64,000 nucleotides of DNA from Rufibacter glacialis (GTDB taxonomy: Bacteria > Bacteroidota > Bacteroidia > Cytophagales > Hymenobacteraceae): the NCBI RefSeq assembly GCF_008271745.1, contig NZ_VKKZ01000019.1:372001-436000 (forward strand), given 5' to 3'. The stretch's first letter is position 1. Every line of letters begins with the position of its first letter. Positions 1-64,000 of this stretch are shown here, in pieces. Position numbers and translations under genes: made by a program. Under the pieces are notes generated by a model. The model had not been told where the DNA came from, searched no databases, and was given only the letters and a program-made list of their open reading frames with translations.

Positions 1-310
1 CAGCCTCCAGCAGTTCGTCAAACACGCCCACCCCGCTGGCTTTCACCACTACATCGGCCGTGGCCGCGTCTTCCAGTACATCATACACCGCTTCCTCCGT
101 GGCGGGGTACACCACTACTTTGGCGTACTCGGGGTCTGGGATGTCGCGGTTTTCCTGGCGTTGGTAGGCATCAGGCTCATAGAAGGTGACCTGGTGGCCG
201 CGCGCGTGCAGGGCCCGCACAATGCCGCGGTAATAGGTGGCGGCCCCGTTCCAGTACGCTGAGACCAGACTAGAGCCGAAGAAGGCGATGTTGAGCTTTT
301 TATTCTGCAT
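1..310 (-). CDS. CgeB-like glycosyltransferase, N-terminal part only
   Basis: The ATG is at 310 on the minus strand and the frame stays open to the window edge, giving about 103 residues that begin MQNKKLNIAFFGSSLVSAYW. The opening strand (LNIAFFGSSL) and the segment RGIVRALHARGHQVTFYEPD match the N-terminal Rossmann half of CgeB/GT4-like glycosyltransferases and closely resemble residues 23-42 of the next gene, so the two look like paralogues. The start overlaps the stop of the 300-1439 gene by 11 bp, which implies translational coupling in one transcript. The C-terminal half and the acceptor are not visible. Family assignment is inference from the N-terminus only. Confidence 0.75.
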   Translation of the reverse strand, partial: MQNKKLNIAFFGSSLVSAYWNGAATYYRGIVRALHARGHQVTFYEPDAYQRQENRDIPDPEYAKVVVYPATEEAVYDVLEDAATADVVVKASGVGVFDELLEA

Positions 311-1439
311 ATGCGGCGGCGGATTTAGACGATGATTTGATTTTCTCAGGGGCAATGCCCAGTTCTTCGCAAATGATTTCCAGTTCATTCACGCGGTGCG
401 AGCACGAGTGCCGGCGGTTGATGGTGCGTAAGCCGTTGGCTACCATCTCTTGGGTGCGGCGCGTGTTCTGCAAGACGTTTTGCAGGTGTTTTTTCATTTC
501 CCCGCCGTTTTGGGCGACCAGGAAATCTACGCCGGGCGTGAAGAGGTTCTCAGCGTCTTCCCAGGGGGCCGTGATCAAGGGAATACCGCAGGCCAGCGCC
601 TCAAACGGCCGGATGGTAGGAATACCCGGCAACGCCTCTACGTATGGACGGCGGGGCACGTGCACCGTCACCTTGTATTTAGCGAAGACCTCCGGGGCCA
701 TGTAGTTGGGCAGCCACTCACCGTATTCAATGCCGGCCTCGGCCAGTGATTTGATGGCATGGTCTGGGTAGCGTACGCCGTAGACCTTGGCTTTCAGACC
801 CAACTCTTTCACGGGGTTCAACAGGAACTCATGCAGTTCGGCGGTGCGCTCCTCGTCGCCCCAGTTGCCAATCCAGACCAGGTCGCCTTCGGTCTCAGTT
901 TTGGTGCGCGGGAAGAACACCCGGGTATCGGCGGCTTCGTGCCAGGTCCAGGCGTTCTGGGTCCAGCCTTCTCGCAGGTATAGTTCTTTGATCACATTCC
1001 CGAAAGCCAGCACCCCGTCATAGTGGGTGAGGTCATAGGCGGCCATGCTGTCGCGCTCGGTCACGGCCCGGTGGTGGGTGTCATGGAACAAAAGGCGGTA
1101 GTTGTTTTGGCGGCGGTGCTCGCCCACCAGGCGCACCAGATCATGGTCGTTCCACTCGTGCATGAGCACTAGATCCGCGCCGGCCAAAACCTGGTCTAAA
1201 TCAAGGCTTTCAAGGTCATAGAAATTGGTTTGGAGGCCCGGGTAATACTGTTGCAGTTCGTCCAGTTTTTCCTCGCCGTACTGCGATGTGAGGTTGCTGA
1301 GGCTCCAGCCGTCTTTGGGTTCATAGACCTGCACCTCATGGCCGCGGCTTTTGAGCTCCTGCACAATGCCCCGCAGGAAGTGGGCGTTGCCGTGGTTCCA
1401 GTCAGAGAGGAGGGAGTGGTAGAATAAGACTAATTTCAT
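300..1439 (-). CDS. CgeB-like glycosyltransferase
   Basis: This 379-residue protein looks like a cytoplasmic GT-B fold glycosyltransferase of the spore-maturation CgeB type. The N-terminal half (about 1-160) contains RGIVQELKSRGHEVQVYEP and HDTHHR at 119-124. The C-terminal half (about 185-350) carries WIGNWGDEERT and the donor-binding segment RPFEALACGIPLI from 277, followed by GVDFL, as in the Glyco_trans_1_2 domain. The donor and acceptor are not known. No signal peptide or membrane segment is seen. It is separated from the upstream GT4 gene by a 341-bp gap full of palindromes but overlaps the downstream paralogue by 11 bp. Start: ATG at 1439 directly before a conserved first beta strand (KLVLFYHS). 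Confidence 0.85.
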   Translation of the reverse strand: MKLVLFYHSLLSDWNHGNAHFLRGIVQELKSRGHEVQVYEPKDGWSLSNLTSQYGEEKLDELQQYYPGLQTNFYDLESLDLDQVLAGADLVLMHEWNDHDLVRLVGEHRRQNNYRLLFHDTHHRAVTERDSMAAYDLTHYDGVLAFGNVIKELYLREGWTQNAWTWHEAADTRVFFPRTKTETEGDLVWIGNWGDEERTAELHEFLLNPVKELGLKAKVYGVRYPDHAIKSLAEAGIEYGEWLPNYMAPEVFAKYKVTVHVPRRPYVEALPGIPTIRPFEALACGIPLITAPWEDAENLFTPGVDFLVAQNGGEMKKHLQNVLQNTRRTQEMVANGLRTINRRHSCSHRVNELEIICEELGIAPEKIKSSSKSAAAYAE

Positions 1440-1780
1440 AGGTATGTGGGTTGGAGGCGGGTAACTACGTTAGAGACCAGCCTTTTTAGTTTTTCATTGT
1501 TCTCTGTTTCTCTGGTTCAAGTTTTCAACTTGGACCTACAATGGGGGCAGTTTGTAACTGCCGTAAGGGTGTAAGCCTCAAACAACATTGGTTGATATTC
1601 CCCCTTTGAAGGGGGCGCAGGGGGATGTTTACACAAGTTGAGTCACGCATTGCTAAATTCTATTTGTTCATCTAGAATAGTCTCCGCGGATGTAAACACC
1701 CCTCTTTATGAACTCCGCTCGCTGCCTCAAACTCTCGTTTGGGCAATCCTCAAGGGGAGAATCTACTTGTTCAAATACTT
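1440..1780. repeat. Intergenic gap filled with palindromic repeats
   Basis: No gene is seen in these 341 bp. Two recognisable modules occur: an alpha module at 1513-1562 (CAAGTTTTCAACTTGG next to GGCAGTTTGTAACTGCC), which recurs inverted at 9693-9743 and in diverged form at 32165-32215, and a G/C palindrome CCCCCTTTGAAGGGGG at 1600-1615, which recurs at 39.74 and 39.99 kb. The gap interrupts an otherwise tightly packed gene series, so it may attenuate or process the transcript; that is inference. Confidence 0.7.
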
Positions 1781-2905
1781 TCACAAAACCTCCACCGGGC
1801 CAGACGCTATGGCCTTCTCGCTTTTTGGCAAGGCCGCGTAGGCTTGCAGGTATTCCTGGGCCATGAGTTGGGAGGTATAGTCATGGGCTTTTTTCACCGC
1901 CCGACAGGCCATGATGTTGCGAAGGAACTCATCATGTACCAGCTTCTGGAGGGTGGTGGCCAAAGCCTCCGCGTCATCCGTACCCACAAACTCAGCTGAC
2001 CGGTCCCAGACTTCTTGGAGGCTGTTGATTTTGCCCAGCACCAGGGCGCAGCCCGAAAAAGCGGCTTCCAGCACCGATAACCCGAAGGGCTCGTACTTGG
2101 CGGGCAATACGTACACCGAAGCCCGGGAAAGCCAATCAGCGATCTCACGCGGCGACAGCTTGCCCAGGAAATGCACGTTCTTGAAAAGCTTGTTCTGGCC
2201 CGTGGCCGGATGGGTGCTATCGCCGGCAATGTAGATGGGCCAGGAAACCTGGTCGGCCACCTGGGTGAGCAGGGCAATGTTCTTGGCCTCGTCCCATACG
2301 CGGCCCATGCTGAAGATGAAGGGCTCTTTTCTCCCGAAGTGGAAGTGGTGCGGATCGCGGCCGTTGTTAATGACCTTCTTTTCCGAAAAGGTACCGTAAA
2401 CGGCCTCGGCCTCCTGCAGCATGGCTTGCGTGGGCGCCACTACCAGGTCTGCGGCGCGCAGGCCTTCGCGTACGCGCGACAGGTAATAATCCCTACCGGT
2501 AGGGGCGGGTTCGCCTTTCACGGCGCGCCACCAGGTCTGCACGCACGAATGGATGACCATGAGCACGGGCTTGTTCCAGGGCAATTGGCCGTGGCAGAAG
2601 TTGTTGAGGTGGATGAGGTCGGGGTCTAGCTGCTCGTTCAGTTCCAGAAGCCACTCGCCGGCCTTGTCCACCTCGGCCCAGGGGTAATCCATCCACTCCA
2701 GCTGGTAGGTGCTCTCATAGACTGTGACATTGGTGAGGGCCACCAGTTCCTGCCGTTGCCGCAGAGTAATGGCCGCGCCCATGGTGGCCAGGTAAAAGTG
2801 CACGTTGTGCGGCGCCATGGCCCGGATGAGCTCTAGGCTGTAAGTCCAGACGCCGCCCACGGTATCCGTGGTCATGAGCACGCGCCGGTGCGGTTTATCT
2901 GCCAT
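1781..2905 (-). CDS. Glycosyltransferase family 4 (GT4)
   Basis: The 374-residue protein has GT-B/GT4 architecture. The N-terminal domain starts with a strand and a glycine turn (VLMTTDTVGGVWTY, residues 9-22). The C-terminal domain contains INNGRDPHHF near 179-188, SMGRVWDEAKN around 199-209, and the retaining-GT signature KYEPFGLSVLEAA at 270-282, whose two glutamates correspond to the E-x7-E motif. It should transfer a hexose from an NDP-sugar to a glycan or lipid acceptor in the cytoplasm; the specificity cannot be read. Its start overlaps the end of the Gfo/Idh/MocA gene by 11 bp, so the two are translationally coupled. Confidence 0.92.
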   Translation of the reverse strand: MADKPHRRVLMTTDTVGGVWTYSLELIRAMAPHNVHFYLATMGAAITLRQRQELVALTNVTVYESTYQLEWMDYPWAEVDKAGEWLLELNEQLDPDLIHLNNFCHGQLPWNKPVLMVIHSCVQTWWRAVKGEPAPTGRDYYLSRVREGLRAADLVVAPTQAMLQEAEAVYGTFSEKKVINNGRDPHHFHFGRKEPFIFSMGRVWDEAKNIALLTQVADQVSWPIYIAGDSTHPATGQNKLFKNVHFLGKLSPREIADWLSRASVYVLPAKYEPFGLSVLEAAFSGCALVLGKINSLQEVWDRSAEFVGTDDAEALATTLQKLVHDEFLRNIMACRAVKKAHDYTSQLMAQEYLQAYAALPKSEKAIASGPVEVL

Positions 2906-3932
2906 AGATACGGTCTAACACTTCTGCTACTTTCACAAACTGCTCAGCCTCTTCATTGAATTTCTCGCCTTTGGCGACGCGCTGCGCCCATTCCACGCCG
3001 GCCCGTCCGCCCCATTCATCTGGGGGGGTAACCAGGGTTTCGGTTTTGGTGCCCCAGAACCGCTCGGCCACGAAGTCATAGAAAGAGCCGTTCACGTTCT
3101 TGAACGCCGCGCCGCCGTTGGTGCCGTAGAACGTAGCGCTGATGATGGCTTCCTGCCCGGCGGGCAAATTCCAGGAGCAGCTTAATTGCACGTGCGGACC
3201 GGTGGCCAATTGAATGCTGGCGGTGGCATAATCTTCCACGGTATCTGCCGCAGAAGCCAGGCGCTTGCCTTTGGAGAAGAGGCTGCTGGTCACGGTTTCC
3301 ACCTCCGGGAAATCCAGGGTCCAGAGGGCCAGGTCCACCAGGTGTACGCCCAGGTCAATCACGCAGCCCCCTCCTGACAATTTAGGGTCATAGAACCAGG
3401 CTTTGTCGGGGCCATAGGCGTTGTGGAAGACCAGCTCCACGCCATAGATCTCACCCAGTTCACCGGATTTCACCAGGTCATACACCTTGCGCATGGCTAC
3501 GGTGCTGCGGTAAGAGAGGTCCACGCCCAACAAGGTATCCGCTTTACGGGCGGCTGCTACCACGCGTCTGGTTTCCTCGGCAAACCGGCCCAGGGGCTTC
3601 TGGCAGAAAACGGCTTTGCCTCGCTCTAAAGCCTTGATGGATTGCTCGGCATGGAATGCGCTGGGGGTGGCAATGACCACGCCGTCTATATCCTCAGCTA
3701 CTAACTCTTCCAGGGATTGATTCACGCGAGCGTCAGGGGCAGTTCTGAGGACTTCCTCCACATTCTGCGGCACAGGGTCCACCACAGCGGTTACTTCGGC
3801 CGCGCCGGCTTTGGCAATGGCTTCCATGCGGTTGCGGCCAATCCAGCCAATGCCGAGAAAGCCGAGTTTCAGCGTATCGGTAGGGGCCTCTATTTGGGTG
3901 GTGCTTGGTTCTAGTAAAGTATCTTCAGACAT
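2895..3932 (-). CDS. Gfo/Idh/MocA family NAD(P)-dependent oxidoreductase
   Basis: A 345-residue two-domain sugar dehydrogenase. A Rossmann fold opens at residue 22 (LKLGFLGIGWIG, GxGxxG at 27-32) after a 20-residue N-terminal extension. The family's EKP motif appears as QKPLG at 111-115, with the lysine and proline kept. The substrate-side segment GGGCVIDLGVHLVDLALW at about 187-204 carries the expected catalytic histidine (H197). Such enzymes oxidise or reduce a ring carbon of a sugar, sugar acid or inositol. With its neighbours it probably makes or modifies the sugar used by the glycosyltransferases. Operon: 242 bp after the dehydrogenase gene, overlapping the GT4 gene. Confidence 0.93.
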   Translation of the reverse strand: MSEDTLLEPSTTQIEAPTDTLKLGFLGIGWIGRNRMEAIAKAGAAEVTAVVDPVPQNVEEVLRTAPDARVNQSLEELVAEDIDGVVIATPSAFHAEQSIKALERGKAVFCQKPLGRFAEETRRVVAAARKADTLLGVDLSYRSTVAMRKVYDLVKSGELGEIYGVELVFHNAYGPDKAWFYDPKLSGGGCVIDLGVHLVDLALWTLDFPEVETVTSSLFSKGKRLASAADTVEDYATASIQLATGPHVQLSCSWNLPAGQEAIISATFYGTNGGAAFKNVNGSFYDFVAERFWGTKTETLVTPPDEWGGRAGVEWAQRVAKGEKFNEEAEQFVKVAEVLDRIYGR

Positions 3933-3977
3933 AAGGTTATCTGTTTTAGGGTCAGTGGTAGGGTTGGTAAAAGCAAA

Positions 3978-4015
3978 AGTTTTCCGCCTGTTTTATGAAA
4001 AGCAGGCGGAAAACG
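3978..4015. repeat. Dispersed intergenic palindrome (TTTTC/GAAAA family), near-perfect copy
   Basis: Arms GTTTTCCGCCTGTTTT and AAAAGCAGGCGGAAAAC are separated by a short ATG loop. It lies just 5' of the Gfo/Idh/MocA gene. Best-paired member of the family set out in the findings. Confidence 0.8.
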
Positions 4016-4034
4016 GATTTGGATTGCTGTTGTT

Positions 4035-4152
4035 GTACGGACAGGTCGCGACCTGTCCTTGCGGTAGTTCAAAGCAATACAGGTTGCTTATTGCCAAGAT
4101 TGTTGGGCTGTGGCGTGGGGAACGTTTAGGACAGGTCGCGACCTGTCCGTAC
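4035..4152. repeat. Two copies of a perfect 20-bp palindrome in inverted setting
   Basis: GGACAGGTCGCGACCTGTCC occurs at 4039-4058 and 4129-4148. The outer flanks pair as well (TGTAC before the first copy, GTACT after the second), so the whole block can fold as one large inverted repeat. The same 20-mer is found again at 63046-63065. It lies between two minus-strand genes of the glycan locus. Confidence 0.85.
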
Positions 4153-4174
4153 TACCATCGCATCGCATTTGTGA

Positions 4175-5179
4175 TTACATGGTCACAATGGCCTTCATGA
4201 AGCCGTCTGGTCTTTCCACCAAGGCGGCGAAGGCCTCGTCCATTTTCTCCAGCGGGAAGGTGTGGGTGTAGAGCAGGTCTGGGTTCAGGCGGCCGCTTTC
4301 TACGGCTTCCACGGCTTCCTTCATGCCTTCCAGGTACATCTGCGGGTCGCGTTCGTGGGCGTTGATCACGTCCAGGCCGCGCCAGTTCCAGAGCTGGATG
4401 TTCACCTGGCGCATACCGTCCTGGTGGAAACCGGCAATGATAAGGCGGCCGCGTTCTTTGGTCAGCTCTCCCGCCAGGTTCAGGGGCCATTCTTTGCCGG
4501 TGCACTCAATCACGCGGTCGCAGAAAACACCACCAGTGAGTTCTTTCACCTGCTCAATGATCTTGTAGTGGTCATCCATGGTTATGGTTTCATGGGCGCC
4601 GCACTGTTGGGCAATGTCCAAAGAGAACGGGCGCTGGGAGATGGCAATAACCCTGGCTCCCGCCTCTTTGGCCAATTGAACCAACAAAGCCCCTAAAAAC
4701 CCGATGCCCAGAATGGCCACGGTCTGTCCGGCTTTGATGTCTGATCGTTTGAAGATGTTCAGGGCGCAGCCCAGGGGCTCGCCGGGGAACGGTTTGCCGG
4801 CCAGGGCCGCTGGCAGTTTCACCACGGCGGTGGCCTCTGCCAGGTCATAGGCGGCGTAAGAATTGTAGGAGAGCGCGGCCACGCGGTCGCCTTCCTGAAA
4901 GTCTTTCACCTCGGCGCCTACGGCGTCAATAACTCCCCAGCCTTCATGGCCGGGATTGCCCGCGGCCACCGGGTAGGTAAACCACTCGCGGCCTTCCCAC
5001 ACGGGAATGTTGGAGGCGCACAGGCCGCAGCCTTCCAGTTTGATGCGTACCTGGGTGGCAGATGGTTCTGGCAGCGCCACCTCCTGGATTTCTACTTGCT
5101 GGGGTGCCGTCAGTACCGCGGCGGGCATGGTGGTGGCCACCGCGGTGTCTGGGGTGTCTTGGAAAAGAGAAGTTTGCAT
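4175..5179 (-). CDS. Zinc-type medium-chain alcohol/sugar dehydrogenase
   Basis: A 334-residue member of the MDR superfamily. The GroES-like domain holds the catalytic-zinc ligands C51 (GCGLCASN) and the GHEGWG motif at 77-82. The nucleotide-binding fold has GIGFLGALLVQLAKEAGA from 158. The four-cysteine structural-zinc lobe that normally follows GHE is absent, as in some bacterial sugar and threonine dehydrogenase-like subfamilies. It probably oxidises an alcohol of a sugar or polyol with NAD(P). The start lies 2 nt beyond the stop of the fusion gene, so the pair is tightly coupled. Confidence 0.9.
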   Translation of the reverse strand: MQTSLFQDTPDTAVATTMPAAVLTAPQQVEIQEVALPEPSATQVRIKLEGCGLCASNIPVWEGREWFTYPVAAGNPGHEGWGVIDAVGAEVKDFQEGDRVAALSYNSYAAYDLAEATAVVKLPAALAGKPFPGEPLGCALNIFKRSDIKAGQTVAILGIGFLGALLVQLAKEAGARVIAISQRPFSLDIAQQCGAHETITMDDHYKIIEQVKELTGGVFCDRVIECTGKEWPLNLAGELTKERGRLIIAGFHQDGMRQVNIQLWNWRGLDVINAHERDPQMYLEGMKEAVEAVESGRLNPDLLYTHTFPLEKMDEAFAALVERPDGFMKAIVTM

Positions 5180-5181
5180 GG

Positions 5182-7251
5182 TTAAGCTACAGCTACGTTA
5201 TCGGTTTCTTGCTCCACGGCAGAGGAGGAAGGTACTTCCAGGGAGACCTCCAGGCCTCTGGTCTCGCAGAGCCATTGGTACAGTTTGGCCACGCCTTCGG
5301 GCACGTTGTTCTTAGGGTACCAGCCGGTGGCCTCATGGAACTTCTGAATGTCAGAGACATAGTAATGCTGGTCACCGGGCCGCCAGTCACCAAAGCTCAA
5401 GTTTACTTTTTTACCGCGGTAAGTGCCAATCAGGTCCAGTAATTCCAGCAGGCTGGTGGTGTTTTTCACGCCGCCGCCAATGTTGAAGGCCTGGCCAGAC
5501 AGCTCCTGGATGTTCTCCTGGGCCAGCAGGAAGGCATCCACTAAGTCCTCCACAAAGAGGATGTCGCGCACCTGCTTGCCGTCGCCGTAAATACTGATGG
5601 CTTTGTTCTCAATGGCCCTGATGGCGAAGTGCGCCACCCAGCCCTGGTCTTCGTTGCCGTACTGGTGTGGACCGTAGATGCAGCTCATCCTGAACACCAC
5701 CGCCGGAAGGCCGTAGGTCCGGGCGTAGTCGATCACGTACTGGTCGGCGGCGCCTTTAGAGCAGCCGTACGGGCTATGAAAGTCCAACGGACGGGTCTCA
5801 GAGATGCCTCTGGCCAGAATGTTCTTATCTGAGGGGTTGTAGCGGGTTTTGTCTGGCAGGAACTGGAGGTCTTCCAGGCCGCCGTACACTTTGTTGGTGG
5901 AGGTGAAGACCAGCGGGGGCGGCGTTTTCTGCGCCCTGATGGCTTCCAGCACGTTCACCACGCCGCGCGCGTTGATCTCAAAGTCCTGGATAGGGCCGGT
6001 CAACGAGGTGGTCACGGCTACCTGCGCCGCGAAATGGTACACTTCATCGGCGTACTTCATCACCCGCTTCACCGATTGCAGGTCCCGGATGTCACCCACG
6101 TAGACCTCCAGCTTGTCGCCGTAGGTTTCATGGAGCCACTGCAGGTTGCGTTCCACGCCGGTGCGGGAGAGGTTGTCAAAGATCAGGACGCGCTTGCCCT
6201 GGTCCAGAAGACGCTTGGCCAGGTTGGTGCCCACAAATCCGGCCCCGCCGGTGACAATGGAATAACGCTCCTCTTCTGAGAAGTCCGTCTTGCGGCGGAT
6301 GAAGGAGAACTTGTGCAGGTTTTCCAGGCCGTTTTCGGCCCAGAGGCGGTAAAGCAGCTTGGGAGTGCCGTCGGTGTGTTTCAGACCGAAGAAATATTCG
6401 CGGTCATCCACGTGAAACCCGCCCACGGTGGAGCGGTCCAGGTCCAGGTCATGCAGGCTGTACCAGTAGACTTTGTCTACGGGCGTCTGGCATACGTTGC
6501 GGAACTCCTGGAGCTGCTTGAACTCATCATGCTGCCAGGTGGAGAAGCCGGCCTCGGTGATCCAGAGCTGGGCGGTGGATCCATGACGGTCCAGCACCTC
6601 GCGCACGCGGGCGATGTTGGTTTCCCAGCCTTCCCACATCTGGTCAAAGACATCGGGGAACCCGTGAATGCCCACGGCGTCAATGTACTGCATCACGCCG
6701 CGTTCAAACATGACCTGGAGCCAGTTGGGGTCAATGGGGCTCATGCCCCCCAGCACGGTTTTTTTGCCGCGATGCTGGGCCCAGTGGGCGGCATTGCCGA
6801 TCATCTCCGCGAACTTGTGCCAGCTGTGGTCCAGGGTGTAGTCGTATTCAACTTTGTTGTTGGGCTCGTTCCAGAGTTCCACCCACTCAAAATGCGCGCC
6901 CAGGTCCGTGATGATCACGTCCAGGAAATCGGCGTACGCCTTGAGGTCACGGGGGGGAGAGGAGGTTTTGGCCACTTCGCCCAAGGAGGGAGGCGTGTAC
7001 AGGAAGCAGGGCAGGATCTTTACCTGCTGGGCCAGCGTGGGGATCAACCAGTCATACCAGGCTTTGCCGGTAGGCGTGTAGTAGTCGGCCCAGGAGATGC
7101 CGGTGCGCAGTTCAGTCACACCCAATTCCTTGAGTTCTGAGAGTACTTGCTCCACGCGGGCATGTTCGCCCACCTGGAACCATTCTACCACCCCAATGGT
7201 AGGGGCGGCGAGGGGAGTATGGATAGGTTGTGAATTTGCGGTTTGGTTCAT
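5182..7251 (-). CDS. Fusion: glycoside hydrolase-like TIM barrel + CDP-paratose 2-epimerase-like SDR
   Basis: A 689-residue two-domain protein. Residues about 15-315 look like a clan GH-A (GH5/GH39-like) barrel: VELWNEPNN places a candidate acid/base Glu at 129, and LWITEAGF a candidate nucleophile Glu at 233. Residues about 330-665 are an extended SDR with GGAGFVG at 335-341, STNKVYG at 451-457 and SPYGCSKGAADQY with Tyr495/Lys499. This part resembles RfbE/Tyv, the CDP-paratose 2-epimerase, including DNLSRTGVERNLQWL and GDGKQVRDIL. Both halves keep their catalytic residues. No signal peptide is seen, so the hydrolase-like domain would be cytoplasmic, which is unusual. It is coupled to the dehydrogenase gene 2 nt downstream. 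Joint function is unknown. Confidence 0.85.
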   Translation of the reverse strand: MNQTANSQPIHTPLAAPTIGVVEWFQVGEHARVEQVLSELKELGVTELRTGISWADYYTPTGKAWYDWLIPTLAQQVKILPCFLYTPPSLGEVAKTSSPPRDLKAYADFLDVIITDLGAHFEWVELWNEPNNKVEYDYTLDHSWHKFAEMIGNAAHWAQHRGKKTVLGGMSPIDPNWLQVMFERGVMQYIDAVGIHGFPDVFDQMWEGWETNIARVREVLDRHGSTAQLWITEAGFSTWQHDEFKQLQEFRNVCQTPVDKVYWYSLHDLDLDRSTVGGFHVDDREYFFGLKHTDGTPKLLYRLWAENGLENLHKFSFIRRKTDFSEEERYSIVTGGAGFVGTNLAKRLLDQGKRVLIFDNLSRTGVERNLQWLHETYGDKLEVYVGDIRDLQSVKRVMKYADEVYHFAAQVAVTTSLTGPIQDFEINARGVVNVLEAIRAQKTPPPLVFTSTNKVYGGLEDLQFLPDKTRYNPSDKNILARGISETRPLDFHSPYGCSKGAADQYVIDYARTYGLPAVVFRMSCIYGPHQYGNEDQGWVAHFAIRAIENKAISIYGDGKQVRDILFVEDLVDAFLLAQENIQELSGQAFNIGGGVKNTTSLLELLDLIGTYRGKKVNLSFGDWRPGDQHYYVSDIQKFHEATGWYPKNNVPEGVAKLYQWLCETRGLEVSLEVPSSSAVEQETDNVAVA

Positions 7252-7296
7252 AGCGTTTTTAAGCTTCTTTGGGGAAAACAGGTTACAAACGCGGCT

Positions 7297-8415
7297 TTAT
7301 ACCGTCAAGCCCCGGGAGGCTAACTCAGCGCTTGCTTCGCTCACGCGGTCATAGGCAATCTGTCCCTCCAGCCAGTCGGCCAGTTCTGTTAAACCGCTGT
7401 TGAACTCTACCTGCGGATAGAAGCCCAGTACTTCTTGGGCCAGGCTGATGTCAGCGTAGCAATGCCGGATGTCGCCTACGCGGTATTTGCCGGTGATCTC
7501 TGGCATTAAATCGCTCTTGCCCATGACCTCGGCCAGGCGCTCGCCTATTTCCCTGATGGTGTAGTTGTTGCCGCTGCCCACGTTGAAGACCTGCCCGTTG
7601 GCTTCTTCTTTCTCCATGGCCAGGCGGCAGGCCAGGGCCACGTCACGGACGTGCACGAAATCACGCTGCTGGTTACCGTCTTCAAAAATCATGGGCGCGT
7701 TGTTGTTCAGGAAGCGCGAGGCGAAGATAGCCAGCACACCGGTATAGGGGTTAGAAAGCGCCTGCCGCGTGCCGTACACGTTAAAGAAACGCATGGCCAC
7801 CGTAGGAATGTTGTAGGCGCGGCCCACCATGAGGCAAAGGCGCTCCTGGTCATACTTAGACAGCGCGTAAACGGAGGAAAGGCACGGAATCTTGGACTCT
7901 GGCGTGGCCACGGGGGTTAAGGTTCCGCCTTTGGCGTCGCTCAGTTCCCAGTTGCCGGCTTTGAGCTGCTCCAGGCCCCGCTCGGCGGCCATCACCATCT
8001 CACCGGAAGTGGATTGGTACAAGCCTTCGCCGTAAATGCTCATGCTGGAGGCCACCACCAGTTTACTCACTGGTTTCTCAATAAGGCACTCTAACAGCAC
8101 GGCCGTGCCGATGTTGTTCACATCTGTATATTCCTTGATCTCATACATGCTCTGGCCCACGCCCACCATGGCGGCAAAGTGGAACACGGCGTCTACGCCT
8201 TCCAGGGCTTTGAGTACGGCGGCTTTGTCGCGCACGTCGCCTACCTGCAGCTCTACCGCCGGGTTCAGGTATTCTGGGCGCTCGCAGTTCTTGCCGTGCA
8301 CCTGCTCAGAAAGATTATCCAGGGCGCGTACCTCGTACCCAAATTGCAGTAGCTCATCTGCCAGGTGCGATCCAATAAAGCCAGCACCGCCGGTAATCAA
8401 GACTTTCTTTTTCAT
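7297..8415 (-). CDS. NAD-dependent NDP-sugar epimerase/dehydratase
   Basis: A 372-residue extended SDR. GGAGFIGSHLADELL (9-23) binds NAD; the catalytic pair is Tyr183/Lys187 in SVYALSKYDQE; RDFVHVRDVA at 251-260 is the usual sugar-nucleotide segment. The insertion between about 130 and 175 and the overall layout resemble dTDP-L-rhamnose 4-epimerase or UDP-glucose 4-epimerase relatives, but the substrate cannot be fixed by reading. It sits 45 bp before the fusion gene and 27 bp after the small SDR gene, in the same transcript direction, and is likely a precursor-making enzyme for the glycosyltransferases downstream. Confidence 0.92.
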   Translation of the reverse strand: MKKKVLITGGAGFIGSHLADELLQFGYEVRALDNLSEQVHGKNCERPEYLNPAVELQVGDVRDKAAVLKALEGVDAVFHFAAMVGVGQSMYEIKEYTDVNNIGTAVLLECLIEKPVSKLVVASSMSIYGEGLYQSTSGEMVMAAERGLEQLKAGNWELSDAKGGTLTPVATPESKIPCLSSVYALSKYDQERLCLMVGRAYNIPTVAMRFFNVYGTRQALSNPYTGVLAIFASRFLNNNAPMIFEDGNQQRDFVHVRDVALACRLAMEKEEANGQVFNVGSGNNYTIREIGERLAEVMGKSDLMPEITGKYRVGDIRHCYADISLAQEVLGFYPQVEFNSGLTELADWLEGQIAYDRVSEASAELASRGLTV

Positions 8416-8442
8416 AATGGTAAAGGGGAAATGAAAGGGGAA

Positions 8443-9156
8443 TTAGAAGGGTTGCGGGGTTGGGCGGATGGTCAGGTGGTTCAGGGAGACATGCCGCGGC
8501 TGCTTCAGCGCGAACAGCACCGTCTGGGCCACCTCGTCTGCCGACAAAGCTCCGTACCCGATGGATTCAACTGTGTTATAACCTGAAATGGTGTTCTCAA
8601 AAAAGTGGGTGTCGGTAACCCCCGGCGCCACCGTGAGCACGCGCAGCACCGGAACGGTCTCCTGCCGCAGGGTCTCGGCAATGGTGTTCAGCGCGGTTTT
8701 GCTGGCCGCATAGATGCCGCCATACGCATAGGTCTGCCCGGCCGAGACCGAGCTCAGGATGACCACGTCGCCGGCGCCTTTCTGCAGCATGCCGGGGGTA
8801 AAAGCCCTGATCAGCCGCAAGGGGCCCATGAGGTTCAGGTCCAGTACGGCCTGCCACTTGGCCGGGTCGCCCTCGGTTAATTTCTCATGGATGCCACGTC
8901 CCGCGCAGCACACCAACAGGTCTGGGTGGCCGTAGGTTTGGGTCACGTGGGCATACAGGGCGTCTATGTGCTGCGGATTGGTGACATCACAGAGGACGTG
9001 GTCAACGGTAGCACTTCCGGACCCGGGAGAGACGTCTGCCACCACAACATGCATTCCCTCAGCGGCTAACGTTTCTGCCACGGCTTTGCCTATTCCAGAC
9101 GCTCCGCCGCTGATCACGGCAATGGGAGGGTTTGAAGAAGGGTGGGCTGCTGTCAT
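8443..9156 (-). CDS. Classical short-chain dehydrogenase/reductase
   Basis: A 237-residue SDR with the cofactor motif GGASGIG (17-23), CCAGRG near 83-88, a catalytic Ser in ILSSVSAG and Tyr149-x3-Lys153 in GIYAASKTALN. The length and single-domain form are typical of NAD(P)H-dependent carbonyl reductases. It is the first gene of the minus-strand glycan locus. Upstream sequence is AT-rich, but no TAnnTTTG element was found, so the promoter is not placed. A sugar or lipid-linked ketone substrate is plausible only from context. Confidence 0.9.
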   Translation of the reverse strand: MTAAHPSSNPPIAVISGGASGIGKAVAETLAAEGMHVVVADVSPGSGSATVDHVLCDVTNPQHIDALYAHVTQTYGHPDLLVCCAGRGIHEKLTEGDPAKWQAVLDLNLMGPLRLIRAFTPGMLQKGAGDVVILSSVSAGQTYAYGGIYAASKTALNTIAETLRQETVPVLRVLTVAPGVTDTHFFENTISGYNTVESIGYGALSADEVAQTVLFALKQPRHVSLNHLTIRPTPQPF

Positions 9157-9692
9157 GGAAGAAGATGCTGGCGGAATAATATATAGTTATTTTACTTTTG
9201 AGTGTTCTTGGAAACGAGGGAAAGCGGCCTTGGGTTGTTGTGAAAGAGCTTTATGGGTATTAACCGCAGAACCATGGCGCTTATTTTGCCAGGCGTTAGA
9301 ACCTCATATTAAGTGGCTATTCCCCTCACCTTCAGATTATAAAAGCTATGGGAAGGGAAGATCCTGGGAACCAGGTACGGTAGGCGGCGGCAAGTTCTTC
9401 CGGTAGACGCGAGATCTTTCTCAATGGAACCCAGGCTGAAGGAAAAGACCCATGGCTAGCCAAGCTTTCCCCTGCTTTTTCAGGAAAACAAGATTAAAAC
9501 TCAAGCTCCTGTACCCGTAGTAATGGCGGCCCAGAGGAAAGGCTGGTGTAGCAGGCCAGAAACAAAATTGGCACAGGCCTTAGAAATCTTGGAGATCCTG
9601 TCAGGTCTGTTGAAACTTGCGACATTTCTATCAGGTGTCTTTTAGGTAAAGAAAGCCGCGGAAGTAAATCCACACCATCATAAGCCATGGTA
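9157..9692. other. Non-coding gap before the composite repeat
   Basis: About 540 bp with no gene supported. A half copy of the zeta module (CGGAAGTAAATCC) lies near 9659-9671. The rest shows no clear structure by eye. Confidence 0.5.
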
Positions 9693-10252
9693 AGGCAGTT
9701 ACAAACTGCCCGTCAAGGTAGGTCCAAGTTGAAAACTTGAACCAGGGTAGTGTTGGGAAGAAGGTATATGACCAGCTAGAACTCGTTATGGCACGGAGTA
9801 CCTTTCGTGGCTAACGATGTAAAAAGATAAAGGCACGGTAATAAACCCGCGCCATAGAGACGGGAGCCAAGACCTCACAGGTTTTGAAAACCTGTGAGGT
9901 CTATTACAACCTGCTCACGCATTGCCTGTTCCAGTCTTTCCTTCGAGCGCCTCGCTTTTGGCCCTAGAAAGGCTAATACTAAGAAAGAAGAACCCATCAG
10001 GCCGAAAGGGCAGTGCGAGAGGGGAAGACGGGGCCCCGCGGCCGTGAGCGCTTAGCGGCAGCTATGGAAAGAGCTGTACCTGGATCAACGCTGGAAACGG
10101 AACAGCGAAGAGAATAACGTAATGCGTGCATAAAACCGTTTTGAGCGGAAAAGAGGCAGGAGAAGGGTTTGAAGTGAACATCACAACAGCGGTACATATC
10201 AGTAAAGGGTTCTAATCTGCAAACGTGAGACAAGGCAGTGCCTTGTCTCTAC
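9693..10252 (+). repeat. Composite palindromic element, copy 1
   Basis: Modules from left to right: alpha (9693-9743, GGCAGTTACAAACTGCC and AAGTTGAAAACTT), zeta (9787-9856, degenerate inverted repeat ending GCGCCATAG), beta (9870-9902, AGACCTCACAGGTTTT with its reverse complement), epsilon (about 9914-10150, with the core GGCCGTGAGCGCTTAGCGG) and delta (10226-10252, GAGACAAGGCAGTGCC with TTGTCTC). The same order occurs inverted at 31.5-32.2 kb, and beta-epsilon-delta occur at 50.36-50.75 kb. No transposase is inside. Confidence 0.85.
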
Positions 10253-10312
10253 AATCATCCATAATGGCAGAATAGCCTGAGCAACTGCCTACCTCAGACA
10301 AAAAGCAACATC

Positions 10313-10355
10313 AAAAAAAAACGCCTCTAAAACAGCAGAGCAGTTTTAGAGGCGT
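10313..10355 (-). terminator. Rho-independent terminator of the CNNM-type gene
   Basis: Stem ACGCCTCTAAAAC / GTTTTAGAGGCGT (10321-10333 with 10343-10355). An A-run at 10313-10320 reads as a U-run on the minus strand. It lies 29 nt beyond the stop at 10384. Confidence 0.9.
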
Positions 10356-10383
10356 TTTCAGAAAACAGCCTGAAAAGGCACGC

Positions 10384-11694
10384 TTACAATATATCGTCTC
10401 GTTTGTCTTCAGTGACGGTGAGCAGCACCGATTCCACATTACGGTCGGTTTTCTCCAGCACTTTCAGCTCATATACCCCGTGGACCACGGTCTCCCCGAT
10501 CTCTGGGATGCGGCCGTAGATCATGTTCAGGTAGCCGCCCACGGTTTCATAGTCCTCGCCTTCCGGCAGCGGGTAGGGGAGGTCATCATTGGCATCGGTG
10601 ATGGAGACGGCGGTGCTGACCTTGTATTCAAAATCACCTATTTTCTCAATCAACGGAACTTCCTCGTCGTACTCGTCCTGGATTTCGCCTACCAGTTCCT
10701 CAATGATGTCTTCAATGGTGACAATACCCGAGGTACCGCCAAATTCATCAGACACCACGGCAATGTGCATGCGGTTACGCTGGAAGTCTTTGAGCAGGCG
10801 GCTGATTTTCTTTGTTTCCGGCACAAAGTAGGCCTGGCGCATAAGTCTTTCCAAGCTCACCTGTTCGCCCGCGCGCAGCACTACCAGCAGGTCTTTCACA
10901 TAAAGAATGCCCACAATGTTGTCAATGGTGTCGCGGTAGATGGGCATGCGGGTGTAGCCTTCGTTGAAGACCACGTTGAAGATCTCCTCCTCGCTGGCAT
11001 TCAGGTCCAGGGCGATGAGCTTGGTACGGGGCACCATGATTTGCTTGACCATGCGCTCATTGAACTCGAACACGTTCTCAATGAGTTCTTGCTGGCTGCC
11101 GCCAATCTCGCCGCTCTCGGCGCTCTGTTCAAACAGTAGGCGGAGTTCCTCAGCGGTATGCACTTCTGAGCCGTGCATGGGCGTGATGCCAATCTGTTTC
11201 AGAATGAAGTTGGAGAAGCCGTTCAGCACCCAGATAAAAGGCAGCAGCACGTAGTACACAATCCGCAGCGGGACGGCCACGGCCAAGGTCGTGGCTTCGG
11301 GGCGCTGGATAGCCAACGATTTTGGGGCCAGTTCCCCAAACACGATGTGCAACACGGTGATCACCGCAAAGGAAATAGGCAGAGCAATCTTATGGGCCAG
11401 CACCGGGTCTGGGACAAAGCCCATGGCGTGCATGATCTCAATGACGATCTCAGAGACCACGCCCTCGCCAATCCAGCCCAGCCCCAGGGAGGCCAGGGTA
11501 ATACCCAACTGAGTAGCGGAGAGATAGGCGTCCAGGTGCCCGATCATGTGGTGGGCAATCTTAGCTAATTTATTTCCTGCCTGAGCGCGAAGCTCAATCT
11601 GCGAGGAACGGACCTTTACCAAGGCAAACTCAGCGGCTACGAAGAAACCATTGAGTGCCACCAGAAACAGGGTCAAAAAGATATTGAGGATCAT
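10384..11694 (-). CDS. CNNM/CorC (HlyC-type) membrane protein with CBS pair
   Basis: A 436-residue protein in the standard order: DUF21/CNNM membrane domain (about 1-195, starting with a hydrophobic segment and NGFFVAAEFALVKVR), a CBS pair (about 215-335, with MVPRTKLIALD and YTRMPIYRDTIDNIVGILYVKDLL) and a CorC_HlyC C-terminal domain (about 350-430). Relatives act as Mg2+ or Co2+ exporters or regulators in the inner membrane; the older name hemolysin is misleading. It is a single gene with its own promoter (11738-11767) and terminator, divergent from dsbD. Confidence 0.93.
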   Translation of the reverse strand: MILNIFLTLFLVALNGFFVAAEFALVKVRSSQIELRAQAGNKLAKIAHHMIGHLDAYLSATQLGITLASLGLGWIGEGVVSEIVIEIMHAMGFVPDPVLAHKIALPISFAVITVLHIVFGELAPKSLAIQRPEATTLAVAVPLRIVYYVLLPFIWVLNGFSNFILKQIGITPMHGSEVHTAEELRLLFEQSAESGEIGGSQQELIENVFEFNERMVKQIMVPRTKLIALDLNASEEEIFNVVFNEGYTRMPIYRDTIDNIVGILYVKDLLVVLRAGEQVSLERLMRQAYFVPETKKISRLLKDFQRNRMHIAVVSDEFGGTSGIVTIEDIIEELVGEIQDEYDEEVPLIEKIGDFEYKVSTAVSITDANDDLPYPLPEGEDYETVGGYLNMIYGRIPEIGETVVHGVYELKVLEKTDRNVESVLLTVTEDKRDDIL

Positions 11695-11737
11695 AGGTGT
11701 GGGCGCTCCTTTAGGGGTGGCAAAGGAACGTTTGCTT

Positions 11738-11767
11738 CAAATTTAAGGGTTTATTAGCACTATCAAA
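11738..11767 (-). promoter_or_regulatory. Bacteroidota-type promoter of the CNNM-type gene
   Basis: On the minus strand, TTTG (11767-11764), an 18-nt spacer and TAAATTTG (11745-11738). The expected leader to the ATG at 11694 is about 36 nt. Confidence 0.7.
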
Positions 11768-11914
11768 GTGTCTGGGCTCGTTTCCTGTACGTGAATGCTG
11801 CCAGAAAGTAAGCCGCCCGCTTCCAATTGGGGAGCCTTTTGGGGGTAGGTTCGGGTTTACGGGGTATTTATCGTATTTTTACCTCTTCATTATCAGTAGA
11901 AAGAAATAAACCAA

Positions 11915-14143
11915 ATGACAATAGTCTGGAAACGCATGTGGGGCGTGTTGCTGCCTTTGCTCTTTTTAACGCTGGCGGCGCAGGCCCAGGTGCTCAAGCC
12001 TTCTTCCTGGAGCTATGATGTCTCCGCCACAGAAGCAAAGGTAGGAGAGGAAGTAGAGCTGATCTTCAACGTGAAGATCATTCCGGAGTGGTACCTCTAT
12101 TCTTCAGACTTTGACCCTGATCTGGGGCCCATAGTCACCACCTTCACCTTTCAGAAACACCCCTCTTACACGCTGGTGGGCAAGATAAAGCCCGTGAACC
12201 CCAAGAAGAAGTTTGACCAGATGTGGGGCGGCGAGTACACGTATTTCACCAAAACGGCCCAGTTCAGGCAGCGCGTAAAGGTCTTGCAACCCACGCTGGT
12301 GATCAAAGGAAGCTACGAGTTCCAGGTATGCTCAGAGGTGAACGGCCAGTGTATTCCCGGCGAGGGCGACTTCCATTTCAACCAGATCAAAGTAGTGCCT
12401 GGCACCGCTGCCCCGGCGCCGGCACCCGCTGAGGGGGCTGGCACAACTACCGGCGGCGGTGCGGCCCCAGGAGCCGTTGCCCCAGCAGGCACCACCGGCG
12501 CTACTACCCCGGCTACCACGGCCGTTACCCCATCGGCCTCGGCTACGGTGGCGGGCGCGTCAGATACTTCCCTGCTCGCGGCTGGAACCCCTCCGGCGGC
12601 TTTCCCTGAGGCCCCCGACAGCGGGCGTGCCGCTTTGGCTGCTTCCCCAACCCCGCAGGCCACGTTGGCCGGAGCTACTATTTCAAGTCCTGCCGCGCCC
12701 CTTGGCCTGTGGGAATTCATGGTAGGCGCTTTCTTGTCGGGTATGTTGGCGTTGCTCACACCCTGCGTGTTTCCCATGATTCCTATGACGGTCACGTTCT
12801 TTACCGGCGGCAGCCCCAGCCGGTTCAAAGGCATCATGAAAGCTTTGGTGTATGGGGTATCCATTATTGCGTTTTACACCCTGATTGGGACTTTGGTGGC
12901 TAAACTGGCCGGGCCTGAGGTGGCCAATTTCCTGAGCACGCACTGGCTCCCCAACCTGCTGTTCTTTGCTGTGTTCCTGTTTTTTGCCATGTCTTTCCTG
13001 GGCATGTTTGAGATCACCTTGCCACACTGGCTCGTGAACAAAGCAGATGCCCAAGCCGACAAAGGCGGGTACTACGGCGTGTTTTTCATGGCCATCACCC
13101 TGGTGTTGGTTTCCTTTTCCTGCACCGGGCCCATTGTGGGGTCTATCTTGGTGATGTCAGCGGGGGGCGAGACCATCAAGCCCATTGCGGGCATGTTCGC
13201 TTATTCCATGGCATTTGCCTTGCCTTTTACGCTGTTCGCTATTTTCCCTCATTGGTTGGGTTCGCTTCCTAAATCAGGTGGCTGGCTCAATTCCGTGAAG
13301 GTCTGCCTGGGCTTTATTGAGTTGGCGCTGGCCCTCAAATTCCTGAGCATGGCCGACCAGGTCTACCACTGGCGCCTGTTGGACCGCGAGGTGTATTTGG
13401 CCCTGTGGATCGTGATCTTCTTTTTGATGGGCTTGTATCTGCTGGGCAAACTCAGATTTTCGCATGATTCGGCCTTGCCTTATTTGGGCGTGCCCCGGCT
13501 GTTGCTGGCTATCCTCACCTTCGCGTTTGTGGTATACATGGTGCCTGGTTTGTTTGGCGCGCCTTTGAAAGCCCTGGCCGGCTACCTGCCGCCGCAGGCA
13601 ACCCAAGACTTCAACGTGACGGGTGGTGCCGCGGGCGGCGTGGCCGAAAGCACCATCTGTGAGCCCCCTAAATACGCTGATTTCCTGAAACTACCCCATA
13701 ACCTGCAAGGGTACTTTGACCTGGAACAAGCCAAAAAGTGCGCCCAGGAGCAAGGCAAGCCTATCTTTGTGGACTTTACCGGACATGGCTGCGTGAACTG
13801 CCGTGAGATGGAGGCCAACGTGTGGTCAGACCCGCAGGTGTTGAAGCGCCTCCGCGAGAACTTTGTGGTGCTGGCCCTGTACGTAGATGACAAAAGCGAG
13901 CTGCCGCAGAGCGAATGGTACACCAGCAGCTATGACCAGAAGCAGAAAACCACCCTGGGCAAGAAGTACGCCGACTACCAGATCACCAAGTTCAACGTGA
14001 ATGCCCAGCCGTACTACGTGCTCATGGATGAGAACGAGAATCCTCTGGTGACCCCAGTGGCGTATGAGAAAGACGTGCAGAAATTCATCCAGTTCCTGGA
14101 TGCCGGCGTGGCTGCGTATAAAGCCAGACTAGCTGCGAAATAA
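11915..14143 (+). CDS. dsbD: Thiol:disulfide interchange protein DsbD
   Basis: A 742-residue protein that carries electrons from cytoplasmic thioredoxin across the inner membrane to periplasmic reductants. Order: signal peptide (1-24, ending AAQAQ), alpha domain with Cys139 and Cys146, a low-complexity Ala/Thr/Pro/Gly linker (about 160-262), a polytopic beta domain with the redox cysteines in LLTPCVFP (C284) and FSCTGPIVG (C403), and a C-terminal thioredoxin domain with GHGCVNCRE (C626/C629). All three disulfide pairs are present. The linker of about 100 residues is long for the family. A hairpin terminator follows at 14167-14199. Its partner thioredoxin may be the gene at 21046. Confidence 0.95.
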   Translation: MTIVWKRMWGVLLPLLFLTLAAQAQVLKPSSWSYDVSATEAKVGEEVELIFNVKIIPEWYLYSSDFDPDLGPIVTTFTFQKHPSYTLVGKIKPVNPKKKFDQMWGGEYTYFTKTAQFRQRVKVLQPTLVIKGSYEFQVCSEVNGQCIPGEGDFHFNQIKVVPGTAAPAPAPAEGAGTTTGGGAAPGAVAPAGTTGATTPATTAVTPSASATVAGASDTSLLAAGTPPAAFPEAPDSGRAALAASPTPQATLAGATISSPAAPLGLWEFMVGAFLSGMLALLTPCVFPMIPMTVTFFTGGSPSRFKGIMKALVYGVSIIAFYTLIGTLVAKLAGPEVANFLSTHWLPNLLFFAVFLFFAMSFLGMFEITLPHWLVNKADAQADKGGYYGVFFMAITLVLVSFSCTGPIVGSILVMSAGGETIKPIAGMFAYSMAFALPFTLFAIFPHWLGSLPKSGGWLNSVKVCLGFIELALALKFLSMADQVYHWRLLDREVYLALWIVIFFLMGLYLLGKLRFSHDSALPYLGVPRLLLAILTFAFVVYMVPGLFGAPLKALAGYLPPQATQDFNVTGGAAGGVAESTICEPPKYADFLKLPHNLQGYFDLEQAKKCAQEQGKPIFVDFTGHGCVNCREMEANVWSDPQVLKRLRENFVVLALYVDDKSELPQSEWYTSSYDQKQKTTLGKKYADYQITKFNVNAQPYYVLMDENENPLVTPVAYEKDVQKFIQFLDAGVAAYKARLAAK

Positions 14144-14166
14144 GATAACCCTGGATTTGATTTTAA

Positions 14167-14199
14167 GGAAAAGCCTCAGATTTCGTCTGGGGCTTTTCC
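14167..14199 (+). terminator. Terminator of dsbD
   Basis: Stem GGAAAAGCCTCAGA / TCTGGGGCTTTTCC with a 5-nt loop, 23 nt after the stop codon. Confidence 0.8.
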
Positions 14200-14237
14200 G
14201 TTTTCGGGCTTTTCCCTTGAAATAAGCCAGATAACGG
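14199..14237. repeat. Dispersed intergenic palindrome copy, 3' of dsbD
   Basis: CCGTTTTCGGGCTTTTCC followed by TTGAAATAAGCC and ATAACGG. It overlaps the last base of the dsbD terminator stem. Confidence 0.6.
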
Positions 14238-14247
14238 AAAGGTAGAG

Positions 14248-14376
14248 TTCCCTCTCCCTCTGGGAGAGGGCTAGGGTGAGGGGGTTTTTATTAGAGTTGA
14301 TTCGTTTTATGTCGTCAACAGTAAAGGAATGGAGTTTTGCCCTCATCCTAACCTTCCCCTACAGGGAGAAGGGGCT
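14248..14376. repeat. Inverted pair of CCTCTCCC-type repeats
   Basis: Left unit 14248-14286 (TCCCTCTCCCTCTGGGAGAG, then CTAGGGTGAGGG) and right unit about 14338-14376 (GCCCTCATCCTAACC, then CAGGGAGAAGG) face each other. Each can form its own hairpin, and the two can also pair with each other. Similar units are scattered in many bacterial genomes. Confidence 0.65.
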
Positions 14377-14424
14377 TGGTCTTCTCAATTTTAGGCTTCA
14401 TTTCCAGAATTGAAGCCTAAAACG

Positions 14425-14955
14425 CTACTTCTCATAATAGCAGTCTTTGAACTCCTGCTTCTGCCGAAGATACTCTGGATGGTCCTTGGCCCTGAACCAG
14501 TACTCTTTGAAGATGGCCGCCGCCTGGGCTTTCTCGCTGGTGAGGGCATCTTCTTCCTGCGGCAGTATCTGGTTGCCCTTGTGGGCGCTGCCCGAGGAAT
14601 AGGGGTAAGGTAGGTCTTGGTTGTTATCTTCCGGAGAGGCTTGGTATTTGCGGCCCCCTTTGTGATTGGCATAGCGGCGGGCGCGGGTGAAGCCCATCTG
14701 CAGGAACTTACGGGCCATGTCGGCTCCTACGAAATCATGCTGCTGCAGGTAGGCTTCAAACAAGGTGAAGATCTTGTGGGCCGAGGAGGTGGCTACCTCC
14801 ACGTTCCTGAACCGCCAGTGGGGCAGAATCTCGCTTTTATAGGGCTCTACCAGCAGTACCCCTTGTTCGCCCACGCCCACCCGGTACAGTTCAGGCTGCT
14901 CCCGGAAGTTGACTTGCTTGAAGTCCAATGCATAATTGAAGCCGTTTTTCGCCAT
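14425..14955 (-). CDS. DUF4385 family protein
   Basis: A 176-residue soluble protein matching the conserved DUF4385 family: FNYALDFKQVNFREQPELYR at the start, GEQGVLLVEPYKSEILPHWR, FVGADMARKFLQMGFTRARR and YANHKGGRKY in the middle, and a charged C-terminus with AAAIFKEYWFRAKDHPEY. No function is established for the family to my knowledge. No signal peptide or membrane segment is seen. It is a single gene on the minus strand; the palindromic 14.25-14.38 kb block lies directly downstream. Confidence 0.9.
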   Translation of the reverse strand: MAKNGFNYALDFKQVNFREQPELYRVGVGEQGVLLVEPYKSEILPHWRFRNVEVATSSAHKIFTLFEAYLQQHDFVGADMARKFLQMGFTRARRYANHKGGRKYQASPEDNNQDLPYPYSSGSAHKGNQILPQEEDALTSEKAQAAAIFKEYWFRAKDHPEYLRQKQEFKDCYYEK

Positions 14956-15032
14956 ATTTCGCCTCTAAAACCAAACAGCACCCTACCAACGTCTCTTTGC
15001 GTATGCAGGGTGTTACCAGACTAACCTTTATT

Positions 15033-15599
15033 ATGAAAAGATCCTCCCTGTTTTCTATAACCCTGTATACGCTACTGACCGGCCTATTGCTTGCCCTTGT
15101 TTCGTGCAATACCACGCCCAATGAACGCAAAGAGATCGCGAACCGCGAGATAGACAAGCTGGACGAACGCGCCGATCAGCTGGCCAACAAAACCAAAGAA
15201 GAAGCCAAAGAAGCCAAAGAGGCCCTGGCCCGGCGCAAAGCCGAAGAAAAGATCAGGAAAGCCCGGGGCCCGGTAGCCGGCAAACAGCAGCAGATGGAGC
15301 AAGAACTACTAGGCGATTACCGCAACCTGTCCCAAGTCTCCGCCGACAGCCTGCGCGATGCCTATACCTATTTCCTGCAACAGGTGCGGGGCCGCAAAGA
15401 TGTCTGGACCATGGAAGACTGGGATTACGCCAACGGCATTTACCGGCAGCTCAATGAGCGCGAAAAAGCCCTACACGGAGACATCATCCTGCGGCACGCC
15501 ACCAAAATAAAAGCCCTGCAAGCGGAGTACCTGGCCCTGGAGAACCGCGCCGACCTCAAAGATTACCAGCGCATCAAGAAAGAGCAGTCCGGGCAATAA
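15033..15599 (+). CDS. Predicted lipoprotein of unknown function
   Basis: The ATG at 15033 gives 188 residues with a lipoprotein signal: a hydrophobic stretch ending LLALVSCN, with the lipidation Cys at 25. A longer in-frame start at 14997 would put 12 extra residues before the signal and is rejected. The mature part is strongly charged and helical. Residues about 30-95 form a Lys/Glu/Ala-rich probable coiled coil (NKTKEEAKEAKEALARRK), and the remainder is a predicted helical domain without a motif I recognise. Probable location is the outer membrane or periplasm. Confidence 0.75.
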   Translation: MKRSSLFSITLYTLLTGLLLALVSCNTTPNERKEIANREIDKLDERADQLANKTKEEAKEAKEALARRKAEEKIRKARGPVAGKQQQMEQELLGDYRNLSQVSADSLRDAYTYFLQQVRGRKDVWTMEDWDYANGIYRQLNEREKALHGDIILRHATKIKALQAEYLALENRADLKDYQRIKKEQSGQ

Positions 15600-15674
15600 G
15601 GCTTTGGCATTTCCATAGGGAAGAGGTTGGGCCGGTTGCAGCCGCCGGATATTCACTCAGGTAAGGCTTGGTTC

Positions 15675-15711
15675 TGTTTTAAGGCAGTTTTAGGAAAATC
15701 ACGCCAGAAAG
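15675..15711. repeat. Dispersed intergenic palindrome copy
   Basis: GTTTTAAGGCAGTTTTAGG then AAAATCACGCCAGAAAGG; degenerate arms. It lies between the lipoprotein gene and the isoaspartyl peptidase gene. Confidence 0.45.
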
Positions 15712-15849
15712 GAAACGATACCACCTACCCTCAGAAGGCAGACTTCGGCGGGAACCCTTCTTGTGGTGCCTCATCTAATTTTGCCGTCTTATCTTAAAAA
15801 GGGAAGAAAATAGCTACATTCGTCTGTTGCACATTAGCACGTTAGACCG

Positions 15850-16893
15850 ATGAAAAAATTCCTTCTCTTTGCCTTTTTCTGCCTGGGATTCGCTTTGGCG
15901 GGATGGGCCCAGCAAGCCAAACAAGACTTCAGCAAGATTACCCTCGTGATCCACGGCGGGGCCGGCACCATTACCCGCAAAAACATGACCCCCGAAAGGG
16001 AGAAAGCTTATCAGGAGGTTTTGAACCAGGCCTTGCAGACCGGGTATGCCGTGCTCAAGAAAGGCGGTTCCAGCCTTGATGCCGTAGAGGCCACCGTACG
16101 GGTCATGGAAGACTCGCCGCTGTTCAACGCCGGAAAAGGGGCTGTTTTCACGAATGAAGGCAAAAACGAACTGGATGCCGCCATCATGGACGGCAAAACG
16201 CGCAAGGCCGGGGCCATTGCCAGCGTCACCACCATCCGGAACCCCATTTCCACGGCCCGGGCCGTAATGGAGAAGTCGGAACACGTCATGATGATCGGGG
16301 CGGGCGCCGAGAAATTCGCCAAGGAGCAGGGCCAGACCCTGGTAGACCCCTCGTACTTCCGCACGGACACCCGGTACCAGCAGTTGCAGAAAGCGCTGCA
16401 GCAGGACAAGGTAAAGCTTGACCACGCAGACACTACCAGCAGCATCCACAACGGCGAGAACATCTTCACCGAAGGCCGTAAATTCGGGACCGTGGGCGCC
16501 GTGGCTCTGGATGCGTACGGCAACCTGGCGGCCGCTACCTCTACCGGCGGCATGACGAACAAGCGTTACGGCCGCGTGGGTGATGCCCCCATCATTGGGT
16601 CTGGTACCTACGCCGATAATAGCACCTGCGCCGTTTCAGCTACCGGCCACGGCGAGTTCTTCATCCGGGCCGTGGTAGCCTATGACATTGCCGCCATCAT
16701 GAAATACAAAAACGCCACTGTGAAAAAAGCCGCCGATGAGGTGGTGATGGACAAGCTGGTGAAGTTTGGGGGCGAGGGCGGAGTGATCGCGCTGGACAGA
16801 AACGGCAACTTCGCCATGCCGTTCAACTCAGAAGGCATGTACCGCGGCTACATCAACAACAAGAAAAGCGAAGTACTGATCTACAAAGATTAA
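15850..16893 (+). CDS. Isoaspartyl peptidase / type 2 (plant-type) L-asparaginase, secreted
   Basis: A 347-residue Ntn-hydrolase. It starts with a signal peptide (1-20, ending GWAQQ), then the family hallmark HGGAGT at 35-40 and NAGKGAVFT near 93-101. Autocleavage is expected before Thr214 in KFGTVGAVALD, which becomes the nucleophile of the beta subunit; the substrate loop STGGMTNKRYGRVGDAPIIG follows. The enzyme hydrolyses beta-aspartyl dipeptides and asparagine. The export signal puts it in the periplasm. A cyanophycinase gene 11 kb away (27285-28181) produces beta-Asp-Arg, a classic substrate, but that enzyme shows no signal peptide. Monocistronic. Confidence 0.93.
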   Translation: MKKFLLFAFFCLGFALAGWAQQAKQDFSKITLVIHGGAGTITRKNMTPEREKAYQEVLNQALQTGYAVLKKGGSSLDAVEATVRVMEDSPLFNAGKGAVFTNEGKNELDAAIMDGKTRKAGAIASVTTIRNPISTARAVMEKSEHVMMIGAGAEKFAKEQGQTLVDPSYFRTDTRYQQLQKALQQDKVKLDHADTTSSIHNGENIFTEGRKFGTVGAVALDAYGNLAAATSTGGMTNKRYGRVGDAPIIGSGTYADNSTCAVSATGHGEFFIRAVVAYDIAAIMKYKNATVKKAADEVVMDKLVKFGGEGGVIALDRNGNFAMPFNSEGMYRGYINNKKSEVLIYKD

Positions 16894-16983
16894 CCTTAAA
16901 AAGGGTTAGAATAGGGTAAGGAATAGGTTTCTGCACTCAAACTTCTCCTATTTCTAAGTGCCAGGACAAAATAAACTCTCTAT

Positions 16984-17074
16984 TTTGTCATCCTGAAAGA
17001 AGCTTGTGGGTAAACTAGAAAGCTGTGACTCAAAGCCATTGCTGTTCGCCTCCGAGGCCCTTCCAGGATGATAA
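16984..17074. repeat. GTCATCCTGAAAG-type inverted repeat
   Basis: Left arm TTTGTCATCCTGAAAG and right arm CTTCCAGGATGAT bracket about 65 bp. The left arm is the same sequence as the third layer of the nested repeat at 59.7-59.95 kb. Confidence 0.65.
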
Positions 17075-17148
17075 GGAGAGAAGGAAACATAGTTATTTCC
17101 GTCCATCTACTTAGAAGCTTAGTTGTACTGTTAAAGCGAAATTTTCCA

Positions 17149-17180
17149 AAAAAGAGGCCGGATGTACTTCGGCCTCTTTT
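17149..17180 (-). terminator. Terminator of the GT-C-like gene
   Basis: AAAAAGAGGCCG / CGGCCTCTTTT with a 9-nt loop; an A-run on the plus strand gives the U-run on the minus strand. Its right arm overlaps the stop codon at 17179-17181. Confidence 0.85.
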
Positions 17181-18807
17181 AGTTGGAAGGGGTGGGTACC
17201 AGGAACAGCTTGACTTTGCCCTTCTGGTCAATCAACCGAGGCGAAGGGAACCGGGGCAAGATGTCTTTCTCCCGAAGCTTGATCATGAGTTCATGATTCT
17301 CCAATACCCCGTTGTTGATGAGCAGGAACACAGAGTCAACGGAGTGCGCCGCTAGCCCAGGGTAGGAAGCGTATTCCAGGAACGAGTAGTTCTGGGGCAC
17401 CTCAAAGCCATAGAAGTAATCGAACTTGCCCAACAGCGTGGAATCCATAAGCACCACGTATTTTCCGTGGCCGTGCCGCAGGTGTTGGTCTACCATCTCC
17501 TTTTGCTCAAAATAATAAGACACGGTAGGCTTCAGGATAAAATAAACCGGCCTGATGCACAGCACCGCAGCCACCGCCAATAAACCCAGCCAATGCGGCC
17601 AAGGGCGGTTCCAGAGAAACAGCCCCAGAAAGAAAACCGCCAGGGGCAGGTACATCACCACCATGTTAGGGCTGGCCAGCAAAGCACAAATTCCCCAGAG
17701 AAGCGCCAATAGGAGCAGGGGGAGGCGTTGCGGCCAAATCCTTTCCACCGTAAGCCCTGCCACCAGGCAAAACGCCGGAAGCAGAGGGTGAAACATGCGG
17801 GGCACCAACGGCATGGGCTTATAGAAATCAACGGTAGCGGTACCAAACCAGATAGGCAGCAGCATGCCTCCCAGGGCGGTAAGCCAGAAAGCCAAGGGTG
17901 AGCTTAGGGACAAGAAATCCCGCGTTTTTCTCCCTAGACCTGCTAATCCAGCAAAGGCCAGCGGTATAGCCAGGCCAGACTCAACAAAGAAAAGGAACGG
18001 TTCATACGTGAGGCGCGGCAGCAGGGTAGCCGACCGAGTGTTGAGGTAGGCTTGCTTCGTTTCAACGGTATTGGTGGCCTGTATATCATAGAGCCTTTGC
18101 AGGGCATTGCCTGAAAACACCTTGTAAAGAAGAAAATAGCCCGCCAGCAACAAAATACCCGTGCCCGCAGCCATGGCCCAGAAGCGCAGGTTTTGGCGCC
18201 GCAACAGGTGGTAGAGGAACAGCGTCAGGTAGAAAGGGACGGTGTAGACAATGGTTTCCTTCGTGAGAAACGCCAACAGGTTCAAAACCGCGAAGCCTGC
18301 CCCCAAGTAGATTTCCGCCTTGGCCGTGGGCAAGGGGTTTCGGGCCTTGTACAGCACCAACAGGCAGGCCGTGGTGAAGAACAGCAGCACATTGTCGGGG
18401 TACAGGTAATTGGAGGTGTTGAGCTGGAAGTAGTACAGGCCCAGCAGCACCAGAACCCAGCAGGTGGCTACCGGGTGCTCTTTCCGGAAGGTGCGGTACA
18501 GCAGGAGCAGGGTGCCCAGGGTGCAGAGCAGGGGCCAGAGCGTGGTGGTGTACACGTTCATGCCCCAGAGCCAGTAGAAAAAGGCCGTGGGCACAAACAC
18601 CAGGAACCGGTGGCAGAACGAGTAGTCGTCAAAGTGGAAACCGCCGTGCAGCAGTTGGTGGGCATACAGGCTGTAGGAGTGGTCGTCACTAAAATAGAAA
18701 CCCTCGTGCTCGGCAAAAAAATAGGTGAGCGTAAAGGCACTGACCGCCAGAAACCAGAAAAGGGGCAAGGAAAGAAACCGCTGCAGGAATAGGAGAATTT
18801 GGGGCAC
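17179..18807 (-). CDS. Polytopic membrane protein, GT-C/GT39-like
   Basis: A 542-residue integral membrane protein with roughly 10-12 hydrophobic segments. An acidic pair follows the first segment (FYFSDDHSYSLYAHQLL, about 38-54), as in GT-C glycosyltransferases (ArnT/PMT type), where an Asp-containing first periplasmic loop is catalytic. The C-terminal 110 residues form a soluble domain with YVVLMDSTLLGKFDYFYG. It would use a polyprenyl-phosphate sugar to modify an envelope component, but the donor and acceptor cannot be named. Single gene, divergent from the unknown secreted protein at 18969. Confidence 0.65.
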   Translation of the reverse strand: MPQILLFLQRFLSLPLFWFLAVSAFTLTYFFAEHEGFYFSDDHSYSLYAHQLLHGGFHFDDYSFCHRFLVFVPTAFFYWLWGMNVYTTTLWPLLCTLGTLLLLYRTFRKEHPVATCWVLVLLGLYYFQLNTSNYLYPDNVLLFFTTACLLVLYKARNPLPTAKAEIYLGAGFAVLNLLAFLTKETIVYTVPFYLTLFLYHLLRRQNLRFWAMAAGTGILLLAGYFLLYKVFSGNALQRLYDIQATNTVETKQAYLNTRSATLLPRLTYEPFLFFVESGLAIPLAFAGLAGLGRKTRDFLSLSSPLAFWLTALGGMLLPIWFGTATVDFYKPMPLVPRMFHPLLPAFCLVAGLTVERIWPQRLPLLLLALLWGICALLASPNMVVMYLPLAVFFLGLFLWNRPWPHWLGLLAVAAVLCIRPVYFILKPTVSYYFEQKEMVDQHLRHGHGKYVVLMDSTLLGKFDYFYGFEVPQNYSFLEYASYPGLAAHSVDSVFLLINNGVLENHELMIKLREKDILPRFPSPRLIDQKGKVKLFLVPTPSN

Positions 18808-18870
18808 CTGAAAGAAAATGTTGAAAGAAGAAAGGTCGGGAGAAAGTTCTCACAAAGCAATGCCTATTCC

Positions 18871-18902
18871 TTTGGCAATGGGGAATTTAGGAACGAACTT
18901 TG
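18871..18902 (+). promoter_or_regulatory. Promoter of the 18969 gene
   Basis: TTTG at 18871-18874, a 20-nt spacer, and GAACTTTG at 18895-18902 (one mismatch to TAnnTTTG). The leader would be about 60 nt. Confidence 0.55.
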
Positions 18903-18968
18903 CGGGAAGGCACACGCGTGTAAGAATTACCGCGTTACTTAAGAACAGATACCAAAATACGTGCATTC

Positions 18969-20897
18969 ATGAAGAAAAGCATTACCCGCTCCCTCCTGCT
19001 TTTTCTGGTGCTGTGCGCCTTCACCGGCCAAGCCCAGGACATGATCCAAACCCGCCTGGGTTACCACTATTTGGATAAATTTGAGTTTACCGATGAGTGG
19101 CAGTACCTTACCACGGACATGTACCTGCTCAACGCCGGCCAGTTTTCCAAGGTAATCAATGAGCTGGAACAGGGTACCACCAAGGCCCGCCGTCGCGATT
19201 ACATCAACCTGGAGTCCCTTTTTATCTCGGCGCAGCTGAAGAACGCGAAACTGTTTGGCCAGGAACCGGTGGTGTACCCACTGTACAACTTCGCCTTTGA
19301 ACCGGCCACCGACAAGAAGAACTACGCCTCACGCATCTCAGACAACATAGACGCCATCAGGATTATTGACAAGCTGCCCCTGGCTTCTGATGAGCGCAAC
19401 ATAGACGCCACGGTGCAGGCCCGGCTCTTCACCTCAGACAGCCGCGAGGTGTTCTTCAACATCATCGCCAACCAGCTCACCAACATTGCCAAGCAGATGT
19501 CGCCGCAGGCCGCCATGCTCTCCCTGGTAGGCGAGTTCGGGAACCTGATCAGGAACTCGGCGCAGCGAAAAGAGTACAAGTTCAGTTCTACCATACGGCT
19601 GTATGAGGGGCAGAACTTTGACACCCGGCTGCACTCGGTGCGGGTGTATGTTTTTGTGCCTTCTTTTGCCAAACTGCCCGCTTTACGCACACCCCGCCTC
19701 ACCGAGCTGCTGAGCAACAGTCCGCAGGGCATCGAGCGGCAGAAACTGGAGGCGGCTCTTAACTACAAAGATTACCCGGTGCTGGTGGTGGCCAACTACA
19801 AGTCGTTGTATAAGATGGATGCCTTGTCGGGCAGTGACATCACCTCTGAAACCATTGAGCGCCGGCGCGTGCGCATTGAGCAGGCCTTCACAGCGGGCTT
19901 GGTCACCGAGGATGCCTACAAGCAGGAAAAGCTGTTTGTGGAGTTCCTGCGCAACTTCAGCGACCTGAAACAGAACCTGAACAACTTCCGCCTCAACTAC
20001 AAGAACAACAGCCCGGAGGCGAACGCCAAAACGCTGTTCGCGGTGCTGCAGGACTATAAACGCCTCAGGACGCTGGCCAATCAGCGGGATCGCGAGTTCT
20101 CGCGCAACCACTCGTACCAGCGTATCTTCAAGGCCGAGTACAACACCATTCTGGCCAGCGCTGATTCTTACCTGGATTCTGATTTTAACCTCAAAAACGG
20201 CAAGGACATGGTCAACACCCTGCTGGACTTAGAGCAGGAAACTACCCGGTCGTATACCGTGGCCCAACGCGAGCAGTTCCTGAACAAGCTATACGCGGTG
20301 GAGTTGCCCAACCCGGAATTCTTGGCCAGCACGCTGGAAGGGGAAGGCATCTCGCGGCACCTGAACCGCCTGGAATCGGCGCAGTACAATGACCTGTACG
20401 CCAAGGAGGTCATCCGCCTGCGCGAACTGGCTCCTACTGAGGAAAACATCACCTTCCGGAACACGCTCCTGGAAAAAGCCAACGCCACCAAGTGCCGCAG
20501 CTGCCGCGAGGAAGTGAAGCAGGCCGCCCGCCAGTTCAACCAACGCCTGGAAGAACAGCAACTGGAAAAAGAGAAAAGCCGCCTACAGGAACTGAACGGC
20601 CAGGTGGAGCGCAAGATCATCGCCTACCTGAAACAGGACGATTGCATGGAAAACGCCTTCAAAACGCAATATCCCACGGAGTCCCTGCCTGATTACGTGC
20701 AGCGGCTGTATGAGAAAAAGCTGGAGCTCCGGAAACACGTGGCGGAGTTTGACCAACTGTACAAGTCGCCGCCCAAAGAGATGAAACTGGATAACCTGCG
20801 CGAACACAACCATCGGCTTTCCGGCTTCATACGGAGGCTAGACCAGGGCTACGCCGATATCTGTGCCGCCGAGAAAAACCTGTGCGGCTGCTCCTGA
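18969..20897 (+). CDS. Large secreted protein of unknown function
   Basis: A 642-residue protein with a clear signal peptide (MKKSITRSLLLFLVLCAFTG, cleavage near AQA-QD). The N-terminal 270 residues look mixed alpha/beta (IRLYEGQNFDTRLHSVRVYV, then VFVPSFAKLPALR). From about 280 onward it is charged, helical and coiled-coil-like. A cysteine pair KCRSCREE lies near 513-518, and the protein ends ICAAEKNLCGCS, so several cysteines could form disulfides. I do not recognise a family. Monocistronic with its own promoter and a terminator at 20988-21023. Probable location is the periplasm. Confidence 0.8.
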   Translation: MKKSITRSLLLFLVLCAFTGQAQDMIQTRLGYHYLDKFEFTDEWQYLTTDMYLLNAGQFSKVINELEQGTTKARRRDYINLESLFISAQLKNAKLFGQEPVVYPLYNFAFEPATDKKNYASRISDNIDAIRIIDKLPLASDERNIDATVQARLFTSDSREVFFNIIANQLTNIAKQMSPQAAMLSLVGEFGNLIRNSAQRKEYKFSSTIRLYEGQNFDTRLHSVRVYVFVPSFAKLPALRTPRLTELLSNSPQGIERQKLEAALNYKDYPVLVVANYKSLYKMDALSGSDITSETIERRRVRIEQAFTAGLVTEDAYKQEKLFVEFLRNFSDLKQNLNNFRLNYKNNSPEANAKTLFAVLQDYKRLRTLANQRDREFSRNHSYQRIFKAEYNTILASADSYLDSDFNLKNGKDMVNTLLDLEQETTRSYTVAQREQFLNKLYAVELPNPEFLASTLEGEGISRHLNRLESAQYNDLYAKEVIRLRELAPTEENITFRNTLLEKANATKCRSCREEVKQAARQFNQRLEEQQLEKEKSRLQELNGQVERKIIAYLKQDDCMENAFKTQYPTESLPDYVQRLYEKKLELRKHVAEFDQLYKSPPKEMKLDNLREHNHRLSGFIRRLDQGYADICAAEKNLCGCS

Positions 20898-20965
20898 TTA
20901 CTAGCAGTCTTGGGCTTGTCAGGGATCTACAGCCTGATACCAGCGCTTACCCTTTCAGCCTTCTT

Positions 20966-20987
20966 TTTTCTGAAACAGCCCTAAAAC
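20966..20987. repeat. Dispersed intergenic palindrome copy
   Basis: TTTTCTGAAACAGCCC then TAAAAC, directly before the terminator shared by the two convergent genes. Confidence 0.65.
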
Positions 20988-21023
20988 AAGAAAGCCGCCC
21001 CTGGAACAGGAGCGGCTTTCTTT
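20988..21023. terminator. Bidirectional terminator between the 18969 gene and trxA
   Basis: AAGAAAGCCGC / GCGGCTTTCTTT with a 13-nt loop, between convergent genes. Confidence 0.85.
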
Positions 21024-21045
21024 ATAAAGGAATTGACAGGATAAC

Positions 21046-21372
21046 TTACGCTAACTGGCTGTCTAATTTTTGAGCTAGAACATTTTTAGGAACGGCACCC
21101 ACTTGTTTGTCTACCACTTGTCCGTTTTTGAAAACCAACAGGGTAGGAATGCTGCGGATTCCGAATTTAGCAGACGTTTGAGGGTTAGCATCCACGTCTA
21201 CTTTTCCAATAACCACGCGGCCTTCATAGTCGCCGGCTAGTTCTTCCACTACCGGGCCTACCATGCGGCAAGGACCGCACCACTCTGCCCAAAAGTCTAC
21301 TAGAACTGGTTTATCTGAATTGATGATCTCCTCGAAGTTGGCATCGGTGATCTCGATTGCTTTATGTGCCAT
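21046..21372 (-). CDS. trxA: Thioredoxin
   Basis: A 108-residue cytoplasmic thioredoxin with the active site WCGPC (Cys32 and Cys35), preceded by VLVDFWAE. The conserved cis-proline is in SIPTLLVFKNG. The length and fold match classical Trx with no extra domain or signal. It reduces disulfides in ribonucleotide reductase, peroxiredoxins and, through DsbD, the periplasm. Monocistronic, with a promoter at 21416-21423 and a shared terminator downstream. Confidence 0.97.
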   Translation of the reverse strand: MAHKAIEITDANFEEIINSDKPVLVDFWAEWCGPCRMVGPVVEELAGDYEGRVVIGKVDVDANPQTSAKFGIRSIPTLLVFKNGQVVDKQVGAVPKNVLAQKLDSQLA

Positions 21373-21415
21373 AGTTATCTGTTGTTAAGTATCAATTTTG
21401 TTAAAAGAGGTGGTT

Positions 21416-21423
21416 CAAATTTA
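21416..21423 (-). promoter_or_regulatory. -7 promoter element of trxA
   Basis: Perfect TAAATTTG on the minus strand, 43 nt before the trxA ATG. No good -33 TTTG is at the usual distance. Confidence 0.6.
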
Positions 21424-21759
21424 GAACCAAACCCAATGATAAAGTAAATCTACCGCTTTTGTGTCAGGTTTGTCAATATCCTGGAGGAAACCGTGGAACG
21501 GGAACTGTTCCCGGAAAAGCCAAAAGTAAGTATATCTACTGTTTCTCAGGGAAAAGGTTGGGACAGCGCCCCAAAGAAACAGGCGTGACAGAATGACCGC
21601 TTGCCCTTGCCCGTGAGATACTTGTGCGTCTCTTTGAAATGAGTTGGCCCATAAAAAAACAAGGCTTTTCTAGTAGAAAGAGGTGGAAGCCAACTTTAAA
21701 CCGGAAAAGCCAAGAACCCGAAGGTTGAGACAAAGATAAGGATTTTAGATGGATGGTAC

Positions 21760-21800
21760 AACGCGTTTTGGCCTGTTGCCTTGAAATTAGCCTAAAAACA
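21760..21800. repeat. Dispersed intergenic palindrome copy
   Basis: CGTTTTGGCCTGTTGCC then TTGAAATTAGCCTAAAAAC. It lies in the 645-bp gap between trxA and the transposase; the rest of that gap (21424-21759) shows no gene. Confidence 0.55.
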
Positions 21801-21804
21801 GAGA

Positions 21805-21962
21805 AACCGCCGTTCGAGATTTAGCAAACCGCTGTTCTGGATTTACAATCCCGGACTTACCTGTGGAGATTTACCAATCCCGGTGCTGGCCAGTTAGGTA
21901 AGCGGGTGCACGGGGATTAGAAAATACCCGACAGAAGGCTTCCGGATTGGTAAATCCGGAAG
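21805..21962. repeat. REP-like palindromes on the 3' side of the RAYT gene
   Basis: A run of degenerate units (GAGATTTAGCAAACCG, GGATTTACAATCCC, GAGATTTACCAATCCC) ends in a well-formed palindrome at 21939-21962 (TTCCGGATT … AATCCGGAA). The last 54 bp (21909-21962) repeat directly at 22771-22824 on the other side of the transposase gene. Confidence 0.85.
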
Positions 21963-22017
21963 CGCAAAGTTTTGAGGTAGAATCGCAAAGAGGAGGGAGG
22001 AGGAGGCCCTAAATAAC

Positions 22018-22563
22018 TTAGTCTGGTAGTAGTACTTTTAGCAAGCCGGGCATGCCCGCATAGTCTTGGGCAGAACTGTAGAGGTAATGCTCGGGTTCCA
22101 GTACCCATTCTGCCCTCACCGGGTTTTGGTGGATGTAATTGAGTTTTTGCTGCAGAAATTCATTAGAGTGAATTTCTTTTGCTTCGTTCCCCTCCTGCCA
22201 GAATTGATGGTTGGTCACTTTGCTTTTCACGTTGGCCGGAAATTGAAACCGGTGTAGCATCCATTCCTTTCTGCTCTCGTTTTCCTTTTGAATGGCTTCT
22301 ACCAAACTTCTGCTGGTAAATTTCTTGAAGTCCCGGAGAATGTTAGACAAGTGAAATCCTTCTTTGGCTGAAGCAATCAGGTGTAGGTGGTTGCTCATCA
22401 GAACCCACGCATAAATCTCCAAGCCTTTCTTTTCCTGGCAGAATTTAAGGGAATCAATTATGATATGCCGATAAACTGGGCGCGTAAAAACATCTACCCA
22501 ATCCACCACTGTCAAAGTTAAATAGTAGAGATAGCCCTCATGGATTTTGTTTTTGATGCCCAT
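22018..22563 (-). CDS. REP-associated tyrosine transposase (RAYT, Y1/IS200-like)
   Basis: The likely start is the ATG at 22563 (MGIKNKIHEGYLYYLTLTVV), giving 181 residues. The HUH/Y1 fold is shown by YLYYLTLTVVDWVDVFTRP, the metal-binding histidine pair in MSNHLHLIA, and FKKFTSRSLVEAI with a downstream helix; KLNYIHQNPVRAEWV is the typical RAYT end. The frame stays open upstream to 22881, but that part is low complexity (QQQQQ) and translates the palindromic repeats themselves. RAYTs are domesticated single-copy transposases thought to spread REP palindromes. The matching palindromes flank this gene on both sides. Confidence 0.92.
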   Translation of the reverse strand: MGIKNKIHEGYLYYLTLTVVDWVDVFTRPVYRHIIIDSLKFCQEKKGLEIYAWVLMSNHLHLIASAKEGFHLSNILRDFKKFTSRSLVEAIQKENESRKEWMLHRFQFPANVKSKVTNHQFWQEGNEAKEIHSNEFLQQKLNYIHQNPVRAEWVLEPEHYLYSSAQDYAGMPGLLKVLLPD

Positions 22564-22830
22564 GCAGAAACCTACGGTGCTGCCACTTAATCTGTTGTAC
22601 CCAGACCGCTGTAGTTGCTGTAAGGTGCTTTTAGTTTTATTCAATTGCTGCAATTGCTGTTCGGGATTTATCAATCGCTGCTGTTGCTGCTGTTCGGGAT
22701 TTACCAATCCCGAACCACTCTGTCGGGGATCTCCAGATCCCCGTTGCCCGCCCATTGAAAAAAGCGTGGGCACGGGGATTGATAAATCCCCGACAGAGAA
22801 ATTCCGGATTGGTAAATCCGGAAGAGCGGA
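22564..22830. repeat. REP-like palindromes on the 5' side of the RAYT gene
   Basis: Units such as GGGATTTATCAATCGCTG, CGGGATTTACCAATCCCG, CGGGGATCTCCAGATCCCCG and GGGGATTGATAAATCCCC, then the 54-bp direct repeat at 22771-22824 ending in TTCCGGATT … AATCCGGAA. A (CTG)n-like tract (TGCTGTTGCTGCTG) sits between units. Confidence 0.85.
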
Positions 22831-22885
22831 TAGAGCAGACGGCGTGTTCGTTTTAATCCTCTTTTCATCGGAATAGCCCAAATAT

Positions 22886-22927
22886 GGGAAAGCCCAGTTA
22901 AGAACATCTTCTTAACTGGGCTTTCCC
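22886..22927. terminator. Perfect 19-bp hairpin downstream of dnaE
   Basis: GGGAAAGCCCAGTTAAGAA, loop CATC, then its exact complement. It lies 32 bp beyond the dnaE stop; there is only a weak U-run. Confidence 0.75.
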
Positions 22928-22958
22928 TTCTTGCTAAGCGCTACGTGCTACCGCGAAG

Positions 22959-25900
22959 CTATATCAACTGACACGTCGCCACCTCCAACTCCTTCACGTT
23001 CTGCAAAAAAGTCTTCGGGTCAATTCTATATTTTCTAGAGAACAACTCCACCGCCAATCGTTCCCCGGGCTCGGTCAACACCAGTTCCAGCTTTTTCTGA
23101 CCGGGGCTGGCAATGGCGGCCTCTTCCAGGCGGTCAATGAGCAGGGCGTTGATGTTGCGGATGTCAATGTCCATGCGTACGCCTTTGGCCATTTTCTCGG
23201 CTACGTCACTTAAAAGCTGCATAGAGAGTGGCTTCAGTTCCCACTGGTCTTCTGACTTATAGCGCAAGGTTACTTTGGCCCGGATGAACAGGTACATGCC
23301 TTCTTTTACGTAGGGCGAGAACTTCACGAAGTCTTCCCCAAACAAGGCCAGGCCCATGGTGTTGTCATAGTCTTCCAGAGAGAAGAGCAGGAACGGGTTG
23401 CCGTTTTTACCGGTGCGCATGACGACGTTGCTGATGATGCCGGCCACGTTCACGTCACGGCCTTTGAACTCCTCAATGCGGTCCAGGCTACAGGTGCAGT
23501 ACGAGTCAATCTCCAGCTTGAACTGGTCCAGCGGGTGGCCTGACAGGTAGAAGCCAATCACCTCTTTCTCGCGGCGGAGCATCTCGGTCAGCGACCAGGG
23601 CTGTACGTCTGGCACTTTGGGCAACGGCATGTCTACGGCCCCGCCCCCGCCGAACAACGACTGCTGGGCGGCGCTTTTCTCGGCCTGGAACTGGTTCCCG
23701 AAGCGGACGGCCTTTTCCAGCAGGTTAATGGTTTCGCCAGGAGGGGTTTCTATGTACTGGGCGCGGTGGTAGCGTTCAAACGAGTCAAACGCCCCGGCCT
23801 GGGCCAGGCTTTCAAACGTTTTCTTGTTCACGGCACGCAGGTTCACGCGCTTCGCGAAGTCAAAGACATCGGTGTAGGGACCGGTTTTCTCGCGCTCCTC
23901 AATAATGGCTTCCACGGCAGCCTCACCGGTGCCTTTCACGGCGCCCATGCCAAAGCGGATTTGCCCCTGCTGGTTCACGTTGAACTGGTGGATGGATTCG
24001 TTCACGTCGGGGCCCAGTACCTGAATCTGCTGCTTGCGCGCCTCCTCAATAAAGAACGTCACCTTTTTGATGTCGTTCATGTTGTGGGTGAGCACGGCGG
24101 CCATGTACTCGGCGGGGTAATGCGCCTTGAGGTAACCGGTTTGGTAAGCGACAACGGAGTAGGCGGCGGAGTGCGAGCGGTTGAAACCGTACTGCGCAAA
24201 TTTCTCCATCACGTCAAACACCTCAGAGGCGTGCTTGGCCGGAATATTATGAATCTCCTTGGCGCCGGCCACGAATTTCTCGCGCTCCTGGGCCATCTTC
24301 TTCATGTCCTTCTTACCCATTGCACGGCGGAGCAAATCCGCACCACCTAGGGAGTAGCCCGCCAGTACCTGCGCCGTTTGCATAATCTGCTCCTGGTACA
24401 CCATGATGCCATAGGTGTTTTTCAAGAGCGGTTCCAGCAGGATGTGCGGGTATTCCACTTCTTCGCGGCCTTGTTTCCGGTTAATGAAGTTCGGAATGAA
24501 CTGCATCGGGCCCGGACGGTACAGGGCGTTCATGGCAATCAAATCCTCGATGTTGGTGGGTTTGAGGTCTTTGAGGTACATGCGCATGCCCTCACTCTCA
24601 AACTGAAACGTACCGATGGTGTCGCCGCGCTGGTAGAGGGCGTAGGTTTTCTCGTCGTCCAGCGGAATGTTGTCAATATCAATCTCTACGCCGTGGTTCC
24701 GCTTGATGAGTGCCATAGCATCCTTCAGGATGGACAGGGTTTTCAGGCCCAAAAAGTCCATCTTCAGCATACCGGCACTTTCAATCACCTTGCCGTCAAA
24801 CTGCGTCACCAAGAGGTCAGAGTCCTTGGAGGTGGAGACCGGAATGTAGTTGGTGATGTCATCTGGCGCGATAATCACGCCCGCCGCGTGGATACCGGTG
24901 TTACGCACCGAGCCTTCCAGCTTTTCGGCCAGCTTCAAAACCTTCGCCCGCAGGTCACTGCCATCTCTGATAGAAGCCAGCTCCGGTGATTCTATGAAGG
25001 CTTTGGCCAGCGTAGTGCCGGGCACCTCAGGAACCATCTTGGCCAGTTCATTGGCCTCAGACAAGGGCAAGTCCATCGCGCGGGCCACGTCTTTGATAGA
25101 AGACTTGGCAGCCATGGTACCGAAGGTAATAATCTGGGCCACCTGCGTTTTGCCGTACTTGTCTACCACGTAGTCAATCACGCGCTGGCGGTTCACGTCA
25201 TCGAAGTCAATATCAATATCGGGCATGGACACCCGCTCCGGGTTGAGGAAACGCTCAAACAGGAGGGCGTACTTAATGGGGTCAATGTTGGTGATACCCA
25301 CGCAGTAGGCCACGGCAGAACCCGCCGCCGAACCCCGGCCCGGACCCACGGCCACGCCCATGCTGCGGCCTTTGTTGATGAAGTCCTGGGTGATGAGGAA
25401 GTAACCCGCAAAACCCATGGTCTCAATGATGCCCAGCTCGTAGTTCAGGCGCTCCTCCACCTCCTGGGTAATCTCATGGTAACGTTTCTTGGCGCCCTCA
25501 AACGTTAAGTGCCGCAAAAACAAGTCGGCGGTGGGGTGCTCCGGAGGAAGCGGGAAGTTGGGCAACAGGATATCGCGCTGCAGCTTGGGCGGCGTAATCT
25601 TGTCTACTATCTCGTTGGTGTTGTCCACGGCAAAGGGCACATCCGAGAACAGTTGGTTCATCTCGGCCTGGCTCTTGAAGTAGAACTGATCATTCGGGAA
25701 CCCGAAACGGTCTTGCGGGCGCGGTTTCTGCTGTTCTTCCTCAATGCGGTAGAGCATGCGCCGCACGTTCTCGTCGTTGCCATAGGTGTTCCGGATGTTG
25801 GTGAGCGTGTCGTAAATCACCTCGCCGCTGCCCGACATCATCCGGAAATACTGCGTCTGGAAATCACCCACGGGTACGCTTTCCTGCTCACCGGTGTTCA

Positions 25901-26594
25901 CGCACAACAGGATGTCGTGCGCGTTCCAGTCGGTCTGCTCTACGTAGTGCGAGTCATTGGTACAGATAACCTTGACGTTGTACTTGATGGCAAATTTGAG
26001 CAGCACCTGGTTTACGTCTTCCTGGCTCAGGCCAGTGCCGTCAATGTTCATGAGCCCGTGGCGCTGAATCTCAATGTAGAAATCCTCGCCGAACAAATCC
26101 AGCCACCACTGCAGAAGTTTCTCGGCCTCTTCCTCGCCTTTCCAGAGAATGGCTTGGGGCAGTTCGGCGCCAATACAGCAGGAAGTGGCAATGAGGCCTT
26201 TGTGGTATTTCACCAACAGTTCCTTGTCAATGCGCGGCCATTTGCTGTACAAGCCGTCAATGTAGGAGTAGGAGCAGAGCTTGGCCAAGTTCTGGTAGCC
26301 TTCCTGGTCTTTGGCTAGCAGGAGCTGGTGGTGGCGCACGTCTTTCTGCTCTTTGGTGAAGGTTTTCTGGTGCCGGTCATTCACCAGGTAGAACTCGCAG
26401 CCCACAATGGGTTTCACGTTGTACTTGTTGGCCTCGGCCACGAAGTTGAACGCCCCAAACATGTTGCCGTGGTCGGTCATGGCCACGGCTTTCATGCCAT
26501 CAGCAGAGGCCTTTTTCATGAGTCCGCTGATGCTGGCGGCCCCGTCCAGGAGCGAATATTGGGTGTGGGTGTGGAGGTGGGAAAAATCTGGCAC
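22959..26594 (-). CDS. dnaE: DNA polymerase III subunit alpha
   Basis: A 1211-residue replicative polymerase of the DnaE1 type. The N-terminal PHP domain starts [16 protein letters not shown]. The catalytic palm has [10 protein letters not shown] near residue 455-464 with a second acidic cluster before it, and [18 protein letters not shown] is conserved in the family. The C-terminal part has the OB-fold ([20 protein letters not shown]). The length is normal and there is no intein or 3'-5' exonuclease insertion. Catalyses chromosomal DNA synthesis together with the beta clamp. Monocistronic; a strong hairpin follows at 22886-22927. Confidence 0.98.
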
Positions 26595-26921
26595 AGCGGT
26601 AAAGAGTCTAGAGTTCTGAGTCTTGCGTCCTGAGTTGAAAAGAAACCCGAAACGGACTACGAAGTTACAAAATAAACACCGGAAGCCGGCCGAAAAGTTG
26701 CGCTACGGGGAGGGCGAAAAAGGCTTGTTTTTTGAAAATGAGGAGATAAACAACTGGGGTTTCAGGCCTGTTTTTCAGGAAGCGGTGCAAAAACAGGAAC
26801 CCTTGGTACTTGGCCGGGAAAATAGCGGCAGGAGCAGCTTTTCAGGCTCAGAGAAGGGGAAAAGCCTTGGGTTTCAGGGCTTGAGGCGGTACCTTTGGCC
26901 TTTCAACGCTCTTCTGTTCTT
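26595..26921. other. Divergent intergenic region dnaE / DUF3817 gene
   Basis: About 330 bp. Near 26600-26640 lies an oligonucleotide-rich tract (GAGTTCTGAGTCTTGCG, then TCCTGAGTTG) like those at 43.1, 43.35 and 55.3 kb. A dispersed palindrome copy is at 26761-26796 (CAGGCCTGTTTTTCAGGAAG). The DUF3817 promoter is at 26867-26897. Confidence 0.6.
26867..26897 (+). promoter_or_regulatory. Promoter of the DUF3817 gene
   Basis: TTG (26867-26869), a 20-nt spacer, and TACCTTTG (26890-26897). The ATG is at 26922, so the leader is only about 18 nt. Confidence 0.65.
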
Positions 26922-27230
26922 ATGAATCTCTCCTTAAATAACTCCTTGGGCCGTTTTCGGCTGGTAGCCATTGTAGAAGGCATTTCTTACCTGGTTCTGT
27001 TGTTCATTGCCATGCCCATGAAGTATCTGGGCGGTATGGAAACAGCGGTGAAGTACCCAGGCATGGTGCACGGGGTGCTGTTTGTGCTTTTCGCTTTCCT
27101 GTTGCTGCAGGTCTGGATTGAGTACCGGTGGTCTTTCAAGAAAGCGGCCGCCGCCTTCTTCTGGTCACTGGTGCCGTTTGGGACTTTCTACTTTGACAAG
27201 CAAATCGCCCGGGACCAGCCCAACCGCTAA
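26922..27230 (+). CDS. DUF3817 domain membrane protein
   Basis: The ATG at 26922 gives 102 residues beginning MNLSLNNSLGRFRLVAIVEG; an upstream in-frame start at 26895 overlaps the promoter and is rejected. Three hydrophobic helices are present (ISYLVLLFIAMPMKYLGG, HGVLFVLFAFLLLQVW, FFWSLVPFGTFYF). The motifs RLVAIVEGISYL and PGMVHGVLFV match DUF3817 (YdzA-like) small membrane proteins of unknown role. Its 3' end faces the cyanophycinase gene across a palindrome. Confidence 0.85.
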   Translation: MNLSLNNSLGRFRLVAIVEGISYLVLLFIAMPMKYLGGMETAVKYPGMVHGVLFVLFAFLLLQVWIEYRWSFKKAAAAFFWSLVPFGTFYFDKQIARDQPNR

Positions 27231-27241
27231 CGTTTATGTTT

Positions 27242-27273
27242 CAAGCCTGTTTACCCCTAAACGGGCCTGAAAC
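27242..27273. repeat. Dispersed palindrome copy acting as a shared 3' hairpin
   Basis: CAAGCCTGTTTA, loop CCCC, TAAACGGGCCTGAAAC. It lies 11 nt from each of two convergent stop codons, a position where a terminator would be expected. Confidence 0.65.
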
Positions 27274-27284
27274 ACTTCTTTGTT

Positions 27285-28181
27285 TTATTGGAGCTGGAGC
27301 CTTTCATAGGCGGGAATCAGGTAGGTATCCTCATTGCCCAGTAAATGTACCCGCAGGCCTTTGGCCGTGAACGGTTGCCCGTTCTCTATCTCGTAGATGT
27401 TGGACTCGGTGATGCCCATGCCGTCTACCACGGTTACCAAACCGCTGCCCACCACCTCCATTTTTCCGCCATCGGTCACCAGAATGGCGGTGTCTTCCTC
27501 TAACCCTATACCAATGCATTCTGGGTTGGTGCAGATGGCCTGGGTCATGCGCACAATACGACCCCGGGTGAGAAAGTGCGTGTCTATGGCCACATTCTTC
27601 AGGAACTCCAACCCGGTGGTCATTCTTACATCTCCTTTGATATAGCCGCCCTGCGATTCCCCTTCATAGATCATGGGGGTAGACATGGCTGCGGCGCCGG
27701 CGCTGGTGCCGGCAATGATGATGTTGGAATAAATGTAGCGTTCTTTCATGGCCTGGAGGGCATCAGAGCCGCCGAAGATGGCGGTAAGGCGCAATTGGTC
27801 GCCGCCGGTGAACATGATGCCCGCCGCGTTTTTGATCATCTCCAGGTATTCTGGCAGATTGGCGTCTGGCCGGTTCCTGATATCCGCTACCTGCACATTG
27901 GTGACGCCCAGTTCCTTGAAGAGGGTGACGTAATCCTGGGATGATTCTTCAGGGATCTCAGAGGCGGTGGGGATTACCAGCACCATGGGGTTGTCTCCCC
28001 GCAGCTCGGCCACAAACCGTTTCAGGACCTGCTCACTGATGAAATTGATGTTCTCTGGCTTCTCGTCAGGTTGTCCTTCGCCTTTGTCTTCTTTGCCACC
28101 AATGGCCAACAGTTTTCCTTTGGGGATAATGCGGTTTAATTTAGCCGGGGTAATAGCTGTTTGTACCTTTTTCTTTGTCAT
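27285..28181 (-). CDS. cphB: Cyanophycinase
   Basis: From the ATG at 28181 the protein has 298 residues (MTKKKVQTAITPAKLNRIIP); a longer frame from 28247 looks non-coding at its N-terminus. It is an S51-type serine peptidase. The nucleophile Ser is in AGTSAGAAAMS, with FTGGDQLRLT and THFLTRGRIVRM as family blocks. It cleaves multi-L-arginyl-poly-L-aspartate to beta-Asp-Arg dipeptides. No signal peptide is seen, so the known form acts on cytoplasmic granules. No cyanophycin synthetase gene lies in the window. The isoaspartyl peptidase at 15850 could in principle act downstream. Confidence 0.92.
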   Translation of the reverse strand: MTKKKVQTAITPAKLNRIIPKGKLLAIGGKEDKGEGQPDEKPENINFISEQVLKRFVAELRGDNPMVLVIPTASEIPEESSQDYVTLFKELGVTNVQVADIRNRPDANLPEYLEMIKNAAGIMFTGGDQLRLTAIFGGSDALQAMKERYIYSNIIIAGTSAGAAAMSTPMIYEGESQGGYIKGDVRMTTGLEFLKNVAIDTHFLTRGRIVRMTQAICTNPECIGIGLEEDTAILVTDGGKMEVVGSGLVTVVDGMGITESNIYEIENGQPFTAKGLRVHLLGNEDTYLIPAYERLQLQ

Positions 28182-28329
28182 AGCCAAGGGGTTAAGCAAG
28201 AGGTGGGTCTTCTGGGAAAGAACTGTGAAGTTGTTCCATATACGCAAGGGAGGGACTTTGGTGGAGGAGAAGCGGTGCTACCAAGCCACACCGTTTATGG
28301 TTCCAGAAAAAATACTCATTCAGCATAGA

Positions 28330-28373
28330 AAAGGGTGTTCCCGAAGTACCTATTCTACTTGGGAACACCCTTT
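28330..28373 (-). terminator. Terminator of the SDR/membrane-tail gene
   Basis: AAAGGGTGTTCCC / GGGAACACCCTTT with an 18-nt loop, 35 nt beyond the stop at 28409. Confidence 0.75.
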
Positions 28374-28408
28374 CACTGGCTGTGGGTCATGTTTCTATTG
28401 CGGGTGCC

Positions 28409-29632
28409 TTACCATCTGGTATCCTCTGCATCACCATCACCTACCAGGCCAGAGCTTCGGCCGGTTCCTAAATGCGTATCCTGACCAGTATAGGTATCAT
28501 CACCTAAGTCACGGTCATAGTTAGGATACCGCTCGCTTTCCAGCAGGGTAGTTTGGGTGATGGTGGTGTCTGTGCTGGCATAGCTGTCCTCTTTTTTAGG
28601 CGTGTTGCCCTTTGGGAAGCTGAGGTTTTTCAGGGCTTTTCTGTTAAACAGGGCATAAACGGTGGCGCCTGCCGCCGCAAGAATGGCACTGGTGGCTACC
28701 GGGTGCATCACGGCGCGGGTGTACAGGCTGGTTTTCATCACGTAGCCTTTGTGGTTGCCGCGCACGTTGCCGGCGGTGGAAGGCTGGTGCAGAGAGCCGG
28801 CTTTGTTCACCGGCGGCTCGTCTAGTAATTGCTCTTTGCTCATGATCTTGGAGCTGATCCAGTCCATGGCGCCTGGGAACCGTTTGTTCAGGGCGCTCAT
28901 GGCTTTGGCGCCGCCGCCTACCATGATGTCGCGGTGCGGATGCACGGCCGCGTGCAGGATGGCGGCCGCTACTTCCTCTGGCGTGTACACCGGGGCCGGG
29001 AGGGTGAGGGCTTTGTCGGTGTAGTTTTTGGCGTGTTCTGGGTAAGGCGTATCAATTCCGGCGGGCTTGATCAGCGTGACAGACACCGGGGCTTTGTCTT
29101 CCATGAGCTCTATGCGCAGCGCGTCTGTATAGGCTTTCACCGCGTGCTTGCTGGCTGAATACATGCCTTGCAGCGGGATGGCGATGTCAGAAACCTCGCT
29201 GCCCACGTTGATGATGGCGCCGCCTTTGCTTCTCAAATGCTGAGCCGCTATCTGCGAGCCATACACCACGCCCCAGAAATTGGTGTCAAACAGGCGACGG
29301 TTGTCTTCATCGCTCACCTCGTCTAATCGCCCGTAGATAGAGACTCCGGCGTCATTGATCCAGGTGTCAAAGCCCCCGCATTCCTGCAGGGCCACTTGGG
29401 CTATCCACTGCACCTCCTCTTTCCGGCCTACATCGGCCACGCAGTGGAAGGCTTTTCCGCCCTGACTTCTGATTTCCTGTTCTATCTCTAGCAAGGCTTC
29501 CCGGTTACGGGCGGCCAGCACCACGGTAGCGCCTTTCTTGGCCGCGGCCAGGGCGGTGGCTAGCCCTATGCCGCTGGAGGCGCCTGTAATCACGATCACT
29601 TGCTCTTGGAGGGGTTTCAAAGAATAGTTCAT
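28409..29632 (-). CDS. SDR oxidoreductase with C-terminal membrane segment
   Basis: A 407-residue protein. Residues 1-260 are a classical SDR: GASSGIG near 17-23, NDAGVS, and Tyr-x3-Lys in MYSASKHAVK. After about residue 285 the enzyme ends and a linker leads to a hydrophobic helix (HPVATSAILAAAGATVYALF, about 310-330), followed by a soluble, Thr/Asp-rich tail ending DAEDTRW. The tail is not part of the SDR fold and suggests membrane tethering. The substrate is unknown. Monocistronic with a hairpin downstream. Confidence 0.88.
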   Translation of the reverse strand: MNYSLKPLQEQVIVITGASSGIGLATALAAAKKGATVVLAARNREALLEIEQEIRSQGGKAFHCVADVGRKEEVQWIAQVALQECGGFDTWINDAGVSIYGRLDEVSDEDNRRLFDTNFWGVVYGSQIAAQHLRSKGGAIINVGSEVSDIAIPLQGMYSASKHAVKAYTDALRIELMEDKAPVSVTLIKPAGIDTPYPEHAKNYTDKALTLPAPVYTPEEVAAAILHAAVHPHRDIMVGGGAKAMSALNKRFPGAMDWISSKIMSKEQLLDEPPVNKAGSLHQPSTAGNVRGNHKGYVMKTSLYTRAVMHPVATSAILAAAGATVYALFNRKALKNLSFPKGNTPKKEDSYASTDTTITQTTLLESERYPNYDRDLGDDTYTGQDTHLGTGRSSGLVGDGDAEDTRW

Positions 29633-30048
29633 GCCTTTTTTTGTAGGTTATTGGTTCTCAAAAAGTTCTCAGTGATTTCTTACGAAGGTAATTTTTAGAA
29701 GATGCGGGAAGGGCGTAAAGGCCTCGGCCTAAAACTCTTCCTTCCTCCCTAATGCCAGTCGCCAGGGCGGCCCTTGGCTACCAGGAAGCAACCCCTCTGC
29801 CAGGTAGAAGCCCTTTTTCCTCAAGCCTTTGGCGGGATAAGAGACCGAGGGTAGATTGATTCTGGTATCCGAAAAATAGGCTGGAAATAAACCTGCGTGA
29901 AGAAAAGAGATTAGGCCTGGGCCTTGTTTTGGCAGCCGTTTATGGAAAGAGCGCCTGAAAACGGCAGGGTGGGGAAGAGGCAGCAGAACAATTGCCAGAA
30001 CATAGCAGGGCATTGTGTGCGTACATAGGACCGGCCTCCAAGGGCCTG
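29633..30048. other. Divergent intergenic region SDR / MFS
   Basis: About 415 bp without a gene. A dispersed palindrome copy lies at 29920-29963 (TTTTGGCAGCCGTTT, then GCGCCTGAAAACGGC). No promoter with good matches is visible. Confidence 0.5.
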
Positions 30049-31398
30049 ATGTCCATGGAAGAATCCTCCCTTACCCAAAAGACTTCCCGCCTGGGCGGAA
30101 TGTTCCGCGCACTACAGTACCGCAACTACCGCCTGTTTTTTATGGGGCAGGGTGTTTCGCTCATTGGCACCTGGATGCAGCAGATTGCCATGAGCTGGCT
30201 CGTGTACCGCCTCACCGACTCGGTGTTTTTTCTGGGCATGGTCAGTTTCGCGAACCAGATTCCGTCTTTTCTGCTGGCCCCGTTTGCAGGCGTGATCTCT
30301 GACCGGTTCAACCGGCACCGTGTGTTGCTGTTCACGCAGTTCCTGCTACTACTGCAAGCGGGTACCCTGGCAGCTCTGGTGCTGACCCATACCGTCACCG
30401 TTCCCTACATCATGGCGCTGGGGGTGTTTGCGGGGGTAGTAAACGCGTTTGACATGAGCGCCCGGCAATCTTTTGTGGTGCAACTGGTGGAAAAGCGGGA
30501 AGACCTGAGCAACGCCATCGCTTTGAATTCCTCTATGTTCAACATGGCCCGTTTGGTGGGCCCCTCCGTAGCGGGTGCCATCATTGCCACGGTGGGCGAA
30601 GGCCTGTGTTTCCTGCTTAACGCACTCAGCTATTTTGCCGTGCTGGCCTCACTGCTTCTCATGCGCCTGCCCCGCCAGGAGCGGCAGAAACAAGATACGC
30701 AGGTCCTTAAATCATTGGGCGAAGGCTTCACCTACGCCTTCGGGTTTGCGCCCATCCGCGACCTGCTCCTGCTGATTGCCACCCTCAGTCTGTTCGGGAT
30801 GCCCTTTACGGTGCTCATGCCGGTCTTCGCCCGTGACGTGCTGGGGGGCGACGCCGGTACCCTGGGTTTGTTGATGGGGGCTTCCGGGGTAGGGGCGCTT
30901 CTGGGTGCCTTGTACCTGGCCTCTCGCAAGTCGGTGCTGGGCCTGGGGCGCGTGATCGTGGTGGCCTCGGTACTGTTTGGCCTGGGGCTCATGGCTTTTG
31001 CCCTTTCCCAAACCATGGTGTTCTCTTTGCTGGGCATTTTTGTGGCGGGGCTGGGCATGATCCTGCGGATGGCCTCCACCAATACCTTGCTCCAGACCAT
31101 TGTAGACGATGACAAACGGGGCCGCGTCATGAGTTTCTATTCCATGGCGTTTATGGGCATGGCGCCCATTGGGAGCTTGTTGGCGGGTTGGGTGGCAGAG
31201 CAAGTGGGGGTGACGTACACTTTGCTGGGTTGCGGTTTTATCTGCCTCCTGAGCATCATCCCCTTCGTGCTGAACCTGCCCCACACCCGACCCTTGGTGG
31301 TTCCTATTTACCAGCGGCTGGGCATTCTGCCCGAGATTGCCCAAGGGCTACAGACGGCTTCCACGCTTTCTTCTCCGCCGGAGGGAGGAAAGATGTAA
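30049..31398 (+). CDS. MFS transporter, EntS-like (MFS_3)
   Basis: The chosen start at 30049 (MSMEESSLTQKTSRLGGMFR) gives 449 residues; 30055 is equally possible, and the longer frame from 29992 is unlikely. There are 12 hydrophobic segments. The family block FRALQYRNYRLFFMGQGVS leads into the first helix, FAGVISDRFNRHRVLL is the loop 2-3 signature, and RGRVMSFYSMAFMGMAPIGS is typical of the second half. Relatives export siderophores or drugs through the inner membrane by proton antiport. The substrate cannot be deduced. Single gene. Confidence 0.9.
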   Translation: MSMEESSLTQKTSRLGGMFRALQYRNYRLFFMGQGVSLIGTWMQQIAMSWLVYRLTDSVFFLGMVSFANQIPSFLLAPFAGVISDRFNRHRVLLFTQFLLLLQAGTLAALVLTHTVTVPYIMALGVFAGVVNAFDMSARQSFVVQLVEKREDLSNAIALNSSMFNMARLVGPSVAGAIIATVGEGLCFLLNALSYFAVLASLLLMRLPRQERQKQDTQVLKSLGEGFTYAFGFAPIRDLLLLIATLSLFGMPFTVLMPVFARDVLGGDAGTLGLLMGASGVGALLGALYLASRKSVLGLGRVIVVASVLFGLGLMAFALSQTMVFSLLGIFVAGLGMILRMASTNTLLQTIVDDDKRGRVMSFYSMAFMGMAPIGSLLAGWVAEQVGVTYTLLGCGFICLLSIIPFVLNLPHTRPLVVPIYQRLGILPEIAQGLQTASTLSSPPEGGKM

Positions 31399-31515
31399 GA
31401 AAGAGAAGTGAGAGATTTTTGCCTTCTTGTTTTGGAATAGGTATTGGCCCATTCAGCCAATGGGAAATTTTCTGTAAGATCTATATTGCCATTTATGGGT
31501 TTTTCTCCTTTAGGG

Positions 31516-32215
31516 TCTTCTGTAGAGACCAGGCACTGCCTTGTCTCACGTTCGCAGAGGAAAACCTTTTCCTCTGGATGAACCGTCATAGCTGGGGTGC
31601 ACTTTAGCATTTTCGTCTGCTCTTCTTTCGGCTTTTTGCATTTAAGGTATGCTTATGTGCATGCATTTGGTCCTTGCTGGCGTAGCGAGTGCATTTAGCG
31701 AGGCCCTTATGCCGCCTGGTTGCATTGCTGCCCTCCGTGCGCTCACGGCCGCGAGGCCCCGTCTTCCCCGCTCGCACTGCCCTTTCGGCCTGAACAGTCT
31801 GTTTCTCTTAGCATGTGTCTATCTATGGCCAAAAGCGAGGCGCGCTCGGGAATGACTGGAACAGGGAAAAGTTAGGAAAGGTGGTTATATAGACAACTGT
31901 AGAGACCAGGCACCGCCTTGTCTCTTACGCATTCCTTTCTCCTGCAAAGGTGTTCCCTTCCTGGGAAAGATGGCGGTGGTAGACCTCACAGGTTTTGAAA
32001 ACCTGTGAGGTCTTGGCTCCCCTTTATGGCGCGGATTTATTTCCGTGCCTTTCCCTTCCTGTATTGTTAGTCACGGAAGTAAATCCGCGCCATAGTAGAA
32101 ACCTTTCAACCTTAGCCGCCTTTCCTGACTCATATACAATCCTTCCCCCAACAAAATTAACCCAGGGTTCAAGTTTTCAACTTGAACCCAAAATGCCTGA
32201 AGTTTGAAACTACAG
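31516..32215 (-). repeat. Composite palindromic element, copy 2 (inverted)
   Basis: Read right to left: alpha (32165-32215), zeta (arms 32025-32047 and 32072-32094, 22 of 23 pairs, core GGCGCGGATTTATTTCCGTG), beta (31981-32013), an extra delta (31899-31924), epsilon (about 31655-31880) and delta (31522-31548). This is the order of copy 1 turned round. It fills most of the 1.0-kb gap between the MFS and transglycosylase genes. In epsilon the short frame kept in the other two copies is shifted. Confidence 0.85.
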
Positions 32216-32320
32216 TGAGGCGACAGCCTCAAAAAGAACAACACAACCGGACAAACCTGAAACCCCAGGCCTAATAGCAAAATGGCAACAAGAGCTGACA
32301 AAAGTGAAGCCTTAGAATGT

Positions 32321-32358
32321 CCTTTTATGGCCTGATTTTCAAAAAGTCCCGCTAAAAG
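32321..32358. repeat. Dispersed intergenic palindrome copy
   Basis: CTTTTATGGCCTGATTTTC then AAAAAGTCCCGCTAAAAG, directly before the transglycosylase terminator. Confidence 0.6.
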
Positions 32359-32394
32359 AGAAGGGCCAGCTTTTAACGCTGGCCCTTCTCTTTT
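32354..32394 (-). terminator. Terminator of the LysM transglycosylase gene
   Basis: A perfect 17-bp stem, AAAAGAGAAGGGCCAGC with its complement, 7-nt loop, A/T runs on both sides, 25 nt beyond the stop. Confidence 0.9.
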
Positions 32395-32419
32395 ATGCAG
32401 GTGAAAGAAAATATGAATT

Positions 32420-34603
32420 TTATTTCTTCGGTTTGATGAGGAGGCTTTCGCCAATGCTCACGTTGTAGTCGGTTTTGTTGTTCCACTCCATGATTTCCTG
32501 CAGGGTGACCCCGTATTTGCGGGAGATGCCATACATAGACTCACCGGGGGCTACTTTGTGGGTAACGGTATCGGTGGGGGTAGCAGGGGCAGGGGCGGTG
32601 GTTTCCGTTTGCGCGGCGTTTTCTGAAACCGGGGCAGAAACGGTTAATTTCTGTCCGATGGAGATGGCGCCTGTGCCCAGGCTATTCCAGGTCTGCAAGT
32701 CTTGCACTGATACGCCGTATTTGCGGGAGATAGAGTAAAGCGTCTCACCGGGGGCTATAGTGTGCGCGCCTGAAGCAGGCTGGGTGGCCGAAGAAACCGG
32801 GGCGGCGGTAGCAGGAGCAGGCGTAGCGGCAGGGGCAGTAGCTGGTTTGGCCGAAGTGGCGGAACCGGTGAGCACCAATTCTTTGCCCAGGGCCAAAGGC
32901 GCGTTCACCTCCAAGTTATTCCAGGCCAGAAGGTTTTCCATGGAAACGGAATACTTCTTGGAGATGGAATACAGGGTCTCGCCTTTTTCTACTACGTGGC
33001 GGTCAGCAGCAGATGTCGCTGATACCTGTACGTCATTGATCACCGCTTCTTCCGGGGCTCTGCGCTCTAAAACCGGAGCTGGTTTGGCCGTGGCCGCTGG
33101 TTTCTTGGCCGGATAGGCAGCAGCGGCTTCTTCGCCCTGCGGGGTCTTCTTTACATACGGGGCAGCGGCTGGGTCTTCTACTTCCACGCTCACGGCACCT
33201 GCTTTAGGGGTGCCTGCAGCTGGTGTCTTGGTGGTGGCTGGTTGGGCAACAGGGTCTAATTTCAGAGACAAGATCTCTTTTGGCTCTTCCTCTTCCTCCA
33301 GCGGTCTGATCTCTACCGGAATGCTGGTAGGGCGGGTTTCCTGCAGCCACACCACGCGGCCTGGTTCCAGGGTCTCTCCCTTTTGCATGCGGTTCTTGGC
33401 CAATAATCTGCTCAATTTGATGGCGTATTTCTGGGAAATATCATGCAGGGTTTCGCCGCGCTGAGCTATGTGGAACTCCTTGTCTTTGGCTTTGCCTCGC
33501 TTGCCCTGTACGTAATAGGTTTGGCCCGCCTCAATTTGGTCTGTGCTCTGCAAATCGTTCACGCGCAGGAATTTGCTGGTAGAGATATTCCCCTGCAGGG
33601 CCAGCATGTCTTTGGTGTCACCGGGTTGGGCTACTACGGCTTGTGGGGTGTAGGTGTTGTTCAGCTTCGCTTTCAGCGTGTGGAAGAAGCCTTTGATTCT
33701 GCCTACGCTGTCTTGCGGTTTACGCACGGCAGCTGTGGTGATCCTGGTTGATTTCCTAACTGGTCCGGCCGCCTGGGCCAGAACGGGGCGCGAAACCCCG
33801 GAAACATAGGGTATCATCACGGTATACTCTTTGTCTGATGGTACCGTGGAAGCCATGAGCCATTTGTTGTAGCGTTCCACCTCGGCGGCATCTGCCTGGG
33901 CGGCCATGGCTATCTCCATCAAGGTTTGGCCAGGGGTGGCTTTTACCGGCTGCAGGGTAATGGTGGGGTTGGGGTTTTTGCCGATGGCGTTCTCATAGGC
34001 CACTTTGTGCGCCAGGAAGGTAAGCAGGTATTTGTTTGTCTGGCTCGTGACCTCCATTTTCTTGGCCCCAATGTCTGAGGTTTTGGTGAGGGCTTTGGTA
34101 CCGTTGAGGCCTTGGTAGTAAGACAACAGGGAGTTGAACCAATTCTTGTAGTAGGCGTTGCTGCGCAACAGGTACTTGGCGGCCCCACGGCTAGACTCAA
34201 TGATGTGCTTGCGCTCATCTACCAAACCGTTCACCCTGATTCCCAGCTCCGTGGCTGACCCTTCCTTGAACTGCCAGAAACCTACCGCGTTAGAGGTGGA
34301 AACTGCGTCTGAAACCAGGCCGCTTTCCTGCAAAGCCAGGTATTTAAAATCGGTGGGCACGCCTTCCTGCTTGAACGCCTGCTCCACGAAAGGGAAATAG
34401 GCATCGGCCAGTTCTACCTTCTTCTGGAAGTAGCCCGGGTGCTTGATCAGGGCATCCACCAGCTTCTGGATATCGGCGCGCGCTTCATCCTTGATCTGCA
34501 GGTGGATGTCAGCGAAATACAGGTTATTGGGAACTACGGGGTTTTGGGCTTGCGCTACCAGACACAACAGGCTGAGTAACAGGAGCGATAAAGATTTTTT
34601 CAT
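32420..34603 (-). CDS. Lytic transglycosylase with multiple LysM domains (MltD-like)
   Basis: A 727-residue exported peptidoglycan enzyme. The signal peptide is 1-19. The SLT domain (about 60-210) has the catalytic Glu93 in YLALQESGL and AVGFWQFKEGSATELGI. Four clear LysM repeats follow at about 376-420, 534-579, 612-656 and 680-724 (GETLYSISKKYSVS type), and two degenerate LysM-like segments at about 217-263 and 325-365. The LysMs are joined by Ala/Pro/Thr linkers. It cleaves glycan strands in the periplasm with formation of 1,6-anhydro ends. LysM number is high for an MltD relative. Own terminator at 32354-32394. Confidence 0.93.
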   Translation of the reverse strand: MKKSLSLLLLSLLCLVAQAQNPVVPNNLYFADIHLQIKDEARADIQKLVDALIKHPGYFQKKVELADAYFPFVEQAFKQEGVPTDFKYLALQESGLVSDAVSTSNAVGFWQFKEGSATELGIRVNGLVDERKHIIESSRGAAKYLLRSNAYYKNWFNSLLSYYQGLNGTKALTKTSDIGAKKMEVTSQTNKYLLTFLAHKVAYENAIGKNPNPTITLQPVKATPGQTLMEIAMAAQADAAEVERYNKWLMASTVPSDKEYTVMIPYVSGVSRPVLAQAAGPVRKSTRITTAAVRKPQDSVGRIKGFFHTLKAKLNNTYTPQAVVAQPGDTKDMLALQGNISTSKFLRVNDLQSTDQIEAGQTYYVQGKRGKAKDKEFHIAQRGETLHDISQKYAIKLSRLLAKNRMQKGETLEPGRVVWLQETRPTSIPVEIRPLEEEEEPKEILSLKLDPVAQPATTKTPAAGTPKAGAVSVEVEDPAAAPYVKKTPQGEEAAAAYPAKKPAATAKPAPVLERRAPEEAVINDVQVSATSAADRHVVEKGETLYSISKKYSVSMENLLAWNNLEVNAPLALGKELVLTGSATSAKPATAPAATPAPATAAPVSSATQPASGAHTIAPGETLYSISRKYGVSVQDLQTWNSLGTGAISIGQKLTVSAPVSENAAQTETTAPAPATPTDTVTHKVAPGESMYGISRKYGVTLQEIMEWNNKTDYNVSIGESLLIKPKK

Positions 34604-34808
34604 CTATTTATCGTGGGAAAGGTAAAAGAATAGTAGAAAACCTATGTTCTAGTAAAGTTGGAATTGCCGTGGGCTAAATAGCTAACCGGTAATGGGTTGT
34701 ACTGGTAGGTTCTATACAAAGTAGTCGATTTTGACAAGGCGAAGGAAGCAAAGGGCCCGTAAAAATTTATCCACGGTCTTTTCCACGGGCTTATCCACAA
34801 GTTGTGGA

Positions 34809-35453
34809 TTACTTTTTACGGGCCACCAGAATACCGTCTCTGATGGGCAGGAGCAGGTTTTCTACCCGTGGGTCTTCGTGCACCTTGCGGTTGAAGTCCA
34901 GCACCAGCTCGGTGTCTTTGTCTAGGCGGGGCCGGAATTTCTCTACCACCTTGCCGCTCCAGAGCACGTTGTCAATGAGGATAAAGCCGCCCGGGCGTAC
35001 TTTGTCCAGTACCAGGTCATAGTACAGGCCGTTGCTTTTCTTGTCGGCGTCAATGAAGACCAGATCCCAGACTTCGTCTAAAGTGGGAATCACGTCAGCG
35101 GCCTGGCCCAAGTGGAGTTGTATCTTTTGCTCCAACCCAGCCTCTGCGATATAGCCGCGCACCATGTCTTCCAGTTCATCGTTCACGTCAATGGTATGGA
35201 GCACCCCGTCCTCGGTTAATCCTTCGGCCAGGCACAGAGCCGAGTAGCCGGTGTAGGTGCCAATCTCCAGAATCCGGCGCGGCCGCAGCATCTGCGAGAA
35301 CATGGCCAGGGTGCGCCCCTGCAAGTGTCCCGAGAGCATGCGCGGCTTCATCACGTTCAGGTGGGTCTCACGGTTGAGGCGGTGCAACAGCGGCGTCTCT
35401 GGGGTGGTATGGGCCTCGCTGTAGGCATTCAGGGCTGGGTCCAGGAAATCCAT
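34809..35453 (-). CDS. SAM-dependent O-methyltransferase (COMT-like, family 3)
   Basis: A 214-residue cytosolic enzyme. The SAM-binding motif is LEIGTYTGYSALCLAEGL, the acidic residue for the ribose hydroxyls is in LHTIDVNDEL, and WDLVFIDADKK plus FILIDNVLWSGKV give the metal-binding acidic/Asn residues of cation-dependent O-methyltransferases. The N-terminal helix block (TPLLHRLNRETHLNVMKPRM) is also typical. Substrates of relatives are catechols and other small phenolics, so the exact target is open. Promoter at 35486-35493. Confidence 0.93.
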   Translation of the reverse strand: MDFLDPALNAYSEAHTTPETPLLHRLNRETHLNVMKPRMLSGHLQGRTLAMFSQMLRPRRILEIGTYTGYSALCLAEGLTEDGVLHTIDVNDELEDMVRGYIAEAGLEQKIQLHLGQAADVIPTLDEVWDLVFIDADKKSNGLYYDLVLDKVRPGGFILIDNVLWSGKVVEKFRPRLDKDTELVLDFNRKVHEDPRVENLLLPIRDGILVARKK

Positions 35454-35485
35454 CTTTTTAATTAAGAATTAGGAATTAAGAATGA

Positions 35486-35493
35486 CAAAGGTA
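35486..35493 (-). promoter_or_regulatory. -7 promoter element of the O-methyltransferase gene
   Basis: Perfect TACCTTTG on the minus strand, 33 nt before the ATG. Confidence 0.6.
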
Positions 35494-35523
35494 AAACCGT
35501 GGATTCTTAGAAGTCCTTTTTTT

Positions 35524-35554
35524 GGGCTGTTTTCTGAAAACATGCCTAAAACAG
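35524..35554. repeat. Dispersed intergenic palindrome, reference copy
   Basis: GGGCTGTTTTCTGAAAACAT then GCCTAAAAC. It shows the whole consensus: a GGGC arm, TTTTC/GAAAA inner stem, a GCC arm and a TAAAAC tail. The gap 35454-35815 otherwise holds a promoter and a terminator and no gene. Confidence 0.75.
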
Positions 35555-35734
35555 TAGTCTGGTTTGACCTTTGTGGCAGCGGATTTTTTGCGTTGGAAGT
35601 AACGTATGACCACGATTCCAGAAGGTAGGGGCAATCCCTTGTGGTTGCCCTTGCGTCTGCCTCTGCAGTACAAGTTGTTGGTGAGAACACTAACCACGGC
35701 GGGTAATCTATCAATCAACCTGCGGCAAAAAGAA

Positions 35735-35760
35735 AAGCCTGCCGCAGAAGCAGCAGGCTT
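35735..35760 (-). terminator. Hairpin downstream of the redoxin gene
   Basis: AAGCCTGC / GCAGGCTT with a 10-nt loop, 56 nt beyond the stop. Confidence 0.6.
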
Positions 35761-35780
35761 GTTCTATGATTTCCGATTCT

Positions 35781-35815
35781 AAGGCTTTTTCTAAAAATAA
35801 CCCCAGAAACCGGGT
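35781..35815. repeat. Dispersed intergenic palindrome copy touching a stop codon
   Basis: AAGGCTTTTTCTAAAAATAA then CCCCAGAAACCGG. It ends immediately before the redoxin stop at 35816. Confidence 0.5.
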
Positions 35816-36409
35816 TTAGAACCGCTTGATCAGACAACCGGTGGCCCGGCGTTCGGCATTTGCCACGGATCGGCCAGCTAATAAGGCATCTAATGCCCCT
35901 GCCAGATAGCGTTCTTTCACGTAATTCTCAGCCTGCGGATTGTCGTCAATGGCGCCTTTGTAGCGGAGGTAGAAACCGTCCGGGGAGTTTTGGAGCACAA
36001 ACACCTCAGGAGCCTTGGTGGCCCCGAACTGCTTGCTCAGTTGCTGGCCTTCGTCAATGAGGTATGGGAAGTTCTGGGTGCTGGGGCGGTCTGGTTGGGC
36101 TTTGTCGGTTTGGCTGCCTTCTTCCAGGCCAATGGTGGTATTTACGTAGACAAAGCGCGCGCCTTTGCCGGCATAGTTCTGGGATAGGGTTTGCAGGCGG
36201 CCTTCATAGAGCCGGGCATAGGGGCAACTCACGCTGGTGAACACTACCACCAGCAAGGGGGCGTCTTTGAAGTTGGCCAGTTCCACCGCCTGGTTCTGGG
36301 CATCTTTGAGGGTGAAATTCTCCACCTTTCCGCCTACGCGGTAACCGGTTTGCGCAAAAACAGTGCTGGTCAAAAGCAGGGCGAGGAAGAAGGTAAGGTA
36401 TCTTTTCAT
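35816..36409 (-). CDS. Exported redoxin-domain protein
   Basis: A 197-residue AhpC/TSA-like thioredoxin-fold protein with a signal peptide (1-19, ending VFAQ). FTLKDAQNQAVELANF and PLLVVVFTSVSCPYARLYE give the N-terminal half of the fold, with a single active-site-like Cys62 in SCPYA rather than CxxC. A second cysteine, Cys192 in ATGCLIKR near the C-terminus, is a feature of this subgroup and may be the resolving residue. It probably works in the periplasm in thiol or peroxide chemistry. Its substrate is not known. Confidence 0.82.
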   Translation of the reverse strand: MKRYLTFFLALLLTSTVFAQTGYRVGGKVENFTLKDAQNQAVELANFKDAPLLVVVFTSVSCPYARLYEGRLQTLSQNYAGKGARFVYVNTTIGLEEGSQTDKAQPDRPSTQNFPYLIDEGQQLSKQFGATKAPEVFVLQNSPDGFYLRYKGAIDDNPQAENYVKERYLAGALDALLAGRSVANAERRATGCLIKRF

Positions 36410-36443
36410 AGTGGTCAGTTCAAGGTGTAACAGCAGGTTGGCC

Positions 36444-36480
36444 TTTTAGGGCTATTTCCTGAAAAAAGGGAGTAAAACGG
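36444..36480. repeat. Dispersed intergenic palindrome copy
   Basis: TTTTAGGGCTATTTCC then TGAAAAAAGGGAGTAAAACG, between two co-oriented minus-strand genes. Confidence 0.65.
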
Positions 36481-36517
36481 CAGTAGCACCGGCCCCATCT
36501 GGGCAAGAAAGCGATTT

Positions 36518-37159
36518 TTACAGAGAAGCCAGCACGTACGTCAGCACAAACGCCGGGTGCACCTCATAGTGCACGTCGTAATTTTGGTCAAATGACTCGG
36601 TGCAGATGCGGCCGGTAAAGGTGCCCGACGGTTGCCGTTCAAAGTCTTGCAGCCGCAGATTCTCTTGGAAGTCCAGCTTGCGATGGCGGTACACTTTGTA
36701 GAGCGTTTCCTTAGCGCTCCAGTACAGGTGGGCTTTCTCGGGGTCTTCTGCGACGGCGGCCAATTCTTCCTCGGTCAGGAAGCGGGGGGCCAGCCGGGGG
36801 GCTTTGGTTCCCAGTATTTCAATATCTATGCCAACTCTGTGCGAGCCCGAAACCAGCGCCCCCACCCACGGCCCCGAATGCGTGAGCGAAACCTCCCAGC
36901 CCTCCACCGAGCAAGCCGGTTCGCCGGTTGGCTGGGTGTGCAGCGACAGGGGCGGGGCGCCCAGCTGGTCTAGCAGGGTATAGGCCAGCACACGCGCCGC
37001 CAGCCATTCTCTGGTGCGGCTTAATGCTTTGAACGCCGGTATCTCATGGCCGGGCCGGCGGGAAAGCAACTGTTCGCGTAGCGCCTCCTCGGGCTCTTCT
37101 ACCTGCCAAAGTCCAAGAAGCGAAATGGAAGACAGGGGCTTGGGTGGAAGGAGCGGCAT
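36518..37159 (-). CDS. 4'-phosphopantetheinyl transferase superfamily protein
   Basis: A 213-residue Sfp-type enzyme. The Mg2+/CoA motif is VGIDIEILG at about 110-118 and the second motif YWSAKETLYKVYRH at about 147-160, with an ALTHSG-like segment (VSLTHSGPWVGAL) between the N-terminal and C-terminal halves. It transfers phosphopantetheine from CoA to acyl or peptidyl carrier proteins. No carrier-protein or synthase gene is in the window, so its client is unknown. Divergent from the WD40 gene; a possible -7 element TATTTTTG is at 37216-37209. Confidence 0.9.
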   Translation of the reverse strand: MPLLPPKPLSSISLLGLWQVEEPEEALREQLLSRRPGHEIPAFKALSRTREWLAARVLAYTLLDQLGAPPLSLHTQPTGEPACSVEGWEVSLTHSGPWVGALVSGSHRVGIDIEILGTKAPRLAPRFLTEEELAAVAEDPEKAHLYWSAKETLYKVYRHRKLDFQENLRLQDFERQPSGTFTGRICTESFDQNYDVHYEVHPAFVLTYVLASL

Positions 37160-37183
37160 AGGTACAAACGGAAGAAACGGTTA

Positions 37184-37214
37184 TTGGGCTGTTTTTGGTA
37201 AATTTAGGCAAAAA
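37184..37214. repeat. Dispersed intergenic palindrome copy in a divergent promoter region
   Basis: TGGGCTGTTTTTGG then TAAATTTAGGCAAAA. It contains a TAAATTTA promoter-like octamer at 37199-37206 and overlaps the minus-strand TATTTTTG at 37209-37216. Confidence 0.55.
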
Positions 37215-37241
37215 TAGCTTCCCTTACTTTTCCCCTTTGCC

Positions 37242-38171
37242 ATGGCCAGCCCGTTTCAGGTTCAGAAAATCACCACCCTCACCGGGCACCGCGACTGCGT
37301 GTACACGTTGGAACGGGCTCCCGAGCCCCAGAAATTCTTCTCGGCCGGGGCCGATGGCATGGTGGCGCTCTGGGACCTGACCCAGCCCGAAAACGGGGAA
37401 CTGGTGGCCAAGGTCAGCTCCAGCGTGTACGCCCTCAAATACATCCCGGAACGCAACTGGCTCCTGATCGGGCACAACCACAACAGCTTGGAGGTGCTGG
37501 ACCTGGCGGCGAAAACCATGGTGAAAACCATTCCGCTGCCGCCCGCCGCCATTTTTGACATCCAGTATGACTGGCCAAGCCAGCGTGCTTTCCTGGCCCT
37601 GGGCAACGGTTCTTTGGCAGTGGTAGACCTGGAAAAGCTGGTGGTGCTCAAGGTGCTGCCGTTCTCTGAGAAGAGCGTACGGTGCCTGGCCCTGCACCCT
37701 TCAGGGGCTGAGTTGGCCCTGGGCTTGAGCGACCACCGGATTTTAATTCTGGACCGGGAGACGCTGGCGGTAAGGCAGACGTTAGAAGGACATACCGGCT
37801 CAGTGTTCACCATGGCATATACTCCAGACGGACAATACCTGCTCAGCGGCAGCCGTGACGCCCACCTGCGGGTGTGGGAAACAGGCCAACAGTACCGGGA
37901 GCACCGCAGCATCATCGCGCATCTGTTCACGTTGAACCACCTCGCGTTCAGCCCCAACGGGCGGCTGTTTGCCACCTGTAGCATGGACAAATCTGTGAAG
38001 GTGTGGGATGCCCAGACGTTCAAATTATTGAAAGTGATAGACAAAGCCCGCCACGCCGGCCATGGTACCTCTGTCAACAAATTGTTTTGGTCGGCTCATT
38101 TGAATCAGTTAGTTTCGTGTAGTGATGACCGCAGCATTGCGGTTTGGGCGTTAACCTTGAAGGAAGTATGA
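37242..38171 (+). CDS. WD40-repeat beta-propeller protein
   Basis: A 309-residue cytoplasmic protein with about six to seven WD40 blades. Clear units are TLTGHRDCVYTLE, GADGMVALWDL, TLEGHTGSVFTMAYTPDG, SGSRDAHLRVWE, CSMDKSVKVWDAQTF and CSDDRSIAVWAL. No enzymatic domain is attached. Its last codons overlap the next gene (ATGA at 38168-38171), so it is translationally coupled to the DivIVA-like gene and probably acts with it as a protein-interaction scaffold. Confidence 0.9.
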   Translation: MASPFQVQKITTLTGHRDCVYTLERAPEPQKFFSAGADGMVALWDLTQPENGELVAKVSSSVYALKYIPERNWLLIGHNHNSLEVLDLAAKTMVKTIPLPPAAIFDIQYDWPSQRAFLALGNGSLAVVDLEKLVVLKVLPFSEKSVRCLALHPSGAELALGLSDHRILILDRETLAVRQTLEGHTGSVFTMAYTPDGQYLLSGSRDAHLRVWETGQQYREHRSIIAHLFTLNHLAFSPNGRLFATCSMDKSVKVWDAQTFKLLKVIDKARHAGHGTSVNKLFWSAHLNQLVSCSDDRSIAVWALTLKEV

Positions 38172-39205
38172 AGATTACACCATTAGAAATCAGACAGAAA
38201 ACGTTTGAGAAAGCGTTTAGGGGCCTGGACAAAGAGGAGGTGCAGGCGTTTCTGCTCACGCTCTCCCAGCAATGGGAAAAACTGCAGGACGAGAACAAAG
38301 ACCTGCGCCTGAAGTTGGAAGTGGCCGGCCGCGAAGTCCAGAAACTACGCGAGGTGGAATCTTCTCTTTACAAAACCCTCAAGACCGCCGAGGACACCAG
38401 TACCAGCATTGTAGAGCAGGCCTCCAAAGCCGCTGACCTGCAGGTGCGCGAGGCCCAGCTCAAAGCCGACCAGGTGCTGGAGGCTGCCCGCCAGAAGGCC
38501 CGCAGCGTACTGGAAAGCGCCTACCTGCAGGCTGACAAAACGGTGGCAGAAATGCACGCCGAGGTAAAGAACCTGGAGCAGGACTACCTGCGCCTGGAAG
38601 ATTACCTGGAGAACATGGTGCGCGACCTGCAGAACCTTGCCTCTGACGCCCTAGACAAGGTAGAGAAAACCAGGTCAAAACCTAAAGCCTCGCTTGCCAG
38701 TATCTTACAAAGAGCCGCCCAAATCAAAGCGCAGCGGCCCGATGACGAAAACGATACTGCCATGAACACATTCACCTCAGCACCCATAGCCCCGGCCACT
38801 CCGGTTTCCAAACCGGCCAACGTACCGGCCTCTGCCTTCACTGACCAGCCGCAGGACGGCGGATACGAAATAGGCGGTGGCGGAAGCCGCGAATCCATTC
38901 CGGCTACGCCCGGCACTATTCCGGCCACGCCCATGCACAACCCTACGCCAGATGTGCACCCGCGCACCCCTGAGATTGTGCCCCCCAGACCATCAGTGCC
39001 TAACACGCCTACCCCGGCCCCGGAGATTGAAGAGCCTAGGCCAGATACCGTTCCTTCGCCCAGCCCTAGCCCCATAGAGGAGCCAGAGCCAGAGCGGGAA
39101 AGCCCGGTGCCTACCACCCCAGAGGTGCAGCCGCCCATGACTACCCAGGCCAAACCGGCCCCGGCGGTAGCCAGCAGCCGCGGTTCTTTCTTTGACGAGA
39201 TCTAG
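38168..39205 (+). CDS. DivIVA-domain coiled-coil protein
   Basis: From the ATG at 38168, 345 residues. The N-terminus ITPLEIRQKTFEKAFRGLD is the DivIVA/GpsB lipid-binding motif, followed by a coiled coil to about residue 170. The second half is a proline/threonine-rich low-complexity tail (IPATPGTIPATP, TPTPAPEIEEPRPDT) ending SSRGSFFDEI. In Firmicutes and Actinobacteria DivIVA marks curved membranes; the role in Bacteroidota is unclear. It overlaps the WD40 gene by 4 nt and precedes folB by 11 nt, so the three are one operon. A TTG 24 nt upstream is rejected as start. Confidence 0.88.
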   Translation: MKITPLEIRQKTFEKAFRGLDKEEVQAFLLTLSQQWEKLQDENKDLRLKLEVAGREVQKLREVESSLYKTLKTAEDTSTSIVEQASKAADLQVREAQLKADQVLEAARQKARSVLESAYLQADKTVAEMHAEVKNLEQDYLRLEDYLENMVRDLQNLASDALDKVEKTRSKPKASLASILQRAAQIKAQRPDDENDTAMNTFTSAPIAPATPVSKPANVPASAFTDQPQDGGYEIGGGGSRESIPATPGTIPATPMHNPTPDVHPRTPEIVPPRPSVPNTPTPAPEIEEPRPDTVPSPSPSPIEEPEPERESPVPTTPEVQPPMTTQAKPAPAVASSRGSFFDEI

Positions 39206-39216
39206 TTCAGACGTTT

Positions 39217-39576
39217 ATGGGCCAGATTGCGCTGGAAGGCATGGAGTTCTTTGCCTTCCACGGGTTCTATGACGAAGAGCAGAAGATAGGCAACAAGTAC
39301 GGGGTAGACCTCTACATCCAGACGGATTTGCACGCCGCCGCTGCTTCAGACAACCTGGACGAGACCGTGAATTACGAAAGGCTCTACAAACTGGTGCTGC
39401 ACGAGATGAGCCTTCCGGCCCGCCTCTTAGAGCACCTGGGCCACCGCATCATGGAAGCCATCATGCAGGAATTCCCGTTTGTGCAGCAGGTCAAAGTAAG
39501 CGTTTCCAAGTTCAACCCGCCCTTGGGAGGCATCTGCCACCGGGCCAAGGTAACGCTGGAAAAGAACCGGAAGTAG
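39217..39576 (+). CDS. folB: Dihydroneopterin aldolase
   Basis: A 119-residue enzyme of folate synthesis that cleaves 7,8-dihydroneopterin to 6-hydroxymethyl-dihydropterin and glycolaldehyde. Family blocks: IALEGMEFFAFHGFYDEEQK at the start, DNLDETVNYERLYKLV in the middle with the active-site Glu/Tyr region, and LLEHLGHRIM, then VSVSKFNPPLGG at the end. The octameric single-domain form fits the length. Third gene of the WD40-DivIVA-folB operon, ending at a terminator at 39645-39680. Confidence 0.95.
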   Translation: MGQIALEGMEFFAFHGFYDEEQKIGNKYGVDLYIQTDLHAAAASDNLDETVNYERLYKLVLHEMSLPARLLEHLGHRIMEAIMQEFPFVQQVKVSVSKFNPPLGGICHRAKVTLEKNRK

Positions 39577-39590
39577 ATAGATAGAAGCCT

Positions 39591-39628
39591 TGGTTTTACC
39601 TCTTATTTTCAGAAATCAGAGGTAAAAC
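39591..39628. repeat. Dispersed intergenic palindrome copy
   Basis: GGTTTTACCTCTTATTTTC then AGAAATCAGAGGTAAAAC; well paired, 15 nt after the folB stop. Confidence 0.7.
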
Positions 39629-39644
39629 AAATCAGAATAAAAGT

Positions 39645-39680
39645 AAAAGCCTCACCGGTTGAAAGACGGGTGAGGCTTTT
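39645..39680 (+). terminator. Terminator of the WD40-DivIVA-folB operon
   Basis: AAAAGCCTCACC / GGTGAGGCTTTT with a 12-nt loop. Confidence 0.85.
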
Positions 39681-39732
39681 CTGTTTCTGAAGCCTCTAAA
39701 CCTGCCAATCTCGCTCTTTGCTCAAAATAGAG

Positions 39733-40020
39733 TATGCATTCCGTCCCCCTTGGAAGGGGGGAGGGGGATGACCAGGGCAGTAGAAGAACCATCTACAGAT
39801 CATAGGCGAAGGAGAAAAATGATTCTCAGGCACAGTTGGTCAGAAGAATCATCATTCCTCCACTTCTTATTAGCCATCAATGGCCTGGATTTACTTCCAC
39901 TCGTGTTAGAGAGTCACGGCGTATAACCGAGCCATAGAAGATAAAAAATGATTCTCTGGAATGGCATGATCTGCAGGAAAATCATCCCCCTCCCCCCTTC
40001 AAAGGGGGACGGAATGCGTG
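39733..40020. repeat. Nested inverted repeat of about 290 bp
   Basis: Outer arms ATGCATTCCGTCCCCCTT (39733-) and AAAGGGGGACGGAATGCGT (to 40020) with CCCTCC-rich extensions. A second layer pairs AAAAATGATTCTC near 39820 with AAAATCATCCCC near 39980 only partly. The centre (39884-39940) is a degenerate zeta module (GGATTTACTTCC ... GAGCCATAG). Most of the 908-bp gap 39577-40484 is made of this element and a palindrome copy at 40121-40165 (AATTGGTTTCAGGGC with GCCCTGAAATCAATT). The part 40200-40484 shows no gene I can support. Confidence 0.75.
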
Positions 40021-40484
40021 GTAAGGGTTAGATAATTGATAGCCAATAGCTCCTATTAGGCAAAGGCTTTCCCCGTTTCGCTTCGCGTTAGCCTTATAGA
40101 GAAGAAGGAAGGAAAAGGGAATTGGTTTCAGGGCTGTTTCTGCGAAAGCGGCCCTGAAATCAATTCCTTTGTGAATGATCAGAAGCATCTAGGCCTTCAG
40201 AAGTTTCTATTTAAGGACCTTTAGCATGGAATTGTCCATCACCATCTACGGCTCCGGCAAACGTGTGCATATCAACGGGTTTTCTCTACCGGAGGGCAGA
40301 GGATGCTACATTTTGGATAGAGCAATTTAAGATGGAGATGTTGCTACCAGCGGCGTAAGAATTCCTGTAGTTAATTCACGTCCTCTACAGTGCAGGCTAG
40401 AACTTGAGTGGGACAGAAAAGCGCAGGTGAACGCACCAGGTTTTGCTTCTCTTTTCAGAAAACAGGTCTGTTTCCCGTTGCCCG

Positions 40485-42992
40485 CTAATCATCCCGGCCC
40501 CAACGTCCTTTTTCTCGGTCTTTTTCTCGTTCCTTCTCTCTTTCCCTTCTTTTCTCAATCTCCTTCTCCAGGTCCTTTTGCCAATCTTTCTCCCTATCCC
40601 TGTCCTTATCTTTTTTGCCTTTCCGTTTGAAGAGGTCTTTGAATTTACGGCCTCCTTTTCTGAAAAAGTCTTCAATGCCACCATTGTCCACCTGTTCCAC
40701 CGGGGCTTCTATAAAGGGCGGTTGAAACGGCGGGCAGTTCAGGTATCCTTGCAGGTGCGCGGGCAACGGGGCGAAACGGCTGTAAGCATACCGGCGGAAG
40801 TCGCGGTCTTTGCTGAGGCGCTGGAAAAAGCCGCCCCAGATGGGAAGCGCGGTGTTGGAGCCGCCACCTTTTTCCAGGTCCCGGAAACGGATGCGGCGAT
40901 CCTCACCGCCTACCCAGGCCCCGGCCACCAGATCTGGGGTGTAGCCCACAAACCAGCCATCTGCCTGTGATTGGGTGGTGCCCGTCTTGCCCGCAATGTC
41001 CATGGCCAGATGGAATTCATTGCGAAGGCGGCGGCCGGTACCCTCATTTATCACGCTTTCCAGCATGGGGCGCAGCAGAGCCGTGGTTTGGCTGGATATC
41101 ACATGGTTGCCTTGTCCGTTGCGGTTGGTCTGGTCCAGCAGCACCCGACCCTGGCGGTCTACAATGCGCAGGAGGTAGCGGGGCTTGATCTGGTAGCCAC
41201 CGTTCGCCAGCGCCGCGTAGGCCCCCACCATCTCCAGCAGGCTGGCATCAGCGGTGCCCAGGGCCAGGGAAGGGGTGGAAGGGAGTTCACCGGTCATGCC
41301 CAGACTGTGGGCTAATTGCACCACCTTCGGGATGCCCGCCTGCAAGGCCACATTCACTGACACGGTGTTCACCGAATGGGTGAGCGCGCCCAGCATGGAA
41401 TAAGACCCGCCGTACTCGTCGTTCGCGTTTCGCGGCGACCAGTTCTCGTATTCGGGGAAGACGCGGCGGTCATTGGGGAAGTACGAGCAGGGGGCAATGC
41501 CTTGTTCCATGGCGGCGGCATACACAATGGGTTTGAAGGTAGAACCTACCTGCCGGCGCGAGCGCACGTGGTCATATTGGAAGTAATTATGGTTGATGCC
41601 GCCCACCCAGGCTCGTACATAGCCGCTGGTAGGTTCCATGGCCACAAACCCGGCGTTCAGGTAGCGCAGGTAGTGCCTGATGGAATCCATGGGGCTCATG
41701 GTGCGGGCAACCTCGCCGCGCCACCGGAACACCTGCATCTTGCGGGGGGTGTTGAAGGCCTCGTCTATCTCTTTGTCTGACATGCCGGCGGCTTTGTGGC
41801 GCCGGTACCGGAGCGACCGTTCCTTAGCAGCCTTCAGGATCTGCGGCTGGCCCGACCACGGCGCTTTGTTGCCCCAGTGCTTGTCAAAGTCTACCTGCAG
41901 GGCTTTCATGCGCTGCCGCAAGGCCAGTTCCGCGTGGCGCTGCAGTTTGCTGTCAAGGGTGGTGTAGATCTTGAGGCCGTCATTGTACAGGTTGTAAGGT
42001 TCGCCTTCCGTGTCTTTCTGTTGGGCGGCCCATTTACCCAGTTCCTCGCGCAGGTGTTCCCTAAAGTAAGGGGCCAGCCCACTGTGGTGCGAGTAGGGGT
42101 TGTAGCGGAGGTTGAGGGGCTTTTTTTGGAGGGCGTCTTTCTGTTCTGGGGTGAGGTAGCCGTACTTGGCCATCTGGGCCAGCACCACGTTCCGGCGTAG
42201 CAGAGAGCGTTCTGGGTACAATTTGGGGTGGTAGGAAGTGGTGCCCTTCAGTAAGCCAATGAGCACAGCCGCTTCCTCGGTCTTGAGCGAGTCAGCAGAG
42301 GTGTTGAAGAAACGCCGCGCCGCTGATTCAATGCCGTACACGTTGCCGCCCATGGGCACGGTGTTCAGGTACAGCTGTAAAATCTCTTCTTTGGTGTAAA
42401 TGGCCTCAAAACGCCGGGCCAAAATCACCTCGCGCAGCTTGTTCACGGGCATAGAAAGAAAGCCCAGGTTCTTGCGGGGAAACAGGTTCTTGGCCAGCTG
42501 CTGGCTTAGGGTGCTGCCCCCGCCGGAGCCTTCTTCCTGCAAAAGCAAGCTTTTGAAGAAGACGCGGGCCACGCTTCGGTAATCTACCCCGCCGTGCTCA
42601 TAGAAGCGGGCATCTTCCGTAGCAATCAAGGCCTGAATGGCCGAAGGCGCAATGTCCTTATACGCCACGTTGGTGCGGTCCTGGATGAAGTAGCGGCCAA
42701 TGAGCACGCTGTCGGCGGTGTAGACTTCAGAAGGCATGTCGTTTTGCACGGCTTTCAGCTGCCGTTTGGTGGGCAACCAACCAAACAACCCAAAGTAGAC
42801 CGCCAGGTAAAACACGAACAACACCAGGAACACTGCTGCTACGGCTTTGCCTATCACCCTTCCCCAGCCCCGCCGGTCCAAGGCTTTCCAGTAGCGCAAC
42901 GAAAGTTTTTGCCCATGCCTGGCCAGCCAGCGCCGACGGCGGGTGTTGATCCAATCTGAGAAGCTTCCAAAGTAAGAGTTGAAAAAGGGCAT
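40485..42992 (-). CDS. Bifunctional penicillin-binding protein 1A
   Basis: An 835-residue class A PBP. A short cytoplasmic N-terminus and one membrane helix (about 47-70) precede the GT51 glycosyltransferase domain (catalytic Glu126 in ATEDARFYEH, GGSTLSQQLAKNL at 158-170). The transpeptidase domain has Ser484-x-x-Lys487 (VGSTFKP), SVN at 540-542 and KTGT at 669-672. It polymerises and crosslinks peptidoglycan in the periplasm. The last 50 or so residues are an odd, extremely charged tail built of K/R/E/D (DREKDWQKDLEKEIEKRRER). Monocistronic; the catalytic residues are intact. Confidence 0.96.
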   Translation of the reverse strand: MPFFNSYFGSFSDWINTRRRRWLARHGQKLSLRYWKALDRRGWGRVIGKAVAAVFLVLFVFYLAVYFGLFGWLPTKRQLKAVQNDMPSEVYTADSVLIGRYFIQDRTNVAYKDIAPSAIQALIATEDARFYEHGGVDYRSVARVFFKSLLLQEEGSGGGSTLSQQLAKNLFPRKNLGFLSMPVNKLREVILARRFEAIYTKEEILQLYLNTVPMGGNVYGIESAARRFFNTSADSLKTEEAAVLIGLLKGTTSYHPKLYPERSLLRRNVVLAQMAKYGYLTPEQKDALQKKPLNLRYNPYSHHSGLAPYFREHLREELGKWAAQQKDTEGEPYNLYNDGLKIYTTLDSKLQRHAELALRQRMKALQVDFDKHWGNKAPWSGQPQILKAAKERSLRYRRHKAAGMSDKEIDEAFNTPRKMQVFRWRGEVARTMSPMDSIRHYLRYLNAGFVAMEPTSGYVRAWVGGINHNYFQYDHVRSRRQVGSTFKPIVYAAAMEQGIAPCSYFPNDRRVFPEYENWSPRNANDEYGGSYSMLGALTHSVNTVSVNVALQAGIPKVVQLAHSLGMTGELPSTPSLALGTADASLLEMVGAYAALANGGYQIKPRYLLRIVDRQGRVLLDQTNRNGQGNHVISSQTTALLRPMLESVINEGTGRRLRNEFHLAMDIAGKTGTTQSQADGWFVGYTPDLVAGAWVGGEDRRIRFRDLEKGGGSNTALPIWGGFFQRLSKDRDFRRYAYSRFAPLPAHLQGYLNCPPFQPPFIEAPVEQVDNGGIEDFFRKGGRKFKDLFKRKGKKDKDRDREKDWQKDLEKEIEKRREREKEREKDREKGRWGRDD

Positions 42993-43067
42993 GCGCTAAG
43001 AACGTATAAACCGAGGCAAAAGCTATGCTTACCCCAATGAAACCGGCAAGGTTACGCACTTTCCGGT

Positions 43068-43204
43068 CCGTTTTCCAAAAAAGCCCCCAAAACGGCACGA
43101 GGGGGCAAAAGAGTCCTGCGTATAGAGTCCTGAGTCAGTGTAACTTTGAGAAGATGTAGGTGGGGAGCTTTAGGCCTGCTTTTACCAAATCAGGGCAGAA
43201 AGGT
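43068..43204. repeat. Two dispersed palindrome copies upstream of the PBP1A gene
   Basis: First copy 43068-43095 (CCGTTTTCCAAAAAAGCCCC then CAAAACGG). Second copy 43171-43204 (TTAGGCCTGCTTTTACC then AAATCAGGGCAG). Between them lies an AGTCCTGNGTATAGAGTCC-like oligonucleotide tract. Confidence 0.55.
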
Positions 43205-43216
43205 TGGGGTGTAGAG

Positions 43217-43382
43217 AACCCAAGTTGAGACTTGAAACCACTTGCCGCTTTTCGCCGCAGTGGCGGCGAGGGTAGTCTGGAGACTACCCGGCATCTGGAG
43301 GCACAAGTCTGGAGACTCGCGCCAGAAAACGTTCTCGTTGGCAAGACTCACAACTCAGAACTCAAGACTCAGAACTCAAGAC
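43217..43382. repeat. Repeat block 3' of the DUF72 gene
   Basis: Degenerate alpha (AACCCAAGTTGAGACTTG), then two GTCTGGAGACT units (near 43276 and 43308) ending in CTCGCGCCAG, then tandem CTCAGAACTCAAGA units up to the DUF72 stop region. The CTGGCGCGAG motif recurs at 62963 and 63191. Confidence 0.6.
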
Positions 43383-44114
43383 TTCTTTTACCAATTCCTG
43401 CAATCTAAGTGCGTTCACAGGGGCGTGGCCGTTGATGTCGTTGTCAAAGTAGATATAGACGTCTTTTCCTGCCTGGGCCCAGTGGCGGCAATGAGACGCC
43501 CAGGTTTGGAGGGCGGCCTCAGAGTAACTGCCGTCGTATTTGCCTTCAGGGCCGTGCAGCCGGATGTAGACGAAATCGGCGGTGACTTCCAGGGGCGATT
43601 GGTGGCCCGCCAGGTCATAGATGCAGAAGGCGTGGTTTTCCTGCCGTAGCAGCTCATAGACCTGCGGGTGGTACCAGCTGGGGTCCCGGAACTCAAAGGT
43701 GTAGCGGTGGTAGGGCGGCAAGGCGGCAAGGAAATCCTGGAAGCGCCCCAGGTTCAGGCGCCAGGCAGGCGGCAGTTGAAACAGGATAGGACCCAGTTTC
43801 TCCTCCAGCGCCTGGGCGTTCCCCAGCAGCTGCCCCAAGCCCTGTTGCGGGTCTATGAGCTTCTTCATGTGCGTGATGTACCGGCTAGCTTTCACCGCGA
43901 ACAAGAAATCCTGGGGCACACTCTCCCGCCAGGCGGCAAAGGTCTGGGCCGTGGGAAGGCGATAAAACGAGTTGTTGATCTCTACGGTGCCGAAAAACCG
44001 CACGTAATAGTCGGTGAACTGCTTTGAGGTGACCCCCGGCGGGTAGAAGTTTCCCTTCCAGTGGTTGTAGTGCCACCCAGAGGTGCCTATGTGTATCCTT
44101 CCTTTTTCCTGCAT
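43362..44114 (-). CDS. DUF72 family protein
   Basis: From the ATG at 44114, 250 residues; the frame extends to 44150, but MQEKGRIHIGTSGWHYNHWK is the typical family start. Other DUF72 blocks: WKGNFYPPGV, FGTVEINNSFYRLP, FLFAVKASRYITHMKKL, FELPP-like ILFQLPPAWR, and the C-terminal IYFDNDINGHAPVNALRL. The fold is a TIM barrel; no reaction is established to my knowledge. Cytoplasmic, monocistronic. Confidence 0.93.
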   Translation of the reverse strand: MQEKGRIHIGTSGWHYNHWKGNFYPPGVTSKQFTDYYVRFFGTVEINNSFYRLPTAQTFAAWRESVPQDFLFAVKASRYITHMKKLIDPQQGLGQLLGNAQALEEKLGPILFQLPPAWRLNLGRFQDFLAALPPYHRYTFEFRDPSWYHPQVYELLRQENHAFCIYDLAGHQSPLEVTADFVYIRLHGPEGKYDGSYSEAALQTWASHCRHWAQAGKDVYIYFDNDINGHAPVNALRLQELVKEVLSSES

Positions 44115-44167
44115 AGCCCTTCTTATACGGAAAGGTGCGCCCAGGTTCATATCGGGAACGTTTTGGA

Positions 44168-44198
44168 TGCCTTTTCAGGAAACCGCCCTTTAAACGGC
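44168..44198. repeat. Dispersed intergenic palindrome copy
   Basis: GCCTTTTCAGGAAACCGCCC then TTTAAACGGC; ends one base before the stop of the 44200 gene. Confidence 0.6.
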
Positions 44199-44199
44199 T

Positions 44200-44571
44200 T
44201 TACTTGTTGAGGAAGAAGTAAAAGAACCAACCGCCGCCCGCGTACAGCAGCACATCAAAGAAGTCACCGGTATAGCGGGGCATAAAAAGAGGAAGGATTA
44301 CCTCAAAGACGAGCGCCACATACAGCACGGCAAACCCAATCTGGTACTTTGAAAGCCTGACCCGGGCCCCGAAGAAGAACCGCATCAGGAACAAGGCCAC
44401 GGTAAGGATAATGGGCAGGCAGAGCAGGTCATCCAGATAGAACCGTACCCACGCGGGCCGGGGAATTTGGTTCCACACCAGCACTCTGTGCGCCAGGTAC
44501 AAGACCAGCAGACACCAGAAAAGCGGGGTGAAGGTACGCCAGATCAACCGGCCAAAAGCGCGATGAGCCAT
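44200..44571 (-). CDS. Small four-helix membrane protein, unknown
   Basis: A 123-residue protein with four hydrophobic segments (TPLFWCLLVLYLAHRVL, LLCLPIILTVALFLMRFFF, IGFAVLYVALVFEVILPLF, FFDVLLYAGGGWFFYFFL). Conserved-looking polar residues sit between helices (YLDDLLCLP, PRYTGDFFDV). I do not recognise a family with confidence. It overlaps the upstream zinc-ribbon gene by 28 nt, so the two are co-translated. Expression should be set by the TetR regulator through the 44903-44964 operators. Confidence 0.75.
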   Translation of the reverse strand: MAHRAFGRLIWRTFTPLFWCLLVLYLAHRVLVWNQIPRPAWVRFYLDDLLCLPIILTVALFLMRFFFGARVRLSKYQIGFAVLYVALVFEVILPLFMPRYTGDFFDVLLYAGGGWFFYFFLNK

Positions 44572-44840
44572 AACAGGAAGGACATGATGCCTACAAAGGC
44601 CAATTGAAAGCCTAGCCCAATCCCTTTCCAGAGCTTGGTAAAGGCAGAATCATCTGGGTTGATCTGAATCAGGTCAATAGTGAACCGCTTCTTTTCTTCC
44701 TCTATCCGTTCTTCCTGGGCTTGCTGGCGTTCCAGGGCGGTGGGGTCCAGGAACTGGCCGCAGTTCTCGCAAAGGTCGGTGATTTGCCGGTTCCAGGCCG
44801 ACCAATGGCCGCAGTGAGGGCATTTCTTGCTGGCTTTCAT
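44544..44840 (-). CDS. Zinc-ribbon protein with C-terminal membrane helix
   Basis: A 98-residue protein. A four-cysteine zinc ribbon at the N-terminus (CPHCGHWSAWNR and LCENCGQF) is followed by a Glu/Gln/Arg-rich coil (ERQQAQEERIEEEKKRF) and one hydrophobic helix (LGFQLAFVGIMSFLLWLIAL). The function is unknown. First gene of a two-gene operon with the four-helix protein, divergent from the TetR gene; its -7 element TATCTTTG lies between the two operators. This suggests direct control by the TetR repressor. Confidence 0.8.
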   Translation of the reverse strand: MKASKKCPHCGHWSAWNRQITDLCENCGQFLDPTALERQQAQEERIEEEKKRFTIDLIQINPDDSAFTKLWKGIGLGFQLAFVGIMSFLLWLIALLAG

Positions 44841-44902
44841 GTCTGGTTTGTTTAACGTGGCTTCCAGGGTTGCCGTGGTGGGAGCCTATGGTAAAATATA
44901 CT

Positions 44903-44920
44903 TTAGCTCAATGGAGCTAA
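44903..44920. promoter_or_regulatory. TetR operator, distal copy
   Basis: Perfect palindrome TTAGCTCAATGGAGCTAA. It overlaps the start site region of the minus-strand operon. Confidence 0.75.
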
Positions 44921-44922
44921 GG

Positions 44923-44957
44923 CAAAGATATAGAATTTTTCTTACTTTAGCTCCAAA
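44923..44957 (-). promoter_or_regulatory. Promoter of the zinc-ribbon/membrane operon
   Basis: On the minus strand, TTTG (44957-44954, inside the loop of the proximal operator), a 23-nt spacer, and TATCTTTG (44930-44923). Both operators therefore touch this promoter. Confidence 0.65.
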
Positions 44958-44964
44958 GAGCTAA
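44947..44964. promoter_or_regulatory. TetR operator, proximal copy
   Basis: Perfect palindrome TTAGCTCCAAAGAGCTAA. It ends one base before the TetR ATG at 44966. The centres of the two operators are 44 bp apart (about four helical turns), and both share the left flank TACTTTAGCTC. Confidence 0.75.
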
Positions 44965-44965
44965 G

Positions 44966-45625
44966 ATGAGAGAAGAGATAGTGACCCAGGCGGTAGCGGC
45001 CTTCAACCGGAAAGGGATTAGCAACACCTCCCTTCGGGATATAGCCCAGGAGTTATCCATCAGTGATGGGCACCTGCGGTATTATTTTAAAACGAAGGAG
45101 GAGTTGGTGCTCACTATCTTTTCTGGCATGGCCGAGGAAATCGCTTCGCAGGCTACCCAATTGTATGATACGCAGGGGGCAGCCCCGGTATTGACCGCGC
45201 AACTCCTGGTACAGGCCCTTACCAAAACCTACGGCGTCATGTACCGCTACGTCTTTCTCTTCACAGAATCTACGGCTATCCTGGAGACATTCCCCCGGGT
45301 ATATGCCGCCTACCAGCAGCTCTTCCAAAACCGGCGCGACATGTTTCTGGCCCTTTTTGAGCAGTTCAAGAGAAAAGGAGACTTTGCCGGGGACGTGGAT
45401 GCCAACCTGTTTCCCTTGTTGTTTGAGCAAGTGTTCATTCTTTCAGACAATTGGGTGAAATACGCCAGGTTGCCCAAGAATAACTCCCTTTCAGAGGCGG
45501 CGCAGATCCAACATTATGTGGCAGTCACCATCGCCTTGTTCCTGCCTTACCTCAACGCCCGGTTGAAAACCGAGGTGGCAGATTGGCTTAGGGAGGTGGC
45601 GCAAGGGCTCTCTTCCAAGCTTTAA
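44966..45625 (+). CDS. TetR family transcriptional regulator
   Basis: A 219-residue regulator with an N-terminal HTH (about 1-48: NRKGISNTSLRDIAQELSIS, then DGHLRYYFKTKEELVL) and a helical ligand-binding C-terminal domain that is relatively long. HLRYYF replaces the more common GTLYYHF and is a variant seen in Bacteroidota TetR proteins. It is divergent from the zinc-ribbon/membrane operon. Two identical palindromes between the genes are almost certainly its own operators, so it should repress both directions. The ligand is unknown. Confidence 0.92.
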   Translation: MREEIVTQAVAAFNRKGISNTSLRDIAQELSISDGHLRYYFKTKEELVLTIFSGMAEEIASQATQLYDTQGAAPVLTAQLLVQALTKTYGVMYRYVFLFTESTAILETFPRVYAAYQQLFQNRRDMFLALFEQFKRKGDFAGDVDANLFPLLFEQVFILSDNWVKYARLPKNNSLSEAAQIQHYVAVTIALFLPYLNARLKTEVADWLREVAQGLSSKL

Positions 45626-45671
45626 AATGCTTTGCCAGGCGAAACGCTGAAGAGGACAAGCCATTCTTTTT

Positions 45672-45679
45672 TATCTTTG
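45672..45679 (+). promoter_or_regulatory. -7 promoter element of pyrD
   Basis: Perfect TATCTTTG, 18 nt before the GTG start. No good -33 element. Confidence 0.6.
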
Positions 45680-45696
45680 CCTAAACCCGAACCGCC

Positions 45697-46725
45697 GTGT
45701 ATAAAAATCTCATTCGTCCGTTACTGTTCCAGCTAGACCCTGAAAAGGTACACCACCTGACCACCTCCGCGCTGAAAACCGGATTCCAGCTTCCTTTGGC
45801 CAAATCCATCAGCCGGGGCATGTTTCAGGTCACTGACCCACGGCTGGAGCGCAAAGTCTTCGGACTCACGTTCCCCAACCCGGTGGGCCTGGCCGCCGGT
45901 TTTGACAAAGATGCCCGCATGATTGATGAGTTCGCGGAGCTGGGTTTCGGGTTCATAGAGATTGGCACGCTCACGCCCAAGCCGCAAGCGGGCAATCCCC
46001 GGCCCCGGTTGTTCCGGCTGCCGCAAGACGGCGCCATCATCAACCGCATGGGCTTCAACAATGAAGGCGTGGAAAAGGCGGTGGAACGGCTCAGGGCCCG
46101 CAAAAGCACCGTGATTGTGGGCGGTAACATCGGTAAGAACAAAGTGACGCCCAATGAGCAGGCCCTGCAAGATTACCTCCTTTGTTTTGATGCGCTCTAT
46201 GACGTGGTAGATTATTTTGTGGTGAACGTGAGTTCGCCCAATACCCCAGACCTGCGCGCGTTACAGGAAAAGGAGCCCTTGCTTGACTTGTTGAGCAACC
46301 TGCAGAACCGGAACCAAGGCAAAGCCAAGCCCAAGCCCCTGCTGCTCAAGATTGCCCCAGACCTGAACGAGGCCCAGCTAGACGACATAGTAGAGATTGC
46401 GGCCCAGACCCATCTGGCCGGGGTGATTGCCACCAACACCACCATTAGCCGGTCCGGGCTGCATGCTTCCCCAACCCAGATCACCGAGATCGGGGCCGGA
46501 GGACTCAGCGGCAAGCCCCTCACCAGCGCCTCTACCCAGGTGCTGCGGTACCTGCGCCAGCATCTGCCGGAAGAGGTGCGGCTGGTAGGGGTGGGCGGCA
46601 TCATGACCCCAGAAGACGCGCTGGAGAAACTTTCGGCCGGGGCCGATTTGGTACAATTATACACCGGTTTTATTTATGAGGGGCCCGGTCTGATCAAGCA
46701 GATTAACCAGCGGTTGCTCAGCTAA
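45697..46725 (+). CDS. pyrD: Dihydroorotate dehydrogenase (quinone), class 2
   Basis: A 342-residue FMN enzyme of pyrimidine synthesis, oxidising dihydroorotate and passing electrons to membrane quinone. The start is a GTG at 45697 ([20 protein letters not shown]), which supplies the amphipathic N-terminal quinone-channel helices of class 2. [13 protein letters not shown], the catalytic Ser block [15 protein letters not shown], and [34 protein letters not shown] (FMN phosphate site) are all present. Single gene after the TetR gene with its own promoter; pyrF is 4 kb downstream. Confidence 0.97.
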
Positions 46726-46786
46726 CTACTATATTTCAATAAGTAGATACAGGCAAAATGTTCAAGGCTAATTGAACGGAATAGTG

Positions 46787-46794
46787 TAGATTTG
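46787..46794 (+). promoter_or_regulatory. -7 promoter element of ftsK
   Basis: Perfect TAGATTTG, 15 nt before the ATG. An in-frame TTG inside it is not used as start. Confidence 0.6.
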
Positions 46795-46809
46795 AAGTTT
46801 GGAGACAGC

Positions 46810-49500
46810 ATGGCAACGAACACATATAAACGGGAAGTAGGGACTGGTCCGCGGCCTAAGAATGCGCCGAGAACGCAGCAGAATGAACCCAAGGGAAAGA
46901 CCGAGGCGCGTGCCCCCAAAGAGCCCAAACCCAAGCGGTCGCTCCCCAAAGTTCCCCAGCTTTCTTTCAACTTCCTCAAAGACCGGCGGCTGCAGCTGTT
47001 CATCGGGTTTTTCTTCCTGCTGTCTTCCTTGTACCTCACCATTGCCTTTGTCTCTTACCTGTTCACCGGTACTGCTGACCAGAGCGTGGTGGAATCTGTG
47101 ACCACCGAGGATGTGAAGGCGGCCGGTCTGGAGTCAGAGAACTGGCTGGGCCTTTTTGGCGCCTGGATTTCTGATTACTTCATTAACCGGTGGTTTGGCA
47201 TTGCCTCGTTTTTCTTTGTGCCCGTGGTATTCTACGTGGGGTATAAGATCGTTTTCCGCCGCACGTCCATTACGCTTTCCTCCGTGGTCACCCTTTGCCT
47301 CTTCGGGCTGCTGTGGGGTTGTGTCACCGCGGGTTACCTGGTACTGCTGAACCAGGCTACCGCTACCTATGGTTTTTTGAGCGGTGGTATTGGCTATGAA
47401 ACTGCCTTGTGGCTGCAGAGCCTGCTAGGCTGGGGAACCGGCTTGTTGATGGGCTTTGCGCTCATCGCCTTTATCATGTTCTTCTTCAACATCACTACCC
47501 TGGGCAGACCAAGGTTCCCTAAGATGATGACCTCGGCCCCGGCAGAAGCCGCCGCTCCGGTAGAGAAACCAGAAACCGGGGTATACGCCTCGCCTTCGGC
47601 GGGTATGAACCACCTCACCAATCCTTCCGGTACTTTTGAGCCAGAGGAGGAACCTGCTTTTCCGGCCCCGTTTTTAGTGCAGCAACAGCAGCAGGAAGAG
47701 GAGGAAGAAGAAGCCTACGACGAAGACGAGAACTACGACGAGGAACCGTATGACGAGGAAGAGTACTTAGAAGACGACGAGCCTCAGGAGGAAGAAGTAG
47801 AGGAGCCTCAGGAAGAACTGTTCTCCGTGAATGAACTGCCGGTGACGCCAAGGGCTTCCGTTCCCATGGCTTCTGTTCCCTTAGCCCTGGAGGTAGGCCA
47901 GGACAACGAGGTACTGCTGGAGGAAGACCTGGAGTTGGATATTGCTCAGGTGCCTTCTGAGGAGGAAGTAGACAACCTGGCGGTAAGCGAGAACTATGAC
48001 CCCACCTTGGACCTGCCTCGGTACCAATACCCGTCCATTGACTTGCTCACCGACTACGGCGTGGGTAAGGTGCAGGTGACCAAAGAGGAGCTGGAAGCCA
48101 ACAAAGACAAGATCGTAGAGACCCTGGGCAACTACAGCATCGGGATTGCCTCTATCAAAGCCACCATTGGGCCGACTGTGACCTTATATGAAATTGTACC
48201 GGAGGCCGGCGTGCGGATCTCCAAGATCAAAAGCCTGGAAGATGACATCGCGTTGAGCTTAGCGGCTCTGGGTATCCGGATCATCGCACCTATTCCGGGC
48301 AAAGGTACCATTGGTATTGAGGTGCCGAACAAGAAAAAGGAGATGGTCTCCATCAAGTCCATCCTGAGCACCGAGAAGTTCATGAAGAGCGAGATGGAGC
48401 TTCCCATCGCCTTCGGGAAAACCATCACCAACGAGGTCTTCATCACCGACCTGGCCAAAATGCCCCATTTACTCATGGCAGGGGCCACGGGTCAAGGAAA
48501 GTCTGTTGGTTTGAATGCCATTCTTACTTCCCTGCTGTACAAACGTCACCCTTCGCAATTGAAGTTCGTGTTGGTGGATCCCAAGAAAGTGGAATTATCC
48601 CTTTTCAATAAGATTGAGCGCCACTTCCTGGCCAAACTGCCTGATACTGATGAGGCCATCATCACTGATACCAAGAAGGTGGTACACACGCTGAACTCGC
48701 TCTGTATGGAGATGGACCAGCGCTATGACCTGCTCAAAGACGCCGGGTGCCGGAACCTGAAGGAGTATAACCTCAAGTTTGTGGAGCGCCGCCTCAACCC
48801 CAAGAAGGGCCACAAGTTCATGCCGTACATCGTGCTGGTGATTGACGAGTTAGCCGATTTGATGATGACTGCCGGAAAAGAGGTGGAAACGCCCATCGCG
48901 CGTCTGGCCCAGCTGGCCCGCGCCATTGGGATTCACCTGGTAGTGGCCACGCAGCGCCCCAGCGTGAACGTGATCACGGGTATCATCAAGGCCAACTTCC
49001 CGGCGCGGATCTCTTTCAAGGTAACGTCCAAGATTGACTCCCGTACCATCTTAGATACCGGCGGGGCCGATCAGTTGATAGGCCAGGGTGACATGTTGTT
49101 CTCGCTAGGTTCTGACCTGATCAGGGTGCAGTGCGCGTTCGTGGATACCCCGGAAGTAGACCGCATCTGTGATTTCATTGGCGAGCAGCAAGGCTACTCA
49201 GATGCCTACCTGCTGCCGGAGTTCCTGGGTGATGAGAGCGGGAACGACAAAGCCGAGTTTGACCCTAGTAACAAGGATGCCATGTTTGAGGAGGCCGCCC
49301 GCATTGTGGTCACCCACCAGCAGGGAAGCACCTCCTTGCTGCAACGCCGCCTGAAACTGGGTTATAACCGCGCCGGCCGTTTGATTGACCAATTGGAGGC
49401 TGCCGGCGTGGTAGGCCCGTTTGAGGGCAGCAAGGCGCGCGAGGTTTTAATTCCGGATGAGTACAGTTTGGAACAGTTATTGAATAACATGCAACCGTAA
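46810..49500 (+). CDS. ftsK: DNA translocase FtsK/SpoIIIE
   Basis: The chosen ATG at 46810 (MATNTYKREVGT) gives 896 residues. A basic cytoplasmic N-terminus precedes four hydrophobic helices (about 58-225). A long acidic, Gln/Glu/Asp/Tyr-rich linker follows (about 290-340, QQQQQEEEEEEAYDEDENYD). The motor has Walker A at 558-565 (GATGQGKS), a Walker B region VLVIDELADLMM, and a C-terminal winged-helix gamma domain (TSLLQRRLKLGYNRAGRLID). It pumps chromosomal DNA at the septum and activates Xer recombination. Co-oriented with the LolA-like gene 37 bp downstream, a pairing seen in other Bacteroidota. Confidence 0.97.
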   Translation: MATNTYKREVGTGPRPKNAPRTQQNEPKGKTEARAPKEPKPKRSLPKVPQLSFNFLKDRRLQLFIGFFFLLSSLYLTIAFVSYLFTGTADQSVVESVTTEDVKAAGLESENWLGLFGAWISDYFINRWFGIASFFFVPVVFYVGYKIVFRRTSITLSSVVTLCLFGLLWGCVTAGYLVLLNQATATYGFLSGGIGYETALWLQSLLGWGTGLLMGFALIAFIMFFFNITTLGRPRFPKMMTSAPAEAAAPVEKPETGVYASPSAGMNHLTNPSGTFEPEEEPAFPAPFLVQQQQQEEEEEEAYDEDENYDEEPYDEEEYLEDDEPQEEEVEEPQEELFSVNELPVTPRASVPMASVPLALEVGQDNEVLLEEDLELDIAQVPSEEEVDNLAVSENYDPTLDLPRYQYPSIDLLTDYGVGKVQVTKEELEANKDKIVETLGNYSIGIASIKATIGPTVTLYEIVPEAGVRISKIKSLEDDIALSLAALGIRIIAPIPGKGTIGIEVPNKKKEMVSIKSILSTEKFMKSEMELPIAFGKTITNEVFITDLAKMPHLLMAGATGQGKSVGLNAILTSLLYKRHPSQLKFVLVDPKKVELSLFNKIERHFLAKLPDTDEAIITDTKKVVHTLNSLCMEMDQRYDLLKDAGCRNLKEYNLKFVERRLNPKKGHKFMPYIVLVIDELADLMMTAGKEVETPIARLAQLARAIGIHLVVATQRPSVNVITGIIKANFPARISFKVTSKIDSRTILDTGGADQLIGQGDMLFSLGSDLIRVQCAFVDTPEVDRICDFIGEQQGYSDAYLLPEFLGDESGNDKAEFDPSNKDAMFEEAARIVVTHQQGSTSLLQRRLKLGYNRAGRLIDQLEAAGVVGPFEGSKAREVLIPDEYSLEQLLNNMQP

Positions 49501-49537
49501 GCAACGCTTAGCAGTTATTCCATCTAAAGAACTACCC

Positions 49538-50191
49538 ATGAAACGAATATTCTCATTTCTGCTCGCGCTGATAACCTTGGTACCCTTGGCCCAGGCGCAG
49601 AACGTGCAGAAAGACCCGCAGGCCGAAAAGGTATTGGATGCCATGAGCAAAAAATACCAGGCCATGAACGCCTTTAAGGTTGGTTTTACCCAAACCGTAG
49701 AGAGCCCATCAGCGAAGGTGAAGGAATCCATCAACGGAGACATCACAGTGTCAGGCAACAAGTACCGCCTGGCCGTGGCCGGACAGGAGATCATCAACAA
49801 CGGCGCCACCGTCTGGACCATCATGAAGAAGGAGGGCGAAGTGACCATCTCAGACAATGACCCAGATGAGCAGGAGATGACCCCTAACCAAATCTACACG
49901 CTCTACAAGAATGGCTACCGCTACGTATATGCCGGCGAGGAGAAAGAGGGTGGTGAGGCTGTGCATGTGATTGATTTGACCCCCAATGACCGGGAGAACC
50001 AGATTTTCAAGGTGCGCCTCCACATCAGTAAAAAAGACAACTCCTTGAAGTCCTGGAAGATGTTCCGCAAGAACGGGAACCGGTATTCCTACAAGATCAA
50101 CAAGTTCACGGCCAACCCGCCCGTAGATGCCGGCACCTTTGCCTTTGACCGCGCCAAGTACAAAGGCCTGAAAGTGGTAGACCTTCGGTAA
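49538..50191 (+). CDS. LolA-like outer-membrane lipoprotein carrier protein
   Basis: A 217-residue exported protein: signal peptide 1-20 (MKRIFSFLLALITLVPLAQA), then a LolA/LolB-like half-barrel (ILDAMSKKYQAMNAFKVGFT type start, NKYRLAVAGQEIINNGATVW, and YKINKFTANPPVDAGTFAFD at the end). It should shuttle lipoproteins or related lipids across the periplasm. The gene follows ftsK by 37 bp and probably shares its transcript. A terminator is at 50222-50265. Confidence 0.9.
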   Translation: MKRIFSFLLALITLVPLAQAQNVQKDPQAEKVLDAMSKKYQAMNAFKVGFTQTVESPSAKVKESINGDITVSGNKYRLAVAGQEIINNGATVWTIMKKEGEVTISDNDPDEQEMTPNQIYTLYKNGYRYVYAGEEKEGGEAVHVIDLTPNDRENQIFKVRLHISKKDNSLKSWKMFRKNGNRYSYKINKFTANPPVDAGTFAFDRAKYKGLKVVDLR

Positions 50192-50221
50192 TTCTGAACA
50201 TCACCAACAGAATCCTTCATA

Positions 50222-50265
50222 AAAACAGAGAGGCTCCCGCTGAAAAGCAGGAGCCTCTCTGTTTT
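50222..50265 (+). terminator. Terminator of the ftsK-LolA operon
   Basis: Perfect 16-bp stem AAAACAGAGAGGCTCC with its complement, 12-nt loop. Confidence 0.9.
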
Positions 50266-50297
50266 GAGGCCATTTTCAAAAAAGTAGCCATGAAATC
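50261..50297. repeat. Dispersed intergenic palindrome copy
   Basis: GTTTTGAGGCCATTTTC then AAAAAAGTAGCCATGAAATC; overlaps the terminator T-run. Confidence 0.6.
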
Positions 50298-50360
50298 TGT
50301 TGCTTCAATATACCTGCCTGCCTGCCAGCCTCAAGGAACAGGAACCCCCTGAAACGGCAA

Positions 50361-50749
50361 AGACCTCACAGGTTTACCTGTGAGGTCTACCATTGTCTAC
50401 TCACGCATAACCTATTCCAGTCTTTCCTTCGAGCGCCTCGCTTTTGGCCCTGGATAAACGATTGCTAAGCAGAACAGACAGCTCAGGCCGAAAGGGCAGT
50501 GCGAGAAGGGAAGACAGGGCCTCGCGGCCGTGAGCGCTTAGCGGCGGCTATGCAAAGAGCCGTACTTGGATCAACGCCAGCAGCGGAAATACCAAGGGAA
50601 TAGCGTATCGCATGCACAAAACAGCTATAAGCAGAAGCAGAGAGGAAGGGCAGAGGCAATTGGTGCAGGAACCGCCATCTACGACAGTCCATCATTTAGA
50701 GGAGCCTTTTCCTCTGCGAGCGTGAGACAAGGCAGTGCCTTGTCTCTAC
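50361..50749 (+). repeat. Composite palindromic element, copy 3
   Basis: beta (50361-50388, AGACCTCACAGGTTTACC form with a short loop), epsilon (about 50398-50640, with GGCCGTGAGCGCTTAGCGG and CGAGCGCCTCGCTTTTGGCC) and delta (50722-50749, GAGACAAGGCAGTGCC then TTGTCTC). The alpha and zeta modules of copies 1 and 2 are missing. It fills most of the 760-bp gap before pyrF. Confidence 0.85.
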
Positions 50750-50890
50750 CATACATCACAAAAGATAAAATCCATAATGGAAAAAATAAAGGAAAGGCGC
50801 TATTGCCCAGAAACCATGAACTCCTAGCGACCGCTTGGAGACAGCAAAGCTCCAGCTCCCCTAGGTCATTATCTTCAACGTCTATTTTTC

Positions 50891-50919
50891 GCCTGTTTTC
50901 CCTGAAACAAAGCGAAAAC
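50891..50919. repeat. Dispersed intergenic palindrome copy directly upstream of the pyrF -7 element
   Basis: GCCTGTTTTCCCTGAAAC then AAAGCGAAAAC; 4 nt before TAGCTTTG. Confidence 0.6.
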
Positions 50920-50923
50920 ACTT

Positions 50924-50931
50924 TAGCTTTG
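50924..50931 (+). promoter_or_regulatory. -7 promoter element of pyrF
   Basis: Perfect TAGCTTTG, 21 nt before the ATG at 50953. Confidence 0.65.
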
Positions 50932-50952
50932 TGTAGACTTACGTTTTGCCTC

Positions 50953-51783
50953 ATGACCAGACAGGAACTATTTGAACAGATCCAGCGCAAGCGCTCGTAT
51001 TTGTGCATCGGGTTAGATACAGACATCAAAAAGATCCCGCCGCACTTGCTCAAAGAAGAAGATCCGCTTTTTGAGTTCAACCGGCAAATCATTGAAGCCA
51101 CGGCAGACCTGTGCGTGGCCTACAAGCCCAACATCGCCTTCTATGAAGCGCACGGTCCCAAAGGCTGGGTAAGCCTGGAGCGCACCTTAAAAGTTATTCC
51201 TCAGGATATTTTCACCGTCGCAGACGCCAAGCGCGGCGACATTGGCAATACCTCTGAGCTGTATGCCCGGGCCTTCTTTGACCAGATGTCTTTTGACTCG
51301 CTCACCGTGGCCCCGTACATGGGCATAGATTCAGTGACGCCTTTTCTGCAGTTCCCCAACAAATGGGTCATTCTTCTGGCGCTGACTTCTAACCCAGGGC
51401 ATGATGATTTCCAGTTGCTGAGCGTGGTGTCTGAAGGCAAATCGTATTTTATGTTTGAGAAGGTGATCCAGAACAGCAAAGCCTGGGGAACCCCAGACAA
51501 CATGATGTATGTGGTGGGGGCTACCCGCCATGATTACCTGGAGCGGGTGCGTTACCTGGCCCCCGACCACTTCCTGCTGGTGCCCGGCGTTGGTGCGCAG
51601 GGAGGCAGCCTGGAGGAAGTCTCTAAATTCGGCATGAACAAGCAATGTGGTCTTTTGGTCAACTCTGCCCGCCAGATTATCTATGCCTCCCAAGGGGAAG
51701 ACTTCGCAGAGAAGGCTCGGGCCGCAGCTCTGGCCGTGCAGCAGGAAATGGAGCGGTATCTGAACGAATATCTTCCTAAGTAG
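50953..51783 (+). CDS. pyrF: Orotidine 5'-phosphate decarboxylase, type 2
   Basis: The ATG at 50953 ([20 protein letters not shown]) gives 276 residues. The frame is open for 129 more codons upstream, but those cross a repeat and the promoter and are not coding. Catalytic [11 protein letters not shown] holds Asp91, Lys93 and Asp96; [10 protein letters not shown] near the start and [14 protein letters not shown] near the end complete the barrel. It makes UMP from OMP, the last step of de novo pyrimidine synthesis. pyrD lies upstream at 45697, separated by ftsK and the LolA-like gene. Confidence 0.97.
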
Positions 51784-51795
51784 GCGTTATTGCTT

Positions 51796-51824
51796 AATTC
51801 TGAAATAAATAGCCCATAAACGGG
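51796..51824. repeat. Dispersed intergenic palindrome copy
   Basis: AATTCTGAAATAAATAGCCC then ATAAACGGG, 13 nt after the pyrF stop; half-length copy. Confidence 0.45.
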
Positions 51825-51878
51825 AACAGGGTCAGTTGCGTATGCGCAGGAAGGCTTTGACCCTTGTTCCCGTTTTCT

Positions 51879-53180
51879 ATGAAAGAAGATTTCCTGCACT
51901 ACGTCTGGCGTTTTCAGTACTATAAAAAGGAGGGCTTAGTCACCACCGCGGGCCAGGAAGTGGTGGTGTTGCAGCCGGGCTTGTACAATAAATCAGATGC
52001 TGGCCCAGACTTCTTCGGCGCCCGGGTACGGGTAGGTCCAACAGAATGGGTGGGCAGTGTGGAAATCCACCTCAAAGCTTCTGATTGGCGCCGGCACCAA
52101 CACCATCAAGATGCCAAATACAACCAGGTGGTGTTGCACGTGGTGTGGGAAAATGATGCGCCCGTTTACCGCGAAGACGGTTCCGAGATGCCTACCCTGG
52201 AGCTGAGGGGGCGGGTGGCCCTGCCCTTGCAGGCGGCTTACCAGGAACTGCTCTGGAGCCAGGAAGTCCTTCCCTGTGCGGCCCAAGCCTCTTCCGTGGA
52301 CCCGGTTTATAAATCTTCCATGATGGACCAGGCCTTGTTAAGCCGGCTGGAGGTCAAAGCAGGTCTGGTGCTGGAGCGCCTGGCCCAGAACCGGCAGGAC
52401 TGGGAGAGCACCGTCTACCAGACATTGGCAGCCGGGTTTGGGTTCAAGATCAACCAGGAGGCTTTTCTGCAGCTCACGCAAGTGCTTCCCTGGAATATCG
52501 CGAACAAATACCGGCCGGTGCCCAAACAACTGGAGGCCCTGGTGTTTGGGCAGGCCGGGCTTTTGACGGAGAAGGAAGGGGAGATGCCAGACCCGAATGT
52601 AGAGGCCTTACAGAAAGAACACCACTATCTTCGGCAGAAACATTCCCTGTCTGAGCCGCTGCCACGAAGTGCCTGGAATTTCCTTCGGCTCAGGCCCGCC
52701 AATTTTCCGGCGGTTAGGTTGGGGCAGTGGTATGCGGTGCTGCGGGCGCACCCACACCTTTGGTCGGCTATGGTAGAATGTTCCACCCTGGACGAGTATT
52801 TTCGCTTTTTCAAGCAGACAGCCCCTTCATACTGGCAGACCCATACGAACCCCGGAAAAATGGCCTCTCGCCCATTTTCTATCATAGGGAGTGAAAGTAT
52901 CCAGGGGCTATTGATCAACGTGGTCGCCCCACTGCTAGTGGCTTACAGCCGGCGCATGGACAATGCCACGTATCAGGAAAAGGCGGTGGAACTGCTGGAG
53001 ACTCTTCCCAAAGAACAAAACAAAGTTACCCGCTTGTTTACCGGCCTCGGGTTCCCGCACCGCAGCGCCGCCGATTCGCAGGCGCTCTTAGGCCTGCACC
53101 ACGCATACTGTGCTCCCCGGAAATGCGTACATTGCGCCATTGGGCATCGCCTGATGAAACAGAACCTTTCCCTTGCATGA
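51879..53180 (+). CDS. DUF2851 family protein
   Basis: The ATG at 51879 (MKEDFLHYVWRFQYYKKEGL) gives 433 residues; a TTG 15 nt upstream is rejected. The family blocks are FLHYVWRFQYYKKEGLVT, GPDFFGARVRVGPTEWVGSV, EIHLKASDW, VVLHVVWENDAPVYREDG, and a Cys-rich end YCAPRKCVHCAIGHRLM, which could bind metal. DUF2851 proteins are almost confined to Bacteroidota and have no known reaction to my knowledge. The stop overlaps the next start (ATGA), indicating coupling. Confidence 0.93.
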   Translation: MKEDFLHYVWRFQYYKKEGLVTTAGQEVVVLQPGLYNKSDAGPDFFGARVRVGPTEWVGSVEIHLKASDWRRHQHHQDAKYNQVVLHVVWENDAPVYREDGSEMPTLELRGRVALPLQAAYQELLWSQEVLPCAAQASSVDPVYKSSMMDQALLSRLEVKAGLVLERLAQNRQDWESTVYQTLAAGFGFKINQEAFLQLTQVLPWNIANKYRPVPKQLEALVFGQAGLLTEKEGEMPDPNVEALQKEHHYLRQKHSLSEPLPRSAWNFLRLRPANFPAVRLGQWYAVLRAHPHLWSAMVECSTLDEYFRFFKQTAPSYWQTHTNPGKMASRPFSIIGSESIQGLLINVVAPLLVAYSRRMDNATYQEKAVELLETLPKEQNKVTRLFTGLGFPHRSAADSQALLGLHHAYCAPRKCVHCAIGHRLMKQNLSLA

Positions 53181-54481
53181 ACCTGCTTAACTGGCTGCAT
53201 CTTCCACTTTTTTTGTTTTTGGTATACCTGCTGTGGAAGCCAGCAAAGGGGAAAAAGATAGAGTTGGTCTTCTGGCCTGCGCTCATTTTTAAGATTAGCT
53301 GTGGCGTGTTGCTGGGCTGGTTGTATCAGAATTACCTGAATGCGGGGCCTGGGCCATATGACATGGGAGACACCTGGACCTATCAAGCAGAGGTGCTTAA
53401 GGTGATAGCCGCCACAAAACAGGAGCCAGAATGGTTTCTGCGGTTTCTGGTCTTGGATGATACCAGTAAAGTTATCTTGGAATTCAGGGAGTACTCCAAT
53501 TCCTTCTTTTTCCTGAAGCCCCTGGCGTTGCTGTATATGCTCACGGGGAACTCGTACTGGTGGAGCGGGGTTTACCTTTCCTTATTTAGTTTCTGGGGTT
53601 GCTGGTTTCTGGTGCTGCAGTTACGGCAGTATTATCCGGCATTCGGCTCGTCGGCAATAATAAGTTTCCTGTTTTTCCCCTCGGTGGTGTTCTGGACGAG
53701 TGGGGTCTTGAAAGACAGTGTGTTAATGGGAAGCCTTTGTCTTTCCGTTGGTTTGCTCCTTCAGCTATATCATGCGAGGAGCGCGCCTTCCGTGGCTTTG
53801 AAGGTTCTCCTGCTTTTGCCGTGCCTCTACCTGTTCTGGCGGATAAAATTCTTTTTAGCGGCCGTGCTGGTGGTATTGATGGGAACCTTCCTGTTGACCA
53901 AATGGGCGACGGGGCAATTTCCCTGGGTTTCCTCCAAGACCCGCCAGGGAATTTTGTGGGCAAGTATTTTATTAGTTGGGATTTTGGTAGCCTCTTTTGC
54001 GCACCCCGCTTTCACAATTAACTTCTTTGTTGAGCATCTGGTACACAATTACCGAAGCCTCTCCCAGATGACGGACCCAAGCAACCCGGTGCTCTCTTTC
54101 CCGCACCTCCAGCCAAGTCTGGGTTCCATTCTCTGGCACGCCCCATCGGCTATTTTGCAGATTTTGTTTCGGCCTTTTCTCTGGGAGCCGGCTCCTTTAT
54201 TTTATAAGTTCATGGCCTTAGAGAACTTGTTTCTGCAATTACTGACAGCCACCACGGTCCTTTATTTGCTGCGCCGAAGGCAGTTGCCAAGGCTTCCTTC
54301 TTGTCTAGGGGTGCTATTGGTTTTCTTTTTCCTCTCTGCGGTGCTGGTCACGTTGCCCACGCCCAACCTGGGCTCCTTGCACCGGTACCGGGCGCCGCTG
54401 CTGCCATTTTTTCTGACGGTGGTGCTGGCTTGGGGACCAATCCCGGTTTGGCTGGACAGGGTGGTGGGAAGGCGAGAATAA
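53177..54481 (+). CDS. Polytopic membrane protein of unknown function
   Basis: From the ATG at 53177, 434 residues with about 10 hydrophobic segments. A longer frame from 53123 would overlap the preceding gene by 58 nt and is rejected. A luminal/periplasmic block with charged residues follows the second helix (GPGPYDMGDTWTYQAEVLKV), reminiscent of GT-C-type membrane glycosyltransferases, but no catalytic motif is certain. The last helices flank GSLHRYRAPLLPFFLTVVLA. Coupled to the DUF2851 gene by a 4-nt ATGA overlap. Confidence 0.75.
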   Translation: MNLLNWLHLPLFLFLVYLLWKPAKGKKIELVFWPALIFKISCGVLLGWLYQNYLNAGPGPYDMGDTWTYQAEVLKVIAATKQEPEWFLRFLVLDDTSKVILEFREYSNSFFFLKPLALLYMLTGNSYWWSGVYLSLFSFWGCWFLVLQLRQYYPAFGSSAIISFLFFPSVVFWTSGVLKDSVLMGSLCLSVGLLLQLYHARSAPSVALKVLLLLPCLYLFWRIKFFLAAVLVVLMGTFLLTKWATGQFPWVSSKTRQGILWASILLVGILVASFAHPAFTINFFVEHLVHNYRSLSQMTDPSNPVLSFPHLQPSLGSILWHAPSAILQILFRPFLWEPAPLFYKFMALENLFLQLLTATTVLYLLRRRQLPRLPSCLGVLLVFFFLSAVLVTLPTPNLGSLHRYRAPLLPFFLTVVLAWGPIPVWLDRVVGRRE

Positions 54482-54631
54482 GCTATTCCGTTTTCTTTGC
54501 CTATTTTTGCGGACGCCCCGTTTCCTGCTTTGTTTTCTAAAACTGACGTTAATGTGTGGCTGCTTTCTCCTTCATCAGGAAAAGCGTTTTTTTAAGGGGG
54601 CTTTGGGCCACCATAATCAATAAAGAAGCTT

Positions 54632-55264
54632 ATGCAAAATCCGGTAATCATATTAGGCGCCCAGGAGTTGGGTGTGTTGGCGTTAGACGCCTTTCAGAGC
54701 AATGATGTTGTGGTGTACTGTTTCCTGGATGATCAGGTAGCCCTGCAACAGAAAGAAGTGAACGAGATTACGGTCATGGGAAACACCGAGGATGAGAACA
54801 TCCTGAAGCTATTAGGCAAGAAATGCGACGTGTTCGTGGCCGCCGAGGACAACGCCACCCGTAAGAGCCTGACCAAGATGTTGAAGGACGAGTACAAGGT
54901 GATGCCGGTCAATGCTATCCATAAGTTCAGCTATGTCTCTGAGCACGCCTGGCTGGGTCACGGAAACTTCATTCAGGCAGGGGCCATCGTAAATTCCAAC
55001 GCCAGAGTAGGGGACAACTGCATCATCGGGTCCCGGGCCGTGGTAGATGCCAACGCGGTCCTGGAAGACCATGTGCAGGTGGGAGCCGGCGCCATGGTCA
55101 ACGCCGGGGTCACCATCGCCGAAGGTGCTTTTATTGGCACTGGGGCCGTGATCGTGGCGGGGGTGAAGATCGGGAAGAATGCCCGCGTAGGCGCCGGAGC
55201 CGTGGTGGTGGCAGATGTGGCCGCCAAGCAAACGGTATTCGGGAACCCTGCCAAACCTGTTTAG
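54632..55264 (+). CDS. NeuD-type sugar O-acyltransferase (left-handed beta-helix)
   Basis: A 210-residue protein with an N-terminal Rossmann-like PglD_N domain (VIILGAQELGVLALDAFQS) and C-terminal hexapeptide repeats (VGDNCIIGSRAVVDANAVLE, VQVGAGAMVNAGVTIAEG, VKIGKNARVGAGAVVVADVA). The end GNPAKPV is the usual signature of this family. Relatives acetylate sialic acid or UDP-sugars. No sialic acid genes are near, so the acceptor is open. Start chosen for the conserved VIILG strand. Confidence 0.9.
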   Translation: MQNPVIILGAQELGVLALDAFQSNDVVVYCFLDDQVALQQKEVNEITVMGNTEDENILKLLGKKCDVFVAAEDNATRKSLTKMLKDEYKVMPVNAIHKFSYVSEHAWLGHGNFIQAGAIVNSNARVGDNCIIGSRAVVDANAVLEDHVQVGAGAMVNAGVTIAEGAFIGTGAVIVAGVKIGKNARVGAGAVVVADVAAKQTVFGNPAKPV

Positions 55265-55331
55265 ATTTAAGACACAGGACATAAGACGTAAGACACAAGA
55301 CATAGGACTGATTTTTGTCATTTTCTGATTT

Positions 55332-55364
55332 CGGGCTGTTTTCCTTAAATTTGCCCTTAAATAG
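55332..55364. repeat. Dispersed palindrome copy containing a -7 element
   Basis: CGGGCTGTTTTCC then TTAAATTTGCCC and TTAAATAG. The perfect promoter octamer is part of the right half. Confidence 0.6.
55346..55353 (+). promoter_or_regulatory. -7 promoter element of trhO
   Basis: Perfect TAAATTTG. The ATG is at 55445, so the leader is about 85 nt and includes the right oligonucleotide array. Confidence 0.55.
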
Positions 55365-55444
55365 AACTCGGGAGGAAAGTCTTATGTCTTACATCCTGCG
55401 TCTTATGTCTAACCAACCACACACTTAGTCTGAAACTAAGCCGT

Positions 55445-56413
55445 ATGAAAAAGTACAGTATCTTACTCTATTACCATTATACCAAGATTGAAGATCCGGA
55501 ACTGTTCCGCGAGGAGCACCACCTGCTGTGTCTGGAACTGAACCTGCTAGGCCGCATCATTGTGGCCCCGGAAGGGTTGAACGGCACGGTGTCTGGCTTG
55601 GTAGCGGACTGCGAGGCCTACATGGCCGCCGTGAAAGCAGATCCCCGGTTTACCGGCATTGACTTCAAGGTAGATTATGTTGACGAGCACGCGTTTACCA
55701 AGTTGCACGTGCGCCACAAGCCCGAGATCGTGCATGCGGGCCTTCGTAACATTGACCCTACGGAACGTACCGGCGTGCATTTGTCGCCGCAGGAGTTCAA
55801 GGAGATGAAAGACCAGGAAGACGTGGTGGTGCTGGACGTGCGCTCTGACTATGAGCACAGCATGGGCAAGTTCAAGAACGCCGTCACCCTGGACATTGAG
55901 AACTTCAGGGAATTCCCGGAGAAGATTGACGAGCTGAAGGAGAAGTACGAGGGCAAGAAGATCCTGACCTACTGTACCGGGGGCATCAAGTGCGAGAAAG
56001 CGAGCGCGTTCCTGTTGGAGAAAGGCTTTGAGAACGTGTACCAACTGCATGGCGGCATCATCAAGTACGGCATGGAGGCCGGCGGCGAGGACTTCGAGGG
56101 CAAGTGCTATGTCTTTGATAACCGCGTGGCCGTAGACGTGAACAAGGTGAACCCGGTGGTCATTTCCCGGTGCCATGTGTGCGAAACCCCGTCGGCCAGA
56201 ATGGTGAACTGCGCCAACCCGCACTGCAACCTGCACGTGCCTATCTGCGAGAGCTGCGGCACCAGAATGGACGGTGCCTGTTCCTCTACCTGCCAGGAAC
56301 ACCCTGATAGACGCCCTTATGACGGCACAGGCTATTATCAGAAAAACACCAACGGTTATAACCCGTACAAAGGGCTGAACCGCCGCAAGGCAGAGCAGCC
56401 CAAAGCCGGATAA
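55445..56413 (+). CDS. trhO: tRNA uridine(34) hydroxylase, oxygen-dependent (TrhO/YceA)
   Basis: A 322-residue protein with the N-terminal acylphosphatase-like domain (1-95), a rhodanese domain with the essential Cys177 in LTYCTGGIKCEKAS, and a C-terminal Cys-rich segment (CHVCETPSARMVNC, CNLHVPICESCG) likely to bind zinc. TrhO hydroxylates U34 of certain tRNAs to 5-hydroxyuridine, using O2. The end is a Tyr/Asn/Lys-rich tail. Single gene; an unusual promoter region lies upstream and a hairpin with a U-run lies at 56435-56477. Confidence 0.95.
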   Translation: MKKYSILLYYHYTKIEDPELFREEHHLLCLELNLLGRIIVAPEGLNGTVSGLVADCEAYMAAVKADPRFTGIDFKVDYVDEHAFTKLHVRHKPEIVHAGLRNIDPTERTGVHLSPQEFKEMKDQEDVVVLDVRSDYEHSMGKFKNAVTLDIENFREFPEKIDELKEKYEGKKILTYCTGGIKCEKASAFLLEKGFENVYQLHGGIIKYGMEAGGEDFEGKCYVFDNRVAVDVNKVNPVVISRCHVCETPSARMVNCANPHCNLHVPICESCGTRMDGACSSTCQEHPDRRPYDGTGYYQKNTNGYNPYKGLNRRKAEQPKAG

Positions 56414-56434
56414 ACCATACCCACCAAAGTGGAT

Positions 56435-56477
56435 AGCGCCGCTTGTTGCTGCAAAGCAAGGAGCTGGCGCTTTTTTT
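56435..56477 (+). terminator. Terminator of trhO
   Basis: AGCGCC / GGCGCT with an inner GCTTG/CAAG helix, then TTTTTTT. Confidence 0.7.
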
Positions 56478-56572
56478 ATACATTTAGCGGAAGATCATCG
56501 GCCTGCGTTGGGCGAAGGTGGCCTTGCTGCGTTTTCTGTCCTATTGTCTCACTATACTTTATACCTGAACCC

Positions 56573-57436
56573 ATGGCCCGTATTCCAGAATCTGAATTAA
56601 TCCTGAACCCAGATGGCAGTATCTACCACCTGAACCTGCTGCCCGAGCAGATCTCTGATACCATTATCACGGTGGGGGACCAGGACCGGGTGGCGCGGGT
56701 GAGCCGCCATTTTGATTCGCTGGAGGTGCAGGTAGCCAAGCGGGAGTTTGTGACCCACACCGGTTATTACAAAGGCAAGCGCATCTCCGTGGTGTCTACC
56801 GGCATTGGCACCGACAACATTGACATTGTGATGAATGAGCTGGACGCGCTGGTGAACATAGACTTCGTGAGCCGCGAGGCCCTGGAGGCGGAAGACCGGA
56901 TCTCGCTCAGGATTGTGCGCATCGGCACATCGGGCGCCTTGCAGCAAGACGTGCCCCTGGGTAGCCATCTGGCCACAGAATACGCGGTAGGCCTGGACAC
57001 GCTCATGCAGTTCTACCCGCTCATGGAAACCGGCTATGAGACAGAGATCGCCGTGAACCTGCAACTGGCGCTGGGCCTGGGATTCTTGCCCTACTGCGCC
57101 AAAGGCTCAGACCTGCTGCGGGAGCAGATCGCCTTTGACATGATCCATGGCCATACCTTCACCTGTCCGGGGTTCTATGCCCCGCAAGGTCGCTTGCTGC
57201 GCCTGCAGCCTAAGATTGAAGACGTGATCCAGAAGATGAGCAACTTCCGGTTTGAAGACGTGGTCTTCACCAATTTTGAGATGGAGACCGCGGGTATCTA
57301 CAGCCTGGGCCGCTTGCTGGGCCATGAGGTGCTATCCCTCAACGCTATTGTGGCCAACCGCATCAACCATCAGTTCGCCCCCAACCCTGAGGCCGTTGTT
57401 GATGACCTTATTGTGAAGGTGCTGGACCGTATTTAG
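56573..57436 (+). CDS. Nucleoside phosphorylase (PNP/UDP family)
   Basis: The ATG at 56573 (MARIPESELILNPDGSIYHL) gives 287 residues. The frame is open 144 nt upstream, but that part is Cys/Trp-rich and contains the trhO terminator, so it is rejected. ITVGDQDRVARVS (phosphate side), VVSTGIGTDNIDIVMNELD, RIGTSGALQ and the purine/pyrimidine-side FEMETAGIYSLGRLLGHE fit uridine phosphorylase-like enzymes. It cleaves nucleosides with phosphate in salvage. The 3' end is marked by a perfect 25-bp hairpin. Confidence 0.93.
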   Translation: MARIPESELILNPDGSIYHLNLLPEQISDTIITVGDQDRVARVSRHFDSLEVQVAKREFVTHTGYYKGKRISVVSTGIGTDNIDIVMNELDALVNIDFVSREALEAEDRISLRIVRIGTSGALQQDVPLGSHLATEYAVGLDTLMQFYPLMETGYETEIAVNLQLALGLGFLPYCAKGSDLLREQIAFDMIHGHTFTCPGFYAPQGRLLRLQPKIEDVIQKMSNFRFEDVVFTNFEMETAGIYSLGRLLGHEVLSLNAIVANRINHQFAPNPEAVVDDLIVKVLDRI

Positions 57437-57455
57437 GGTTTTTTTCAAAAATCAA

Positions 57456-57511
57456 CCTATAAACGGAAGGGCCTTTGGTAATGAACTACCAAAGGCCCTT
57501 CCGTTTATAGG
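57456..57511 (+). terminator. Perfect 25-bp hairpin after the nucleoside phosphorylase gene
   Basis: The left arm at 57456-57480 (CCTATAAACGGAAGGGCC, then TTTGGTA) and right arm at 57487-57511 are exact complements, loop ATGAAC. It has no U-run on either strand. Its first bases belong to a dispersed palindrome copy (57434-57466). Confidence 0.75.
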
Positions 57512-57546
57512 TGCCAATCTTGCAGCCATTTCAGCTGGGAGAAGCC

Positions 57547-57846
57547 TTAGAAGAATTCTACCCCTAGAATAGCGTGCGTGGGCAAGGTAACCCCAGATTT
57601 GATGGTGGTGAACTCTTTGTCTGCCTGCCAGATAGTGGTTTGCATGCGCAGCACCTCGCCGCTGGCCACCTGGAACGTAAGCTCCACCTTTCCCTGGTAG
57701 CCGTTGCCCAGAAGGCTGGCTCTTTCCAGGCTGTGCTGCCGCTTCACTTTCTGTTCTTTGTCTTGAAGCACGTCATCTGGGCCAAACTGTAAGCGTGGGA
57801 TCATTTCCTTCTCAATCAGTTGGTAATGGGGCGCGGTATTTTCCAT
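57547..57846 (-). CDS. Small conserved-looking protein, unknown
   Basis: A 99-residue soluble protein (MENTAPHYQLIEKEMIPRLQ). The second half looks like a small beta fold (GKVELTFQVASGEVLRMQTT, then IWQADKEFTTIKSGVTLPTH). There is no Cys, no signal peptide and no membrane segment. I do not recognise the family. Codon-position bias and the clean 5'/3' gaps argue it is real. Monocistronic. Confidence 0.65.
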   Translation of the reverse strand: MENTAPHYQLIEKEMIPRLQFGPDDVLQDKEQKVKRQHSLERASLLGNGYQGKVELTFQVASGEVLRMQTTIWQADKEFTTIKSGVTLPTHAILGVEFF

Positions 57847-57960
57847 GGTACGCTTGTTTAAAGTTGGTCTGTAAGCTTGGTGAAAAAACGAATTCTACCT
57901 ATACAAACGGTTTTTAACACAATTTGGCTATGGAAAATCAAGGCAAAGGGTCTTATATGG

Positions 57961-57998
57961 TGTTTTAGGGTAGTTTTTTAGAACCAGCCCTAAAACCA
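57961..57998. repeat. Dispersed intergenic palindrome copy at the acyl-CoA reductase stop
   Basis: TGTTTTAGGGTAGTTTTTTA then GAACCAGCCCTAAAACCA. It ends one base before the stop codon at 58000 and has the full TTTTAGGG/CCCTAAAA outer stem. Confidence 0.75.
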
Positions 57999-57999
57999 A

Positions 58000-59019
58000 T
58001 TAAAGTGTCTTCAGGAACTCCAAGGTATCTATCCCGTCGGCATAATCGCTGACGGCGGGGCATTGCGCCTGCCCAAAAGCGTAGCTGTTAGGCCAGAGGG
58101 CTTCCTGGGAAACCACGCACTGGAGCTTCTCTTTGATGGCCTCCAACTTCTGCGCCAGTTCCTGGTCATGGGCGTAGGTTTCATAAAACAGCACCGAAAT
58201 AGGAGAGACCAGCGCCTGGCTCTCCGTCACCATCAGGAACCCGTTGTCCAGGTGAGGTACGCCGTTTACCAGATAAATAGACTTGTTGTAGTCATAGTTG
58301 TTCTGGTATTTGTGGTGGTTTACTACCTCTTTCTTGTATTCCAGAGCCTCAAACAAAGGAGAGAAGTCGTAGCCTTCGGGCACAAATGCTTTGGCCACGT
58401 TGCGGCAGCCCAGGCCGTAGTACCGCAGAATGTCGTCTCCCAGGGCGGTGAGTTCCTCTTTGGTTTCTTTGCCCGTGAGCACGGCCACGCTGGTGCGGTT
58501 CTTTCTGATGATGTGCGGCCTTTTGGCGAAGTAATACTCAAAGTAGCGGGCAGTGTTGTCTGAGCCGGTGGCAATGATGGCATCAGCGGTTTTCAGCATC
58601 TGCACCAACTGGATCTGCTCCTGGAAACCAGGCTCGAGCTCTACCAGTTTGTCCAGGAGGTGCGGCACCAGGAATGGGTCATCTGAACTGGGTTTGGCGT
58701 GCAGGATATGGCCGGCCAGAAGAATGCACAGCGCGTCATGGAACCCCACGGCCGGTATGTTGCCCGCCATCACCACGCCTACCTTCTTAGGGGCTTCATT
58801 GACTTGAGGGAAACCATAGCCTGCAATCCAGGCCGTCAACTGATTTTTCTCCAGCATGCCGGCCAGTCCGTCCAGCGCCGCTGAAACATTAGGTACGTCA
58901 AAGAAGTTATTGTGCTGGCCGGCCCGGCGGGCCAGGTATTCGCGCTCCTCCTGCGGAAGGTCCCGGAGGTATTCGCCTAATTTTATGAAGGCGGAGAGTC
59001 TGTGTTCTAAAGTTAACAT
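58000..59019 (-). CDS. Acyl-CoA reductase (LuxC-like)
   Basis: A 339-residue aldehyde-dehydrogenase-fold protein. GVVMAGNIPAVGFHDALCIL (about 81-100) and IATGSDNTARYFEYYF (149-164) are family blocks, and the catalytic-type Cys205 is in RYYGLGCRNVAKAFVP. Relatives reduce acyl-CoA or acyl esters to aldehydes with NADPH. The gene is divergent from the two-cluster ferredoxin gene, an arrangement conserved in many Bacteroidota, which suggests a shared redox task. The substrate is unknown. Confidence 0.88.
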   Translation of the reverse strand: MLTLEHRLSAFIKLGEYLRDLPQEEREYLARRAGQHNNFFDVPNVSAALDGLAGMLEKNQLTAWIAGYGFPQVNEAPKKVGVVMAGNIPAVGFHDALCILLAGHILHAKPSSDDPFLVPHLLDKLVELEPGFQEQIQLVQMLKTADAIIATGSDNTARYFEYYFAKRPHIIRKNRTSVAVLTGKETKEELTALGDDILRYYGLGCRNVAKAFVPEGYDFSPLFEALEYKKEVVNHHKYQNNYDYNKSIYLVNGVPHLDNGFLMVTESQALVSPISVLFYETYAHDQELAQKLEAIKEKLQCVVSQEALWPNSYAFGQAQCPAVSDYADGIDTLEFLKTL

Positions 59020-59049
59020 GAAGGGGTAACAGTGGATGCGTGAGAAACG

Positions 59050-59081
59050 TTTGATACAATGCGCGCTAGGTATTACTTTTG
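59050..59081 (+). promoter_or_regulatory. Promoter of the ferredoxin gene
   Basis: TTTG (59050-59053), 20-nt spacer, perfect TACTTTTG (59074-59081). GCGCGC occurs on both sides of the -7 element (59061-59066 and 59081-59086), a possible operator. Confidence 0.75.
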
Positions 59082-59123
59082 CGCGCAGGATGGCGTACCT
59101 GCTAGTGGGTGCAAAATTACTAA

Positions 59124-59495
<372 letters not shown>

Positions 59496-59517
59496 ACTTT
59501 CCATAAAGCTATTCAGG

Positions 59518-59541
59518 AAACCCGCCTCGTGCGGGTTTTTT
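59518..59541 (+). terminator. Terminator of the ferredoxin gene
   Basis: AAACCCGC, loop CTCGT, GCGGGTTTTTT, 22 nt after the stop. Confidence 0.9.
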
Positions 59542-59550
59542 GTTGTAAGG

Positions 59551-59588
59551 CGTTATGGGGCTGTTTTCTGTAAAACAACCGCAAAACG
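59551..59588. repeat. Dispersed intergenic palindrome copy
   Basis: CGTTATGGGGCTGTTTTC then TGTAAAACAACCGCAAAACG. Confidence 0.65.
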
Positions 59589-59601
59589 CTAGCTGAACAA
59601 T

Positions 59602-60049
59602 GACACTCGTAGGACCTTCGGACACTACGAGGTCTTAACCCGTTAGCGCAAGTTGGCAGCTCGCGTCCGTACGCATTGCAAATCAAAACTCACCCTCTTT
59701 TGTCATCCTGAAAGGATCTTGTGCACAAGCGGTAAAGTCGTTTCTTCAGCGCCTTTCTAGTTCGCCCACAAGATCTTTACAAAATGACAGATAGTGGGAG
59801 AGTTTCCCATTCGCTTCGGTCTGTCCCCTGAAAGACCGAAGTAATGCCGCCTCGGAAGATGCTTTGTCCTGTCAGGGGAAAGGCGAACTAGAAAGGCATT
59901 GACTCATGAGGTACTACCGTTCGTTACCAAGATCCTTTCAGGATGACAAAAGGGAGTTGGGCTTTTATCTGCAATACGCGCCAACATAAGGTGCAAGCTC
60001 GCGCCAGCGGAGAAAAGACCTCGTAGTGTCCGGAGGTCCTACGAGTGTC
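59602..60049. repeat. Four-layer nested inverted repeat
   Basis: Outermost arms 59602-59636 and 60015-60049 pair at 34 of 35 positions (GACACTCGTAGGACC ...). Next, GCGCAAGTTGGCAGCTCGCG-like sequence faces GTGCAAGCTCGCGCC. Third, 59698-59720 and 59929-59951 are exact complements (TTTTGTCATCCTGAAAGG ...). Fourth, GCCTTTCTAGTTCGCC (59751-59766) faces GGCGAACTAGAAAGGC (59882-59897), with a small hairpin at 59814-59841 in the middle. It fills the 748-bp gap between ferredoxin and valS and has no frame that looks coding. Confidence 0.85.
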
Positions 60050-60058
60050 TCACCCAGC

Positions 60059-60098
60059 CCCGTTTACCCTTTGTTTTTAGCAAAACAAGCCTGAAACT
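60059..60098. repeat. Dispersed intergenic palindrome copy
   Basis: CCCGTTTACCCTTTG then TTTTTAGCAAAACAAGCC and TGAAACT; between the nested repeat and the valS promoter. Confidence 0.5.
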
Positions 60099-60161
60099 GA
60101 TTTCTCACTCAAAGTAGAAGGTCTAATCTGCCGCAACTACCGGCTTCTAATTACAAATTAC

Positions 60162-60169
60162 TATTTTTG
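60162..60169 (+). promoter_or_regulatory. -7 promoter element of valS
   Basis: Perfect TATTTTTG; leader of about 68 nt to the ATG at 60244. No T-box-like structure is visible. Confidence 0.55.
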
Positions 60170-60243
60170 CAGACACACGTGACAGGTGCCGGTTCTGCCA
60201 ACATAGCACATCAGCACCTTAAAAAATTAGCACATTACCCAAG

Positions 60244-62877
60244 ATGTCCATTCCTAAGACCTATAACCCCAAAGAAGTAGAAGACAAGTGGTATGCCACC
60301 TGGCTGGAGCGCGGCTTTTTCAAGTCGAAGCCTAACCCCAAGAAGCAGCCCTACACCGTGGTTATTCCGCCGCCCAACGTAACAGGCGTGCTGCACATGG
60401 GCCACATGCTCAACAATACCATTCAGGATGTGCTGGTGCGCCGCGCGCGCATGCAGGGCAAAGAGGCCTGCTGGGTACCCGGTACCGACCATGCCTCTAT
60501 TGCCACCGAGGCCCGCGTAGTAGCCATGCTCAAGGAGAAAGGCATCAGCAAAAGTGACCTTACCCGCGAGGAGTTCCTGCAACACGCCTTTGAGTGGAAA
60601 GAGAAATATGGCGGCATCATTCTGGAGCAACTCAAGAAACTAGGTGCCTCCTGCGACTGGGACCGCACCCGTTTCACCATGGAGCCAGCCTTGACCGATG
60701 CCGTGATTCAGGTATTCGTGGACCTGTACCGCAAAGGACAGATCTACCGCGGTGTGCGCATGGTGAACTGGGATCCGCAGGGCATGACCGCGCTTTCTGA
60801 CGAGGAAGTGAATTTCAAGCAGGTAAACGGCAAACTGTACTACCTGCGCTACGCCATAGAAGGTTCAGACGAAGTCCTCACCGTAGCTACCAAACGCCCG
60901 GAGACCATCATGGGCGATGTGGCCATCTGCGTGCACCCCGAAGACCCGCGTTACCAGCACCTCGCGGGCCAGAAAGCCATTATCCCGCTGGTGAACCGCG
61001 CCATTCCTATCATCTTTGATGAATACGTAGACCGCGAGTTCGGGACGGGCGTACTGAAAGTAACCCCGGCGCACGACATCAATGACTACGAGTTGGGCCA
61101 AAAGCACAACCTACCTAGTATTGACGTGCTCAACGACAACGGCACCATCCATGAGCGCGCCGGCCTGTACGTAGGCGAAGACCGCTTTGTGGTGCGCAAG
61201 AAAATCACCAAAGACCTGGATGCCCAGGGCCTGCTGGAGAAAGTAGAGGATTCCGTGTCTAACGTAGGTTTCTCTGAGCGTACTGATGCCGTGATTGAGC
61301 CCAAGCTGTCTATGCAGTGGTGGTGCAAGATGGACGCCATGGCCAAACCGGCGCTGGAGAACGTCATGAACGACACCATCAAGCTGCACCCGGCCAAGTT
61401 CAAGAACATGTACCGTTCCTGGATGGAGAACGTGCACGACTGGTGTATCTCGCGCCAACTGTGGTGGGGCCAGCAGATTCCGGCCTATTATCTGCCAGAC
61501 GGCACCTTTGTGGTGGCCCGCACCGCCCAGGAAGCCCTGGAAGAAGCCCGTGCCAAAACCGGGAACCCAGAACTGCAGTTAACCGATCTTCGCCAGGACG
61601 AAGACGTGCTGGATACCTGGTTTTCTTCGTGGCTGTGGCCTATCTCCGTGTTTGACGGTTTCCAAGACCCGGACAACGAGGATATCAACTATTACTACCC
61701 CACCAATGACCTGGTGACCGCCCCGGAGATCCTGTTCTTCTGGGTAGCGCGCATGATCATGGCGGGCTATGAATTCCGGAAGGAACTGCCGTTCCAGAAC
61801 GTGTACCTCACCGGGATCGTGCGTGACGCGCAGGGCCGCAAGATGTCTAAATCCCTGGGCAACTCGCCAGACCCGCTGGTGCTCATTGAGCAGTACGGCG
61901 CAGATGGGGTGCGGGCCGGTATGTTGTTCAGTTCTCCCGCCGGGAACGACCTGTTGTTTGACGAGAAACTCTGCGAGCAGGGCCGTAACTTCAGCAACAA
62001 GATCTGGAACGCGTTCCGTCTCATCAACGGCTGGGAAGTAGAGGAGAACCTGGAGAACCCGAACGAGAAAGCCATCAAGTGGTTTGACTCCAAGTTCAAC
62101 GAGGCGCTCAACGTGCTGGAAGACCATTTTGACAAGTTCCGGATCTCAGACGCCTTGCTCACCGTGTACAAACTGGTGTGGGATGATTTCTGCTCTAACT
62201 ACCTGGAGATGATCAAACCTGCCTTCGGGTCACCCATTGACACAGATACCTGGCAGGCCACCAATGAGTTCCTGGAGAAACTGATGAAAGTGCTGCACCC
62301 GTTCATGCCGTTCATCACAGAGGAAATCTGGAACTCCATGAAAGAGCGCGCGCCTAAAGATTGCCTGGTGGTAGCCGCCTGGCCAGAGAAAGGTAGAATT
62401 GAGGCTGATTTGCTGAAACAGACCGAATACGTGCTCAACGTGGTAGGCCAGATCAGAAACCAACGCAACAGCAAAAATATTTCACCAGCCAAAAAGCTGG
62501 CGCTGTACGTGCGGTTGGCGGAAGGTAAGAGCGCCATTGCCGGCTACGAGACCTTGGTGAGCAAACTGGCCAACCTGAGTGAGATCCAGGAGACCGAACA
62601 GCCGCTGGACAATTCCCTGTCCTTTGTGGTAGAGAGCGCTGAGTTCTTTATTCCCATGGAGGGCAATATTGACGCTGCTGCTGAACGCGAGCGCATCTTG
62701 AAGGAACTGGACTACACCAAAGGCTTCCTGGCCAGTGTGGCTAAAAAGCTGAGCAACGAACGCTTCGTGAGCGGTGCCCCAGAAGCCGTGATCACCGCAG
62801 AGCGCAAGAAGCAATCTGACGCTGAAGCCAAAATAGCGGCCCTGGAGCAAAGCCTCTCCGCCTTGCCGGCTGAATAG
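60244..62877 (+). CDS. valS: Valyl-tRNA synthetase
   Basis: An 877-residue class I aminoacyl-tRNA synthetase. The HIGH-type motif is HMGH at 51-54 in [13 protein letters not shown], and KMSKS is at 533-537 in [14 protein letters not shown]. The editing (CP1) domain lies between them ([20 protein letters not shown]). The anticodon-binding helical domain and a C-terminal coiled coil ([20 protein letters not shown]) complete it. Length and order are normal. It charges tRNA-Val and hydrolyses mischarged Thr-tRNA. Single gene; terminator at 62895-62940. Confidence 0.98.
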
Positions 62878-62894
62878 CCTTAACTTGAATTGAT

Positions 62895-62940
62895 AAAAAA
62901 GAAAGCGGCTGCTCCCAAAGGGGCAGCCGCTTTCTTTTTT
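62895..62940 (+). terminator. Terminator of valS
   Basis: Perfect 18-bp stem AAAAAAGAAAGCGGCTGC with its complement, 10-nt loop, T-run. Confidence 0.93.
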
Positions 62941-62962
62941 GCAAGGTTAAGATATTAAGTTA

Positions 62963-63262
62963 TCTGGCGCGAGCCTCCAGGCTACTCTCACTGCCTTGAG
63001 CCGCAAAACAAACAATGGGGCGGATTTACCTAGCAGATAAAGTAGGGACAGGTCGCGACCTGTCCTTACGCATTCCTGGTAAACATGCATTCCTGATCAA
63101 ATAGCCTGCAGTTACAGCGGACACTTGGGACTATAGCATTCCTCTCATAACTCCCCGTGAATCGCTAGGCTCGCGTTATTCAGAGCACCAGACTGGAATC
63201 TCGCGCCAGTTGGGCCAGTTGGTTTTGTTAGACCTGTGAGGTTTTCGAAACCTCACAGGTCT
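62963..63262. repeat. Inverted repeat block with gamma and beta modules
   Basis: Outer pair TCTGGCGCGAGCCTCCAGGC (62963-62982) and GACTGGAATCTCGCGCCAG (63191-63209). Inside is the gamma palindrome GGACAGGTCGCGACCTGTCC at 63046-63065. To the right, beta at 63230-63262 has its arms swapped (AGACCTGTGAGGTTTTCG then AAACCTCACAGGTCT). It fills the gap between valS and the last gene. Confidence 0.7.
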
Positions 63263-63270
63263 TTCGATTA

Positions 63271-63300
63271 AAGCCTTTTTTCCAAAACCAGCCCCTAAAC
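63271..63300. repeat. Dispersed intergenic palindrome copy at a stop codon
   Basis: AAGCCTTTTTTCC then AAAACCAGCCCCTAAAC; ends one base before the stop at 63302. Confidence 0.55.
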
Positions 63301-63301
63301 C

Positions 63302-63844
63302 CTACATGGTGTAAGAATCTAACCTGGTCCAGGTGATGGCACCGTTATTTACTGCGTATCTTAAAAGAAGGTAACCGCCGTTGTGCCCGTCTTCAAAGTA
63401 GGCCAGGGCGTGACGGTCGTTGAGGATACGCACATCCTGGATGGCCATGGTGCCGCCCATGGTACCGGGGGTGGTCAGCAGGGTTTTCTGTTTGCGCATG
63501 AGGTCGTTCATGAGGTCGGCTTCCGGGTTCTTCAAGCCTTTGCGTTTTAACCGCTGAATGTCGCTGTCACTCAACGAGCCTACTTCTTCCTCAAAGGTGG
63601 TGGACTCTGGCAAAGGTACTTTCTCTACTGAGTCAGGGCTTTGCAGGGGAGGCTGCACCGATTGGGTGGGCCGGAGCGAATCAATGGGGGCAGGCTGGGT
63701 AAACCGGAGCACCTGTTGCTCCAGGCTGTTGATTTTCTCGTTGGCCATGACCAACTGGCTTTCGGCCTGGCTTTGTTTCCAATAGAAGAAAATAGCCAAG
63801 AACAACAAAACGGCGATCAACAGCAAAAGAAGGGCATTTTTCAT
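63302..63844 (-). CDS. Membrane-anchored protein of unknown function
   Basis: A 180-residue protein with one N-terminal hydrophobic helix ([19 protein letters not shown], 4-22), a short coiled coil (QAESQLVMANEKINSLEQQV), a Pro/Ser-rich linker (about 52-85) and a C-terminal soluble domain of about 90 residues (MGGTMAIQDVRILNDRHALA, then YFEDGHNGGYLLLRYAVNNG). The anchor suggests a periplasm-facing domain. I do not recognise the family. No clear promoter. Confidence 0.75.
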   Translation of the reverse strand: MKNALLLLLIAVLLFLAIFFYWKQSQAESQLVMANEKINSLEQQVLRFTQPAPIDSLRPTQSVQPPLQSPDSVEKVPLPESTTFEEEVGSLSDSDIQRLKRKGLKNPEADLMNDLMRKQKTLLTTPGTMGGTMAIQDVRILNDRHALAYFEDGHNGGYLLLRYAVNNGAITWTRLDSYTM

Positions 63845-63977
63845 AGCGTGTGTAAAGGGTCAGGAAAGAGAATGACGTGGTAAGATAAGACTTTTACTAT
63901 GTTCTACAGGTGCGGGTTGTGCCTTTCTGTTTTCTACCGGTTTTTGACAATTCATCCCAAAAACACCTTCCACAAGA

Positions 63978-64000
63978 AAGCCCTTCCGGTAAGGGAAGGG
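63978..64000. repeat. Hairpin cut by the window edge
   Basis: AAAGCCCTTCC, loop GGTAA, GGGAAGGG to the end of the window; may be a terminator of a gene beyond it. Confidence 0.5.

What the first reader, a model, noticed from the sequence alone, without database searches (positions are those of the whole stretch)
3978..63300. A dispersed 30-40 bp palindrome in nearly every intergenic gap
The consensus is roughly GTTTTAGGGCTGTTTTC followed by TGAAAACAGCCCTAAAACG. Copies seen: 3978, 10352, 14199, 15675, 20966, 21760, 26761, 27242, 29920, 32321, 35524, 35781, 36444, 37184, 39591, 40121, 43068, 43171, 44168, 50261, 50891, 51796, 55332, 57434, 57961, 59551, 60059, 63271 and a weak one near 63929. 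None was noticed inside a gene. Several lie 0-2 nt from a stop codon (35781, 44168, 57961, 63271), others are just upstream of a start. About one per 2 kb is far above chance. Possible roles: a terminator or 3'-end stabiliser, a nucleoid or methylation site, or a REP-like selfish repeat.
Basis: partly seen in the sequence, partly recalled or inferred. Interest (0 to 1): 0.8.

Follow-up and report, generated by a model that had tools for sequence, protein, structure and literature searches.

The report
Bent palindromes at gene boundaries
One genus of bacteria, Rufibacter, carries roughly two thousand copies per genome of a bent, mirror-image DNA motif in the gaps between genes, kept in the same places across species although its letters change, which looks like a binding site for an unknown protein at the borders of transcription units.

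Summary
The palindrome is real. A matrix trained on the window finds 122 hits in 280 kb of held-out own-genome DNA, 105 intergenic; shuffled intergenic DNA gives 0.25. It is a 36-bp dyad, GTTTTnGGnCTGTTTTC-nn-GAAAACAGnCCnAAAAC: four CTGTTTT-like half-sites about 11 bp apart, predicted to bend. A strict pattern matches 16 of 16 genomes of the Rufibacter group, 4 of 188 others of the family (1-2 copies) and 0 of 394 others in a phylum sample. It occupies 101 of 194 own-genome gaps >=60 bp: convergent 28/36, tandem 65/119, divergent 8/39 (53/135 in other species). Orthologous gaps keep it at similar distances from stop codons while letters turn over. Most copies lack the covariation of a paired stem, except at positions 5-6; about 15% sit at the centre of locus-specific inverted repeats. 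It lacks REP tags, and the window's REP transposase has a different palindrome. Best reading, unproven: a bent double-stranded binding site for an unidentified protein at transcription-unit boundaries. Rivals: a tamed REP-like repeat; a terminator part.

The parts
3979..4014 (.). element copy, near-perfect palindrome
   Evidence: 37 bits
   Evidence: 30 bits
   Evidence: 24 bits
10343..10377 (.). element copy, 6 nt past a stop codon
14200..14235 (.). element copy, directly after a terminator-like hairpin and T run
15676..15711 (.). element copy
   Evidence: 32 bits
20952..20987 (.). element copy, just before a terminator-like hairpin
21764..21799 (.). element copy
   Evidence: 23 bits
   Evidence: 23 bits
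26759..26794 (.). element copy, inside a small doubtful ORF
   Evidence: 32 bits
27238..27273 (.). element copy, 7 nt past a stop codon
29927..29962 (.). weak element copy
   Evidence: 17 bits
32323..32357 (.). element copy, after a terminator-like hairpin
35518..35552 (.). element copy
   Evidence: 40 bits
35776..35810 (.). element copy, 5 nt past a stop codon
36443..36478 (.). element copy
   Evidence: 32 bits
37180..37215 (.). element copy
   Evidence: 26 bits
39593..39628 (.). element copy, near-perfect palindrome, 16 nt past a stop codon
40125..40160 (.). element copy
   Evidence: 35 bits
   Evidence: 23 bits
43059..43093 (.). element copy
   Evidence: 33 bits
43167..43202 (.). element copy
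   Evidence: 28 bits
44160..44195 (.). element copy, 4 nt past a stop codon
50261..50296 (.). element copy, after a terminator-like hairpin
50884..50919 (.). element copy; a copy lies 22-37 nt before the same start codon in 6 of 6 species
51786..51821 (.). decayed copy; the same gap carries the element in 6 relatives
55327..55362 (.). element copy, position kept in 7 of 7 species
57429..57464 (.). element copy overlapping the end of a gene, before a terminator-like hairpin
57962..57996 (.). element copy 3 nt past a stop codon; kept 3-5 nt from it in 8 of 8 species
59552..59587 (.). element copy after a terminator-like hairpin
60062..60097 (.). element copy
63266..63300 (.). element copy 1 nt past a stop codon; kept 1-4 nt from it in 7 of 7 species
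63929..63964 (.). element copy, degenerate
   Evidence: 25 bits

Best explanation
Shown: a genus-wide 36-46 bp DNA element with two-fold symmetry, four CTGTTTT-like half-sites (two forward, two inverted) about 11 bp apart, predicted to be intrinsically bent, placed between transcription units and kept at orthologous positions. Inferred: an unidentified sequence-specific DNA-binding protein (dimer or tetramer) binds it as double-stranded DNA, bends it, and so marks the end or boundary of transcription units, limiting read-through and/or the spread of supercoils. The protein, the bound state and the function are inferred; only the sequence anatomy, placement and conservation are shown.
For: Held-out enrichment, almost wholly intergenic. 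Fixed geometry while letters vary: central gap 2 or 1 in 557 of 565 hits >=24 bits in other species (other gaps carried a 4-bit penalty) and 166 of 169 own hits. The 11-base arm alone is not enriched in coding or non-coding DNA outside elements, so the whole dyad is the unit. Positions conserved: 64 of 68 species-by-gap cells in the ten gaps listed (gaps without any copy are not listed), and 162 of 196 syntenic comparisons. Orthologous copies share T/A tracts at 0.91 (non-orthologous copies 0.90) although their flanks share only 0.44. Predicted bend 54 and 63 degrees against 25-26 in dinucleotide shuffles. In most copies the inner arm positions do not covary (388 no-stem copies), and G-U is no commoner than A-C near stop codons (72:73 and 66:65). 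In tandem gaps it lies after a terminator hairpin 50 times, before it 10 and overlapping it 20; the starts after the stem cluster at -2 to 5 nt (19) and 12 to 16 nt (16), with 3 at 7-10 and 12 at 28-51.
Against: No binding protein found: HU and HU-HIG match 1-2 times in all 39 genomes, the histone fold in none, MazE/AbrB in 4. Position relative to the hairpin is not uniform (before, around, after), so one roadblock geometry does not fit all. 61 of 174 divergent gaps hold copies. No copy lies within 300 nt of 5S rRNA in 14 of 14 loci with full flanks (5 genomes), and only 3 of 13 tRNA ends have one. Positions 5-6 covary between arms within species (z 7.0, 7.6) and in no-stem copies (z 8.0, 8.8, pooled), which simple dimer binding does not explain. 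About 15% of copies sit in longer palindromes. In copies after a terminator G-U exceeds A-C (49:33 and 62:40); I put this down to a T-rich left arm, untested.
Confidence: 0.42

Rival explanations
1. REP-like or MITE-like mobile palindromes that spread once in the Rufibacter ancestor, landing next to or inside terminator hairpins where they do little harm, and that are now tolerated or partly tamed.
For: Clade-restricted gain. Avoidance of genes and of short tandem and divergent gaps is what tolerated repeats show. Among the G005 sites listed one identical 36-mer recurs at six scattered places. Near-consensus copy number ranges from 6 to 1182 among congeners.
Against: Position-specific conservation of the T/A tracts is not neutral decay. 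No GTAG or CGTC tag. G007 has no Y1 transposase match at E 0.001 but has the elements. The window's RAYT has its own different palindrome. No clean empty site or target duplication seen among 34 comparisons without a copy.
Confidence: 0.26
2. An RNA-level 3'-end signal: part of intrinsic terminator hairpins, or an mRNA 3' stabiliser.
For: Adjacent to hairpins. Flank pairing of >=4 bp directly outside the element in 97 of 715 copies against about 25 expected. At two orthologous 3' ends the flank pairing is 0.88 and 0.79 against 0.41 and 0.35 between species, with a different pair in 261 of 474 and 280 of 467 paired species comparisons, which are not independent. Rare at tRNA ends and not seen at 5S ends. 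G-U exceeds A-C in copies after a terminator (49:33, 62:40).
Against: No G-U excess where the copy should be transcribed: near stop 72:73 and 66:65; stem class 23:25, 24:27, 24:26; tandem stem arms 34:34 and orthologous stems 1:3 and 3:9. Folding of elements with flanks exceeds a swapped-flank null only slightly (6.62 against 6.16 and 5.84 against 4.66 pairs). No excess of flank pairing in the seven named ValS loci (2 of 83, 2.0 expected) or in G013 (5 of 35, 4.5 expected). Copies after the U-tract should not be in the transcript. Only 14 of 50 tandem stem copies have a T-rich 3' side (40 of 257 no-stem).
Confidence: 0.17
3. A strong DNA gyrase (type II topoisomerase) site at transcription-unit ends, like BIME-2.
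For: Bent, phased, dyad-symmetric and near unit ends. PMC6379681 (passages seen) reports a phased gyrase motif and enrichment downstream of operons in E. coli. A roughly 10-bp GC wave continues outside the core in 482 isolated copies of other species.
Against: That wave is strong in flanks with strong or medium hairpins and not significant in 209 weak-hairpin flanks (p 0.12 and 0.57), and is absent in the own genome (p 0.49). No copy within 300 nt of 5S in 14 of 14 loci, whereas that paper reports gyrase accumulation downstream of rRNA operons.
Confidence: 0.07
4. A DNA uptake or self-recognition sequence kept by biased transformation.
For: High copy number, genus-specific, phased AT tracts; CTGTTTTC is moderately over-represented in coding DNA of the other species (57 against 31-41 in synonymous shuffles).
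Against: The longer arm is not enriched in coding DNA, nor CTGTTTTC in the own genome (9 against 7-12); copies are almost wholly intergenic; no competence data.
Confidence: 0.03

Closest known systems
REP / BIME repeats with RAYT transposases (PMC3733652, passages seen; PMC2817692, listing and start of abstract only)
   Same: 20-40 bp dispersed intergenic palindromes in high copy
   Different: no GTAG/CGTC tag, no RAYT link found, degenerate letters with fixed spacing, positions conserved between species, four half-sites
DNA-curvature signals near prokaryotic promoters and terminators (work cited in PMC4060949, passages seen)
   Same: phased A/T tracts in intergenic DNA near terminators
   Different: here a defined sequence family with GGC and CTG boxes and a dyad, found in one genus
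Gyrase sites / BIME-2 (PMC6379681, passages seen)
   Same: dyad symmetry, roughly 11-bp phasing, downstream of transcription units
   Different: periodic arms not shown independently of hairpins, not found near 5S rRNA, a much stronger sequence consensus
Inverted DUS pairs acting as terminators in Neisseria (recalled; DUS-based repeat families mentioned in PMC2267715, passages seen)
   Same: abundant short motif in inverted pairs near gene ends
   Different: the 11-base arm alone is not enriched; the whole 36-bp dyad is the unit

Membership tests
REP (GTAG/CGTC class) | short high-copy intergenic palindrome | tested here: met
REP (GTAG/CGTC class) | GTAG or CGTC tetranucleotide at one end | tested here: not met
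   symmetrised flank consensus is T-T-C-C/T, no tag
REP (GTAG/CGTC class) | associated RAYT flanked by the repeat | tested here: not met
   G007 has 0 PF01797 matches at E 0.001 yet elements at 0.15-0.45 per kb in five 20-kb stretches; the window's RAYT is flanked by TTCCGGATT..AATCCGGAA palindromes, found in 3 of 264 fetched loci, all three among the 30 loci fetched for Y1 transposases. Element copies do lie somewhere in 10 of the 13 congener Y1 loci of about 3.3 kb, about what their general density gives
MITE / mobile element | empty sites and target-site duplication | tested here: inconclusive
   34 of 196 syntenic comparisons lack a copy >=22 bits; on my reading 14 start from in-gene matches, 14 show decayed copies, 6 are other; none clean
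Intrinsic terminator | GC stem plus U-tract formed by the element itself | tested here: inconclusive
   next to or capping hairpins, but a T-rich 3' side in only 14 of 50 tandem stem copies and no G-U signal in stems
Gyrase site | periodic GC arms out to about 60 bp | tested here: inconclusive
   present over all isolated copies of other species, strong with strong and medium hairpins, not significant in 209 weak-hairpin flanks (p 0.12, 0.57), absent in own genome (p 0.49)
DUS/USS uptake sequence | single motif enriched genome-wide including genes | tested here: not met
   11-base arm not enriched; CTGTTTTC modestly enriched in coding DNA of other species only
Known RNA family | match to an Rfam model at gathering score | tested here: not met
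   0 matches in the window
Protein-bound dsDNA site | a protein that binds it | not testable with these tools
   four guessed families gave no genus-specific candidate

The most novel reading that the evidence does not exclude
Rufibacter evolved a genome-wide insulator system: some 2,000 bent dsDNA sites per genome, bound by a genus-specific architectural protein, that separate neighbouring transcription units (stopping read-through and supercoil spread), with hairpin stems grown around some of them. It would be a bacterial analogue of boundary elements.
Probability: 0.28. Interest if true: 0.88.

Novelty: new variant of a known kind. Interest (0 to 1): 0.66.

Why it matters
Dispersed bacterial palindromes are usually read as selfish repeats or terminator hairpins. 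This family is held at orthologous gene boundaries with fixed DNA geometry and shifting letters, mostly without the covariation of a paired stem. If a protein binds it, it gives a natural, testable case of bacterial transcription-unit boundaries marked on the DNA. The sharp gain on one genus branch, with sister genera as ready controls, makes the question tractable.

Tried and rejected
RNA hairpin as the main constraint: rejected for most copies. Strict 3'-end placement, suggested by the own genome, was softened after 61 of 174 divergent gaps over all species held copies. Gyrase-like long periodicity looked significant but followed neighbouring hairpins. RAYT-driven REP: not supported. Uptake sequence: not supported. 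Versions with the same tract spacing in other genera: no comparable peak in the Pontibacter, Hymenobacter, Adhaeribacter, Mucilaginibacter and Cyclobacteriaceae-type loci fetched. Four guessed DNA-binding families gave nothing genus-specific. Resemblance of the ends to 36-nt type II CRISPR repeats (recalled) was not pursued. Papers: 'Rufibacter'+'palindromic' gave 2 listings, neither relevant by title and abstract; 'Rufibacter'+'intergenic'+'repeat'+'genome' gave 0; 'intergenic palindromic'+'Bacteroidetes'+'terminator' gave 0. Only open-licence PMC papers are searched by that tool.

Weak points: genes were called by a simple codon-usage caller of mine, trained on pooled species for the relatives; the terminator finder is ad hoc; wedge-model angles for bending were recalled, not looked up; copies per genome (0.44 per kb times 5.3 Mb) extrapolate from 384 kb; one search used only copies with the 2-base gap and left out the close pair L021/L022; the permutations (other species) and 85 pool species, those do not; syntenic comparisons count both directions.
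Full report
WHAT IS THERE. The window lies in a 5.32 Mb genome at C10:372001-436000. The seven closest named ValS loci come from Rufibacter and Sabulibacter strains (92-97% identity), so the host belongs to the Rufibacter group. With the refined matrix 384 kb of the own genome holds 169 copies >=22 bits (22 inside called ORFs), 0.44 per kb; 1.31 Mb of other congeners holds 590 (50 inside called ORFs), 0.45 per kb.

ANATOMY. The core is 36 bp (sometimes 35): GTTTT n GG n CTG TTTTC, 2 (or 1) bases, then the mirror image. In the own genome positions 3, 4, 14 and 15 are 91-95% T, position 6 is nearly free and the GC box is intermediate. Weak conservation runs about 4 bp further out (TTC[C/T]), clearer in the other species, so each arm carries two CTGTTTT-like half-sites about 11 bp apart (the half-site reading is mine). 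A wedge model (recalled parameters) predicts 54 degrees of bend in the own genome (n=134) and 63 in the others (n=357), against 25-26 in dinucleotide shuffles and 20-22 in neighbouring DNA. The 11-base arm alone is not enriched in genes or gaps; the 8-mer CTGTTTTC is modestly enriched in coding DNA of the other species (57 against 31-41 in shuffles), not in the own genome (9 against 7-12).

WHERE IT SITS. In own-genome gaps >=60 bp: tandem 65 of 119, convergent 28 of 36, divergent 8 of 39; in the other species tandem 246 of 448, convergent 121 of 151, divergent 53 of 135. In gaps of 60-120 bp, 37 of 128 tandem, 39 of 50 convergent and 2 of 20 divergent ones hold a copy; in divergent gaps of 450-700 bp, 18 of 22 do. 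In the divergent gaps listed it often lies mid-gap, by eye. So it is scarce mainly in operon-like gaps and short promoter regions, and marks boundaries rather than 3' ends alone. It often follows a stop codon by a few nt or abuts a terminator-like hairpin. In tandem gaps the element lies after the hairpin 50 times, before it 10 times and overlaps it 20 times; starts after the stem fall at -2 to 5 nt (19), 7-10 (3), 12-16 (16) and 28-51 (12). No copy lies within 300 nt of 5S rRNA in 14 of 14 loci with full flanks, from 5 genomes (14 further loci are cut by contig ends), and 3 of 13 tRNA ends have one within 260 nt (60 loci scanned).

EVOLUTION. A strict pattern (up to 2 mismatches) matches 16 of 16 genomes of the genus (6 to 1182 copies), 4 of 188 other family genomes (1-2 copies) and 0 of 394 other genomes drawn evenly from the phylum; the reversed-pattern control is 0 in the rows shown. 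The matrix finds copies >=24 bits in 7 of 7 Rufibacter/Sabulibacter ValS loci and 0 of 73 other loci; at >=18 bits 9 of the 73 have one. Ten orthologous gaps around ValS, listed because at least one species has a copy there, are occupied in 64 of 68 species-by-gap cells, often at a near-constant distance from the stop (3-5 nt in 8 of 8; 1-4 nt in 7 of 7). Orthologous copies against non-orthologous ones: tracts 0.91 and 0.90, GC box 0.61 and 0.50, position 6 0.45 and 0.24, flanks 0.44 and 0.26 (140 and 1277 pairs; copies were found by the matrix, so tract identity is partly ascertained). Among 196 comparisons with both flanks aligned, 162 are occupied; of the 34 others I read 14 as starting from in-gene matches and 14 as decayed copies, and none as a clean empty site. 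Vertical inheritance plus selection on the motif, not recent hopping, is the simplest reading. One caution is G005, where an identical 36-mer recurs at six of the listed places.

PAIRING. If the element were an RNA stem, arm changes would be compensated and G-U would exceed A-C in transcribed copies. Permuting within species over 572 copies, the arms covary at positions 5 and 6 (z 7.0, 7.6) and in the flanks -4 to -1 (z 2.1-5.6), but inner positions 7-17 stay at z 2.1 or less. Near stop codons G-U equals A-C (72:73, 66:65); in copies after a terminator G-U exceeds A-C (49:33, 62:40), which I ascribe, untested, to a T-rich left arm. A minority sits at the centre of a locus-specific inverted repeat of up to 18 bp: 97 of 715 copies have >=4 paired flank bases against about 25 expected, with no excess in some species; that is 84 of the 561 tandem and convergent copies, and in those copies the variable arm positions covary too. 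Against this, folding elements with their flanks gives only slightly more flank pairing than swapped flanks. At the 3' ends of TamL (NF052279) and of a paralog, 14 of 16 and 14 of 14 fetched loci have an element (two paralog matches were not fetched). There the flanking stems differ between species yet stay paired (0.88 and 0.79 against 0.41 and 0.35, in 13 and 14 species; different pair in 261 of 474 and 280 of 467 non-independent comparisons), without G-U excess (1:3 and 3:9). This looks like DNA-level palindrome upkeep as much as RNA selection; I cannot separate the two.

BEST READING. Two-fold symmetry without general pairing, fixed spacing, GC and CTG boxes beyond the tracts, and bending together point to a double-stranded site for a dimeric or tetrameric protein at transcription-unit boundaries. 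Shown: sequence, geometry, placement, conservation. Inferred: protein, bending in the cell, effect on read-through or supercoiling. HU and HU-HIG match 1-2 times in all 39 relatives, histone folds in none, MazE/AbrB in 4, so no binder is proposed.

RIVALS AND KINSHIP. It looks like a REP but fails two REP features: the GTAG/CGTC tag and RAYT partnership. G007 has no Y1 transposase match but has the elements, and the RAYT in this window (22018-22563, NF047646 above its cut-off) carries its own palindrome, seen in 3 of 264 fetched loci, all fetched for Y1 transposases. A gyrase-type wrap was considered because PMC6379681 (passages seen) describes a phased motif and enrichment downstream of operons; the extra periodicity is not significant where hairpins are weak. 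The searches brought up no report of this family.

VERDICT. A real, genus-specific, conserved boundary element; mechanism open. Filed as a new variant of a known kind (dispersed intergenic palindromes), with a bolder insulator reading not excluded.

Noticed in passing
window 22018-22563 (-), with repeats 21900-21965 and 22762-22827: A REP-associated tyrosine transposase gene (NF047646) flanked by two copies of a different palindrome (TTCCGGATT..AATCCGGAA), a REPtron-like unit; the same palindrome sits by Y1 transposase loci of G005 and G014 (L137, L147).
   Followed up: partly
window 4039-4062, 4129-4152, 63046-63069: Palindrome GGACAGGTCGCGACCTGTCC, also found exactly in 4 Pontibacter loci and 5 loci of the Rufibacter group, so a separate and wider repeat family.
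   Followed up: partly
window 9870-9902, 31981-32013, 63230-63262; 10222-10249, 31520-31547, 31897-31924, 50719-50746: Further palindromic repeat families with more alike copies (AGACCTCACAGG.. and GAGACAAGGCA..), REP-like in contrast to the degenerate 36-bp element.
   Followed up: no
window 9890-10150 and 50376-50636: A 261-bp direct repeat, 80% identical.
   Followed up: no
L216 1275-1310 (IMG/VR contig IMGVR_UViG_2839759663_000002): The only viral contig with an exact pattern match carries the element directly after a terminator-like hairpin; perhaps a prophage or its flank in a Rufibacter-like host (host not checked).
   Followed up: partly
congener genomes G000-G015: The number of near-consensus copies varies from 6 to 1182 between species although the matrix-based density is of the same order in the stretches sampled; the cause is unknown.
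   Followed up: no
G005 loci L217-L227: One exact 36-mer variant recurs at several scattered sites, flanked by different locus-specific inverted repeats.
   Followed up: partly
elements of all species sampled, positions 5 and 6 of the arms: These two positions match between arms far more than chance within species (z 7.0, 7.6) even where the rest does not pair; unexplained.
   Followed up: partly
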